Shown here in pieces: positions 1 through 64,000 of a DNA stretch of 64,000 nt. Location of the stretch: the NCBI GenBank assembly GCA_021234155.1, contig JAJEKV010000201.1, forward strand, positions 186,001 to 250,000, given 5' to 3'. The translations under genes were made by a program, and so were the position numbers. The notes beneath the pieces are model-generated. The model had not been told where the DNA came from. It searched no databases and worked only from the letters and a program-made list of their open reading frames with translations. The stretch comes from Isoetes taiwanensis (taxonomy: Eukaryota; Streptophyta; Lycopodiopsida; Isoetales; Isoetaceae). The stretch's first letter is position 1. Each line of letters opens with the position of its first letter.

Positions 1-857
1 GTCATCCCATTCCGATGCATATGGAAGAAATTCCTTCTTAGTAAACCCCAGGAGAATGAAAAAATTGTATGAAAAACATGTTTCCAGCTACCTATAGCAT
101 ATAGCATTTAAGTTTCATGAAAAGAATTGAACTTGCAAGCTTTGAACTGCCGAGAATGTCAGCATAAAATGGTTGGTTGGAGTCTTTTGAGGGCAAATCT
201 CTGGCATCACCATTTGCCATATTAATTTTTGGGCACCAAAACTGGCCCTAAATACTGTTTTGTTTCAAGCTCCTTTGAGTTAAAGGTTATGATGCAACAT
301 GTTACAGAGCTGGCTAGTTCAAAAGCATGTTCTACATTATGCCTAAATTTTACACTGGCTTCCTAAAAGTAGCTACCCGACGGGTTGCATGCATATCCAT
401 AACACAAAGGTGCGCACGTCCAGATTAAAGCAAGGGAATGTTGCAACAATTGGTCCGTAATTAAACAGGTTCAACAAAATGATAAAGTGCTTCAAAGTTG
501 TAGAAAAGAACGTATTCTCTACGATTGGATGGGACTGTGGACGTCCATGTGAATAGATTAAGACTTTGTTAGTAAGTATCACATAGAAGTTAGCATTCTA
601 TAATGGACTTATGTTATCGAGACATCGCACCTATAGATGTGCTTCCATTCGATAAAAGTACATGAAATGTAATATGAAAATCTAAAGAAGGGTCAAATAA
701 TTGAAATGTCCTATTTTCTATTTTCAGATGGCTACAGAAGTATTGCAAAGAAAAGAAGCACTTTAGCCTTGCCATGTCCAAAGTATTATTAATGTTCTCA
801 TATTATGAAAAGTATGGGTCTTCTTGTACTAACATTTCATTTATTGCTTTGATATAG
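1..857. other. Unassigned, no gene recognised
   Basis: No convincing coding region or repeat is visible in most of this stretch. The first ~40 bases loosely resemble the end of the DGQH-containing exon of the gene at 3164-6982: the pattern ATGGAAGAAATTCCT before a possible GTAAAC donor parallels ATGGGAAAGACATTCCT there. It could therefore be the last piece of the matching exon of the decayed upstream paralogue. That is a weak inference. Confidence 0.3.
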
Positions 858-2840
858 CCCATATATTGACCAATTAAACCATGCAAGAAACCAATGGATT
901 GTTCTTGGAAGACCAGAGAGGAGACTCAATAATTCTTGAAAAGGGACTGCTTGACAAGTAAGTATACATGCCAATGTTTTCTATTTGTATTTTGGAACTG
1001 CTATTATTGCATTAAATTCCCATTACAATTTAGGAATTTAAAGAACTAGCCAAATAAACTATAATAAATAAGGGGGCAAAGCCTAGGAGTTGCACCTATT
1101 GTATAAGGGGTATGCCACCTACGTGCAAGAGATTGCAAAAACTCCCTTGTATACGCCTTTGAATTTTCTTAGAAACACCATTTTAGCCTTATACTGTGCC
1201 AAATCACTCTAAAAACTCCAAAGAACTACCCCTAGGTACGAGTGTATGTCAGATTCATGGGAAAAACAAACCCTTTCGGGTCATTCACCTGGTTCGTATA
1301 AGTAAAACTATGTGAACCCCCCTTGGGGCAAAGAGGAATGATTCAAACAAACCGAGGCTCGGTGAACATTACAAATTTAAACTCTTGTTTGATGCAACAT
1401 TGACGAATTGGAACACCAATTGGAGTAGGTGGAAGAATAAGGATTTGAATGATTGGACATGAAATCCACTTGAAAAACCAAAGTCTTGCATTCTTTAACA
1501 TTCCTTTTACGAGGTTGGTGCATGGTCTAGGTAATAATATGCTTGAGCTTACAGAAAGAGTTTTATATTGTGGGTGTCATTGAAAAGGCCGAAGGAGAGG
1601 CATGGTATTGTTGGCGTTGGTAATTGTACAAACTCTTATAAGAAGAAGAGGACGAAAGAAGGTATTAATCAATTCCTTTAATACATTGAAAAGTCTGAAG
1701 TGTGATTACGTGGATCATGTGAAAGCTTTTAACATTAGTGATGAAGATCTCCAAACATATATCTCAATGTCATTACATTATCTAAATCCAACAAAAAAAA
1801 TATTTGATAGACCGATCTTCTTATGCAGACGGTATGAATGGAAGGCCGCTAAATGTAGTCCCACTTAGGCCTCAAGTTGCTCAGTATCTGATAAACTCTT
1901 TTTATGAGAAAGACTATGGTTCATGAACTACCTCTATAGTACACTTGTCTAAACAACTATATATTTTGGTTCTCCATGTCTCTTTCCTCTTCCTTCTTCT
2001 CTTTCCTTTTCTTTCCTCATTTCTCCTCTCCATCGAACTCAAGTTCGTGAAACTTTTTATTAATAACATATAGTAATATTAGTTTGGCTTTATTTCCCTA
2101 TGTTTTGAGTCAGGAGTCAATGGCGAGAACCTCCAAGAATCTAGAGTTGTAGGGCATATGCATGCAATTGACTGACTATATTGACGAGGATGATAGGAAT
2201 GGCAATATCACACAACAAGAATGTATTATCACTAACCCACTTGTTTGTATAAAGCTCTTGATATTAAGTGTCAATGGAGTTCTTTTGTATTCATGTCAGA
2301 AAGGACAAGTATCTACCAAGCATGTCACATCAATCGAATCGAAGATGAAGCGTATATTTCTGTGCCCAAGAGTTCTTGACTTTATTCAGGCATCTTACAA
2401 GTTTTTGATGAAGCTATTTGGTCTGTCTATAAGTTGAAGAGTAGCAGGTCAACTCTAAGTACACTTCTTCCAGATGCAATTATGAAATCCTTTATTTTCA
2501 TTTGGTCCCATACTGTGTATTGGACCCTCAGGTAAGCTTCATAAGTGGGGAAAGAGGCCTTTGTTCCTTAAAACTTTCAAAAAGTTGTATGATAAGTGTT
2601 TTAGCAAATACAAATTAAAGAGATACTTGATATCTAATTATATGACAGACGACTATCTGATGAAAGAACTAATATCAAAATTGCAGGTTGTAAGTATATC
2701 ATAAAACCTTGTGGAGGTTTTGCAATCATTTCTAGAAATGAAGAAGATAAATGATGGTGTTGATGAGAAGATATCAGGTCCTTCAATGCACATCAAGAAG
2801 ACTAGTTGCACTAAATCCTTATAATTATAATGGTGCAAAA
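858..2840 (+). pseudogene. Decayed tandem paralogue of the ParB-like/HAD gene
   Basis: Three separate pieces match the gene at 3164-6982 in the same order and strand. At 858, after a ...GATATAG acceptor, the reading PYIDQLNHARNQW parallels PYVEQLRHARNQW of the downstream copy at the same intron phase. Around 1690-1790, VKAFNISDEDLQTYI parallels MQKYNVSNDDIKKYV. From about 2230 to 2700, a HAD/NIF-like region is readable: KLLILSVNGVLL, then EAIWSVYK, FIFIWSH and RPLFLKTFKKLYD in broken frames. The HAD nucleophile position reads S instead of D (LSVNG), so phosphatase activity is not expected. A MITE at 1082-1325 separates the first two pieces. Frame breaks and missing parts make this a relic. 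Homology to the neighbour is seen directly; the HAD assignment follows the FCP1/NIF fold pattern. Confidence 0.65.
1082..1325. mobile_element. MITE with 8-bp target duplication (copy 1 of family)
   Basis: This 244-bp element is flanked by the 8-bp direct repeat GGGCAAAG (1074-1081 and 1326-1333). Its left end CCTAGGAGTTGCAC and the reverse complement of its right end share an imperfect terminal inverted repeat. It is related in length, ends and interior (GTTGCAC near the start, then TATAAGGGGTATG, then CTTGTATACGC) to the 240-bp element at 19715-19954. It has no coding capacity. An 8-bp duplication fits hAT-like non-autonomous elements, but the superfamily is inferred. Confidence 0.75.
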
Positions 2841-3163
2841 TTCTTACGGTAATATTATGGAAGTAAAATGTAATCTTAGTATCTTCACGAACTCGTGTCT
2901 ATGAAAATAAGTCTGTGTATAAAGAACTTTGCCCTTTTTTGTTCTTTTTAATGTGCGGCATTAATTGTACTACATTAATGGTGCACAAGTCATGTTGTAA
3001 CATAGAAGTGAAATGTATAATCTTCATGGATTGCAATGTCTTTATGAACTCATGTTTATGAACATAATTATATGTCTAGTCTCAAATGTTATGTCCTGTA
3101 ATTGAACCAATTACCTTTACAGAGAAATAATATCAAAATATGTCCACAAAAAAATAAAAATAG
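2841..3163. other. Spacer upstream of ParB-like/HAD gene
   Basis: AT-rich sequence with no recognised feature. It may hold the promoter or 5' exons of the downstream gene. An in-frame TAG at 3161-3163 just before the readable exon doubles as a plausible AG splice acceptor, so a 5' exon without visible homology may lie here or further upstream. Confidence 0.35.
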
Positions 3164-3787
3164 GAAGTGGGATTTTTGCAATTTAATTGCATAAGGCTTG
3201 GCAGGGAAACACCAGACGTTCTACGCATTACAGATATGACTAGTGATGACGATAAGGCGAGACAGTTAGAGGCCATGAGCAAACTCAAGAAGTATGCTGA
3301 CAAGTATCCACTGGGCCTTAACTTCACGCATCCAGTCCATGTCGACAGGCTTTTCAGGTCCACGAAGGCTATGTTCGTCAGCAGAAGATACGATAAGCAG
3401 CACGCAATGGAAATAGTAAACAGCATGATCGAAAACCCAGGGCAGGTGCCAATGCCGACAGATGTGGTGCCTTTTGATATGAAGACAAAGAAAGTGTTGA
3501 TATGGAATAAGCTTGAAGATTTAATTGGCAACCTGGATATTCACTTCATGGTAATAGATGGCCAGCATTCAGAGGAGGCGCAGAAGGTTTTGATCAGTCA
3601 AGCACAAAAAACTGGAAACCAGTTATTCTATAGATTATACTCAGTCAGAAATTGCCGGTTCCTCAGTGGCTCAACAACAGCAGCAGAATTAGCCGAAATC
3701 AGCGCGCTACTCAATGACATGGGAAAGACATTCCTATACAAAAGGTATTTTATTTTCCCACACATAGCTAGTCTAGAACTTCCAAAC

Positions 3788-3800
3788 CGCGCCAGGCGCG
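3788..3800. repeat. 13-nt GC-rich palindrome, intron 1 copy a
   Basis: CGCGCCAGGCGCG is a perfect inverted repeat around a central A and lies in the 173-bp first intron of the ParB-like/HAD gene. With its flanks (AAAC...ATTT) it resembles the two other copies. It contrasts sharply with the AT-rich intron. Confidence 0.7.
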
Positions 3801-3840
3801 ATTTGTTGCTTTAATGTGTATGTCCTATAGCAATCCAAAT

Positions 3841-3853
3841 CGCGCCAGGCGCG
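3841..3853. repeat. 13-nt GC-rich palindrome, intron 1 copy b
   Basis: Second CGCGCCAGGCGCG in the same intron, 53 bp after the first, with flanks AAAT and TTTT. Confidence 0.7.
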
Positions 3854-4042
3854 TTTTGTATTGTTATTGTTTTGACGGCCTGTCTATTTTATTTATCTAA
3901 CGGCCCATATTTTGCAGTCCGTATGTGGAGCAGTTGCGGCACGCTCGTAACCAATGGATCGAATATGGAAAACCAATGCCGACCAGACAAGGGCAATCTA
4001 AGAGTGCCGAATTCAAATTACTAGAAAGGACACTGTGCCAAA

Positions 4043-4484
4043 CAGTGTAGTACCGTACTTCCCGTACCGTACGTGTACAGTACGTATGCAACGTATAGTA
4101 CGGGGTAACATACGATGGCCAGTTTAACGTACAAACGTACGTCAAAAGTTGTTTAAAGTACGCGTACGGTACGTACGGTACCATAAAATACGTATGGTAC
4201 GTACGGTACCGAAAAAAAAATTTATTTTTTTTTATTTTTTTTGAAAAATACTTGTACCGTACCTATAAAGTACGTACCGTACCGTACCTGTACCGTACCT
4301 ATAAAGTACGTACCGTACCGTACCTGTACCGTACTTATAAAGTACGTACCGTACGCGTACGTAAACAACAAACCAAATTTTTTTTTTCTTATTTGATGCA
4401 CAAAATGAATAAGTACGTACAGTACGTATGGGTACGGTACGTTAAGTATGGAAAACGTAACGTACGCGTACTTAACCTACACTG
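4043..4484. mobile_element. hAT-type non-autonomous element inserted in an exon
   Basis: The 442-bp insert begins CAGTGTAG and ends CTACACTG, a perfect 8-bp terminal inverted repeat. It is flanked by the 8-bp direct repeat GTGCCAAA (4035-4042 and 4485-4492). An 8-bp duplication and a CAGTG-type terminus are the hallmarks of the hAT superfamily. The body is made largely of GTACGTAC/GTACCGTAC units in both orientations around a poly-A/T core near 4210-4245, so each strand could fold back. It has no coding capacity. Without the insert and one flank copy, the host exon reads straight through (TLCQ to TIIQ), so the true host exon and insert boundaries are secure. Confidence 0.88.
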
Positions 4485-6356
4485 GTGCCAAACCATAATA
4501 CAGGACAAGAGTAAGGGCACCAGATCAAAGAAGAAAAAGGGGGATGCACAAGCTGGCTCAGAAGATCAAACGGTGCCAAAGGATGCCTGCAAGATTGTTT
4601 TTTCTTCTGACCAGGTATGGGAAAAGTGGAACGAATTTTGGGATGCCTATAAGGAAAAGAAGTTGCCAGATTCGTATGGCAGGTTTCCTCCGCAAGATAC
4701 GTCTATTTTTTATATAGGTATCACAGAGATGAGAAAGGCACAAGGATTGGATGATGCAGAATTAATCTCTGTCTTAGAGAGGTGCATCAGAAAGGAAGTT
4801 GTCTACAAGAAAACGTCTGCAGCAAAGCACTTGACATCTTTCGAAGATGCATGCGAATCGCTAAAAAATATGAAAGTCTTGAAAAAGGCTGTTAGCGAAG
4901 AACTACAAAGGCTTACATGAGACTTCATGTTATCAGAGATAGGCTTAATGCAAAAGTACAACGTATCTAATGATGACATTAAGAAATATGTGTTTTGGTC
5001 AAAAGATTTTGTGAAGCAGCAAAAGGCGAAGAATGTGGCAACTCTAAAGGGGATTCACACGAAAGTGGCGTCTGACCTAAAAAGAAAAGTTGCTTTGGTG
5101 AAACAGACGCCAGAAGAGGAGTCTCCTTTTTTCTATAAGGTGTCCATTGGTTATAAGTGTGCCATACCAGACGTGGGTGATGGGCCAACCGACATCACTC
5201 TATTTGTTCTTGATAGCCGTGGCACGAGATGGACACAAGATGATTACAGCACCTTCTTCAACACATGCAGTGGTTTTACGACTGAGATGCATTATACTAT
5301 CGTGACAGTTTGCCACTCCGACATGTCCTATGCATATGCACTATCTGCTGCAAATGATCTCGAATGCATTAAAGTGATGAAGCAAGCAGTAATGATAGAT
5401 GAAAACAAAGATAATGAGTTCAGTACCGAAAGTAAGATCTCACATGTGCTAGTCCTTATGATAGCCATTATGGATGATAAAGAATATGAAAGACTCAAGG
5501 GGAAACCAGAAGGTGAGAAGATTGCTTGGCAGTGCTATCGGCTAGATGAACCCCTAGTGAAGAATGTTTTTTATGTCGAATCCAATGCTGAAGACAAAGG
5601 GAAAGGGATTGCAGATGTGGATGTGGACCTTATAGAGGACGAAGAGGAAGAGGAAGAAGAAAACTGGGTCAACCCTGTCCTTAATTCACCAATCAAGTAT
5701 GAGCTCCTGATGGTGCACAAGGGGAGGCTGAATAAGTACGGGTTTTCTTTGGCCCTTTCGAGTTTTCTGATTGAAGCCTTCTGCCCTTTAGAGTCAACGT
5801 GTTGGGAGTTTCATGTTGGAGGTTATGTCAGTCGGGAAGCTCTGAAGCTAGCTAGGAAATGCCAAAGTGTGGTCTCTGATAGTCAAGCGAAGGACTTCCT
5901 TGATATTTTTTTCGAGAAAGTGCTCGAGGTGGCACCTAGGGGTCCGATAGGTAGTGCAAGAAATAAAGCTTCTACCTCTAAGGCCGAATTACCTCCAGAT
6001 CTGGCTAAAGAACGGGAGAACATGAGAAAGCAGATGGATCAGATAAAGATGAATTTCGACAACCAGCCGGCTAACTATGCGGCCGAGATCGTCCCTATAC
6101 TTCCAATCACATATGAAAATCCGACGGAAGGGAATGTAGAGAACGCAAACCAAAAAGACAAAATCCAAGATGATACAGTGGAATCGGAAAGCTCTAGTCA
6201 GGTTAGCATAAAGAGTAATGAAGTATCAACCATAGTTCAAACACTAAGTGATGTGGTTGACACTTCTGGCAGACCGAAGACAACCGAGAGTAAGCTCATC
6301 ATTGCAGAAGTTGAACAGGAACCAGAAAGGTATGTTCTTCAAACAGAAATGAAAAT

Positions 6357-6369
6357 CGCGCCAGGCGCG
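6357..6369. repeat. 13-nt GC-rich palindrome, intron 2 copy
   Basis: Third CGCGCCAGGCGCG, in the 91-bp second intron. Here the arms extend to ten bases each side (AAATCGCGCC / GGCGCGATTT), the most perfect of the three copies. Confidence 0.7.
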
Positions 6370-6982
6370 ATTTCAATTTTCTTTTTCCTTGTCTCACAAG
6401 TGTCTGCTTTCTTATTACAGACCTAAACCAGTTTCCTCCAAAATTCTGGTGTTCGATTTGAATGGAGTGCTCTGCAAAACGTTACCTAAAGCACAATTCG
6501 ACCTATCATGGTATGCACAGAAACCATTTGAGACACGTACGAAATGGGTATATCCGCGGCCGTATCTGAAGGAGATGTTAGACCAAGCTTTCACTTTATT
6601 TCGTTGTGCAATTTGGTCATCGATGGAGAATAGAAATATACAGGAAGTTTTGAGAGTAGTTCCTGAATTACATAGAGATTGGGCATCTGTTTGGAATCAG
6701 AGCAAATGTAAGTCATTTAAAAACCTGAACGATCCGTCAGGTAAAAATATATTTGTGAAATGCTTGAGCGACATGATGGATGACTTGGGCGTTCAAGAGA
6801 AGGAAGACATCATTATAGTTGATGATGATGCTTTGAAGTGTTGCTTCAATCACATTCACTAAATCCACCATCCTATCATCCCCGATATGGTTACCACGGA
6901 TGATTTTCTGCTAAGCTTCATTGGTGTCATGCACCGGGGAAAATGGTACAAGAGATACAAACACTATACCCCAAGAACTTGA

Positions 6983-7120
6983 TCGGACAGAGGAAATTGA
7001 CAGGGACCTTGAGAAAATCGTTCTAGAAAGGGAACTCTTTTGATATATATGTATATCGGAAATACACTTTCCATAAATGTTTTGAATATGCAATATACTT
7101 TACACGAAAGGTTTTGAATA
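6983..7120. other. Short spacer with GTTTTGAATAT repeats
   Basis: AT-rich spacer between the ParB-like/HAD gene and the Helitron 5' end. The phrase GTTTTGAATAT occurs twice, at about 7079 and 7111. Confidence 0.4.
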
Positions 7121-7611
7121 TCCTATATTATAATGTTATGCGGTGTTGAATCACGCCCTAAATCGGGCTATGATTGACTTACCGGATCGGACAATCCGAC
7201 CTCAAAAACCTTTCTTCCTTATCTGAGGGCAAAGCCCTTTCTTCCTTATTGAGGGCAAAGCCGCCACGCCATGGCATGGCGAAACAGCAATCAATCGGAT
7301 CCTTCTTAGTCTTCGATCCATAGTTATGGCATCGGCAATCGCCTTTGGAGGAGTGGAGCATATATTCGACTAAACCTCTGTCTCTTTCACCGGATCTGAA
7401 GTGTCGCCCTTTCTCAAGTAAGCTAAGCTTTATCTTTTTTTTTTTCATTTGTTTTCTATTCCATCTAATATCTTCTTATGCGTAAAAACTTCGAAGTTGT
7501 TGCTTGCATCCAAGAAACTCGAAGTTTACGAAGATGAGTGGCCCGCAAAAGAACCGAGATGGCCCGTATGACCTTTACCAAAAATATGACGGTCCCGTAG
7601 TCATGGGTCGA

Positions 7612-10600
7612 TACTGGAAATAGGGCTCTCCCCGATAGTTTGGATCTAGAGGCTATGGATCTAAAAAGCAAATCTGGATGCTAGAGTGCCGATTTTCTAA
7701 AGCCACGATTTGGTTAGGGCCGCATTCGATTGTGGGTGCGTTTAGACATGAGATATATGGGGAAAAGATTATAATAGAACGCTGCATTGCAGAGTCTGGA
7801 AATCTCTTTTGCATGAGCGACTGGCAAGGTTTGTTACTGCTCTCTCTCCGTTCAGAACCTTTAGAGCTTGTAGAAAGAAAATGACAGTTAAGTGTAGACA
7901 TTTGTTGAATATGAATTGAGCAACGATGTATCTGCACCGAACTTAGACTCTTAGCAGATTTTTCAAAACTCATTCCATCGTGAGCATTTTTGTACTTATT
8001 GCAAAATCCGAATTGGAGAAGAAACTCATTAAAAAGAAAAGACCTTAAAGAGTTAATGGTTCATTTTGATGTAAGAGGCGTTTTAACTCTTTGGCAATTT
8101 ACAGTGTTTTCATCATCTGACATACTTTAGCTCATTTTGTAGATAGATGTGCAAAACCCTTGCGTTATTATGTCTCAGGACAAGAGTCCAAGCTTTTAAC
8201 ACAAAGCTCGATAAGGAAAAGTTCGAGGTAGTACTGCATTTAGGAAATATTTAGAATGTGTGTTTTATAACTTTATTTTCATTTCTTATGTGTTAACATC
8301 CAGCGTTGGGGCAAAGGGGTGGTACATTGCAGTCATTGTAACACAAACTTCCCTCTTCCATCTCTAACATGATCTATGTTGCTTGCAGTTCTTTTATACG
8401 GCAACCTTATTGCCACAAGAAAACAACCTCCGTTGTATTCTATCTTATGGTAAAGTTAAGAAACAACTGCAAAGAAAGAGATTTACCATGGACCAGGTCG
8501 CTGCAAAAATAAATGTGCGCTGTGGAATACTCATCTGCATTTCAATATTATTGTAATTGCCTGCTACTTAGAGAAGTTATCTTTTCAGATTATAAAAGGA
8601 GCAATTCAGGATATAGAAACAAAGTTTAAACGGAATGCTGAGTATATTCATCGACATCTTGCATGGAAGTATGCTAGTTTATACAGAATTTTGTATCATT
8701 GACATGTGCTAAGCATTGTTAAATTTTTTTTTTTTTTTTTTTGAGGGCAAGATATTTTTATTTTTATTAATAATATGTAAGTAAATACATTTATTCATGG
8801 CTCTATAATAGCCAGATAGCCTAACCATGTCTGCACAAGTACTAAAACCACCCAGGTATGGAGGTAGAAAACAACACCACTTATAGGAGATCATCGAAAG
8901 GAAAAGAACCCCATGATGCATGTAGAAGATGCCACTAGAAACACCACCCGAAAATACTGATAAACAAAGGTAGAGGTGAAGGAATGTCTTCCCGCGCGTT
9001 AACTTGGCCCCAAGCTGCACATCTGCAAAAAGGTACTACAAGGAGACTCCGTCCTCTTTTCCAAGAGATAAGTGCCTCGCTATCTTCTCAAGATGCCAAT
9101 GCCTTCTAGAGGCCTCCCCAATGGGTGGTCTACTACTTCATCATCTACTTTGTCACCAGCTTGGGCATCATCAACATTGTACTCAACCAACCAGCAAGCT
9201 GATAAGCAATAGTAAATACATTTGGTCCTCCCGATCCAAATGCCTCCTAGATCTTCGCCTTAATAGAGCCCCCTTTCATAATATTGTCTCCAACATCCAG
9301 ACCTTCCTTCCAGCTGGGATGGAAGAGGGCCAACATGAAAAAATTGAACCCCTTCCAAGACGCACATATTAAAGCATTCAGAATTTGCTAAACCTGAAAA
9401 TGAGCAAAAGCAATGCAGTCACACTCCCCCAACACCTTCCAAGACATCACCAACACTCAGCTAAAGCAGCCCATTTCTTATGGTCATTTGCACACCTTGA
9501 GCATCCACCGAAAAATTTCATACAAAGGAGCATTACAAGAATCAGGATACTAGATATAACACAAGTCTGCTCAACATCAGAAAATCATTGCAAAATATTA
9601 GTGCTTAAGATGCCGGCTGAATAAAACTTGAGCACCAATCTTGCAATGGCCAACCTGCAGTCGATAAGAAGTGTGGCATACCCCAAGTATTGGCCAGTGC
9701 CTCAGCAGGCAAATGATAGAGGGACCTCACTGTTCAAGTTCATTGTCTGCTCCAACTGATCCCAATGCCTTAAAATATCCGCTTAGAAGGATGGATTTTT
9801 CTTCCATGTTAATGATCTGAAGAACATTCAACCTGGTTATTATGGCTTGAACACCTCCCCAACATAGGAACCGAGCCCAGGAGTATCACAGAGCCCCATA
9901 CTGCAGTGAGTGCAGTAGATTTCTTTTACTGCAATGAGTGCAGCAGCCACCTAGCATAGCCACACTGAGTGCAGCCTTTCTATTCTGACCCGAAATCTGA
10001 CGAAATAAACTGGCCAAGAAACCCACAAAAGAGAAGGAAAGATCATACCATAAAACCCCTTAACTGAATCTTCTTCAGCAGCACCAACAAACAAGAACAA
10101 CCTTGTTGATGCATCATGGCTTCTGTATAAGCTGATTTAGACGCAGAAGAAAGGGCAAGAAAGTTTCCTGACCTCAAGGTCTTGTGCTGGAGAGTATCTT
10201 CGAATGTTAAGGCGAACACCAAAGAAACCTCTGCTACAAAACTTGAAGCTGCGTCCACCTTCTCAAAATCTGCTAAGAAATCACCGAATGCATAAGCCAG
10301 TAACCAGATTCTCCACTGGCTACTCGTCCAGCGGCAGACGTGCAAGAAAAATAGAAGCACGAGGTCGGGCGGCCGCCTGCCGCCGCCCTAGCCGCTGCTA
10401 AACCCTAAACTCATTTTTTCCATCCTTATGACGATTGTTGCCACATTGTTAAAATTTGGTAACAGATTTAATGATTAGCATTGTTAAAAATTGGTAACAG
10501 ATTCAATAACCAGTTAGCTAAAAAGGGTTTCATGGGCCACCTTCAGGTTGACTATGTTTCAAGAGAACTCTCATTACAAGTGAGTATTACATCCCTCTTT

Positions 10601-10992
10601 TTGGGTCAAGTGATTTCTTTTTATCTTTCGTTGCTGTCTGATGCAGGTGCAAATGCCTCAAGAAAATTCAAGGATGTCTGTGAATGATACACGTGCCTTA
10701 TCCGGTATCCCCAAGCGTAACTGTCAATTTTAACTTTACCATTCCAAATAATGCTCACACTATTTAACTTTACAGGTGGGAATCGGTCATTCTCAACTCT
10801 AAGTTTTGCACTAGCATTGCATTCAATGATTGAGTCACCTTTTCGTGCAATGGACGAGTTTGATGTTTTTATGGTATGATATTGAAAGATCAGCAATTAT
10901 GTGGTACCTCTTTTGTTATCTACTATCAACATTGTGTTTTGTAGGATGCAATAAGCCGGAAAATTTGCCTGGAAATGGTTGTAGAGGGCTAA
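7612..10992 (+). pseudogene. SMC6: SMC6-like relic lacking coiled coil and hinge
   Basis: The intact protein is the cohesin-like ATPase of the SMC5/6 DNA-repair complex. N-terminal pieces: KSGC near 7668, then FRHEIYGEKIIIER (about 7740-7790) in another frame. Exon 8143-8227 gives DVQNPCVIMSQDKS, then a frameshift and TKLDKEKFE. Exon 8389-8496 gives FFYTATLLPQEN. Exon 8589-8668 gives KFKRNAEYIHRHLAW. Exons 10501-10579, 10647-10704, 10776-10873 and 10945-10992 give [43 protein letters not shown] (Walker B) and DAISRKI, then a stop. Splice sites and phases fit. No Walker A (GxxGSGKS) is visible. Roughly 700 residues of coiled coil and hinge are absent. The signature motif has N for E (LSGGN for LSGGE). 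It lies inside a Helitron, so it is probably captured and then decayed. Confidence 0.8.
8724..10476 (-). mobile_element. Non-LTR retrotransposon insertion in an SMC6 intron
   Basis: A 17-20 base poly-T at 8724 (a poly-A tail on the minus strand) marks the 3' end. The 12-bp direct repeat AGCATTGTTAAA flanks it at 8712-8723 and 10477-10488. The repeat after the poly-T (GAGGGCAAGATATTTTTATT, then TTATTAATAATATG) resembles the 3' end of the LINE at 17147. Near the 5' end (10443-10520) a ~35-bp phrase containing CATTGTTAAAA and TTGGTAACAG occurs twice, so the exact 5' boundary is blurred. No reverse-transcriptase motifs were recognised in the 1.75 kb, so it is truncated or non-autonomous. Confidence 0.65.
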
Positions 10993-11404
10993 TTGTGCCA
11001 TACATGGCTCAAACAATGTTTTTCAGCCACCCATATGGTGCATTCCATCATAAGGGCAAGCACTTCTGCCATGTCAAAGCTCTGCCATATAATTGATACT
11101 TGGGCAATGTTTTGCCATAATCTGCCAGATTCAGCTTGAAAATTTGTCATATTTTGCCAGAATAAGCTTGAAATATTTGCAAACGTTATAACTGTAGCGG
11201 CACATCTTCAAGATAAACAAAAGGCACACGAAACCTCGGACTTGGCGCCAAATGCCAAAAACAACTAGGCAAAGAAATGAGGAAAGAAATATGTTTCAGC
11301 CAACAAACATAGATGAAGGGGAGCAAAATAGTCTCGGAGAATCGATCGAGCAAAAGTCAAATGAAATACTTAAACTAAATAGGCGATTCAAAGGCGTGTT
11401 CAGT

Positions 11405-11565
11405 ACCCGGCTTATTGTATTGCAATCTATCTCATGTACTTGAGATTTGCACCATTATTTTTAGGAATATTGTAGAAGTTAACAAATAGCCAACTTATTG
11501 TATTGCAACCTATCCCATGTACTTGAGATTTGCACCATTATTGTTAGCAACATTCTCTACAATTT
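11405..11565. repeat. 83-bp tandem duplication
   Basis: The phrase beginning CTTATTGTATTGCAA and ending TTTGCACCATTATT occurs at 11411 and 11494 with few differences. It lies inside the plus-strand Helitron, downstream of the SMC6 relic. Confidence 0.75.
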
Positions 11566-11828
11566 TAACATTACCATCGACCAGAATATTACTTGGTGCA
11601 AAAGCTCCTTTACTTTTTCAAACATTAATAGCAACCAGTGCAGAAACAAAAAAGATAATGTTGTCATGCAAAAAAATGTCTTAGGCTTTCTTCACTTTTA
11701 ATTAGCAAACATATCATTCATAGCCCTAGCTCTTATACTGTACTATGCCTCAGCTCTGCAATGTGTACTTTTGTAGATATGAACAACATAAATTCAAATA
11801 TGGAAACAACCTCAACAATTATTCCTAC

Positions 11829-11905
11829 ATGCTCCCAAGATGATCCAAGGGCCCAGAAGTTTCTCTATGCTCCCAAGATGATCCAAGGGCCCAGAAGTTT
11901 CTTTA
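11829..11905. repeat. 38-bp direct tandem duplication
   Basis: GCTCCCAAGATGATCC followed by AAGGGCCCAGAAGTTTCT occurs twice back to back, near-identically. It lies close to the Helitron 3' end. Confidence 0.75.
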
Positions 11906-12699
11906 TGCAAACGTACAATTTTTCAGCATTTACAGATTTTCAAATTATGCCCAGCAACGCTGGGCACCATTACTAGTATATTATGTTCTTGTAGCAGCAT
12001 TATTGGTACTATGTACATATTGTATTATTAGATTACTAGAAAAAGTGCCCAGCGTTGCTGGGCTTTTCGTCAGGCATGAGTTTAGAAAACTAATACAGAT
12101 GGTGGATTGAAGTTGAGACATTTAGTTTTTGGTTTGCATTGAATGAGTGAACGTCAGTGATGGAATCGTGAGAGAACTTGTGCATGTGTTGCCAATATTG
12201 GTGCTATATGACGTGGAAGATATGTTGCATTGCATTGTGTAAACCACCATTATGTCAAAATTCTTGGTTATTATTTACCCTATTATTTATTGTTCTTATG
12301 TTTGTTCAAAATGCATGTAAACCTATAGTGGTACCATATTACATTGCAAATATGCTTCACTGCGTTGTTTAAACCCCCATGACATATTACTTGTGAGGAT
12401 AGCATGGAGATCTCTCGTCAATACTATGATTTAAACAACAAAATCAATCTTGTTAAGATAAGGGGCCTTAAACCAAGCGTATACACCACAAAAAAATTAT
12501 GTGCCTCGCAGAAGCTCCATCTCGGACTTCCTTGACAAGATTTTAAAATATTTCTATTTTTTATTCTAGATAAATACAGTATACAACTTCCCAGAGATCA
12601 GATCCGTTGAAGTACCTATTTAAACCTATAGAAGGATCAATCTGGAAGGAAAGAAAACTGAAATACTTAACTCGCATGCTTCAGAATCAAGCTACCGGA

Positions 12700-12905
12700 G
12701 ATGGCGTAGTTCAGAAGCTCTTGAAGGGATGGTGTCTGCCAATGATGTTGCCAAGATTCAGAGCCACAACACTCTCATTCTGATGGCCGCCACAAGTTAC
12801 TCCAGTCCAGTTGCACAAAGGAATATTTGTCTTCCAGTCATAAAGGGAATTAAAAGGATCCTCAAGAATGGCATTCTTCAATTGTAGTGATATAGATGAA
12901 TCTGA
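12700..12905 (-). pseudogene. Captured LRR receptor-like kinase N-terminal fragment
   Basis: On the minus strand this reads LKNAILEDPFNSLYDW, then IPLCNWTGVTCGG and ESVVALNLGNIIG. This is the LRRNT_2 pattern (small exon, W...CNW.GV.C, then the first LRR strand) that begins plant LRR receptor-like kinases. Only about 65 codons are present; no kinase domain was seen. It sits inside a Helitron whose own 5'-3' direction is also minus, so the fragment is in the same sense as the element. Confidence 0.72.
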
Positions 12906-13424
12906 AGCAACTTTAGCACTACGAATTTGAAAAAAAAAATGCAGTGTATAGCAATAGTGACTGTGAACAAACAGAAGCAGGTCTCATAGATAAACGCATT
13001 CCTTACTTTCTAGGTACTGAAAATAGAGTTAATAGAACATGAAAGTAGTTAAATAGAATGACTGAAAACAACTGGTTCAAATATGAACTCAGAATCCCGT
13101 AAGAAGAATTACTTATATTAAACCTGCATGTTATATATTCCTTACTCTCCAAGTACTAACCACCTTGAATAAAAAGTTTGAAATGGCTTCTCATCTGTCA
13201 GCTTCTCATGCATCCAATGAGTTGAGATTTCAGAAGCAGATTTATTTTGTTCAGTTGAAAATATATTTCAATCATCTAATACGTGAAAAATAAAGGACAT
13301 ACATAATAGCAAGACAATATATCAAGGAAGCAAGCAACGACCAGAATCTCATCAATAAAGTGGGGATCTATTTCTGTGAAGCATCAACACAAGCTGTCTA
13401 TAAGATAGTCAAATTATTGTCATA

Positions 13425-13690
13425 CTAATAGAAGTCTTCTCCGTTATAAAAGATATGGACAAGCTCTCAATAAGATATCTTAAGCTAATAGCCATCAAAG
13501 TCTTCTCCATTATGCAAAATATGGAAAAGCTTTCAATAAGATGTCTTCAATTAGTATACTAATACCCTTATCCATTATGCAAAATATGGACAAGCTCTCA
13601 ATAAAATGTCTTGAATTACTGCCATACTAATGGCTAATAGTCTTCACTTCTGCAAAATATAGGACAACTTTGTCCATTATAAAATGCTGA
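13425..13690. repeat. Degenerate ~70-bp tandem repeats
   Basis: Three to four diverged units each contain GTCTTCTCC or TATCCATTATGCAAAATATGG, then CAAGCTCTCAATAAGAT and TGTCTT. They lie in the minus-strand Helitron. No coding potential. Confidence 0.7.
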
Positions 13691-14384
13691 TTAATTTCAG
13701 TCAGAAACAACTCTAGCTCCAAGTTGTTAATAATTTACAATGCCCACCCTGCAATGGCATTGTTAAATATGGTTGTACTTCAGAGATAATAATACCACCA
13801 AAGATAGATACTTACTATAAACTGTTTTGAATAAATGGCCCAGCCATAGAAAATTTTCTAATCATCTGCATGTCATTCTTTAAAGATATACATTAGCAGT
13901 AAAGCGCAATGTATTCCTGCATAACTGTTGGTGCATCCCAAAAGCCAGCTTAAGAACTCCAGGACCTCCATATGAGGGCAGACTTAAGCATATGATGTTC
14001 AACTAAGTTGTAACATATTCAAAACTTTCAAAAGCCCAAGAACTTTTTTATTTTGTACAATAGGGAATCAACTCAACCTGCTGCCGCATACTCAATAGAA
14101 AATCATATGCGGCTTTCTTTAGTCGTCAAGACTTTCCAGCATGTCAAGAAGTAACATTTATGTATGAGGGCCATTTCAGAGGCGTATGAAATATCTATGC
14201 ATTGCAACTTTCCCACATGTCAAGAGGTAACATGTATGGTAGTATTACAAAACTTATTTCAAAGGTGTATAAAAAATCCAGAGGACCTTTGGCATCGATC
14301 AGAAATAAACTTTCTTCGGAGAAGTTATTCTGAGGTATATTTATTCCACTTGCTTTGATGTTATAAGCACGTTCACCTTTGTAA

Positions 14385-14476
14385 AAAGGTGCCTGCAGAG
14401 GAACCTAGCCATGTCTTTGAGTGGAGCAAGTCCTAGGTAATTCACATTCTTACTCTTGTCAGCAGAGGCAAGGTAT
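14385..14476 (-). pseudogene. Exon-like fragment, gene unknown
   Basis: After a minus-strand acceptor (TTTTGCAG at 14477-14484), the sequence reads YLASADKSKNVNYLGLAPLKD, split here as YLASADKSKNV and NYLGLAPLKD, and continues MARFLCRHLF. The reading is open and protein-like. I do not recognise the gene. It is probably another captured exon in the Helitron. Confidence 0.35.
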
Positions 14477-14484
14477 CTGCAAAA

Positions 14485-16110
14485 CACATGACGAGCATAC
14501 AGCAACTGAGCAAACAAGGATATGGTCAAAGATATAATTCCCTTACAGGAGCAAATTTTTACAGAGGTTTTATTGGTGATGAATCCTTCACAAAAACGCA
14601 CATGTCAACAATATGCCACAGCTTTGAACAAACTCAGGACTTTATATAGAAGAAAACAAAGTACTGAGCAGTGCTATTAGAAACTTGCATATGCAAAACG
14701 TTGCAACGTTTTTAATCTAAATGGCTCCTATCAATGTAATAGATGGAGCTCAAAGCTCCACTCTAATAAGGCAGATCATTTGGCCATACAGTGTTCCCAA
14801 AAACATTGCAATATTCAAGTAAAAGTTATAAGGTTCTCTACCGTAAAATCCACGTACATTTTTTGATCATATTGTTTTTTTCTAATGTCCAGATACTGCA
14901 CGAAGTTAAATATTGTTAGAAAAGCTGGCATGCTAAGCAGCTATGAAACATCACAGCAATGAAGTAACTACTGTACATGACATGTATATTTCGGACAAGA
15001 CAATTTCATGGTGCATGATAAAAATTATTGATTGCCAGAACTAACAAAATAGAAGGATATAAAAATTCAATAAGAAAATGAAGTACGCACAGACAAAGCT
15101 ATGTGTTCCGCATCACATCCTGACACCAATGTTGCAGCTATTGATATTTGCAGGCCCTTCTTTAGGAGGTGACATGGTTTTACATCATGATCAAGGTGAG
15201 AAGGCAATTGCAGTGCATCATTCTTTAGAGAACTGTTAGTAAAGCTGGACTCCTCTGCTTCTTTGTTTGATCATACTTTGTAACAACCAGTGAAAAAATC
15301 CATCTTGACATCTCACGTTGCTCGGCAGCCTTGTCTGCCACTAATATAGATGTGCATGTCCTTGCTCAAACTATGCACATGTCACATGTTGTCATCTCAG
15401 AATGTTAAGGTTGCATCCCTTGTCAGAAGCCGATGGTGGATTGCCTCCAATATCTGCCGAAGATGAGGAAATGATGGAGCTATAAAATAATGCTGGAGTA
15501 GACAAAAATATTATGCTCCTTCCACTAAGCAAACCCTAACTTAGGATTCTATTTTCTAAAACCGATTCAAAGAAGAGATGCACTGTGAGATCTGCCCATG
15601 AAATATGGACTCATGAATTCACTTACCTTCTGAGAGAGACTTTAGGCTTTTGCATTTGCACAATCGACAAGCAATTTTCAGCACTTCTGCTTCTTTGGCT
15701 ACATGAGAAAGCTCATCTTGTAGAACGGGCTCCTCTTCATCAAATCATTTTGGAGTTTGTGGATGTGGCAAATTAATCGAAACAGCTTCAAATTCACCGC
15801 AGAAAGATAGATTGTGTGCAACGAACAGGGAAGAAGGAATAAGGGACCGTGCCGCCCAAACAAACCGTTGCCTGCAATTAGACGCCAAGCGTCATTTTCT
15901 GTTGCCGCCCTTGCACCAGATGTCTCTAAAAATCTCTGTCATTTTAACCTAATTTGCTTCGGAGCCATGAAATGGAAACTGGCTGGAGAAGCAATCGCGG
16001 ACAAGGAGAACATGGAGCCCAGCCGGAATGGTGCAAAGCTACCACGACTCCTCAATAACCGCAATCAAAACAATTTTGAAAGCATCTCGACCGTCGGTTT
16101 AATTTAACGG
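14485..16110. other. Helitron interior, unassigned
   Basis: AT-rich sequence with short open stretches, e.g. around 15966-16060 where the plus strand reads KWKLAGEAIADKENMEPS. Nothing can be identified. The part nearest 16160 may be host exon and 5' UTR carried with the Helitron 5' terminus. Confidence 0.3.
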
Positions 16111-16160
16111 TCAAGATTGCGCACAGACTATCACAAAACTCCTTTATTATTATATATAGA

Positions 16161-17146
16161 TGTGTATGGTTTGCTATACTTGCAATAATTTGTATGTATA
16201 TACCGTCAATAATTCAGGTGTGTATAAATAGATATGCATGAAATTGCCAAACGATCGGCTTCGGCCTCCGCCTGCTTCTTGTTATTATGGCACATTCTAT
16301 TACCTGCAAGATGACCCATGAGGACCTCTGCAGGTGCCGCCAGCTAGAAATAGAACTTGAGGACTGGTTGAATCCCGTCCGCTTCTATGAATCCCGTCCG
16401 CTTCTATCCTGATCCCTTTGATGTTGTAATCCATCTTCAATGGAATCCAGAGCATGCTTTGTTCATGATGGAGAGGATCTCAGGAGCGCCTGTCGACGAT
16501 GAATCGGATTAGTTTTTTTAGTTTATATTCTATTATAATGCTATATTTATGCCAACGAAATCGCGCACGCCTGCGATTTGAACCCACCTAAAAATCTAAG
16601 TTTTGTAGCAACTTGCTTTGCCGTTATTTATTTGTAAAGCACTAAAATTTCAATCTATAGATTTCGTTGTCGTCTGTGATGGTACGAAATAATAAGCAAT
16701 TTCCTACTTTCTATATTGCCAACATTCTGTCATAATATGAGTGATTTGCATCGAATATTTGAATGCCTTTCCATTTCAACACAAAATGCATCTTCCTAGC
16801 CCGAAAATAAACTCAGTGCAAAAGTGTGGTTAATTCAATATAATGGTCAATAAAAGGCTTATACGGCGCGATTTTGGAATAGACATAATCCCAATTTAAT
16901 TGAATGATGGTTCAATGTGCATATGCTCTTTTTTGGAACTAGAGGCGAAAACAAAGAACGCAACGAGCCCAACGATAAAGGTCTGTCTCTTACTAAGGAT
17001 GATAATCTCTTACTAAGGATGATAATCTGGAATGAGTGTATGATAGAAAGTGTAGCAAACTTAAATTGTTGGATTTATTTTGTCAAACGTACACTAAATG
17101 CAAAATGATGTTCCATTTGAATTTAAAGTAATGTTTTTTATTTTGT
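16161..17146. other. Spacer with small direct repeats
   Basis: No gene recognised. GAATCCCGTCCGCTTCTAT is repeated at about 16372 and 16390. A 21-bp unit containing CTCTTACTAAGGATGATAAT is repeated around 16986-17030. At 16559, AAATCGC...GCGATTT forms a small inverted repeat. Confidence 0.4.
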
Positions 17147-17600
17147 CAAATTTTTTTTTTTTTGAAAGATCAAGTTAACTAATATTAATACAGAGAAAGT
17201 ACAAGACAAGCGATGCTAGGGTACTCCTGCCAACACTGGAGCGAGAACCCACACGGCATGTATACCTACCTACGACTCATGACACAAACCTGCCAATACT
17301 GTCTACAATGTGGAGGGTCCTTTCCCAGACCGCTCCCTTGAACTGCTCTTTCCGAGGGGACGCCAGGTAAGAGAGATATAATTTGTACCTCAACTGTTGG
17401 ATCAAAACCCCAGGCTGCACCTCCTCATTCCTAAACACCTTCATGCATCATCGCTTCCAAATGAGCCACAGCAACCAGGCTTTACACAAATGGAAGGCCA
17501 GACTGTGAAGCTGGGACCACCCGCTAGGGTACACCCCCAACAAAACCTCTTGACTGCAGAGCGAAATGTGAAAGAGGCACTAGACCCACTGCCATGCCGG

Positions 17601-17816
17601 CTAGATGTCAGAGCAAAGAAATATACAATGCTCCAGGGTCTCTACAGAGGCACCACACATTAGGCACAGGTCGCTAATCAGCGGATTGATCATGTGAACC
17701 CACGTGTTCACCCTCAGGGAACGGTGCACTATCTGCCACAGCAACACCCGAATCTTTGGGGGCAAGATTGGGTTCCACACCCATCTCCAGATGTTGCCCC
17801 AGTCATCTCCTGGCAC
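17601..17816 (-). pseudogene. LINE zf-RVT region
   Basis: The minus-strand reading contains WNPILPPKIRVLLWQI, then DLCLMCGASVETLEHCIFLC. The spacing W..P.PPK...F.W followed by C..C.....E...H..F.C is the zinc-binding region downstream of plant LINE reverse transcriptases (zf-RVT). It is continuous within this segment but out of frame with neighbouring pieces. Confidence 0.8.
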
Positions 17817-18542
17817 CTGGAGACTCCAGCCGTCCGACGGAGGCAGCTCATCCTGAATTGCCAGAAGCTCATAGCAGGACTACGAAATTTGAGGAATCAA
17901 GTTTTGGGTGATACCTCCACACTCGTCCTGATGCCTACGGGGAGTTCAGTGGTAGAGCATTAGCCACCCATGCCCAGATAGCGCAATCCCGGTCCTGAAG
18001 TCGAAATCTGCGGCGAAAAAGCTGCCAGGGTGCCAGCTGCCCATCGACATACCACTCCCCCACCGTCAAGACCCTCCGCTGCGTCCATCTGCGCAGAACT
18101 CGGGGATCGACGGATGCTGCGAGCACCAAAGGTGATGTACCTAGTCCAAGCGGGATCCACCATGGCGATGCCTCTAACTGAATACAACCAGCAGCGTTAA
18201 TCGCGAACAGTGGGCGGACCTGCTCCCAGGCTCGCAGAAGCCCCTTCAGAAAAGGAGAGGCATGGGCATACGGCCTGATATCAGCGAATAACACCCACGG
18301 GAGCCGCGCAGGCACAGACGGCTTGGGGGAAAACTACTGAATGAGACAGCGACTGGTGAAGCAAGACCATGCCCGGGGAGTCGAGCGCATTCTCAAGAAT
18401 CGCAAAGACGAACTTGGACAAGAGGACGTTGCTATGGAGCGAGAGGTCCAAAAAGCCGAGTTCGCCCGCAGCTCTTGGGCGCATGCATTTCCACCAAGCC
18501 ACCTTAACGACTGTCCCTTCCTCATTGCCTCCTCATACGAAG

Positions 18543-19714
18543 TTACGAACCATCGAGGAGATTTCCTGAACCTTGCTTTCTGGCGCCAAAATGATAGATG
18601 CCATATAAATATGCGTAGAGCATAAAACAGACTTCGCCACCGTGACCCTGCCAGCCATGGAAAGTTTCCCCCCTTCCACCAATTAAGGTGCCGACGCCGT
18701 CCCACCAGAATGTCCTCCCACACACGTGCCGCCGAAATGTCGATGCCAAACGGTATACCCAACAGCCTAGAGCATGTGCCCTGCGGCTGCGTTTGCTAAG
18801 GAAATTGGGACACGACCACGGGCATGGGGTCTGCTGTCGGCCATAATGCCGAGCACTCGTCCAATTAATGAGGCAGCCAGAAGCAAGGGAGGATGTGTCC
18901 AACAACTCCTTCGTGTTTAACAAATTCCTCTCATCGGCCTGTAGGAAGAGAAACGAGTCATCGACGTACTGACTTCCTATCTGCTGCGACCCGTCTGCCG
19001 TCCTCAACCCCTCCATAATACTCCCCTCCGCTGCGGAGGTCAACAACTGCGAGAGGGCCTCTGCAACGATGGTAAATAGCAAGGGCGCCAAAGGGCATCC
19101 TTGGCGAACTCCACGCCCCACACTAAAGATCGGCGATGACTCGCCATGACATAGAAGGGTGGCTCTGGCGGACGTCAAGAGCTTCAAAGTCACTGCCGTA
19201 AAGTTCTCACCACACCTAAAGGCTAGCATCATCTTTTCCAAAAACTCCCAACGAACACTATCATAGGCCTTCGCGAAGTCCAGCTTCAGGTACACAATCT
19301 GCTGACCTGTTCTGCGCGCCCAGTGAATGCCCTCAAATGCCCCTGCTACATTGTTAAGAATCTGCCTGCCCGGAATGAAGCCAGACTGCATGGGACTAAT
19401 AGCCTTCTTCAGGACAACTTGCAGTCTAAGCGAGAGTGCCTTCGCGATAATTTTGTACACTGCCGACAGAAGCGTGATGGGACGCCAATCAGAAATGACA
19501 GATGGCTCCTTCACCTTCGGTATTAACGAGATGCAGCAAGTATTGAGTCTATAGTCTAGCGTCTCTGCCTGAAGCAGATCTTGATAGGTCTGCAGCACTG
19601 AGTCCCCCACCCAGTCCCAATATTCTTGGAAGAACTCCACCAGAATGCCGTCCAGATCAGGGCACCTATGAGGGGCCAAGGCACGGCAAGCCTCCTCAAG
19701 CTCCTGCTTTGTAA
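18543..19714 (-). pseudogene. LINE reverse transcriptase domain
   Basis: The minus strand reads TKQELEEACRALAPHRCPDL, then ISDWRPITLLSAVYKIIAK, GFIPGRQILNNV, KLDFAKAYDSVRWEFL, GVRQGCPLAPLLF and QYVDDSFLF. The YVDD box is the catalytic motif and is intact. FDKAYD, RQGCPL and YxDD are the standard RT blocks 3-5 of L1-type elements. The frame breaks after about 18800. The preceding linker part (ALQRPLTK) lies beyond the MITE at 19955 and joins it exactly. Confidence 0.85.
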
Positions 19715-19954
19715 CCCAGGGGTTGCACTTATACATAAGGGGGGGTATGTCATCTGCATTCGGAGGGTAGCAAAAAACCCCCCTTGTATACGCAATTTTA
19801 AAAGGCAATTTGACCCCTCTGTATATAGATATTGCTCCAAATTAGTGCCTAAAAACACCCCTAACCCCTAAGTATACGTACGCAAATGGTCCAAAAAACA
19901 CCCCTCTGTTGAACTCTCATGGGTTATACGCTGATCAAAGGTGAATCCCCCGGG
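19715..19954. mobile_element. MITE with 8-bp target duplication (copy 2 of family)
   Basis: This 240-bp insert is flanked by CTTTGTAA (19707-19714 and 19955-19962). It begins CCCAGGGGTTGCAC and its reverse-complemented end is CCCGGGGGATTCAC, an imperfect 14-bp terminal inverted repeat. Removing it with one flank rejoins the LINE reading as RPLTK-QELEE. It belongs with the element at 1082-1325. Confidence 0.85.
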
Positions 19955-20250
19955 CTTTGTAAGCGGGCGCTGTAATGCCTGCCTTCTATCCGCCGACACC
20001 TTGCAAGACACCTTACTAAGCACGATCTTCTCCATCACGTCCGAGTAGGGATATCGCTTTTCTTGAAAAAACTGAGAGAAATGCTGGAAAGTAGCCCGTT
20101 TGATGTCTACAGAATCAATGCGTAATCGACCATCGGCTAATGCCAGAGACGACATTGAGGCCATATAATTCTTCTATCGCGCAACCCTGAAGAACATACG
20201 CGAATTGGTGTCCCCTTCCCGCAGCCAGGTGATCCCAGCCGTCAGATGGG

Positions 20251-21306
20251 GTGTGGGAGAATGAGATATTGCACCACATTGCGGCAGATGAATCCAAGAG
20301 GGCTGCTCCTGCAAGGGTGAAGGCGATTAATTTGATCATGATTAAGCTGCTTATTATTATTGGTGCAATTACTTCTATTTCATTCTTTCTTCCTTTGTTC
20401 GTTATGCATGATACAACAATAGACTCACATCTAAAATACAAATTTGTTGAGAAAAGAGAACATTTATTCATGAAGAGACAAAAATGATAAAAATTGAACG
20501 TAGAATTACCACAAAAAGGACTCGTGATTTGGACACAAATTTAACAATGGTCTCATTTGTGTTCATAAAATTGACATGTAGATGTCACAAAAAGACTCAA
20601 ATATTGACACAATTTTATTATTTAACTATTACGAAAAGGAAACTAATTTGTCATAACTGTATAATTAAAGATCACAATAATGTTCTTAAAATAAAATAGG
20701 CTCGTTATAAATTGCATAATAAAAAGATATACAACTGAAATAAGAGAGTTACGAATATGACCTAACAGATATCAATCAATGCAAGATAAAAATGCCAATA
20801 TGGCGTAACAATTTAGTGGTATAGTCAAGACGAATTTGCTATAAATATGACGCAGCTATTGACGAACTTAGATATAAGCTCTGGCAGAAATGTGCTATGC
20901 ATTTGCCACAAATGTAGTTATTGTATTAAGACTAATATGATAGAAAATAGGACACAAGTATTGAATAACTTGGATATAAGCTCGACACAAACATGACATG
21001 CAATTGTCACAAATTTAGTCATTGTGTCAAGAGTAATAGGACTGAAAATATGACGCAATTATTGAATAAACTTAGATATAACTCGTCGCAAACATGCTAT
21101 GCAATTGCCACAAATGTAATCATTATGTCATTTTTGCGTTATATAGCCATGATGCAATACTTGACACAAAAGTTGACGTCCATGCGACATCAAAGTATAG
21201 CACTTTTAGTGTCAATCTTGTGACATTTAGTAGGTCTTTGAGAACACACATAGCGTCACTTTGTTTGACGCTATACCTGACGAAAACACCCTATTATATT
21301 GTAGTG
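20251..21306. mobile_element. CACTA-like element, right end with subterminal repeats
   Basis: At 21287-21306 the minus strand reads CACTACAATATAATAGGGTG, a CACTA-type terminus. Inward of it, between 20830 and 21130, are about three diverged ~100-bp units. Each contains TTAGATATAA(G)CTC, a CAAACATG(A/C)TATGCAATTG-like phrase and CCACAAATGTAGT. Such subterminal repeats are usual in CACTA elements. No matching left terminus or transposase was found, so the left limit is only the LINE edge. Confidence 0.5.
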
Positions 21307-21309
21307 GGA

Positions 21310-22994
21310 TGGTTACTTAGGATATAATCAGATCCAAATCTATCCACCACATCAAGCAATGATGGTTTTTCGAACACCTTTTGGCATCTATGCTTATAAG
21401 GTATTACCTTTTGTCCTCACAAATGCTCCAGCCACATTTCAGCGAGCTATGACATATGCTTTTCATGACATTTTAGACTTTTTGAGAGTCTTTATAGACG
21501 ACTTAATAGTATTTTCTAATCCAAGAAGGGATCATTTGGATCATCTCAGAAAAGTTCTTGAAAGATGCCGATTGTATGACATAAGATTGAATCCTGCTAA
21601 GTGTATTTTCTTCACTAGAGGAGAAAAACTATTGGGCATTATGTTTCAGAAAGTGGATTACAAGTGGAGAGGAAACCAATCAGCACGTAGCATTTCGGGA
21701 TGATGATGCCGTGTTACAAGGATTTATTGAGACTGTGGATCTTTGGTAGCTAATATCTATAGGTACCTACAAAATTAGACTTATTCTTTATCATTTTTCA
21801 AGCAACAAAAGCATGCTCTGAGAATACAAGCAGCTGGTTATGTGGTGCATGAGACTATTCTTTATAAGAGAACTATGGAAGGTCTCTTATTAAGGTGTTG
21901 CTGGTCAGCAAACTCATGATTTATTGCAGCAAGCACATGATTGTCAGGGGCATTTTGTTGCCAGAACAACAGCTAGGAAGATCCTCCATTGGGGATATTA
22001 TTGGCCAACTCTTTACAAGGATACTAGAGACTTTGTTTGCAAATGTGAGAAGTGTCAAAGGCATAAACAATTAACAGGCCATTATAATATGCCATTCCAT
22101 CCTATTTTGAGCATTGGTCCGTTTCATATGTGGGGATTGGATTACATTGTGTCTATCGATCCTCCATCTTCCAAAGGTCATAAGAATATCTTGGCAGCTA
22201 CATGTATGTTTACGAAGTGAAGCAATCCAAAGAAAGCATGCTACGAAAGTACCACAGTAAGCTTTCTTTATCACAATTTGATTTCTCTGTTTGGTGTTTC
22301 AACCACTTTTTTGTCGGATGGGGGAACTCATTTCATGGGAAAAGTAGTAGCTCAGTTAACAGAAAAGATTGGTGTTCAACATGTGCAAGCTTCTGCTTAT
22401 TATCCACGGGGAAATGGACAAGCTGAGTCTACTAACAAATGAAAGCTATCTACAGTGAAGGATAATCAAAGAAATTGGCATGAAGCTTTTACTGGTGCCT
22501 TATGGATTTCAGGTGTACTTACAAGTTGGCTATAGGATTTACACCATTTGAATTGGTTTATGGAGTGCAAGCGATAATGCCTATTCATTTGGACATTCCT
22601 TTGTGTTTATTTGTAGAGCTACCTTATTATGAGAATTTAGGAAGAGTTCCACCTCCAAATCAAGTGCATAATAGAATGGATGATTTGATGCAATTGCAAG
22701 AGATGAGACACGGCAGTAGCGTACTTCAATATGAGGCATGAACAAAAGTAAAGCTTATCAAAGATAAGTTACAGTGTTGTCAATCCATTTGAGGAAGGGT
22801 AATTGGTGTTGTGCAGGACCACTAAGAAGCATCTATCCAAATTTCAAAGCCCATGGGAAGGCCCATTTCTGATTGATAAAGAGATACCAGGTGGGGCTTT
22901 CTACTTGATGAATCCAGAAGAAGAATTGTTGCCTAATCCCAGAAATGGCAAGGATCTCAGGTCATATTTTGAAAGATTAGATAAGATGAGATAA
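21310..22994 (+). pseudogene. Ty3/gypsy polyprotein relic
   Basis: RT at 21310-21660 reads DGYLGYNQIQI, FRTPFGIYAYKVLPF, NAPATFQRAM, FIDDLIVFS and NPAKCIFF. The active-site box is IDDL. RNase H is mostly lost. The integrase zinc finger and core follow at 21924-22200 (HFVARTTARKILHWGYYWP, CEKCQRHKQ, WGLDYI), then SDGGTHFMGK and QASAYYPRGNGQAESTNK in shifted frames near 22310-22440. The C-terminal part ends SPWEGPFLIDKE...LPNPRNGKDLRSYF at 22850-22970. Gag and protease are absent because the RT is cut at a CACTA-like end at 21306. Several stops and frameshifts are present. Confidence 0.85.
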
Positions 22995-24733
22995 ATTTTT
23001 ACGTCCACGGGAACCCAATGGGTTATGGGACGGCACAAGCAAGGGCAACAACCCATCTAAAACCTGGGGACCAGGCCCCATCACCAAACAGAATAACCAA
23101 ATATTAAAAGACTATGAAGAAGAAGATAATGCTAATGCTAGTGGTAATTTTGTGCTTCTAAGAGAAGTGCTATTCTAAGGGATTCAGATTTGGCGTAGCT
23201 CTAATTACACAGAATTTTTGGAGAATTTTTGGGTTACAATAGGTTGTTTTTCTAAAAAATAGATGGTGATAGTTCAATAATACTTCATCTATCCAACATC
23301 AAAAGATGTGATTCGACGATACGAATCCAAAGAGCTATGGTGCAGGTCAAACAGAGTTCTGGAACTCAAGATATCAGCTTCCAAAGTTTGCCACAGTTAC
23401 AGAGGCTCAGTTTTGTCACTATCGTTTTGGATCAATTTGTTTTGTACTAGTTATTTAGATTTAAGGAGGGTAATTTTTTTTCTAAACGTACATGTAAATG
23501 TGTCAATTGGGGACATGTCCCAAGGACTATACTAGTATATTTTGGTGTGGGTTCTCTGCCACGGGGTGGCATATTTTCCCACTGTGGTCGCCACTGTTGG
23601 GGTGGTCACATTCACCACAGTTGGGGTGGTATAGGAGACCGTATACATGGTCGTATATGGCAGGTATATATACATATATGTACACACATGCATGCGTGCA
23701 GGATATATGCACGTATGCATTATGGTGTAGAGGATCTATTATCATCACTGTGTTATCTAAGCAGAGAGAGAAAACAGAAAGATGGTGTATTGGGAGAGAT
23801 TATTTTTGTTTGATCTAGCTATGGAGATTATGAAACTTTATGTTGTGCATTGCATAGATCTGGTAGCTTGAAGCTTGGATTATTGGTTTTTCATCCTTCT
23901 TGCAAGGTTAGAGTTTAGGCTCTAACACCTAGGCTAATATTGGATGTCCAAATTAACCACCCAATTATATCCGGATTAAGCACATCCTGGTTGATTTATA
24001 CATAGTGCTGATGTTCTCCCTTGGTAGTTTTGCCAACATTGCTGCTCATCCGAACTTGGAATTTCATCCACACTTCTTGTTGCAGAGTCACTAAAGGCAC
24101 AGATCAAGGGATTGAAAACTTAGCCATTTAATCTCTGTTTAAAATCATCTATCGTTTGCCTATTGTAGTGCCAGAAGGAGCACATCTAATATACAAATCT
24201 TGGGCTTGCTCGCTCCTCTTATGCACAACAAAAATGCTGAGTTTGGATACTTGAATTCCTCTAGACTCCCCTCTTCATAAAGCTTTTAAAGATTTCCCTT
24301 ATCAAGCTCCCTTTGATCCCATGGATCTATGCTGCAATCTTAGTGCAACATTGGATCTCCCTTAAGAGAAACTTAGATTTGTGAATGCAATACTCTGTCT
24401 AATACTCTAAATGACACTACCAGAAGAAATAAACTCTCTCTGATTTCTCAAAGGGTTCTCTCTTCAACTCAAGAACTGCACCAAAGCAATGGCACTCGCG
24501 ATTCTTCCAAATCGTGGGCCTTTTCAAGACCCTCCGAGTTTCTCTTATATAGGCATTTAAAGCTAGGGCTACCAGATCAATACCACATGTTGAAGAACTC
24601 ACACACTGCCAATTCCAAAACATCCATGATCAGAGAAAGGTTTTCTCTTGTTAGGCCTAAGCAAATCGGCTTTGGCCACATGGATCTCAATTCCAAAGCT
24701 CTAAAAAAATATATTATTTTAACATTGTAATTA
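22995..24733. other. Downstream of gypsy relic, possible LTR; otherwise unassigned
   Basis: Position predicts the 3' untranslated part and LTR of the gypsy element here, but no second LTR is present to define it. At 23560-23640 the words ACTGTGGTCGCC and TTGGGGTGGT repeat. At 23660-23720 there is a TATATACATATATG-rich stretch. Nothing else recognised. Confidence 0.35.
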
Positions 24734-24919
24734 ACTAGTTACGATGCCTAACATTGTTGGGCAAGCTACTCTCGGCCGTCAGATTGGCCTTTTCGATCCC
24801 ACACCACGATGTATATTAAAACCAAAAAAAGACCGCATGATGGTCCTCGGACTAGTTTAATGCGATCTCAGCCGTTGAATCTATTTGATCCACGACATAC
24901 TAAAACTTCATAATATAGA
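24734..24919 (-). mobile_element. 186-bp mini-Helitron
   Basis: The minus strand begins TCTATATTATGAAGTTTTAG at 24919. This matches the 5' end of the larger family at 43990 (TCTTATATTATAAAGTTTTA), and the similarity continues inward (CGTGGATCAAA, GAGATCGCATTAA). It ends with hairpin CCCAAC-AAT-GTTAGG (G:U pairs allowed) and CTAGT at 24734-24738, followed by T. It consists of little more than the two termini. Confidence 0.72.
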
Positions 24920-26110
24920 AGATCATGAACTTAGCATATCCCCTACTGCAATTTTGGTAGTACTCATTGCCATAGAAAAACGAAATCAACACCGTCGGCC
25001 CTTCAACAAGTACTCCGTCATATGGATGTCCATTAGGCTTGCAGTTATATACCGCACCCAATAGTTGTAACACTCACAAAGAATTGGAGTATTTACATGA
25101 CTCTTTATGCATCCAACATTTGCAAAATTGGCAGTATACAGAGTCTAGAAGAGAAATTTTGACATGCATCTCTATGGTAGATGGTTGTAAAATTTGATTC
25201 TGCCATTTCTGTCCAATTCTATTTGTTAAAAAAATCAAATCGACCATTCTAGCAGTTATAACAGCGAGCCCATGAGAAAGATATCCAGGTTGATTAAGAT
25301 ATGAAGTCTGCTCTTTCTGTGAAGTCAACCTTGGATGATTGAGATTGAAGCTTGTCCTTTTTGTGAAGTCAACCTCATAACAACTCAGTAAACCCTATGT
25401 TAGTAAAGGCCCAACTACATAACAAATTTCTCAAGGAGAAGGAGCAGTTCAAGGGGATTGCAGAATTAAGGATGAATTTATGTAGGAAAAATTAGGGCAA
25501 TTAATTCTGATAACAATTAGCAGGTGAATAATTCTAAGATGAGCTAGATTTTCTTTTGGATAGCATTTCTGCTTCCGAGATGATCTTAATTTTTACTTTG
25601 TCAATGTCAATTGACGACCATAACATCAAACATATAAAAAACAAAAGGGGAATCTTTAGACTGAGCTCTAGTTAAATAAGTTAGGGTTATGAACTAGAAA
25701 TCGTGTTCAAAGGATCATTATCTAAAAATCGAGTTGCTCATTTTGAACAGAGATAGTGGATTCAGACTGATAGGCTTGAAATCGATTCAAATTCAATCAA
25801 AGAAATTTCAAGCCTTGGGCGCTGGGATAAATTTCCTATAACACAATTTTGACAAGCTCACCTACCTAATATTTACAAACAATTCCATTCTTACATGGTT
25901 CGAGTTAATACACAACTAGTTAATGCTAGGCATCACTGGGCACCCGTTTACTAGTTCTTTTGATTTGATGTGGTTTTTGGTTCAAAACTGGGCACCGGCC
26001 CATTTACTAGTTCATTTGTTGTGGTAGTCGAAAGCAGTTCGAATCTTAAGATGCATGAGCTTCATTTTTGTATAGGGGAATGTCACCTAAAGTGACATTA
26101 CCCAAACATG
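24920..26110. other. Unassigned; two candidate Helitron 3' ends
   Basis: No gene recognised. At 25927-25956 (GGCATCACTGGGCACCCG, then TTTACTAGT) and 25990-26016 (GGGCACCGGCCC, then ATTTACTAGT) the sequence resembles plus-strand Helitron 3' ends, but the hairpins are imperfect and no partner 5' TC end was found. Confidence 0.35.
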
Positions 26111-27228
26111 AAGTTTGGTTAGGCTTTATTCTGTCATTTTTTTTCCTCTTTTTTTTTCCTCTGTTCCCATTGCGTCTGTGTTCTTGGTTGGCGATCTTCC
26201 TGTTTGCGGTGGCGCCATCGCCGTTGTTGCTTCCGGTGGCGCCATCTAAGTGTTAGGATGATTGGGACAAAGTTTTAGAGGATTTGGACGAGTTTTTGAA
26301 GAATATTGTTCTATTTTTGAAGAATCTTGCTCTTTTTTTCCTTCTGCCATCGCCGTTGTTGCTTCCGATGGCGCCACCTAAGTGTTAGGATGATTGTGAC
26401 GAAGTTTGAAAGCATTTGGACGAGTTTTTGAAGAATCTTGCTCTGTTTTTGAAGAATCTTGCTCTGTTTTTCCTTTTGCCATAGCCGATGTCATAGTTTC
26501 TGGGCCATTTCTGTTTTTTCTTTGCTTGAAGTTGGACGAAGTGGTGAGAAGATTTAGGAAGATTCTTTGCTTGCATGTTGCTTTCTTGCTACAATATGTG
26601 TGCGGGAGCATGTAGCACGACTTGGAAGACGGTCAGGATGCCTATTTTGCAAGAAATTCTTGCATGCAGGTTCTCTAGTCGAAGTTTTCTGGTTCCTAAT
26701 TTGTTTCAGGTTCTGATACTTGCTCTAGGACGAGTTTCAGAGTTCTATTTTAGGTTCTTGTTTGATCCAGGTGGTTTGCTTCAGGATTGTGTCAAAAAGG
26801 CAAGTATCATTCTTGTTTCTTGTTACTAATCTGCAATGTTTCTTGTAGGTTTGTGCTATTCATGTCTAAGGAAATGATCAGCGAAATGATAAAGGGTTTT
26901 GGCCCGAAAAATTGTGGAAGTTCTACTGGTTTTGGCCCTGCTACTACTCCTAAGTTCTTGTGTTTTAATGTTTTTTATTCTAATGTTTTTTTGAGGAATT
27001 GATACTTTTAGTATCAGACTTTGACTTGTAATCTGGACACTCAGATTGAATCAGATATGAAGTTATTTTGAGTCCTAAATTTGTTGTATAACTGAATTGC
27101 AAGTAAATTTGTTGTATAACTGAATTGCAAGTAGACATAGAATTGCAATTAACTTGAAGACATTTCTGAAAAAGAAAAACATGGTAGAATGTGGGATGAA
27201 AGTGACAGAATGAAGCCTAACCAAACTT
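26111..27228. mobile_element. 1.1-kb element with 26-bp terminal inverted repeats
   Basis: The segment 26111-26136 (starting AAGTTTGGTTAGGC) is repeated in reverse complement at 27203-27228 with a single mismatch. Between them lie a ~132-bp tandem repeat and T-rich sequence without a recognisable transposase. I could not define a target duplication, so the superfamily is open. It ends about 280 bp upstream of the WSD start codon. Confidence 0.6.
26215..26480. repeat. ~132-bp tandem duplication
   Basis: GCCGTTGTTGCTTCCG, then TGGCGCCA, AAGTGTTAGGATGATTG and TTTGAAGAATCTTGCTCT occur twice with period 132. A shorter repeat of TTTTTGAAGAATCTTGCTCTG also occurs. The array lies inside the 26111-27228 element. 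Confidence 0.75.
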
Positions 27229-27511
27229 TACGTTGCTACAAATACCTTCGAATGCGACATAATTAACACCACAATTCTCTTGGAGTGCGGAAATTTGCAA
27301 GGAGGTTGAGAAAAGTAGGACAGCAAGTGAGGCAAGGCCAAAATTGTGAGGGTGCCAAATAGGCCAAAATTGGAGGTTCCCAAATAGGCCAAGATTGGGA
27401 GGGTGCCAAATTGCTGACTCAAACTTTTGTACAGGATGAACATTTCATTTTAAAAGGAACATTTCATCTTAAAAGAAGCATTGCAGAATTTAGGATTGCT
27501 CTGTTTTAGAA

Positions 27512-29498
27512 ATGAGAATGGAGAGCTTCGGAGTCAAAGGAACTCCGGCAGCCATAGCCGAGGCCGAAGCATTGGAGCCTGTCAGCCCCTCCGACAGAAT
27601 GTTTATGGCCCCAGATTTTTACATGACCGTCTGTGTCGTCATCGGATTTGCAAATCCTATCGATATCGATGCATTTCTTCGCGTTCTCGACAAATCCATG
27701 CTCCGGCACAAGCGATTCATCAGCATTATGGTAAAAATCCTCTCCAATTTTTTGCAGTTTTCATTTTCTTTAAGCCCGCCAAATTGGTGTACTTATTCAC
27801 GATGCAGAAAACAGGAAAAGACGGAAAGGTTTTTTGGATTCCGACCAAAATTAACCTTAAGGATCATGTAATACCTGCAAAGCCCGAAGAAATGGAGTCT
27901 GAAAATTTTGTAGAAGAGTACATTGCAAAGCTTCAAGATGCAAATCCGTTTGATATGTCAAAGCCCTTGTGGGAGCTTCATGTGTTGAATAAGAGATCTA
28001 AAGAAGCAGAGGCATGTGGCATTTTTAGGTTTCACCATGCCCTTGGAGATGGAACATCTTTAATGTCTCTTTTTTTGGCATGTACCAGAAGAACTGACTG
28101 CCCTGATGCCCTGCCCACAGTTCCCAAATATAAACAAAGGCCACTTCCTAGTTTTTTTCTCAGATTATGGTCTTTAGTTTTACTGTTTTGGTATTCTCTG
28201 ATGGATCTTTTTGAACTGCTTGCCACTCTTTTATGGCGCGGTGATACCCAGACCATAATCAAAGGGGTCTCTGGCTGTGAATATTGGCCTAAGGCATTTA
28301 GCATGTGTGCTGTCAGCCTTGAAGATATGAAAATCGTGAAACAAGCATCTAATGGGGTGAGAGTTTTCTTTCAGATTCTACTTGAATTCACACATCAAAC
28401 TTAAATCTTTCCTGGACTTTTACAGACAATCAATGCCGTAGTACTTGCCATGCTTGCTTCTGGATTCAGGCGCTATCTGCTACAAAGAACAACGTCTTTA
28501 GATAAAAAGGACCTTCTTGAGAATGTTTTGTCAAGAGCTTTAGTAGTGATGAATACTAGAAAAAATCCAGGGATTCAAGTACGAAATCGTGTATCTTGTT
28601 TATATTCTTGAAGGTGCAAAACCCAAGGTTTAATTTCCTTTATTTCTCCCATTCAATAGGAAGTTGAAGAGATGTTAAAAAAGGGATCCCACGCAGGATG
28701 GGGCAACCATCTTGGCTACATGATGTTCCCTCTTGAATTAAAAAAATTGAAGAATCCTGTGCAATATATCCAACGGGCAAGTGCTCAAGCAGATCGGAAA
28801 AGACTATCCTTACATAGCAAATTCACATATTTCCTTGCCTGGTATGGAGATAAGGTATGCTAATCTGGAGATTCACATGCTTGCTTAGTATGGAGATTAG
28901 GACATGTCACATTGTTTAAAATGCCATGATGTTTTTCTGGCATCAATATCAATATTCTTGATGTCTCTCTACCAACATTCTTGATGCCTGTCTAGATTAA
29001 TATTGTTTATGTATTGATCTAGGACCCATCCTAAGAACGTTGGGATGGGGAAGTTTGTCTAGAATAGTCCTATTTATGTATTGATCCTAGAACCCATAAG
29101 AATGTTGATCTTATGAAGTTTAATTGATTTGGAAAATGGCAGTTTGCAAGGAAGGTTCTCTACAAAATGGCATTGCAAACTACTCTGACATGCTCAAATG
29201 TTGTGGGGCCTGTGGAAGAAATATCTTTTGCCGGGAACCCCATCACATATATTATCGCCACAATTCCTGGAGTTCCTCAGGTTTAGAGTTTTATTTGAGT
29301 ATTTAACACCTTTCATATTAACTAAGTCATTGTTGTCTATTTCTCGTACAGGCCCTGGTTATTCATGTAGTAAGCTACAATGGCACTCTCAGATTTGGAG
29401 TTAATGTAAAGAAAGATATAATTCCAGATCCTGAAGTTCTATGCCAGTGCTTTGTGGATGCTTTGCAAGAGATGAAAGATGCTACCCTTCAACGATAG
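27512..29498 (+). CDS. WSD: Wax ester synthase/diacylglycerol acyltransferase (WSD1-like), intact
   Basis: Members of this bifunctional family esterify fatty alcohol or diacylglycerol with acyl-CoA at the ER to make cuticular wax esters or storage lipid. Six exons: 27512-27730, 27808-28356, 28426-28578, 28660-28854, 29143-29280 and 29352-29498. All have GT-AG borders and lengths divisible by three, so every intron is phase 0. The product is 466 residues, usual for plant WSDs. Motifs are PLWELHVL (PLW near 126), the catalytic HHALGDG (near 149-155), a hydrophobic segment (about 188-218), WGN (near 321), SNVVGPVEE (near 390) and GNPI. The usual ND motif reads NA (TINAVVL, near 259), a change that might lower activity. 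ATG at 27512 is the first in frame, with a second at 27518. No stop or frameshift was seen. Family assignment is firm; substrate is unknown. Confidence 0.93.
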
Positions 29499-29568
29499 TT
29501 CTTCCTTAATGAAATGCAAGAAAGCAAATATGAATCCCAAGATCTACAAATAGGTTCGGTTAAGTTCC

Positions 29569-29574
29569 AATAAA
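29569..29574 (+). promoter_or_regulatory. Candidate polyadenylation signal of WSD gene
   Basis: AATAAA lies 71 bases after the WSD stop codon, a usual distance in plants. It is a single short match. Confidence 0.4.
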
Positions 29575-31910
29575 TGCCCTCAATCATCTATCTTCTACTA
29601 AATCTTTGTACTTTTTTGTTTTTGTGTTAATGGGAGATGTATTTTTCTTGATTTGAAAAAAAATAAAAATTCAAACTAGCAAAAAGGCGCAACAAGAGGC
29701 TTGGGCAGTTTTAGACTTGGATTTAATTTTTTATTAGAAAAGCATGTAGAAGACAAACTATTAGCATAAAGAATCATATATACTAAAAGAACTTATAGAC
29801 ATTGATTAAAATCATGATTAAATAAATTATATAGTTTTTTTTTTTTTTCAAGACAAAGAAATTAATAATATAGGGCTGTTGTATTTTCTCTAAATGAAGT
29901 AAAAAACTCCATTTTGAATGACACATTAGAGCAATATCGTCAGATAAAAGCATTTGAAGTTTTGAGCAATTGATGCAAAGGACATAGTGAAGACCTTGTA
30001 ATATGCCTAAAGAAAATTGCATTCCTTATGTAATGATTGATTGTCACCATATAGCATATGAAAGTAATAGTTACAAAGATTTGAAGGAAATTGAATTAGA
30101 AAGTTGCAGGACCTTGGATCAAGATAATCATAAACAGAGGTCGAAGCGATTTTCCCAAAGTGCACAACTCATGAAGATGCAGGTGCTAATGAGATGCCTC
30201 ATAGTGTTAACGAGGTGATTTTTTGTTTCTAAAGCGTCAATTGATATGTTTCCTATCCATATGTCACTTAGTCAACTTAGATATAATTACTTGTACAAGA
30301 AATTTATCGCGGCGGCCTTAACTCACGTATTGGTTTGAAAATGTGTGCGAAGTTAGAACAATGTTGTGTTCTACCTCCTAGACGTTTTCTTTGTGACTCC
30401 CTTATTGGTTTGAAAATGTGTGCAAAGTTAGAACAACGTTGTGTTCTACCTCCTAGACGTTTTCTCAAATTGCACTCTGATGTGAATGTTCTCCACGTCA
30501 AACGTTTTACATTCACACAGATTTGGCATCCCATAATCAAATCATGAAGCTTATCACATTGTCCAAGCATCCAAAATGGTATTATGCCAAATGTTCTAAT
30601 CACTGAAAAAAATAGTAAGTTTTAACTATTGTGTAATTATAAGAACTATAAATTAGAAACTATTGTGTAATAATAATTATAATATGTAGAAGTGCAATAA
30701 ATAATGATTATTTCACAATGCATATAAGAACAGTAAACTAGAAACTTTAGAACATAGGTGCTACATAACCCTATGCTTAAGCAAGGCAATGGCATTGCAA
30801 TTGGAAGCAAGGCCATGAAGGTGCAATCGTGGAAGTGGACTACATTACATGCGTCAAACCCCTGAACCATCTAAAATTGCCAACGTTTAAATAAGACAGA
30901 GTTTGATTGTTGGGCTGATGTGATTTTAGGTAAGATTTTGAAAATGTTAGTCTATACGTGCACTTCATCTAAACCCCATGGTTAAAAGCTGCACAACAAT
31001 GGATTGGAGGTATGCCTTGTGCCGTGATGAAGTTTAATCATCATATTGTTGAGCTTAAAATGTACAATTATTATGTTTGTGGTTAACCTTGCTTCAGCAA
31101 GCAAGACGCACAAAAGAAGAGGCACAACGACTCTCTTCCACTAGACTGAAGACCACTCAGATATTGAAGGTGCAATGGTCTTTAATTTCTTTCGAGCACG
31201 ATAGTTTTTTTGCCACTCACGATGTTGAAGGATTTTGTCTATCTGAACATCGCTAAGGTGTTCAGAGTTCGGCCGAGGCAGTCTATAAAAAGAAAGATCC
31301 TCTAATATTTATTAAGAAAAATACGTGATCTAATTTAATTAAAAATCATAAATTAATGATAGAAGCTACTGCTATACATTGCAAAGAAGCTAATCAAAAT
31401 TCTGAATATACGCTACACTAGAATTGAAATGTTTCTACTAACCTCGGACGCCCTCCTTTTTTTAGTCATCGTTCTATGTTGCTCATCATCTACCTCCATA
31501 TTCAATGTATTTGACAATGGTCTTGATTTCTTACATTCTATGTAAGGGAATTTAATGATAATAATATTAATGCAATTCTCGATGTATTTTAATTAACAAA
31601 TATTCTATATTTGAAACCCTGAAGATGTACCTTGCGTCGTGCTCTGTATCACTTGAGTTAGTGCATAGATCGAGTTCATTCTTGTTTGAAGTCACCATTT
31701 TTCGTTTCCCCTTTTCCATCTGTGAGATATCGTTTCTGTTAGACTATGTAATGCATAATTTAACCATACACAAATACATATAAAATTTTAACCTCGATTC
31801 ACTTCTTGATGTTTTTCGTTTATTTCATTAATCAAATTAATGGGCCTCAAAATAGTCTCGTAATTTATCCATGGACTTTATCCTGCATTGGCTATGGCCC
31901 TGTGATACTA
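29575..31910. other. Unassigned, with a possible LINE tail
   Basis: No gene recognised. The poly-T at about 29836-29849, followed by CAAGACAAAGAAATTAATAA, resembles the minus-strand 3' end of the LINEs at 8724 and 17147, so a short truncated LINE may start here. The rest is AT-rich with scattered stops. Confidence 0.35.
30325..30478. repeat. 75-bp tandem duplication
   Basis: TATTGGTTTGAAAATGTGTG, followed by AAGTTAGAACAA and GTTGTGTTCTACCTCCTAG, occurs at 30329 and 30404, nearly identical. Confidence 0.8.
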
Positions 31911-31917
31911 AAAAAAA

Positions 31918-32062
31918 TAAGGTAAATCTTATAGGTTATTCTATGCCCAACCTCTATAAGGTAAATCTTATAAGGTAAATCTTATAGGTTATTCAATGCC
32001 CAACCTCTATAAGGTAAATCTTATAAGGTAAATCTTATAGGTTATTCTATTCTATTCTATTC
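31918..32062. repeat. Tandem repeat ending in an ATTCT microsatellite
   Basis: AAGGTAAATCTTATAGGTTATTC and CCCAACCTCTAT recur about three times with ~60-70 bp period. The block ends in a short (TATTC)n run of the same type found in the pyrimidine-rich Helitrons at 39434 and 43677. Confidence 0.7.
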
Positions 32063-32111
32063 TTGCCATTCTGTATACGATGGTTCTAAGTACGCCCGAT
32101 TTGGGTTGGCC

Positions 32112-32400
32112 TCCCACGGAAACCCTTCCGGGTTTTAATGGAAACCCTTCCGGCTTTCCATGGAAACCCTTCTGGGTTTTAATGGAAACCCTTCCGGCTT
32201 TCCATGGAAACCCTTCTGGGTTTTAATGGAAACCCTTCCGGTTTTCAATCAAACCCGGAAGGGTTTCCATGGAAACCCTTCCGGTTTTCCAGAATTTGAA
32301 AACCCGGAAGGGTTTCCAAGGGTTTCCACTAAAACCCGGAAGGGTTTCCATGGAAAGCCGGAAGGGTTTCCATATTGGAAAGCCGGAAGGGTTTCCACAG
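32112..32400. repeat. Palindromic GGAAACCCTTCCGG array
   Basis: The word GGAAACCCTTCC recurs at ~20-30 bp spacing up to about 32285. Its reverse complement GGAAGGGTTTCC then dominates to 32400, so the whole block can fold back. It is open in one frame only because it is periodic; I do not treat it as a gene. Confidence 0.75.
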
Positions 32401-32519
32401 AATATTTTTTTTTTTTAATATTTACACACGTGAGCCTTTATGGCTCACGCCTTTCCAAACGGACGCCCGACATTAAGGCGCACGTCCATCGAGCGCACGT
32501 CACTCAAAATTCAAATTTT

Positions 32520-32690
32520 GAGTGGAAACCCTTCCCGATTTCCTTGCATGATGGAAATTGGGAAGGGTTTCCACAGGAGGAGGAAAATAGGAAGGGTTTC
32601 CACAGGAGGAGGAAAACAGGTTAGGTTTCCACATGAGGAGGAAAATAGGTTAGGTTTCCACATGCAGTTAGAAACTCCATGGGGTAAGAT
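32520..32690. repeat. Second GGAAGGGTTTCCAC array
   Basis: Starts GGAAACCCTTCCCG and continues with three to four ~30-bp units of the type GGGTTTCCACAGGAGGAGG AAAATAGG, split here to keep runs short. It is related to the 32112-32400 array. Confidence 0.65.
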
Positions 32691-32961
32691 TAACTAAGAA
32701 TTGAGACCAGCTTTAATCTATTCTGGACCAGCTCTAGATTATTTGGATCCATATCGATATGTTATTGTAGAAGACGTTCGGCAAATAATTTGTATAAAAA
32801 TAACATTTGTTGATATTTTGTGTAGCTTTTATAAGTTGTACGTGGGTGATGGATTCATAAGCGTAACTTTAACATTCCCTCCCAATGCACATTCTTTACT
32901 TTAAATGCTTACTCTCCTTGAGGACACGAGCACATGGAACATGGAACACGAGTTGCAACAC

Positions 32962-33135
32962 AGCCGAACATCAGTTGCAATAACATGTTTGGTTTTAGTT
33001 GCAATAACATGTCTGGTCGATGAACGGATGCACACATGATATGTGCATTCGATACTTACAACAAAGTTGTCAAAAGTGAATCGATGCACACATGATATGT
33101 GCATTCGATACTTAAACAGAGTTGTCAAAAGATCA
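32962..33135. repeat. Short tandem duplications
   Basis: GTTGCAATAACATGT is repeated at about 32968 and 32998. A 56-bp unit containing GATGCACACATGATATGTGC and ATTCGATACTTA is repeated at 33027 and 33083. Confidence 0.75.
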
Positions 33136-35300
33136 AAAAGCTCATTGTATCCTCTTTGATGATTTAATAGAGGGGCCCACTCATGAACATGGAAATCCAA
33201 CATGTTTAAGGGATTCTAGCAAGGATATTCTAGTACAATATCATCACCAAACTGACAAAGACATAAAGTTGGCGAGCTAAACTCTGCAATAGTTGTTCTT
33301 CCAAATAAAGCCTCTTCTATTGCGAATGGCATCTGTAAACCTCTAACTTCAAGGGCTTTAACTACTCTATTGTCTAGTAAGGTACACTCTAGTTCAAGTA
33401 TTACAATGCACAAAAAAATTAACATCGAAAGGACAAAGTAATGCAATGATGATGATGGCTTTGAATACCAAAGTATGTGACAAACAATTAATCTATTCCA
33501 AATGCATGTTAGAAAGATCTAATTCATAAAGCCTGGAAGACCAAAATGGCTTATAGAAAGCAACTATTGAAATATTGAAAGTGGACTGTAGAGCGGTTCA
33601 TCTCATCTCATTATCAAGAATAAGAAATGCACTTTTTTTATATCACTCTTCATTTTAACACTAAAGCATTCATTAAATATATGTAGCGATGCTATTGTTA
33701 ATAGTCGGCTGCTATTATGAAATTTAATCTTGCTCTTTTCTCGTCTCAACTATTTGGATTGAAGGAAGGTTATCCACTTGAAAATGCCTTTGCAAATACT
33801 ACACCAATGCAAAAAGAAGGAAAAATGAGGAGATAGCAAAAAAGCAGAATCAACACAGAGTGATTTGTGGCTTTAGTCATCGAAAATCATCTCCAAGAGC
33901 TTCATCCTCCAAATTTGCCTAGCCAAAATCAAGGGGTTATTAAATTGGCCATCACAATGAGGTTTAAAGCATAAAGAAACACTTAAAATTTGATTCATGC
34001 CCGCTCTGAACTCAATTACTAAGAAGTAATAACACCAGTAAATATACCAAATTCATGGCTGATAATATGAACATGCAAGTTAGAAGATGTTCCAGCTTAT
34101 ATCCACTTATAACTTAAAGGCGCTATATATTTCCTAAAGAAGAAGGTGCGACATCAAATAAAACGTGGGCCCGCAAAATTAATAAACTACATAGTTGCCT
34201 TAATAAGCAAGGAAACCATCCGTTGGATCCCCTCGACGCTTGACCAAAATTTCCTTCACATAGCATTTTACATGAAGAAGATATTCTAGCTCACATAATC
34301 CAAAGGAAAAAATAAAGATAAAGATGCCAATTAGAAATTTCCCATCTGTGGGCACTTGTTGTGGATGAGAACCTATATGTCAGTGGAAGGATTTTTTGTA
34401 ACAGTCAACAGTATGAAACTTCACGATGCCATTATATATGGTAACGAAACTTTCTCATTATACATACATGTTTGGTGTACTCAATATTAGTTATTCCAAT
34501 AACTTATACTACGCTTTCCCACAATTTCTGGATAACAATGTCAGTGAGGTTCAAGGAACACTAGTCAGAGATGGATACCTATATGTGAGCGGCAGAATCT
34601 TTTGCAATGGCGTAGAATTTCATTGCTTGATCCGCGATTCAAACAACCGGGCTTCATTACATTGAACATCTTAAGCTTGGCCTCTTGATTTCCCCGTAGG
34701 GATCGGGATGAATTTGTTTACGGGTCGCCAAATGATCTCGAGATCTCTTGAAATTTATTTAATCCTCTGGTATACAATAGAAACGGCTTTCAAAATGAGA
34801 AATTGTAGAAGCAAAAAGGTTTGCCTTTCTGGATTCCACAAGAACGCACAATCCTTAGCAGCGAATTATTACCAGAGTCACAAAGGACCATAACCCATTA
34901 GAAAATAGAGCAGAAATTCCGTGCCATAGCTCCTGCCGATTAACGGTTAATCGCAGGATTAACCGTTAGTAAATCAAATAGCTCCTGATTGGCACTACAT
35001 ATGAAATATTTGAGCAGACAAACTCAAGAACAGCAGCTTCAATCCTTGTATTATGCAAGAAAGATAGATACAACAAATAAAATGTTGCCATGCAGTATCG
35101 GTTGCAGGATCAGATGGCACCCTTTTTTTTCTAAAGTTCTGAAAAATTAGACATGCACTTAAAAAATAGCTACATTTTCAACCACCCAGAAAGAATGCCT
35201 CAACAGGTCCAAAGCTCATACTCTAGTGCTCTATGGTTGCTAACGACTAAAAGGTGGTCTGCTAGCACATCTCTCATATCTGAAAGCACAAAAGTAAAAT
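33136..35300. other. Unassigned; short duplicated coding-like motif
   Basis: At 34361-34409 and 34563-34611 the plus strand reads LVVDENLYVSGRIFCN and LVRDGYLYVSGRIFCN, two copies of one motif 202 bp apart. This suggests a duplicated exon of an unidentified gene. The surrounding frames are broken. The rest of the stretch shows nothing recognisable. Confidence 0.35.
34941..34968. repeat. Perfect 12-bp-stem hairpin
   Basis: TAACGGTTAATC and its reverse complement GATTAACCGTTA are separated by the loop GCAG. It might be the centre of a small inverted-repeat element; no terminal duplication was found. Confidence 0.7.
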
Positions 35301-35310
35301 CGTAATGCTG

Positions 35311-35774
35311 TTAACAAAGGACTCCAATGTAGACATGAAAGCATGCTTGGACATTCAAAAATGGGTAACTCATTGAAAGGCTACTCAAGCCTAAAGCTAA
35401 GTTGCTGGAAATCAAAGCACCAAGGGAAAATATCCAAACCATGAGTTCAAGAACAAGGTGCATGACGAATCCTAGCATACCTCCAAGGAAGCTCAAAATG
35501 CCAACTCCAATCCGGTTGCAGATCCGGTTACAGCTGAAGCCCTTTAAAAAACCTAACATCTGCAACAGTTTTGCTCCCGCACATGCTATATCTTAAGCCA
35601 TTATTCTACACAACGGTATGATCTGATACAACAAAATAACACACTCTAATCAAGAAATTTCATACATATATTTCACCTGCTAGTCGAAGATGTAAAAAAC
35701 ATGTACCTAAGAGCTAAGTGCTTCCGTTCTCTAACATCGTCTCCTTTGTGAGCGGTTCTCCAAAGCTTCGACAT
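35311..35774 (-). CDS. Putative small membrane protein gene, two exon-like parts
   Basis: On the minus strand an ATG at 35774 opens MSKLWRTAHKGDDVRERKHL and reaches a GT donor at 35706. A second open part (35311-35590) reads AKLLQMLGFLKGFSCN, then GVGILSFLGGMLGFVMHLVL and ELMVWIFSLGALISSNLALG, two likely membrane segments. The phases of the two parts do not join with the obvious acceptors, so a small intron or exon boundary is misjudged, or the gene is broken. I do not recognise the family. Confidence 0.35.
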
Positions 35775-35939
35775 TCTGGAAGGGAAAGAAAGCGCGGGAT
35801 TAGGTTTACAAATCACCGGAGAGGTAGCCGTAGGAAGAAAAAAAAATCTTTCTGAAAAAGCTTCCTCAAAAATAGCGGTGTTGAGAATTTAATTCTATCA
35901 TTAATGAATGGCGGATATCTTCCTAAAAAAATCTATTTT

Positions 35940-36045
35940 TAGTGGAAACCCGTCCGGGGTTCTAATATGAAACCCTTCCGGGGTTCAATGGAAATCCGGA
36001 AGGGTTTCCACATAAAACCCCGGAAGGGTTTCCATTAATTTATTT
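35940..36045. repeat. Palindromic AAACCCTTCCGG repeat, distant copy
   Basis: Four units alternate as (G)AAACCCTTCCGGGGTTC and GGAAGGGTTTCCA, giving an inverted arrangement like that at 32112-32400, about 3.6 kb away. Confidence 0.7.
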
Positions 36046-38961
36046 AATAACCCCAATCGGGGGGAGATAGTGTGAGCGTTCTGTATAGCTTCATTTTGTA
36101 GAGGTCTCCAGACCTATTATGCATATGTCTGAGAAAAGTGGGCACTAAATTAAATAAATTTATAGACTCCTGGATGGATAGATTTGCATAATAGTGTAGT
36201 GTGGTTGCCTTATCTAACTAGAAGGCCAAATCACGAGAATATCCAAGAAAAACTCTAAACCCATGGGTTCCCTGATCTGGGTTAATTGGGACGTGGGCAG
36301 TGCTAAGAATAAGTTCTGCACCCAGATTTGTGGCTGGTGCAATTTAAACATGCCTCGGATTTCAACTTAGTCCGAGTGGGTTTCAGCCACAATATGAACT
36401 GCATCCTCTGCCCCTGTTCTCTACCAATTTGCTAGAGAGCTCCACCAATCAGAAAGCTTCGCATGAATTTTTTTTGCAAGTTCTGGGTATTGAAGGGAAG
36501 GCTGCAAAAAATCTCCAGAGAAAAGGATTTCGATCAACCTATAATACAATGATGGCAGTTTGCATTGACAATCTGGGAAAATAATGCACAATGCCATCAC
36601 AATGGGGGGAAGTTGTGTTTCTGCAATAGCTAGTTTCTGGAAATTTTTTGAAGCACCGTGGACCCTGCTGCATTGTTATGCGATGCCGTGTTTAGGATTG
36701 CAGAGTAGTCATAGTAATTGAACTAAGATCTTGCATAAACAGGGGATAGAAGCTAAAATTCGGCTTATGAGAAAGCACAGACACAAAAAATGATACACAT
36801 TGTGGCATTTGCATTCAAATCTGGCATGAAACAGGGGGTATTGAAGCTCAAATCTGGCAATAATCAGAGATTTGACATAAAGATTTGTAGATCCATTTGG
36901 AAGCCCATTTTGGATCAAACCTACTAACGTGATCGCTGTTGAGCTGTTTAATCCCTTGCTTCCGATGCTCACAGAGCCGGTTTTTCATAATCCACGCAAA
37001 TTCAAGCCTATTTACAGGCTTTATAAAATCGGCAGATGCTTTTGGGCTCCTTGCAACAATAAATTTATGGTCTTGAAAATCTAAATCTTTGTTGGGCTAT
37101 CTAATCCCTTCATTCTGATCCCTGCAGAGCGTTTTTTCATAATTTAAGTCAGATTGAAGCCTATTTACAGGCTTTGTAGAAGCTCTGTAGAATCGGCAGA
37201 TGCTTTTTATCATGTGGTCAAACTGTTCTGTGTCTAATTTCCTCCCTGTTTCAATTAATAAGCGAGCCTATTGGGGTGAATTAAGTATCGGAAAAGCTGG
37301 AAGGTAGAATTCATTTCGAATTTTCCTCTAGGTTACTTATTGCACTATGACTCGAGGTGACGGATTTGAGGAGCCATCAGCATATCCGGACCGGTCTGCA
37401 TCAAATTTGAACAGACTAATCCTCCTCGATACCTAGGAGGCCGAATTGCTAAACGAGTCTTCGTTTTCATGCTCACCATGTTTTCCGGTGAAGACTGAGG
37501 AACGAAATGCACATCCAAAAATCCCTGTAGGTAGCCTACCCAGGAAAAAGAACCTGAAAAAGTGGATAGGTGTCGTTTGAATAAGAGAGCACAAAAGAAT
37601 CGAATCTTCGGAGAAATAATTATATATGTGTTTGACAATTGTTCTCTACTGTGATAGGTGAATTGGTTCTTATAGCGTTATTGCGCTTTGCTGGTTGGTT
37701 TCCTTCCTCAAAAACATTTGCTTGAGGCATTGGCAAATATGGTCCTAGCTCAACAACAACATCAAATTATATTATGCAAATAATGAAAAGAGTCTTATGT
37801 GCATAGCATCCTATACAGGGTGTGAGCCTCTAAAACCAATGCCTGGCATTATAAGACCACATCTCTTGCATATGAGATGTGAATTTGTAAATAAAGAATG
37901 AGATTTTTGTTATATTTGTGCTTCCACATCCCAAATATAGGTCACATATAGACACATTGTATGCCCTTATGGTGGCAAGGATCCCAAGTAGCATCCTCCT
38001 ACAGAACATCCCACACACATGTATGTACACCCTTGTTCTAAGTCATTGGCTTTCCTAAAAAAATTTCCATGCAATATTTGGATTTGTTCAAGGGCCATTC
38101 ATGTTTTAGTTGCATTCATGTTTGGGTTTGTTTTGATGTGGCATATTCATGAGAATATACCGCGTTCCAATGATTCCAAGTGAGAAATTAATGAGCAATC
38201 ACATGTTATGCAATGTAAGGAAGAGGTAATTTTCACCGCCCACTGGCTCACCTGGCGACCGCCAGGAAAACTGGGATACAAACACTGAGACTTTCAAAAA
38301 AAAGAAAGTAAAATACGCATCTAAAAGCAAAAAACACAAATAGACTCATTTGTCTCCTAATAGAAAGACTTTACTTTTCTGTCCATCTTGAAGTGCTCTA
38401 GTTTTTTAAGTTGACCAGTGCCTATCAACTCCAGTACTTTCTCTAGCATTGTAACTTCCAATTTCCTCTATTTGATGAAGCTCCTCAATAGATTCAAGTT
38501 TGAAGTCTAACCTTTGTATCTTGTTTATATCCTGCAGGACAACCAGTGTAAACTTCAACAAGCAACCACAAAATGCAAGATTCACAATACCAAGTGCGCC
38601 ATCTGGAACTCACCCTGGCAATTATTATCTAGTGTCTATTCATAAACATAAGATTGATCCACTAATTAGTGTTTTCCCTACCAAACATAACGCGTGAAGA
38701 GTATCTCTCGACCACTATAATAATTCATTTTCTTTAGGTGTTATAACTCAACAAAAGAATATAAGCAAAATACCCAATAATTGCAAGGACCAATTCAATA
38801 AACAAGATCCATGCTATTAGTTAGACACACTTGTTAAATTCACAACAAAATCTCAGTCCTTTAATGGGAAAAAGCATCAACAATTCTAGCGCGTATAGGG
38901 GTACATAACTGCAGGCACTCTTGCTTTCATGGTGATTTCCATTTGCTTGAATTTCATTATT
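36046..38961. other. Unassigned, with one ~150-bp tandem duplication
   Basis: No gene recognised. Around 36955-37050 and 37110-37215 the phrases AGCCTATTTACAGGCTTT and AATCGGCAGATGCTTTT recur, marking a diverged tandem duplication. A minus-strand open stretch at 37345-37638 has no family resemblance. Confidence 0.4.
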
Positions 38962-40914
38962 ACTAGGAATAGTGTCCAGCGTTGCTGGGCATAAGTTGAG
39001 AGCCTATAAATACTTTGGGTTGCAATGAGAAAAGCCCTATCCCAAAGCCCTTTCCCTTTTGCTCTATCCTGCATTTCACTTTTTCTTATTTTCTCTACAC
39101 TTTTATTTTTTCCTTTTTTTTTCACGTTTCCTTATTTACCCATCCCTTTCCTTCCTTCCCCCCTTCCATTTTCCTGATAACCCTTTTCCCTTCCCTTTTG
39201 CTCCGTTTTTCACATTTTTCCTCTTCTCTTTTTGCTTTGTCCTTTGACCTTTTCCCCTTCCCTTGCCCATTTTTCATGCCTTCTCTTTTCCCCACCGTTT
39301 TTCTATGCCTTCCCCTTTCCTCAACCTTTTACTCTTTTGTTTTTTTCCATGTTTGTTTTCCCTTCTCTTTTCTTCCTTTTGCCACCCTTTCCCTCTCCCT
39401 TTTTTTGTGTGCCCTTTTCCCTTTCTTTTTTCTTTTGTCATATTCTATTCTATTCTATTCTATTCTATTCTTCCATTTCCCATGCCCTTTTCACCTTCCA
39501 TTTTTCCATCTCCTCACCATTTCCCTCTTTCCCTTTTCTATGTTCCCTTTTTCTCTTCCCTTTTCCCATTTTCCTCTTTTCTTTTTTCCCGTGCCTTCTC
39601 CCCCTTTTCCCTTTTTCCCTTCTTTTTTCTTTTCCATTTCCCTTTTTCCATGCCTTTTTTTCCCACCCTTTTCCTCTTTATATTTTTCTCGTGATCCCTT
39701 TTCCTTCTTTTCTGACATTTCCCTCTTCCCTTTTTTTTGTGCAATTTTTCCTTCTTTCCACCCTTCCTTTTTCTTTTTCCATGTCTTTTTCCCCTTTCCC
39801 TCCCCTCCACTGCTCCCTTGCTTCCCTTTCCCCTTTTTCTCCTTCCCTTTTCCTGATGGATTTTCTCTTTGTGTTTTCCTCCTTTGCCGATCCATTCCCC
39901 GTGCACTTTTTTTCTTCCTTTCTGTTTCCTTTTCCACCTTTTGCACATTTGTCTTATTCTCTTATTTTTCTATACCCATTTTCCTCTTTTTCTCACCCTT
40001 TCTCTCTTCCTCTTTTCTTTTCCTTTTTTTTTCGCTTCTTTTTTTCTCTTTCTTCACCATTTTCCTCTTCCCCTTTCTCTCATGCCTTTTCCCCTTCCCT
40101 TTTCTCATTTCACTCTTTCCCTTTTTCTTGTGCCCTTTTTCCAGGTTCCCTTTCCCCTTTTTCTTTCTTCTCATTTTTTCTTTTTCTATGCCCTTTTTCC
40201 CTTCCCTTCTTCCCATTCTTTTCTTGTTCCCCCTTGTCCCTTCCCTTTTCCTCATTTTCCTAACCTTTCACTCTTCCCTTTTTCTCGATGCGCTTTTTCC
40301 CTTCCCTTTCTCTCTCTTTTTCTTTTTCCTTTTCCTATGCCATTTTCCCCTTCCTTTTTCCTCTTTCCTCAACGCTTCTCTTTTTCTCCCTTTTCCCACG
40401 CTCTTTTTCCCCTCCCTTTTCCCATGTTTTTTTTCTCCTCCCTTTTTCCATGCTTTTTTCCTCCTTCCTTTTCCCCTTTCTTTCTCCTTCCTTTTCTCAT
40501 TTCTTCAACCTTTCCCTCTTCCTTTTTTTTCGGTACCCGTTTCCCTTTTTTTTTCCACTTTACCTCTTCCCTTTTCCCTCGTGCCCTTTTCCCAGGTTCC
40601 TTTTTCCCTCCCTTTTTTTTTCATCTTTCCCTTTTCCTTTTTCCATGTCTTTTTCTCTTCTCTTATCCTCATCCTTTTCCTGTTTCCCTTTTCCCCATGC
40701 CTTTTTGCCCTTCACATTCTCTCTTTCCACTTTCCTTTTCATTTTCCCCCCTTTTCCTTTACCCATTCGCCTTAAGAGATTAAAGCATGACCAATCACGG
40801 TAGAGGTAAGTCGAGCAATAAATCTCGGCCTTCAAATGCACCAAGATGATCTCGACCATTCAAATTAGGGCTTGATCCAATCCAAGACTTACGGTATAAC
40901 ATTATAATGTAAGA
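38962..40914 (-). mobile_element. Pyrimidine-filled Helitron, element 1
   Basis: The minus-strand 5' end TCTTACATTATAATG is at 40914. The 3' end has hairpin (G)TCCAGC-GTT-GCTGGGC near 38974-38990 (plus view) and CTAGT (ACTAG at 38962-38966). About 39030-40775 is almost pure C/T on the plus strand, with only sparse G and A. It includes a (TATTC)n microsatellite at 39434-39470. The last ~140 bp, up to 40914, are a conserved 5' domain shared by all family members (CATGACCAATCACGG, ATAAATCTCGGCC, GATGATCTCGACC). No Rep/helicase. Confidence 0.78.
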
Positions 40915-43900
40915 CTAGAAATGGAGCCAGGCCTTTGTGGGCATAGCTAGGAACTATAAATGACTCACTGGAGTAAATTGTTAGATGAATTCACGTTCTT
41001 AAAATCACACAATTACATTTCCACCTCCCCTTCCTTTCCTTTTCCTTTTCCTTTTCCTTTTACGCTTCGATGCCCTTTTTTTTTCCCTCCTTTCCCTTTT
41101 TTGATTTTTTTTATTTACCTTTTTTCTTTTTCCACTCTTCCATTTCTACCATCTTCCTTTTCCCTTTTTTGTTTTCCCCTTCCATTTTTATTTTTTTGAT
41201 TTCGCAATCCATTTTCTCCCATTTCTGGTTGCCCTTTCCTTTTTCCTTTTTCACCCTTTCTCCACCCCTTTTCCTTTTTCCTTTTTTGCTTCCTTTTCCA
41301 TTTTTCTATTCCCTCCTTTTCCCTTTTTTCTTTTTTCTATTTTTCTCTTCTTTTTTGTTCTCCCCTCCACTTCCTATTTTCCTATTTTACCTTTATTTTT
41401 CCCTCATTCCCTTTCTTCTCCTCCCCATTCCACTTCCCCTTTTTCTTTTATCTTTTATCCTTTTCTTTTTCTCCGCTCCCCTCTCCTCTCCTTCCCTCCC
41501 CTTCGCTTCGCTTCCCTTTTCCCTTTCCCTTTCGCTTCCAATGGTCTTTTTCCCTTCCCTTTTCCTCCTTTTCCAGCCTTTTCTCTCTTCTACTTTTTCC
41601 TGTACAATTCTCCCTTCCATCTCCACCTCCCTTTTCGTTTTCCTATTCTCTTCCCTTTTCCCATATCCTTTTCTCCAGTTTTTTCTTCTCTTTTTCCCAG
41701 TGCCTTTTTTGCCCTTCCCTTTATTTTCGTGCTTTTTTTCCTTTTTTTTCCTCCTTCTTTGTTCTTTTTCCTTTCCTTTCATTTCATACCTTCCCTTTTT
41801 CCCTTTCCTCACACTTTCCCTCTTTCTTTTTTTTCCCTTCACTTTTTCCCCGTTCTTCTAGTTTTTTCTATGCCCTTTTTCCTTCCCTTCCCCGATTCCC
41901 CCTCTCTTTTTCTTTTCCCTTTTCCTTTCTCTTCTGCCCTCCCTTTTTCTCTTTCCCTTTTCCCGTGTCCTTTTTCCCTTCCCTTTCGCCTTTCCCCACA
42001 TTTTTCCTCTTCCCCCTCCCAGTGTCCCTTTTCACTCCCTCCCCCTCCCCCTTTCCCTTTTCTTTTCCCTTTTCCCTTCCCTTCTCTCTACCCTTTTCCT
42101 CTTCCCCTTTTTCCCGTACCTTTTACTCCTGTCCTCACCAGATTGCGGCAACTAGAGGTTCCTGTGGATATGCAAAATCACGATATCACGAGGTTATGCG
42201 AGAGTTATGCAGGCCGGTCACGGATGGCCAGACAACCATTCACTAGCGATGTTGGGGTCCGCCCGGGGATGTCCTCTTTTCCCAACATTGTTTGGTGCGT
42301 ACATTGACCAGGTTGGAACAACGGCTCATGGACAATGGGGTGGCGGGACCCAACTTTTGCATCGAGTCATCGGACAACTCATCTATGCGGGCGATGTTGA
42401 CCTCTTAGCTCACACTCCGGAGGATATGCGGTCTCACTTAGATGCTCACGGATACATTACCCGCAGACCCGCGGACATGAGCGTCAATCGGCCAAGACCA
42501 AGGTGGTCCTAATCTCATCCTCGCGCCATCCAAGGCCCCCTTCATTCACTTATCGAGGGCAACAAGTGGAGGTGACACCCACCTACATGTATGCGGGGAG
42601 TGGAGTTTCCTTCTACACTATCTTTGGGACACTTCCATAAGATTGCGTGTAGCGGCGTGGTACGGAAAGCACTCTATGCAATGCGAACAATAACCCGCAG
42701 GCGAGAACTATATGATTGGGGGCATCGGGCCTTTTATCTGTTCGGGGGTATTGGTAGAGCCCGCGTTCTTTTTTGTGCGGAGTTGAAGTCCGGGGCCCGG
42801 TGTGTCCCTTGCTACTTGGGCGACTTGGAGCAGTCTGTAGAAGGCCTTCTTAGCCGCGGGCTTTTCGAGTGAAATCCGCGGTCCCATATCAAATTTTGTT
42901 GCGGGGAGGCGGGTTTCACCGCCACCGCCGATGGCCCTTGATGTACACATCGTCTATTTCGAGAAGGTGGTGAATATGGATGATGATCGTCTACCGCTTG
43001 GCTTATCACGGTGGCAATGGGACCACAACGACTCAAGAATTGTTGGAAGGATAAAAGTCACGGTGGCTAACTAGATGGAATGTCGAGGAGCACATGTGCA
43101 TCCGGTAGAAAGCGAGGCGGTCGTGGCGTGCACTGAGATGTTACCTTGATGCTTGTTTCTCCAGCAAGCTTTGGGATTCGGGCTCGGAGCAAGTCAAAAC
43201 AGCACACATTACAAGCGACACATAAATCCGGGCATATCGCCTCCATTCGCCCGCGAGTGCCCACCATCTGGATTGAGGCAATTCGATGGATTGGGGAGCC
43301 GCGTCGGGGATAGGGTTTGTTAGTCTTTGGGAGCCGTGAGGGATGAGTGTCACACTTTCGAGCTGCCCAAAGATATGATCGATTCGGACACGCTATGCTC
43401 GAGTTGATTAGACACGATGAGCCGCTACACATGATGATCTTTGGGCACGACTTGGTCGCCCACTTTCGGATCATACATTCGGGAAGTCTTGGACTTGAGG
43501 GGCTCGGATATGCCCCTCCAACCATTTAATTGATGTCAGTAGTCTTATTGCTGCCACGGTGTTTCCCTCGAAAACCCTTCGGGGCGGGGGTTTTTTAATC
43601 CGGGCAGTAATGTGACTGCTGCGCTTTTTGTATTGGGTCCCATAGGCCGATTGGTCTCCGTGGACGATAAAAACAATTCTATTCTATTCTATTCTTTTCG
43701 TAGTGTCCTTTTTCCGTTCCTTTTCTCCCTTTCTTTTCTTTTCCCTTTTTCTGTGCTCTTTTTCCTTTTATTTTCCCTTTTCCTTCTTTCCTTTTTACCC
43801 GTGCCTTTTTTCCTTTCACTTTGCCCTTTTCTCCTCCCATTTCCTTTTTCCTTTCCCTTTTCAAGGCATGGCCAATCACAGTGGTAGGAAGTCGTGCGAT

Positions 43901-43990
43901 AAATCTTATCTTTCGGATGTAATTAGATGATCTCGACCGTATAAATTAGGGTTTGATTCATGACATACGCTAAAACTTTATAATATAAGA
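40914..43990 (-). mobile_element. Pyrimidine-filled Helitron, element 2
   Basis: Minus-strand 5' end TCTTATATTATAAAG at 43990; 3' CTAGT at 40914-40918, sharing its outermost base with the 5' end of element 1. The 3' hairpin is damaged here (GCCAGGCCTTTGTGGGC) but intact in the duplicate at 47854. The interior is a pyrimidine tract 41020-42125, a reverse-transcriptase relic 42140-43560, a second pyrimidine tract 43677-43866 beginning with (ATTCT)n, then the conserved 5' domain. Confidence 0.75.
42140..43560 (+). pseudogene. Non-LTR reverse transcriptase relic inside Helitron 2
   Basis: Plus-strand fragments in shifting frames read CPLFPTLFGAYIDQ, QLIYAGDVDLLAHTPEDMRS, VEVTPTYMY and PSTLSLGHFHKIACSGVV. 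This matches the second half of a LINE/RTE-type RT (QGCPLSPTLF, YADD, then thumb). The YADD box reads YAGD. It lies antisense to the host Helitron. Frame breaks fall largely at CAG/CTG words that differ in the duplicate copy, so some may be consensus errors. Confidence 0.65.
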
Positions 43991-44460
43991 TGTATAGGGT
44001 AGATTGCAGTTTGGATTTGGGGGAATCCAGCAAATGCCATTTTGATCCATTTATTATGAGCAAGAACTCTCGAAGATGGAAAAAAGATTCGTAGAGTGTT
44101 ATAAAGCCATTTTTATTGACAATGAATTGGCTCCTAGAACAAAATCGAGAAAAAATAAAGATGGAAAAGAAACCCTCAAAAGATTATTGAACCTGAATAT
44201 AGAACCATAGGATCTTTTATCAATGTCATGGAATCTTTTATCAAATTCAAAACATAATGATCAACTACTGCTAAGTTTTGGAATAAATAACCAGGATGCA
44301 ATTTCAACTTCCAAAATATCTTGCTTAGCCGAAAAAATTGCCATCAAATGAAATAGGCAATCTTTTATGAAGCAACTAAAAAGCAGAAAAAGAACATCGC
44401 ATAACCCAAACAGCAAAAAATTGAAGGAGGCACATTTCGATAGGTAAGAGTTCGCCAGTC
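43991..44460. other. Unassigned spacer in duplication unit A
   Basis: AT-rich, no recognised gene; 94-98% identical by eye to 50906-51380. Confidence 0.5.
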
Positions 44461-45640
44461 ATCACCTAACACATCTTCGTATATGTGGCATAGTTATGAT
44501 AAAGGACGTCGGGGAGACTCTTCAAAGTCATGGTGCGCCTCGGTGTCAGCATCATCGTATTGTGGTCTCTCCCACCATTTGATTGAAGACAGAGCTTCTT
44601 ATTCAAATTCACCTTTACCATTACCTCATCTTGTTTATTGTGCCTTTTAGCCAAATCTGGCTAGTTATTGGATATTTTCTATCTTATGTTACGTCCTCTG
44701 GCAATTCTTTGCTAGTTCTTGAATCAGTTCCTACTATGGTAGCATTTCTTATGCTATGTTACGACATTTCTATCTTTGAAGTCAAGTAGTGCATACTTGG
44801 TACATGGCAAGATACATCCATCTTTTAAGCAATCTTCTAACCAATCGTAGAATATAATAGACTGGAATAGATAATAAAAAAGCATAATCTCCAAACATCG
44901 AAGGAATGTTATCTTCAAGTTCATATCTACGAAAAATAAAGCTCATAAGCCAATGGTTAGTAAAGAATGATGCAATACGCAAACACACATATAATTGCCA
45001 ATTACAATATACGAATGCTTAACTAGAGTACTTCTATTTGTGAAAGATTTCATGCACCAAAAGGAATTCTGATATACCGGTGCTCTGGAATGCTTTAACT
45101 TGGAAAGGTCTATAGCCTTTTCCAAAATTCTTTATTGATTGCAAGAATATGAGTCCCGCCATCATCCTTAAATTCTTCCATTAATATTATCATGTAACCA
45201 CCAAGGCTAGTAACTTCGGGACTTCCAAATGTCACGCAAACTAGGCATCCCCCCCCCCCCCCACCCATCCACAAGAAGGCATGTATATCACCAAATAATC
45301 CTATCTTTTGAATCTGTCGATTATTAGTTTCAAGCTCTATATCAGATCACGAGGGCGTTTTTTACTGCTTGCAAGATTTCCCTTGAGAATATATAGGTAG
45401 GTTTAAAAGGCAATCCTTAACCTTTTGTATCCATTCTCTACAAATTTTGATAAGTTCTTTTCTTCTTACGCTAGAATTCTAATCCCATCAGATCAGCACA
45501 ATGCTCCTCATTAATACGATCTGGATTACAAGGCATGTTTCCTTTTTCATGCCCATCTCCTAATACAACAAACAATTCATCTTACACGATTCACGCTTCA
45601 CCCGGCACCCAAACTTTCCACATCTAATATTTTTTACAAT
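44461..45640 (-). pseudogene. Unidentified minus-strand gene relic, copy A
   Basis: Same content as 51381-52560 but with more frame damage. Where copy B encodes an acidic stretch (DDSDTEADHDFEES), copy A reads through a shifted frame because CTGAT/CAGG words there are CG-containing variants. It includes a 14-base poly-C run at 45249-45262. Confidence 0.4.
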
Positions 45641-45705
45641 TTAAAAAGTAGAGTTAGAATTATGAACCTTCATTTGTCGAATAATAAATTCAAATTAATG
45701 CCGAT

Positions 45706-45780
45706 GGTCCTATTGGGGCTCGAACCCGCGACTTTTCGGTTCATAAGACCGATGCTCTATCCAAGCCGAGCTACAAGATC
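45706..45780 (-). pseudogene. tRNA-like sequence, UAU anticodon, damaged (copy A)
   Basis: Clover-leaf parts are visible on the minus strand: D-arm GCTCGGCTTGGATAGAGC, anticodon stem TCGGT-CTTATGA-ACCGA with anticodon UAU (Ile), and T-arm CGCGGGTTCGAGCCCC. It is 75 nt versus 73 nt in the cleaner copies. The extra bases lie in the D-loop and variable loop, and there is one acceptor mismatch. Confidence 0.55.
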
Positions 45781-45825
45781 TTGACTAACTTATTAATGAT
45801 GCATTCTGATTTGAATTGATGCATA

Positions 45826-45893
45826 TTCTAGTGGAGCTCAAACCTAGATCCTTCGACTTATAAGAACGATGCTCTAACCAATTGGGTTAGTCA
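45826..45893 (-). pseudogene. Second tRNA-like unit, degenerate (copy A)
   Basis: The minus strand has TTGGTTAGAGCATCG, loop CTTATAA and a T-arm remnant GGTTTGAGCTCC. The acceptor arms do not pair. It is diverged from the unit before it. Confidence 0.5.
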
Positions 45894-45943
45894 CATTTCA
45901 AGGACACTAATATGTTGCATTACATATTTGACTTGATGCCTAT

Positions 45944-45992
45944 GGTCCTAGTGGGGCTCGAACCCATGCCCTTCGGCTCATAAGATCAAAGA
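45944..45992 (-). pseudogene. Third tRNA-like unit, 3' half only (copy A)
   Basis: Only the anticodon 3' arm, T-arm (GGGTTCGAGCCCC) and acceptor 3' strand (TAGGACC) are present; the 5' half is replaced by AAAGAGGATTATAG sequence. Confidence 0.55.
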
Positions 45993-46590
45993 GGATTATA
46001 GTACCAACGTGTGCACGTCACACTGACCCCAATTTTTGGTCCACATTTGTTTTTTAGTTATGCGGAAGTGTTGTTTTATGCCAAAACAACACCAAAATGG
46101 CCCCCCAAAGTCCATGTGGCCCGTTTATCCGGATTTGCACAAAGAGACAGTGGTTTTTTGGCAAAAATTTTCCACGGTGGTCTTTTGGCAGAAAAATCCA
46201 CGCGTAGGAAAAATTGACATAGTTTTTGTGATTTTTTGTCAACGTGTCCTTTTTTTTCACTGTTGTTTTTATCAGTTTTTTCTACGTGTGGTTCTTTTTT
46301 TGTCACTGTTGTTTTTTTGAGAAGTCATGCGTTATTTTTTTTAAAAGTACATGCATAGATTTACGTATTACTACACATGAAGAAGTAAAAAAGACAGATC
46401 TTTTTTTCTTTTTCTATACGTTTTGTTTTTTTTTCTCTACTTGTAGTTTTTAAAAGTTGTCATTGTTTTCTTAGAGAAAGATACATAGTTTTTAAAGAAA
46501 TCCACATGTAGCATCTAAAAATAATTGCTATTTTTAAACATTGTTTTCCTCAATATTATATGTAGCTATTAAAAAGTAGACACGTTACTT
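45993..46590. other. AT-rich end of duplication unit A
   Basis: T-rich sequence with GTTGTTTTT and TCTACGTGTGG words, no gene. It begins GTACCAACGTGTGCACGTCA just after the tRNA-like trio. It is repeated at 52912-53512. Confidence 0.5.
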
Positions 46591-47842
46591 TTTCCTTCTT
46601 TCCACCCTTCCTTTTTCTTTTTCCATGTCTTTTTCCCCTTTCCCTCCCCTCCACTGCTCCCTTGCTTCCCTTTCCCCTTTTTCTCCTTCCCTTTTCCTGA
46701 TGGATTTTCTCTTTGTGTTTTCCTCCTTTGCCGATCCATTCCCCGTGCACTTTTTTTCTTCCTTTCTGTTTCCTTTTCCACCTTTTGCACATTTGTCTTA
46801 TTCTCTTATTTTTCTATACCCATTTTCCTCTTTTTCTCACCCTTTCTCTCTTCCTCTTTTCTTTTCCTTTTTTTTTCGCTTCTTTTTTTCTCTTTCTTCA
46901 CCATTTTCCTCTTCCCCTTTCTCTCATGCCTTTTCCCCTTCCCTTTTCTCATTTCACTCTTTCCCTTTTTCTTGTGCCCTTTTTCCGGTTCCCTTTCCCC
47001 TTTTTCTTTCTTCTCATTTTTTCTTTTTCTATGCCCTTTTTTCCCTTCCCTTCTTCCCATTCTTTTCTTGTTCCCCTTGTCCCTTCCCTTTTCCTCATTT
47101 TCCTAACCTTTCCTCTTCCCCTTTTTCTCGATCGCTTTTTCCCTTCCCTTTCTCTCTCTTTTTTTTTTTTCCTTTTCCTATGCCATTTTCCCCTTCCTTT
47201 TCCTCTTTCCTCAACGCTTCTCTTTTTCTCCCTTTTCCCACGCTTTTTTTCCCTCCCTTTCCCATGTTTTTTTTTTTCTCCTCCCTTTTTCTATGCTTTT
47301 TTCCACCTTCCTTTTCCCCTTTTCCCAGGCTCTTTTTTCCCCCCTTTTCCCATGTTTTTTTTCTCCTCCCTTTTTCCATGCTTTTTTCCTCCTTCCTTTT
47401 CCCCTTTCTTTCTCCTTCCTTTTCTCATTTCTTCAACCTTTCCCTCTTCCTTTTTTTTCGGTACCCGTTTCCCTTTTTTTTTCCACTTTACCTCTTCCCT
47501 TTTCCCTCGTGCCCTTTTCCCAGGTTCCTTTTTCCCTCCCTTTTTTTTTCATCTTTCCCTTTTCCTTTTTCCATGTCTTTTTCTCTTCTCTTATCCTCAT
47601 CCTTTTCCTGTTTCCCTTTTCCCCATGCCTTTTTGCCCTTCACATTCTCTCTTTCCACTTTCCTTTTCATTTTCCCCCCTTTTCCTTTACCCATTCGCCT
47701 TAAGAGATTAAAGCATGACCAATCACGGTAGAGGTAAGTCGAGCAATAAATCTCGGCCTTCAAATGCACCAAGATGATCTCGACCATTCAAATTAGGGCT
47801 TGATCCAATCCAAGACTTACGGTATAACATTATAATGTAAGA
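46591..47842 (-). mobile_element. Helitron element 1, duplicate, 3' part missing
   Basis: Pyrimidine tract plus the conserved 5' domain ending TCTTACATTATAATG (minus strand) at 47842. Its 3' hairpin end was not included in the duplication. Confidence 0.75.
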
Positions 47843-50800
47843 CTAGAAATGGAGCCCAGCGTTGCTGGGCATAGCTAGGAACTATAAATGACTGGAGTAA
47901 ATTGTTAGATGAATTCACGTTCTTAAAATCACACAATTACATTTCCACCTCCCCTTCCTTTCCTTTTCCTTTTCCTTTTACGCTTCGATGCCCTTTTTTT
48001 TCCCTCCTTTCCTTTTTTTGATTTTTTTTATTTACTTTTTTTCTTTTTCCACTCTTCCATTTCTACCATCTTCCTTTTCCCTTTTTTGTTTTCCCCTTCC
48101 ATTTTTATTTTTTTGATTTCGCAATCCATTTTCTCCTAATTCTGGTTGCTCTTTCCTTTTTCCTTTTTCACCCTTTCTCCACCCCTTTTCCTTTTTCTTT
48201 TTTTGCTTCCTTTTCCATTTTTCTATTCCCTCCTTTTCCCTTTTTTCTTTTTTCTATTTTTCTCTTCTTTTTTGTTCTCCCCTCCACTTCCTATTTTCCT
48301 ATTTTCCTATCTTACCTTTATTTTTCCCTCATTCCCTTTCTTCTCCTCCCCATTCCACTTCCCCTTTTTCTTTTATCTTTTATCCTTTTCTTTTTCTCCG
48401 CTCCCCTCTCCTCTCCTTCCCTCCCCTTCGCTTCGCTTCCCTTTTCCCTTTCCCTTTCGCTTCCAATGGTCTTTTTCCCTTCCCTTTTCCTCCTTTTCCA
48501 GCCTTTTCTCTCTTCTACTTTTTCCTGTACAATTCTCCCTTCCATCTCCACCTCCCTTTTCGTTTTCCTATTCTCTTCCCTTTTCCCATATCCTTTTCTC
48601 CAGTTTTTTCTTCTCTTTTTCCCAGTGCCTTTTTTGCCCTTCCCTTTATTTTCGTGCTTTTTTTCCTTTTTTTTCCTCCTTCTTTGTTCTTTTTCCTTTC
48701 CTTTTTTCCATACCTTCCCTTTTTCCCTTTCCTCACAGTTTTCCTCTTTCTTTTTTTTCCCTTCACTTTTTCCCCGTTCTTCTAGTTTTTTCTATGCCCT
48801 TTTTCCTTCCCTTCCCCGATTCCCCCTCTCTTTTTCTTTTCCCTTTTCCTTTCTCTTACGCCTCCCTTTTCTCTTTTCCTTTTTTCGGTGTCCTTTTTCC
48901 CTTCCCTTTCGCCTTTCCCCACATTTTTCCTCTTCCCCTCCCAGTGTCCCTTTTCACTCCCTCCCCCTCCCCCTTTCCCTTTTCTTTTCCCTTTTCCCTT
49001 CCCTTCTCTCTACCCTTTTCCTCTTCCCTTTTTTCCCGTGCCCTTTTACTCCCCGTCCTCACCCGGATTAAGCGGCAACTAGAGGTTCTGTGGATATGCA
49101 AAATGCAAATCACACGGGTTGTAATGCGAGAGTTATGCACAGCCGGATCTGGGATGTGGGACAACCATTCACTAGCGGTATTGGGGTCCGCCAGATGTCC
49201 TCTTTTCCCAACATTGTTTGGTGCGTACATTGACCGGTTGGAACACCGGCTCATGGACAATGGGGTGGCGGGACCCAACTTTTGCATCAGGTCATCGGAC
49301 AACTCATCTATGCGACGATGTTGACCTCTTAGCTCACACTCCGGAGGATATGCGATCTCACTTAGATGCTCTGGATACATTACTACCGGGCCCGGAGACA
49401 TGAGCGTCAATCGGCCAAGACCAAGGTGGTCCTAATCTCATCCTCGCGCCATCCAAGGCCCCTTCATTCACTTATCGAGGGCAACAAGTGGAGGTGACAC
49501 CCACCTACATGTATCTCGGGAGTGGAGTTTCCTTCTACACTATCTTTGGGACACTTCCATAAGATTGCGTGTAGCGGCGGGCCGGAAAGCACTCTATGCA
49601 ATGCAGAACAATAACCACGAGGCGTAACTATATGATTGGGGGCATCGGGCACATCTGTTCGGGGTATTGGTAGAGCCCGTTCTTTTGTGCGGGTTGAAGT
49701 CAGGGGCCGGTGGTGTCCCTTGCTACTTGGGCGACTTGGAACAAAAGAAGGCCTTCTTAGCACGGGCACTTTCGGGTGAAATCCACGGTCCCATATCAAA
49801 TTTTTGTTGCGAGAGACAGGTTTCCTGCCACTTCGAAATGAAATGGCCCTTGATAGACACATCGTCTATTTCCGAAAGGTGGTGAATATGGATGATGATC
49901 GTCTCACCGCGACTTGGCTTATGCAAAGGGCAATGGGACCACAACGACTCAAGAATTGTTGGAAGGATAAAAGAGTGCAGTGGCTAACTAGATGGAATGT
50001 CCGGGAGCACATGTGCATCCGGTAGAAACAGAGGCGCATCGTGATGACTGAGATGTTACCTTGATGCTTGTTTCTCCAAAGCAAGCTTTGGGATTCGAGG
50101 GCTGCGGAGCAAGTCAAAACAAAGACATTACAAGCAAAGACATAAATCCGGCATATCGCCTCCATTCGCCTGAGTGCCCACCATCTCTGGATTGAGGCAG
50201 TCGATGGATTGGGGAGCCACGTCGGGATAGGGTTTGTTAGTCTTTGGGGCTGTTGAGGATGAGTGTCACACTTTCCGTACTGCCCAGCATATGATCAGAT
50301 TCGGACACGCTATGCTCAGTTGATTAGACCTGATGAGCCGCTACACATGATACTGGGCACGACTTCGGTGCGCCCACTCGGATCATACATTCAGGAAGTA
50401 CTGGACTTGAGGGCTCAGATATGCCCCCAGTCAACCATTTAATTGATGTCAGTAGTCTTATTGCTGCCACGGTGTTTCCCTCGAAAACCCTTCGGGGCGG
50501 GGGTTTTTTAATCCGGGCGATAATGTGATCGTGCTTGCGCTTTTGTATTGGGTCCCATAGGCCGATTGGTCTCCGTGGACGATAAAAACAATTCTATTCT
50601 ATTCTATTCTTTTCGTAGTGTCCTTTTTCCGTTCCTTTTCTCCCTTTCTTTTCTTTTCCCTTTTTCTGTGCTCTTTTTCCTTTTATTTTCCCTTTTCCTT
50701 CTTTCCTTTTTACCCGTGCCTTTTTTCCTTTCACTTTGCCCTTTTCTCCTCCCATTTCCTTTTTCCTTTCCCTTTTCAAGGCATGGCCAATCACAGTAGT

Positions 50801-50905
50801 AGGAAGTCGTGCGATAAATCTTATCTTTCGGATGTAATTAGATGATCTCGACCGTATAAATTAGGGTTTGATTCATGACATACGCTAAAACTTTATAATA
50901 TAAGA
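47842..50905 (-). mobile_element. Pyrimidine-filled Helitron, element 2 duplicate
   Basis: Minus-strand 5' TCTTATATTATAAAG at 50905; 3' hairpin GCCCAGC-GTT-GCTGGGC at 47854-47870 (plus view) and CTAGT at 47842-47846. The hairpin is perfect here. Pyrimidine tracts lie at 47940-49060 and 50592-50782. Confidence 0.78.
49060..50500 (+). pseudogene. Reverse transcriptase relic, duplicate copy
   Basis: Reads CPLFPTLFGAYIDRLEHRLM, then NGVAGPNFCIR; the YADD region is again broken (GCGACGATG where GCAGATGATG is expected). VEVTPTYMY and VEPVLLCGLKSG AGG follow. Some parts are cleaner than the first copy and others worse. Confidence 0.65.
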
Positions 50906-51380
50906 TGTATAGGGTAGATTGCAGTTTGGATTTGGGGGAATCCAGCAAATGCCATTTTGATCCATTTATTATGAGCAAGAACTCTCGAAGATGGAAAAAA
51001 GATTCGTAGAGTGTTATAAAGCCATTTTTATTGACAATGAATTGGCTCCTAGAACAAAATCAGAAAAAATAAAGATGGAAAAGAAAGGAAACCCTCCAAA
51101 AGATTATTGAACCTGAATATAGAACCATAGGATCTTTTATCAATGTCATGGAATCTTTTATCAAATTCAAAACATAATGATCAACTACTGCTAAGTTTTG
51201 GAATAAATAACCAGGATGCAATTTCAACTTCCAAAATATCTTGCTTAGCCGAAAACATTGCCATCAAATGAAATAGGCAATCTTTTATGAAGCAACTAAA
51301 AAGCAGAAAAAGAACATCGCATAACCCAAACAGCAAAAAATTGAAGGAGGCACATTTCGATAGGTAAGAGTTCGCCAGTC
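50906..51380. other. Unassigned spacer in duplication unit B
   Basis: Counterpart of 43991-44460. No gene recognised. Confidence 0.5.
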
Positions 51381-52560
51381 ATCACCTAACACATCTTCGT
51401 ATATGTGGCATAGTTATGATAAAGGACCTGATCAGGAGACTCTTCAAAGTCATGGTCTGCCTCAGTGTCACTGTCATCTGTATTGTGGTCTCTCCCACCA
51501 TTTGATTGAAGACAGAGCTTCTTATTCAAATTCACCTTTACCATTACCTCATCTTGTTTATTGTGCCTTTTAGCCAAATCTGGCTAGTTATTGGATATTT
51601 TCTATCTTATGTTACGTCCTCTGGCAATTCTTTGCTAGTTCTTGAATCAGTTCCTACTATGGTAGCATTTCTTATGCTATGTTCTGACATTTCTATGCTG
51701 AAGTCAAGTAGTGCATACTTGGTACATGGCAAGATACATCCATCTTTTAAGCAATCTTCTAACCAATCGTAGAATATAATAGACTGGAATAGATAATAAA
51801 AAAGCATAATCTCCAAACATCGAAGGAATGTTATCTTCAAGTTCATATCTACGAAAAATAAAGCTCATAAGCCAATGGTTAGTAAAGAATGATGCAATAC
51901 GCAAACACACATATAATTGCCAATTACAATATACGAATGCTTAACTAGAGTACTTCTATTTGTGAAAGATTTCATGCACCAAAAGGAATTCTGATATACC
52001 GGTGCTCTGGAATGCTTTAACTTGGAAAGGTCTATAGCCTTTTCCAAAAATTCTTTATTGATTGCAAGAATATGAGTCCCGCCATCCTTAAATTCTTCCA
52101 TTAATATTATCATGTAACCACCAAGGCTAGTAACTCGGGACTTCCAAATCAGCATACGCAACTAGGCATCCCCCCCCCCCCACCCATCCACAAGAAGGCA
52201 TGTATATCACCAAATAATCCTATCTTTTCAGGCTCTGTCTGATTATTAGTTTCAAGCTCTATATCAGATCTGAGACGTTTTTTCTGCTTGCAAGATTTCC
52301 CTTGAGAATATATAGGTAGGTTTAAGCTGCAATCCTTAACCTTTTGTATCCATTCTCTACAAATTTTGATAAGTTCTTTTCTTCTTCTGCTAGAGATTCT
52401 AATCCCATCAGATCAGCACAATGCTCCTCATTAATACGATCTGGATTACAAGGCATGTTTCCTTTTTCATGCCCATCTCCTAATACAACAAACAATTCAT
52501 CTTACCTGATTCCTGCTTCACCAGCACCCAAACTTTCCACATCTAATATTTTTTACAATT
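51381..52560 (-). pseudogene. Unidentified minus-strand gene relic, copy B
   Basis: Reading downward on the minus strand, coding-like pieces are MPCNPDRINEEHCADLMGLE and SLAEEEKNLSKFVENGYKRL (around 52470-52330), TSLGGYMIILMEEFKDGG and LEKAIDLSKLKHSRAPVYQN (52161-51990), YELEDNIPSMFGDYAF (about 51860-51800), and KRHNKQDEVMVKVNLNKK followed by DDSDTEADHDFEESPD (51577-51420). Possible splice sites separate them. I do not recognise the protein. It may be a captured or fossil multi-exon gene. Confidence 0.4.
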
Positions 52561-52624
52561 TAAAAAGTAGAGTTAGAATTATGAACCTTCATTTGTCGAA
52601 TAATAAATTCAAATTAATGCCGAT

Positions 52625-52697
52625 GGTCCTATTGGGGCTCGAACCCACGACTTTCGGTTCATAAGACCGATGCTCTATCCAACTGAGCTACAAGATC
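52625..52697 (-). tRNA. tRNA-like sequence, UAU anticodon (copy B)
   Basis: 73 nt on the minus strand. D-arm GCTC-AGTTGGATA-GAGC, anticodon arm TCGGT-CTTATGA-ACCGA (UAU, Ile), T-arm GTGGG-TTCGAGC-CCCA; box A-like and box B (GGTTCGAGCC) are intact. The acceptor has one A:C mismatch at position 2. It could be a functional tRNA or a tRNA-derived repeat. The degenerate second and third units follow at about 52745-52812 and 52863-52911. Confidence 0.5.
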
Positions 52698-52911
52698 TTC
52701 GGCTAACTTATTAATGATGCATTACAGATTTGAATTGATGCATATTCTAGTGGAGCTCAAACCTAGATCCTTCGACTTATAAGAACGATGCTCTAACCAA
52801 TTGGGTTAGTCACATTTCAAGGACACTAATATGTTGCATTACATATTTGACTTGATGCCTATGGTCCTAGTGGGGCTCGAACCCATGCCCTTCGGCTCAT
52901 AAGATCAAAGA

Positions 52912-53512
52912 GGATTATAGTACCAACGTGTGCACGTCACACTGACCCCAATTTTTGGTCCACATTTGTTTTTTAGTTGTACGGAAGTGTTGTTTTATGC
53001 CAAAAACAACACCAAAATGGCCCCAAAAGTCCATGTGGCCCGTTTATCCGGATTTGCACAAAGAGACAGTGGTTTTTTGGCAAAAATTTTCCACGGTGGT
53101 CTTTTGGCAGAAAAATCCACGCGTAGGAAAAATTGACATAGTTTTTGTGATTTTTTGTCAACGTGTCCTTTTTTTTCACTGTTGTTTTTATCAGTTTTTT
53201 CTACGTGTGGTTCTTTTTTTGTCACTGTTGTTTTTTTGAGAAGTCATGCGTTATTTTTTTTAAAAGTACATGCATAGATTTACGTATTACTACACATGAA
53301 GAAGTAAAAAAGACAGATCTTTTTTTCTTTTTCTATGCGTTTTGTTTTTTTTTCTCTACTTGTAGTTTTTAAAAGTTGTCATTGTTTTCTTAGAGAAAGA
53401 TACATAGTTTTTAAAGAAATCCACATGTAGCATCTAAAAATAATTGCTATTTTTAAACATTGTTTTCCTCAATATTATATGTAGCTATTAAAAAGTAGAC
53501 ACGTTACTTTTT
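52912..53512. other. AT-rich end of duplication unit B
   Basis: Repeat of 45993-46590; no gene. After it, unique sequence resumes with TTAAATTAGTTG. Confidence 0.5.
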
Positions 53513-55678
53513 AAATTAGTTGTTTCCAAGTGTTGTTTTTGCAAGAAAATTAAAATAAAATATCCGTGGACTTTTTTTAAGTTTACAAAAACAACATGTT
53601 TGGTTCCACGTGGACATCTTTTTAAGCAATCAAACTTTGACACGTGGCACTCATTCTTTATACATGGATATCTTTTTAACTAATCAAACCTTGACACGTG
53701 GCACCAATTCTTTAAAAAAAAAATCACAGCTAGTAGTGATAATTTCAATCTGCAAAATATAAAGCACCGCAACATTTGAATACAAACACAAACAAAATGA
53801 ATACAAATGAATACAGCCTTTTAAGAAAGGCTTTAAGAATCAAACCCAAAAATTAAGACAAATATTATTAGATTGCAATCTAAATTTTAACATTACATTG
53901 AGATTAATGGTTAAAGGTTCAGAATAATTAAATTAACGGTGATCAAAACATGAGACTGTTACTCATATAACAGGTAATTTGAAAACACTGTTACTCATAT
54001 AACCGGTATTGACTCGGTACTAGCATAGTTGACTGTGCCAATGGCACTGTAACATCCTAAAACATAAAAATGTCTAAAGCATACAAATGTCTGCGAGGAT
54101 TTGTCTTTTAGCAAAAATAATTTGCTTCTGCCAGTGTTGCCTTCAGCAATAGTGTGTTTATTTTAGCTCCAACACCTAGAGCAGACTCTGTTTTGCCGTC
54201 TGCCACAAGTTTGAAAGAGACCCCTTTTCTTGGAAGTAATCCTGCCCTATTGAAGACATATGTGTCTGGATCAAAACAAACAATTTAGAAAAAGGATTTT
54301 AGAAAAAGCTAAGCAATGAAAAACAAACAGACTGGACTTACCTGATTTGGACAAGTCTCAAAGGCTGTCGCATCTAATCCGGAACACAAGTTCCTGATTT
54401 GCAGGGAACAACATGGTAGCTGGGGGATCTGCTAGATTCTGGAATGTACAAATGATGCTGATGATATTGAATGGGACAGCCATGAGCTGATCGGCCGCTC
54501 CTCTTCCAGCCTTAGGTACAGAAAGGACGCAGGTCTATTAAGCTATGCTGGGAAGCAGAACTCGGCCACCAAATAGAGACCAGCCACACTAACCCCAACC
54601 TTTTCTTAAATCCGTGCAGATCTAGCCACAATAGTCGAGGAATAAGATCTGCTATACTGGCCTCTCCCAGCAATTTAAAATTTTCAGCAAGCAGGGCACT
54701 AAGCTGAGCGCCTTGGATAGCTCTCCTGATCAACTGAGAAAAGTTGATTTCTTTGATGATCCGAATCCGAATCAGGGCAGCATCACCTGTAGGGAGGCTG
54801 TGAAGCAGGGAAGCGCCATAGCCGTGAAGTAGGGCGGCATCAGCTGTAGGAGGACCGTGAAGCAGGGCGGCCATAGCCGTGAAGCAGGGAGGCATCGGCT
54901 ATAGGAAGGCCGCGAAACGGGGGGGCGCCATAGCCGTGAAGCAAGGCGGGCAGCTCTCCCCTTTCTCTGATTGGGACGCATAGAGTAGGAAAGCGGGAAA
55001 GTAGCAAACCAATAGGAGCAAAGTACTCGGATCACCATCCGGGCCGTTTATATTTGCTAAATCTGGACCGTTCTTCTTAACCTTTGATGGCATTTTTTCA
55101 TCCATATAATTTATCTTCAATTTTAAACTTATGATAAATGTTCCACTCCTTTGGGGGGGAGGGATTTTTCCTTATGGGTTCTGCTACGTTCAAGCCATAT
55201 GGCCATAGCCAAGATGGCTGGGACGTGCACTGCGCCACCTTCCTGGTTGTATAAGCTCAAGAAGTCCTTATTTTTAATTCTCAATGAGTGCCCGAAAATT
55301 TTTGAGGACAACTCATTGAAATTGGAAAAATCTCCCAGCAAATATATTTGTACAAAGCAAAACATTCCCTGTAGGATCTCACAGTCATTAGCTCAAATTT
55401 AAGTGCATTAACTCAAATTTAAGAATCTATAGGCAATGCTGAAGTCATGGGTGAAAAGCTTTTGAAAAAAAAGTATAGACGGAAATTTGCCAGAGTTCAT
55501 TGCACCAAATGTATGTCCAACTCGTTTGTCCGTATTGAATACTTTGAATTGTACCTCGCGTATTTTTAATTTTTTAACTGCAGAAACAGAAAAACAACAT
55601 AAGACATACCGATGGGATTATTTTAGAAAAATTACTAGATAAGATTATTTATTTATGGACTTCTTTGCATTCTTTAAC
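53513..55678. other. Unassigned, with two short arrays
   Basis: At 53600-53710 a ~61-bp unit with CTTTTTAA, AATCAAAC and TTGACACGTGGCAC is duplicated; ACACGTGGC is a G-box-like word. At 54775-54955 GTGAAGCAGGG, CATAGCC and GGCATC(A/G)GC words alternate in an imperfect array. No gene recognised. Confidence 0.4.
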
Positions 55679-55878
55679 AGACAATTGAGGATCTACATAA
55701 GGTTGGATGCTCATTGGTAGAAGAACAAAGAATCGTCATGAAAATGCGCATTTCAGATGAATACATGAAGAAGCAAGTTGGGCCTGGTGGTGCTTTATCC
55801 CTCTCAATGTTCCAAGTTTCGAACTCCAGCCAAATGAAAGCAGAATCTTGTTATACAAACAAAATGGCAAAATTTTGA
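55679..55878 (+). pseudogene. Exon-like fragment, gene unknown
   Basis: After TTCTTTAACAG, the plus strand reads IEDLHKVGCSLVEEQRIVMK, then MRISDEYMKKQVGPGGALSL and SMFQVSNSSQMKAES before a stop. The reading is open but unidentified. Confidence 0.3.
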
Positions 55879-55914
55879 CCCAATAGCCACCTAGGCACCA
55901 ACGAATTTTGACGC

Positions 55915-56690
55915 ATGCCACCTAGGCACCAACATGCCAAGGTGGCTCAAACATGCCAAGGTGGCTCAAACATGCCACGTGGGCTCCAACATGCCACCTA
56001 GGCTCCAGCATGCCAAGGTGGCTCAAACATGCCACGTGGCTCCTAACATGCCACCTAGGCTCCAACATGCCAAGGTGGCTCAAACATGCCACTTGGCTCA
56101 AACATGCCAAGGTGGCTCAAACATGCCACCTAGGCTCAAACATGCCAAGGTGGCTCAAACATACCACTAAGGTGGCTTCAACATGCCAAGGTGGCTCAAG
56201 CATGCCATGCTGGTTCTAACATGCCATGCAGGCATTAACATGCCAAGGTGGTGCAAACATGCCACGTGGGCTCCAACATGCCACCTAGGCTCAAACATGC
56301 CATGCCAAGGTGGCTCGAACACTCCAACATGCCACCTTGTCATGTTGGAGCCTAGGTGGCATGTTTGAGCCACCTTGGCATGTTTGAGCCTAGGTGGCCT
56401 GTTAATGCCCACGTGGCATGTTGGGGCCTAGGAGGCATGTTGGAGCCTAGGTGGCGTGTTTGAGCCATCTTGGTATGTTTGAGCCAACTTGGCATGATTA
56501 AACAACCTTGGCATGTTACAACTTACGTGGCATGTTTGAGCCACCTTGTCATGTTTGAGCCTAGGTGGCATGTGTGAGCCACCTTGGCATGTTGGAGCCT
56601 AGGTGGCATGTTGGAGTTCACGTGGCATGTTTGAGCCACCTTGGCATGTTTGAGCCTAGGTGGCATGTTGGAGCCTAGGTAGCGTTATGG
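55915..56690. repeat. Minisatellite in inverted halves
   Basis: From 55915 to about 56330 the unit AACATGCCAAGGTGGCTCA (variants CCACCTAGGCTC, CCACGTGGGCTC) repeats every 19-20 bp about twenty times. From about 56335 to 56690 the reverse complement (TTTGAGCCACCTTGGCATG) repeats, with ~21-bp units. The switch point is at 56318-56352 (CTCCAACATG...CATGTTGGAG). The whole array can fold into a long hairpin. No cas genes or unique spacers, so not CRISPR. Confidence 0.85.
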
Positions 56691-59265
56691 AGGTCGAGTT
56701 TTATTCAGTTGCACTTGAGACATGGTCGAGAAGCTGCAGTTGAAAACAAGAAGCAATAGAAACTGACGAAATGGGGTTTGGATTTACCGAGGCATGCTTT
56801 CCTACCAGTGCTTCTCCGGGAGGGCAAATGCCAATGCCTCCCTTCCCGGAACCCGGTTTCCCTATCCGACCGTTGAATTCTCCATTCAAGTAACTTGCTT
56901 CGAGCAGGTTCAAAAAAATTCAAGATCTGTCCGGGAGAACATATCAAACCGCAAAGTGTCCTGCAGTCGACCGTGTAGAAACCCAAGTGTTTTGTCGTTC
57001 GGGCAGTACAAAGGCTCCGGAATGGAGATTTGACTTCGCCATGTCGTCCGAAACAATGAAATTACCCTAGGGACCAAGTTACACGGTCATTTTTTGCAGC
57101 AAAAGAAACACGAACCCTCTACATGGCAGTATTCTGCACCCTCCGCTAAGGCCAATTCACTACGAACGTGTTGGACATGAGCTACTTTGGCGCTTCCTGG
57201 AGCAGGGGTGGTCTTCTGCCCACGAAACTTGGTCTCCAGGGTAATGTCGATGTTTCGAGTCCGTTGGCAGAGTCAGATCACAGTTCCGGGGTGGGAGAGT
57301 TGCCCGTCCGTGGCCAGGGACCTTCCAGAGAGGACCTTTGGGTCGAACTGCTTCTAGAAGGTTTTAGGGCTCCGTCTTCTGGTGTCAATGCCCTCCCACT
57401 ACCTCATGACATTGTGCATATCCTGCTCCAATCTGGCTAGCGTATGGCCTCCAAAACGCAAACCCTGTGCCTTGCCAGGTTATTGTAGGGTTTACATTGT
57501 GGAGGCCAAAACGTGGTCAGTTGCACTTGGGACCTGGTATACCTCTTTCGAGCATGCATGCGGAGCCATGGCAACTGAAATAACAGACTTTGGATCTATT
57601 GGCGATCCCGAACCATTCCAAAAAAATTTGCTACTACAAAATGTGTTCTTGACTTCTAATTGCGACACTGGGAGGAGGATAAATCCAAACCTCATTTCGT
57701 CAGTTTCTATTGCTTCTTGTTTTCAACTGCAGCTTCTCGACCATGTCTCAAGTGCAACTGAATAAAACTCGACCTCCATAACGTAAACCCTACAATAACC
57801 TAGCAACGCACAGGGTTTACGTTTTGGATGCCAAAACGTGGTCGACTTCTTTGATAACTAGGTGGACCATTTCTAAACATGCATGGGGAGCCATGAGAAC
57901 TAAAATAACAGAGTTTCGATCTAGTCGCTAATCCGAGTGACCCCAAACAATTTTGCTACTGCATAAGGCGCTCTACACTTTTAATTGCAAAACTAGGAGG
58001 AGAATAAATCCAAACCCCATTCTTGCAGTTTCTATTGCCTCGTGTTTTCAAATGCAGCTGCTCGACCATGTCCCAAGTGCAACGGACCAAAGCCCGACCT
58101 CCATAACGTAAACCCTACAATAATCTGGCAAGGCACAGGGTTTACGTTTTGGAGGCCATACCCTAGTCAGATTGGACCAGGATCTTGCACAATGTCATGG
58201 GGTAGTGGGAGGGCATTGACGGAGCCCTAAAACCTTCCAAAGGTCCTCTCTGGAAGGTCCCTGGCCATGGACGGGCAACTCTCCCACCTCGGAACTGTGA
58301 TCTGACTCTGCCAACTGACTCGAAATATCGACATTACCCTGGAGACCAAGTTTCGTGGGCAGAAGACCACTCCTGCTCCAGGAAGCGCCAAAGTAGCTCA
58401 TGTCCAACACGTTCGTAGTGAATTGGCCTTAGCGGAGGGTGCAGAATACTGCCATGTAGAGGGTTCGTGTTTCTTTTGCTGCAAAAAATGACCGTGTAAC
58501 TTGGTCCCTAGGTGTAATTTCACTGTTTCGGACGACATGGCGAAGTCAAATCTCCATTCCGGAGCCTTTGTACTGCCCGAACGACAAAACACTTGGGTTT
58601 CTACACGGTCGACTGCAGGACACTTTGCGGTTTGATATGTTCTCCCGGACAGATCTTGAATTTTTTTGAACCTGCTCGAAGCAAGTTACTTGAATGGAGA
58701 ATTCAACGGTCGGATAGGGAAACCGGGTTCCGGGAAGGGAGGCATTGGCATTTGCCCTCCCGGAGGAGCACTGGTAGGAAAGCCTGCCTCGGTAAATCCA
58801 AACCCCATTTCGTCAGTTTCTATTGCTTCTTGTTTTCAACTGCAGCTTCTCGACCATGTCTCAAGTGCAACTGAATAAAACTCGACCTCCATAACGTAAA
58901 CCCTACAATAACCTAGCAACGCACAGGGTTTACGTTTTGGAGGCCAAAACGTGGTCGACTTCTTTGATAACTAGGTGGACCATTTCTAAACATGCATGGG
59001 GAGCCATGAGAACTGAAATAACAGAGTTTCGATCTAGTCGCTAATCCGAGTGACCCCAAACAATTTTGCTACTGCATAAGGCGCTCTACACTTTTAATTG
59101 CAAAACTAGGAGGAGAATAAATCCAAACCCCATTCTTGCAATTTCTATTGCCTCGTGTTTTCAAAAGCAGCTGCTCGACCATGTCCCAAGTGCAACGGAC
59201 CAAAGCCCGACCTCCATAACACAAACCCTACAATAACCTGGCAAGGCATAGGGTTTACGTGCCAT
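56690..59265. repeat. Large inverted and direct repeat complex (foldback-like)
   Basis: The segment 56690-57420 recurs in reverse complement at about 58170-58890 (for example GTTTTATTCAGTTGCACTTG near 56698 and its complement near 58870; GGAACCCGGTTTCC near 56850 and 58725). In addition 57683-58160 recurs directly at 58793-59265. CATAACGTAAACCCTACAAT and GGGTTTACGTTTTGGA mark the ends of sub-units. No transposase is visible. The minisatellite at its left, and related CATGTTGGAG words at 59262-59340 on its right, suggest one composite foldback element. Confidence 0.75.
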
Positions 59266-59474
59266 ATCCCCACTCGGAGTGCCTAGATGGCATGCTTGAG
59301 TCTAGGTGCCATGCCTGACCCACATTGGCATGTTGGAGCGTATTTGGCTATGATACCTTCGTGCACATGACTCGGAAGCAAGGTTTTCCCGAGCAAGGTT
59401 TTCCCGAGTTTGTGTTTAGGTTTAAGGTGTTAGCTGTGATATTTTGCTTGATGGCTCCAACAATTACATCTCTA

Positions 59475-59652
59475 ATTCTTAGTGCAAATCGTCTAAGTGC
59501 AATAAGTTATCTTGTTTTTCAAAGAACCATTGGATTCTTAGTGCAAATCGTCTAAGTGCAATAAGTTATCTTGTTTTTCAAAGAACCATTGGATTCTTAG
59601 TGCAAATCGTCTAAGTGCAATAAGTTATCTTGTTTTTCAAAGAACCATTGGA
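59475..59652. repeat. 59-bp unit repeated three times
   Basis: ATTCTTAGTGCAAATCGTCT through CAAAGAACCATTGG occurs at 59475, 59534 and 59593, essentially identical. Confidence 0.9.
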
Positions 59653-59739
59653 TAAGATAAATTAGATACAATTAAAACCATTGGATGACGTGGATAACTA
59701 TTGGATCGTCTATAGCGAACCTTAGTACCAACTTAGGCA

Positions 59740-60101
59740 TGGTTTAATGGTGTTCCACTAATGATATCCAAAATGGGGGGATAATGTTAGGATATTGCGT
59801 AGTCTTGCCATTTTATAATGCTTGGGGATTTGTTGCAATGGTCCTATTCCCCATAAACAATTACATCTCAAATTCTTAATGGTCTAAATTATACCAAGAT
59901 GTCGGAACGGTTTAATGGTGTTCCACTAACGATATCCAAAATGGGGGAATAATGGATATTGCATGGTCTTGCCATTTTAATGCTTGGGGATTTGTTGCAA
60001 TGGTCCTTTCCTCTATAAAGAAATACATCTCACAATTCTTAATGGTTTGTTATGCAAAAATGTAGGCGTGGTTTAATGGTCTTTCTCTAACAATATCCAA
60101 A
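59740..60101. repeat. 161-168 bp tandem array, left part
   Basis: GGTTTAATGG starts units at 59741, 59909 and 60070. Each continues with ATATCCAAAATGGGG, GATATTGC, CTTGGGGATTTGTTGCAATG and ATTCTTAATGGT. The third unit is cut at 60101 and resumes at 62191 after a Helitron. Confidence 0.85.
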
Positions 60102-62190
60102 ACTAGAAACAGTGCCCAGCGTTGCTGGCATAGCTAGAAACTGTGAATGACATACTGGAGCAATTGTTAAATGGATTCTTGTTTTTAAAATTGGATAATC
60201 AAGAGCATTCGACCACATTTCGCACTTCCCCTTATCTTTTCCGTTTCCTTTTTCATTTTGCCTTTGTCTATTATTTTTTTTTTCCTATTTCCCCCTTGCC
60301 CCTTTTCCCTTTTTACATTTTTCAATTTACTTTTTTCTTTTTCCATTATTCCATTTCCTCTTTTTCTCTTTTTTGTTTCTGCTTCCCCATTTTTCCTTTT
60401 CTATTTTTCCCTTCCCTTTTCTCCAATTTGTGGTTGCCCTTTTTCCCTTTCCTTGTGCCCTTTCCCCCCTCTCTTTTCCCATTTCCCTCTTCCCCTTTTC
60501 CTCGTGCCCCTCTTTCTATGTTTTCCTTTTCTCGCTTTCCCCTTTCCTTTCCTTTTCCCTTTTCCCCTTTCCTTTCCTTCTCCCCACCTTTTCTTTTTTT
60601 CCCTTATTCCCTTCCCTTTTCCTCTTTTGCCCAAATTCCCTTCATCTTCCTTTTTTTCTAGTGCCCTTTTCCCTTCCTTTCCCCCCCTCATTTTTTCTTT
60701 TCCCTCTTTCCCTTTCCCTTTTTCCATGTCTATTTTTCCTTCGGTTTTCCCCTTTCCTCACCCTTTCCCTCTTCCCTTTTTTGCCATGTCCCTTTTCTCT
60801 TCTATTTTTTCATGCTCTTTTTTTTTCTCCTCTTTTTTTCCCTTTCTTCACCTTTTTCCTCCTCCCCCTTTTTTCCTTTTTTCCTTCTCTTTTTTTTTTT
60901 CTATTTTGCTTTTCCTTTTTATTCACCTCCCCTTTCTATTTTTCCATTTTACCTCCCGTTTTTCCCTTTTGCCTTTTTCCATTTGCTTCCACTTTTTTTT
61001 TCGCTTTGCCTTTTCCATTTTCAACCTCCTTGTCTTTTTTTTCCCTTCCCTTTATTTCTCTTCCCCCTTTTACAATTGCCATTTATTCCTTCCCTTTGCC
61101 CACCCTTTCCCCCTCTTCCCTTTTTTTCTCGTAGTCTTTTTTTTTTCCCTTTCCTCCCTCATTTGTTCTTTTTTTCTTTTTCCCTTTCCCTTTCCTCCCT
61201 CCTTTCTCTTCCTTTTTTTTGGTCGCTTCTCTCCTTTTTTTTTCTTCCTCTTTTCCCCATGCCCTTTTTCCCTTTTGCCCCTCCCCTCGCTTTTTCCTTT
61301 TACCCTTTCCATCCCTTCTCTCCTCCCTTTTTCTCTTTCCTTTTTTTTTTTTTTTTTCCTTTTTTCCCTTCCTTTTTTCTCCTTTCCCCACCTTTTTTCT
61401 CTCCCCCTTTCCCACTGTCCCTTTTCGCTCCCTCCTCCTCTCCCCTTTTTCCCTTTCCATTTTCCTTTCCTTTTCCCTTTTCCTTTTCCCTTCCCTTCTC
61501 TCTACCCTTTTCCTCATCCCCTTTTTCCCTTCCCTTTTACTCCTGTCCTCACCCTTTCCCTCTTCTCCTTTTCATAGTGCCATTTTTTCCTTTATTTTCT
61601 CTCTTACTTTTCCTTTCTCTTTTTTGTCCTATTTTCTATCCCTTTTATCCATGCCTTTTTTGCCTTTCACTTTGCCTTTATCTCCTCCCTTTTCCTCCTT
61701 TCCCCACCTTTTTACTCTTCCCATTTCCCAGTGTTCCTTTTCACTCCCTCCTCCTCCCCCTTTCTTTTACCTTTTCCTTTCCCTTTCCCTTTTCTTTTCT
61801 TTTCCCTTTTCCTTTTCCCTTCCCTTTTCTCTACCCTTTTCCTCATCCCCTTTTCAACTTCCCTTTTACTCCTATCCTCATCCTTTCCATCTTCTCCTTT
61901 TCATAGTGTCCTTTTTTTCTTTATTTTCCTTTCCCTTTTTCGTGCTCTTTTCACTTTTCTTTTTTCTTTTCTTTCTTTCCCTTTTACCCGTGCCTTTTTG
62001 CCTTTCACTTTGCCATTTTCTCCTCCCTTTTCCTTTTCCCTTTCCTCTTCACACATTAGAGCATGGCCAATCATGGTGGAGGGAAGTCGTGCGATAAATC
62101 TCGACCTCCGAATGCAATCGGATGATCTCAACCATCCAAATTAGGGTTTTCATTCATGACATACTTACGCTATAACATTATAATATAAGA
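60102..62190 (-). mobile_element. Pyrimidine-filled Helitron, element 3
   Basis: Minus-strand 5' end TCTTATATTATAATG at 62190, preceded by A; 3' end hairpin GCCCAGC-GTT-GCTGGC and CTAGT (60102-60106), followed by T. It therefore sits exactly between A and T, as expected for Helitrons. About 60230-62050 is nearly pure pyrimidine on the plus strand, with an internal ~300-bp repeat (CCCAGTGTTCC/CCCACTGTCCC units near 61415 and 61725). The terminal ~130 bp match elements 1 and 2. It carries no captured gene and no Rep/helicase. Confidence 0.85.
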
Positions 62191-62320
62191 TGTTAGGATA
62201 TTGTTAGGATTTTGCGTGGTCCTATGACATTAATGTTTAGGGATTTGTTGCAGCAATCCTGCACCCCCTCAAGGAATACAAATCAAATTCTTGATGGTTT
62301 TGTTATGCAAAAATAGGTGT
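62191..62320. repeat. 161-168 bp array, right remainder of the split unit
   Basis: TTTAGGGATTTGTTGCAGCA and AATTCTTGATGGTTTTG match the second half of the units at 59740-60069. This shows where the array was before insertion. Confidence 0.75.
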
Positions 62321-62339
62321 TAAGTAATTGAAGTAGTTG

Positions 62340-62890
62340 AAGTAACTTGTCTTACATGGAATACTAGTATAAGGACATGTGATCGTGCACGTGCATCACA
62401 TGTAGCAAATCAAGTACTCTGTCCTACCACTATAAAGACCCGTGATATGGAAGGATAGGACATGTAGAGAATCAAGTATTCTTTCCTACTTCTATAAAGA
62501 CATGTGACAATAGAAGTATTACACATGTCGTAATTCATGTATTCTTTCCTACAATGCCTTAATAAATAAAGTACTCTGTCCTACTACTATAAAGACATGT
62601 GACATGGAAGCATACGACATGTAGAGAATCAAGTATTCTTTCCTACTTATAATAAAGACATGTGACAATAGAAGTATTACACATGTCGTAATTCATGTAT
62701 TCTTTCCTACAATGCCTTAACAAATAAAGTACTCTGTCCTACTACTATAAAGACATGTGAATGGAAGTATAGGACATGTAGAGAATCAAATATTCTTTCC
62801 TACATCTATAAAGACATGTGACAATAGAATTATTAGACGTAGAAATTCAAGTATTCTTTCCTACAGTGGATTGTATTATAAAATGACATG
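62340..62890. repeat. 157-bp higher-order tandem array
   Basis: GTACTCTGTCCTAC starts units at 62414, 62571 and 62729. Within them TATAAAGACATGTGAC and TATTCTTTCCTAC recur every ~60-70 bp, so each 157-bp unit is itself made of diverged sub-units. Confidence 0.85.
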
Positions 62891-63089
62891 TCACAATAGA
62901 AGAAACTACAAAACAACAGTGGATGTTTTAGTCCACTGAAAAAAGAACACCATTATCGAACAAAACCATACCTCCACAAATCCACATGTAGGATTCTTTG
63001 AAAACAGGACATGTAGACCTACCAAAACTGATGTTTTCAATAGTGGACCAAAAACCGGGGTGAGTGTGCGTTCTTTTTAAAGAGATTTA

Positions 63090-63420
63090 CAAATTCATTT
63101 TGAGTCATTCGCACATCAAGGGCGACTGGATATAAAGGCAAATAATAGAACTTAATATAGCTAGGTAATTGAAAAAGGTAACTTTTTTAGGCTAATGAGA
63201 TAAATGTGCTTGCCAATTGGCAAACAAGTCTAAAACTTAATATAGCTCTGTAATTATAAAAGATAACATTTCTAGACTCATAGGACAAACGTGCTAGCCA
63301 ATATTTGAACAGGTCTAAAACTTAATATAGCCCGATAATTAAAAAATATAACATCCCTAAGCTAATAGGATAAATGTCCTAGCCACTTTTCAAATAGGTC
63401 CCTGATCTATCAAATAATAA
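63090..63420. repeat. Repeat unit preceding the tRNA-like cluster
   Basis: GAGTCATTCGCACATCAAGG and CTGGATATAAAGG at 63100, then three diverged ~90-bp sub-units with AAAACTTAATATAGCT and GATAAATGTGCT. The same sequence restarts at about 63770 and runs to the window end. Confidence 0.75.
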
Positions 63421-63438
63421 ATTTGAATTAATGCCTAT

Positions 63439-63511
63439 GGCCCTAATGGGGCTTAAACCCACGACCTTCGGCTCATAAGACCGATGCTCTAACCAACTAA
63501 GTTACAAGACC
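63439..63511 (-). tRNA. tRNA-like sequence, UAU anticodon (third locus)
   Basis: 73 nt on the minus strand. The acceptor GGTCTTG pairs fully with TAGGGCC when G:U pairs are allowed. Anticodon stem TCGGT-CTTATGA-GCCGA (UAU); T-arm GTGGG-TTTAAGC-CCCAT, with box B changed to GGTTTAAGC. The D-stem is weakened (ACTT). Degenerate second and third units follow at about 63555-63620 and 63671-63715, as at the other two loci. Confidence 0.45.
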
Positions 63512-63719
63512 ATTAGTTAATATGCTGCTGCATTAGAAATTTGAATTGATGCGTGGTGGAGCTCAAACCTAGAAACTTCGTCTCATAAGAACGATGCTCT
63601 AACCAATTGGGTTAGTCATATTTCATTGACACTAATATATTAAATTACATATTTGATTTGATGCCTATGGTCCTAGTGGGGCTCGAACCCATGGCCTTCG
63701 GCTCATAATATCAAAGAGG

Positions 63720-64000
63720 ATTATAGTGCCAATGTGTGCATGTGTTTTTTAATGAGATTTAAAAATCGATTCTGGGTCATTCGCACATCAAGGGTGTCTG
63801 GATATAAAGGTAAATAATGCAATTTTTTCTCATAAAACTTAATATAGCTAGGTAATTAAAAAGGGTATTTTTTCTAGGCTAATGGGATAAATGTGCTAGC
63901 CAATTTTCAAACAGGTCAAACTTAATATAGCTCTGAAATTAAAAAACATAACATTTCTAGGCTAATAGGACAAATGTGCTAGCCAATTGTTAAACATGTC
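63720..64000. repeat. Second copy of the 63090 repeat unit, cut by the window end
   Basis: Matches 63090-63400 (GGTCATTCGCACATCAAGG, AACTTAATATAGCTAGGTAA), about 670 bp downstream. The unit plus tRNA-like trio is therefore probably a tandem repeat that continues past the window. Confidence 0.7.

Follow-up and report, generated by a model that had tools for sequence, protein, structure and literature searches.

The window, the whole 64-kb stretch of DNA that was analysed, contains Helitrons that carry tracts of 1.2-1.9 kb with ∼90% purine on the Helitron strand. They are probably non-autonomous Helitrons with an inherited body, a degenerate purine minisatellite, that are moved in trans and swap 3' ends. 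The existence of purine/pyrimidine-tract Helitrons, proposed in an initial annotation, was confirmed by a recount of the 64 kb and by recurrence in other contigs. Since 90% purine over 1-2 kb is not a chance composition and the structure recurs in other contigs, the observation is real; the interpretation placed on it in the initial annotation was partly supported.

All Helitron insertions between 38,963 and 62,190 are on the minus strand of the window (Table 1). The E1 tract is 89% and the E3 tract 91% purine on that strand. Pyrimidine-rich intervals were defined by 200-bp windows with at least 85% pyrimidine, overlapping rows being joined, and no further purine or pyrimidine interval was found on either strand of the 64 kb at this threshold. 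The insertion point of E2 is precisely the 5' junction of E1 (CTAG|TCTTAC), so that the CTAG of E2 is followed by the TC of E1. Four tract elements had been counted initially; E1, E2 and E3 stand as insertions, and the E2 duplicate stems from a 7-kb tandem duplication (39745-46593 and 46589-53512, 94% identical). Because the truncated element at the start of the second block is a copy of E1 made by this duplication, three independent insertions are present, not four. The tract-free stretch W0, with 4.9 kb between its ends, is a candidate single element.

Table 1. Helitron features of the window with their positions and strands.
Feature	Position	Strand	Details
W0, tract-free stretch with 5' and 3' ends like those of the tract elements	7121..11976	+	5' TCCTATATTATAATGTTA; hairpin, CACCATTACTAG|T
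E1, complete Helitron	38963..40914	-	1952 bp; 5' TCTTACATTATAATG; 3' hairpin with one mismatch in its stem, followed by CTAG|T
E1 purine tract	39033..40788	-	purine on minus strand
E2, Helitron	40915..43990	-	3076 bp; hairpin degraded in this first copy
E2 purine tract, long part	40988..42169	-	inner end aligns to E3 61382-61553
Reverse-transcriptase fragment within E2 tract	42140..43694	+	TATTC-repeat tail; approximate edges
E2 purine tract, short part	43655..43886	-	aligns to E3 61872-62049
Truncated E1 duplicate	46589..47842	-	3' part missing; 5' end and part of tract kept
E2 duplicate	47843..50905	-	3063 bp; intact hairpin
E3, complete Helitron	60103..62190	-	2088 bp; subfamily with 14 full copies
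E3 purine tract	60203..62074	-	internal 329-bp tandem duplication at 61292-61928
Pyrimidine-rich intervals	39033-40788, 40988-42169, 43655-43886, 46574-47716, 47913-49092, 50570-50801, 60203-62074	+	

The ends identify the elements as Helitrons, as the initial annotation had maintained, with canonical TC...CTAG|T termini and a hairpin. The terminal sequences are TCTTATATTATAATGTTA and the GCCCAGCAACGCTGGGC hairpin. The Helitron strand starts with TCTTATATTATAATGTT, an A precedes the TC, and the 5' domain is ∼140 bp. The common 3' form is a hairpin of 17 nt with a 7-bp stem (GCCCAGC-AAC-GCTGGGC), followed by 11 nt ending in CTAG and then a host T. Conservation of the termini had been claimed for the elements of the window; Helitron ends were found, and the hairpin is perfect in the E2 duplicate alone, that of E3 lacking one C and those of E1 and the first E2 being defective as listed in Table 1. 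Sixteen full elements were compared, 14 fetched and two from the window (E1 and E3), leaving out the E2 duplicate, which was paired twice, and a 6.5-kb pairing in L058. Exact A|TC...CTAG|T ends were present in nine of the 16 full elements (1.67-2.36 kb). Altered 5' tips were found in four (L040, L052, L055, L057) and altered 3' tips in two (L039, L054); in E1 both the TC and the CTAG|T are there, but E2 stands in front. The canonical features, comprised of a 5' TC, a 3' CTRR, insertion between A and T without target duplication and a hairpin of 16-20 bp near the 3' end, were all observed, the canonical Helitron hairpin being 16-20 bp and 10-15 bp from the 3' end according to the available part of the source (PMC13286980). 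The oligo-T target of Helentrons and HINEs was not found, since the flanks vary and nine of the 16 elements lie between A and a T beside CTAG. Flanks differ among loci, as separate insertions would give; segmental duplication accounts for the few loci that share a flank (L014/L022).

The exact 3' end (hairpin and CTAG|T, a strict pattern of 29 places) matched 3,389 times in the genome of 1.66 Gb and 1,110 contigs, and the reversed control 0 times. The kinds of repeat present suggest that the genome is a plant's. The E3/L049 type of 5' end was matched exactly at 95 places and the L039/L040 type at 148; both controls gave 0 matches.

Sequence comparison indicates that the tract is a component of the element in the E3 subfamily. 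Fourteen of the 16 full elements are of this subfamily. In the aligned bases, those of the tract among them, they are 91-98% identical, and large indels give rise to 1-36% gap columns; this identity across the tract indicates that it moves with the element. Twenty loci had been fetched by match to the E3 3' domain, and 13 yielded a full E3-subfamily element. The other seven (L041, L043, L044, L046, L050, L051 and L058) showed no recognisable 5' end where one would be expected. The first six of these have a tract of 272-1540 bp beside the 3' end, and the tract of L058 is too short for the 85% threshold. Tracts of 700 bp or longer numbered 34; the E3 class accounts for 23 of them and eight small classes for the other 11. 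The tracts of the other subfamilies are built of the same AAAAGG/AAAAGGG words and are hardly alignable: in E1 and in the L049 element on the plus strand, ends and purine content are preserved, with an alignment of only ∼60%. Pairs among ten tracts (45) were scored over 15 dinucleotide shuffles, and 39 reached z of 4.5-13.5 and six were higher. The tracts may have a single origin, although those of different classes align at only ∼60%.

The tracts were described initially as nearly pure over 1-1.8 kb. A purine body on the Helitron strand is indeed present; it is 88-91% purine in the 16 full elements, and in six representatives the longest stretch of uninterrupted purine measures 46-78 nt. Interruptions such as CATGCC and GTGCCC had been thought rare, at ∼20-60 bp. 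They proved denser, with a median spacing of 13-17 nt in five representatives and 27 in the sixth, and the CAT type is found chiefly in E1. The statement that the tracts are not simple microsatellites was borne out. The AAAAGG/AAAAGGG words are degenerate and the tracts irregular. Autocorrelation of the six representatives peaks at 6, 7 and 13 bp, weakly in most and more strongly in L039/L040, and the tracts contain many short degenerate arrays. The plant telomere unit is TTTAGGG. A telomere-like repeat was rejected since the unit here is the unlike AAAAGGG. The long open frames that run through the tracts are not taken as coding, since purine/pyrimidine runs are trivially stop-free.

In order to estimate how often the tract accompanies the ends, 3' ends were sampled from 100 listed places, all on contigs C1-C80: every fifth place (20 ends, 621 bp each) and then about every sixth place avoiding the first set (14 ends, 451 bp each). 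A tract, defined as 85% purine in 200 bp within 0.4-0.6 kb of the 3' end, was found near 10 of the 34 ends (5/20 and 5/14; 95% interval 15-47%). The purine was on the Helitron strand in all ten, and no pyrimidine tract was found near any of the 34. The remaining 24 ends had no tract nearby, a result that a more distant tract would escape. Thirty-one of the 34 tracts of at least 700 bp, not all of them independent, showed a 5' or 3' end signature in the purine orientation and three showed none; three of the 31 also showed a signature in the opposite orientation. The initial annotation would have been refuted by tracts that are independent satellite insertions absent from most family members. 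The outcome is mixed: tracts are absent near 24 of 34 sampled ends of the same 3' type and integral in the E3 subfamily, the loci of which were chosen by match to the E3 3' domain. As a rough estimate from this C1-C80 sample, 10/34 of 3,389 ends (95% interval 15-47%) corresponds to ∼1,000 tract-carrying elements in the genome, a number that would affect repeat annotation and read mapping.

Comparison of the terminal domains indicated that the ends can be exchanged. The 5' domains of the tract-bearing classes are 59-93% alike, and tract-free W0 is 47-53% like them. The 3' domains are 37-66% alike, except for the identical L049/L057 pair; the end coordinates used here for E1, E2 and E3 deviated by 1-3 bases, too little to alter the result. 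Since the 5' domains are more alike than the 3' domains, the tract and the 5' domain act together as a module. Clustering of the 3' domains by global alignment placed all 34 in one group and was disregarded. The element at L092 is 90% identical to the minus-strand element of L039 until 6 bp before the hairpin; then come 13 bases without a match, and the final 100 bp of L092 align at 91% with the last 92 bp of tract-free L062. On this alignment L092 is one clear 3'-end exchange. Read-through past the 3' hairpin is described for the bat Helitron Helraiser in the part of the report available (PMC4778049), and by analogy the L092 exchange may have arisen in this way, although it could also be a product of recombination between elements. 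Whichever of the two applies, it would leave the purine strand always on the Helitron strand without selection. L092 thus offers a readable 3'-end exchange of the kind that the Helraiser read-through model, as given in the available text, predicts (PMC4778049).

Tracts change in length by indels of 177-349 bp and contain tandem duplications of 329 bp and 85 bp. Between the copies of the 7-kb duplication, substitutions amount to 0.8% in the E1 tract, 2.3% in the long and 0% in the short part of the E2 tract, and 2.4% in the non-Helitron flank, with about equal indel events in tract and flank. No rapid turnover is therefore evident on the time scale of the duplication, since substitutions in the tract parts do not exceed those in the flank. 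The E3 subfamily showed 2.7 substitutions per 100 cells in the tract, 1.7 in the 5' domain and 1.3 in the 3' domain; indel events per kb were 6.0, 3.7 and 1.8, and transition/transversion ratios 3.1, 0.5 and 1.3, respectively. The ratio in the tract may reflect slippage and the alignment of A/G runs as well as selection. Transversions in the tract were shared in 18 cases and private in 119, and those in the ends in 7 and 17 (Fisher p 0.06). Shared tract variants are poor in transversions (p 4e-5 versus transitions, p 0.06 versus ends), which counts against neutral filler since it would not produce such a shortage. The shortage was not repeated in a reference-guided set of partial copies (17 shared and 42 private in the tract, 2 and 4 in the ends). 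For that set, near-identical rows were removed, which left 15 of 22; the identity filter also discarded many copies, and no column represented the 5' domain. Purifying selection on purine content was therefore not accepted, the shared-versus-private tests being in conflict between the two copy sets. A multiple alignment of 18 of 34 partial copies, with identical flanks removed, was dropped because it contained non-element sequence.

Single-strand folding of the tract interiors of the 16 elements was predicted at -0.35 to -2.3 kcal/mol per 150 nt, versus -12.8 for W0 and -13.2 kcal/mol for ordinary window DNA, and the purine strand is nearly hairpin-free. A scan for hairpin-CTRR pseudo-terminators, which recovered the true end in 12 of 16 elements, found none in the 16 tract interiors; ordinary 2-kb pieces averaged 0.97, with none in 12 of 38, and W0, without a tract, had one in 4.9 kb. 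An unfolded transferred strand is possible on these predictions. Triplex or G-rich structures had also been proposed. Such motifs occur at higher density in the tracts than elsewhere in the window (G4 motifs ∼1.1 per kb over 34 tracts versus 5 in the remaining 56.4 kb) but are mostly at shuffle level, with no excess of G4 motifs over dinucleotide shuffles in any of the seven tracts tested. Mirror repeats were clearly above shuffles in two of seven (L039 and L040, the regular ones), and those of E2 were at the upper edge (10 versus 3.3±2.6). Since motifs at shuffle level reveal nothing beyond composition for most tracts, a triplex or G4 function was rejected.

RepHel genes are plentiful in the genome, with 1,813 PF14214 candidates, of which 150 were scored. 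The initial annotation had raised a Rep/helicase-encoding relative with the same ends. Among the 150 scored hits none had a 5' end upstream on the same strand within 20 kb when all 95 E3-type and 100 of the 148 L039-type 5' ends were compared; the nearest pair in any orientation was ∼15 kb apart. Of 45 3' ends compared, two are at most 15 kb away from a scored hit, on its upstream side, and so cannot be the 3' end that belongs to it. The missing pairing among these scored hits counts against mobilisation in trans, the probable mode of movement, in which the 5' domain and the 3' CTAG hairpin would be recognition sites for the RepHel transposase of another element. The body would then be a passenger, a degenerate minisatellite of AAAAGG/AAAAGGG words and mainly neutral filler, that would have arisen in an ancestor beside the 5' domain, grown and changed by slippage and tandem duplication, and been copied along with the element.

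A different reading, which is possible although rather unlikely, is that the tract functions in cis and that selection keeps its strand bias. The nicked strand peeled off by the helicase would be mostly purine, with few hairpins and no false hairpin-CTRR terminators, stable purine-RNA hybrids could form, and complete rolling-circle transfer would be favoured. The weak predicted folding relative to ∼-13 kcal/mol per 150 nt and the freedom of the 16 interiors from pseudo-terminators are in agreement with such a function, as are the purine content that stays at 88-91% in classes that hardly align and the transversion shortage of one alignment; however, every structural point follows from composition alone, tract-free ends are commoner (24/34), W0 has only one pseudo-terminator in 4.9 kb, and the transversion shortage did not recur in the other set of copies. 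It is still more doubtful that the purine body is a selected working part that raises copy number, either by keeping the transferred strand unfolded and free of false terminators or by opening the element through purine-RNA R-loops, in which case the opened element would give Rep single-stranded DNA.

Independent insertion of purine satellites or microsatellites into several Helitron subfamilies would explain why relatives by 3' domain occur with and without a tract (L092, L062) and why the tract classes hardly align. This explanation is improbable, since the orientation was constant in 10 of 10 sampled tracts, L092 is accounted for by exchange of the 3' end, and the similarity of 5' relative to 3' domains makes tract and 5' domain one module. 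That assembly or base-calling artefacts inflated the tracts is very improbable indeed. Error-like divergence does occur elsewhere in the assembly, the reverse-transcriptase part of the 7-kb duplication differing by 12.6% versus 2.4% in the flank; yet copies of the tracts with 91-98% identity are found on different contigs (3.6 to 24.5 Mb), and their duplicated parts differ no more than the flank.

Helitron bodies are usually described as captured gene pieces or tandem repeats. A Helitron with a kilobase body of purine on one strand was not found among the titles and abstract openings listed from the open-licence literature, a body of sources outside Repbase, in agreement with the initial view that no such family is known. 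In the part of its report available, DHH_Mothra of rice resembles the present elements in its TC...CTAG ends, 16-bp hairpin, length of ∼2 kb, absence of RepHel inside and body of repeat blocks, with copies differing mostly in repeat number (PMC4683698). It is unlike them in having two blocks of six direct repeats each, with ∼20% GC in Bloc A, and that part of the report does not mention purine-strand bias. The oyster non-autonomous Helentrons Cg_HINE, from the text available, likewise combine related ends with related or unrelated central arrays, and the satellite-like array has a constant orientation relative to the ends; in contrast, they are of Helentron type with an oligo-T target and monomers of 140-180 bp on average (PMC7492417). 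The ISX Helitron of Drosophila miranda also carries a GA-rich motif, which according to the accessible portion of the source is a 21-bp protein-binding motif co-opted for dosage compensation, unlike a kilobase body (PMC6417741). Repeat bodies are thus already known from Mothra and Cg_HINE, and on these partial accounts the one-strand purine body is the new point. One genome in which elements sharing a 3' end either have or lack a strand-locked purine body provides a natural test of body composition. Its subject would be the effect of composition on rolling-circle transposition, which the Mothra authors, in the text available, suspect when they propose that the unusual composition aids transposition (PMC4683698).

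The ∼1.5 kb of E2 identified as a reverse-transcriptase fragment is LINE-type by our reading. Pfam RVT_1 scored above cut-off in two of four reverse-transcriptase pieces from relatives (L002 and L008), a scan limited to the relatives and so separate from the piece in the window. The E2 and E3 tracts align on either side of the fragment, which indicates that it was inserted into, or captured within, an E3-like tract.

The two copies of the 7-kb tandem duplication diverged by 12.6% in the reverse-transcriptase part versus 2.4% in the flank, with transversions outnumbering transitions in the former. The divergence of the reverse-transcriptase part is perhaps caused by base-calling error in GC-rich, methylated DNA, an explanation offered as a guess. 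The first look at the genome for the reverse-transcriptase sequence of window 42140-43694 and of loci L002-L008, fetched elsewhere in the same genome, returned 2,861 candidates (40 scored). In L003 the sequence is flanked by purine tracts on both sides, as in the window, and in L006 a stretch upstream of it matched Helitron_like_N below threshold.

The tract-free stretch at 7121-11976, whose Helitron ends are of the same kind as those of the tract-bearing elements, lies 60 bp from a second 3' end, converging on it at 12036 (minus strand). Two elements abut exactly at 40914/40915, a 3' end being followed by a TCTTA sequence resembling a 5' end; such a sequence also directly follows the 3' end of one element in L035 and L037. 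In L085 (C23:225064-225514), under 1 kb separates a tract-bearing 3' end from a scored PF14214 match that lies downstream of it on the same strand.

The three tRNA-like sequences are located in a repeated segment. The region 55871-59260 contains 19-bp and 57-bp repeats in nested and inverted arrays, and a 325-bp repeat is also present.

Coordinates of the duplication and tRNA-like sequences in the window
Feature	Position	Strand	Assignment
7-kb tandem duplication	39745-46593 and 46589-53512		
tRNA-like sequence	45705-45780	minus	tRNA-Ile (bacterial-code tool)
tRNA-like sequence	52624-52697	minus	tRNA-Ile (bacterial-code tool)
tRNA-like sequence	63437-63512	minus	tRNA-Ile (bacterial-code tool)
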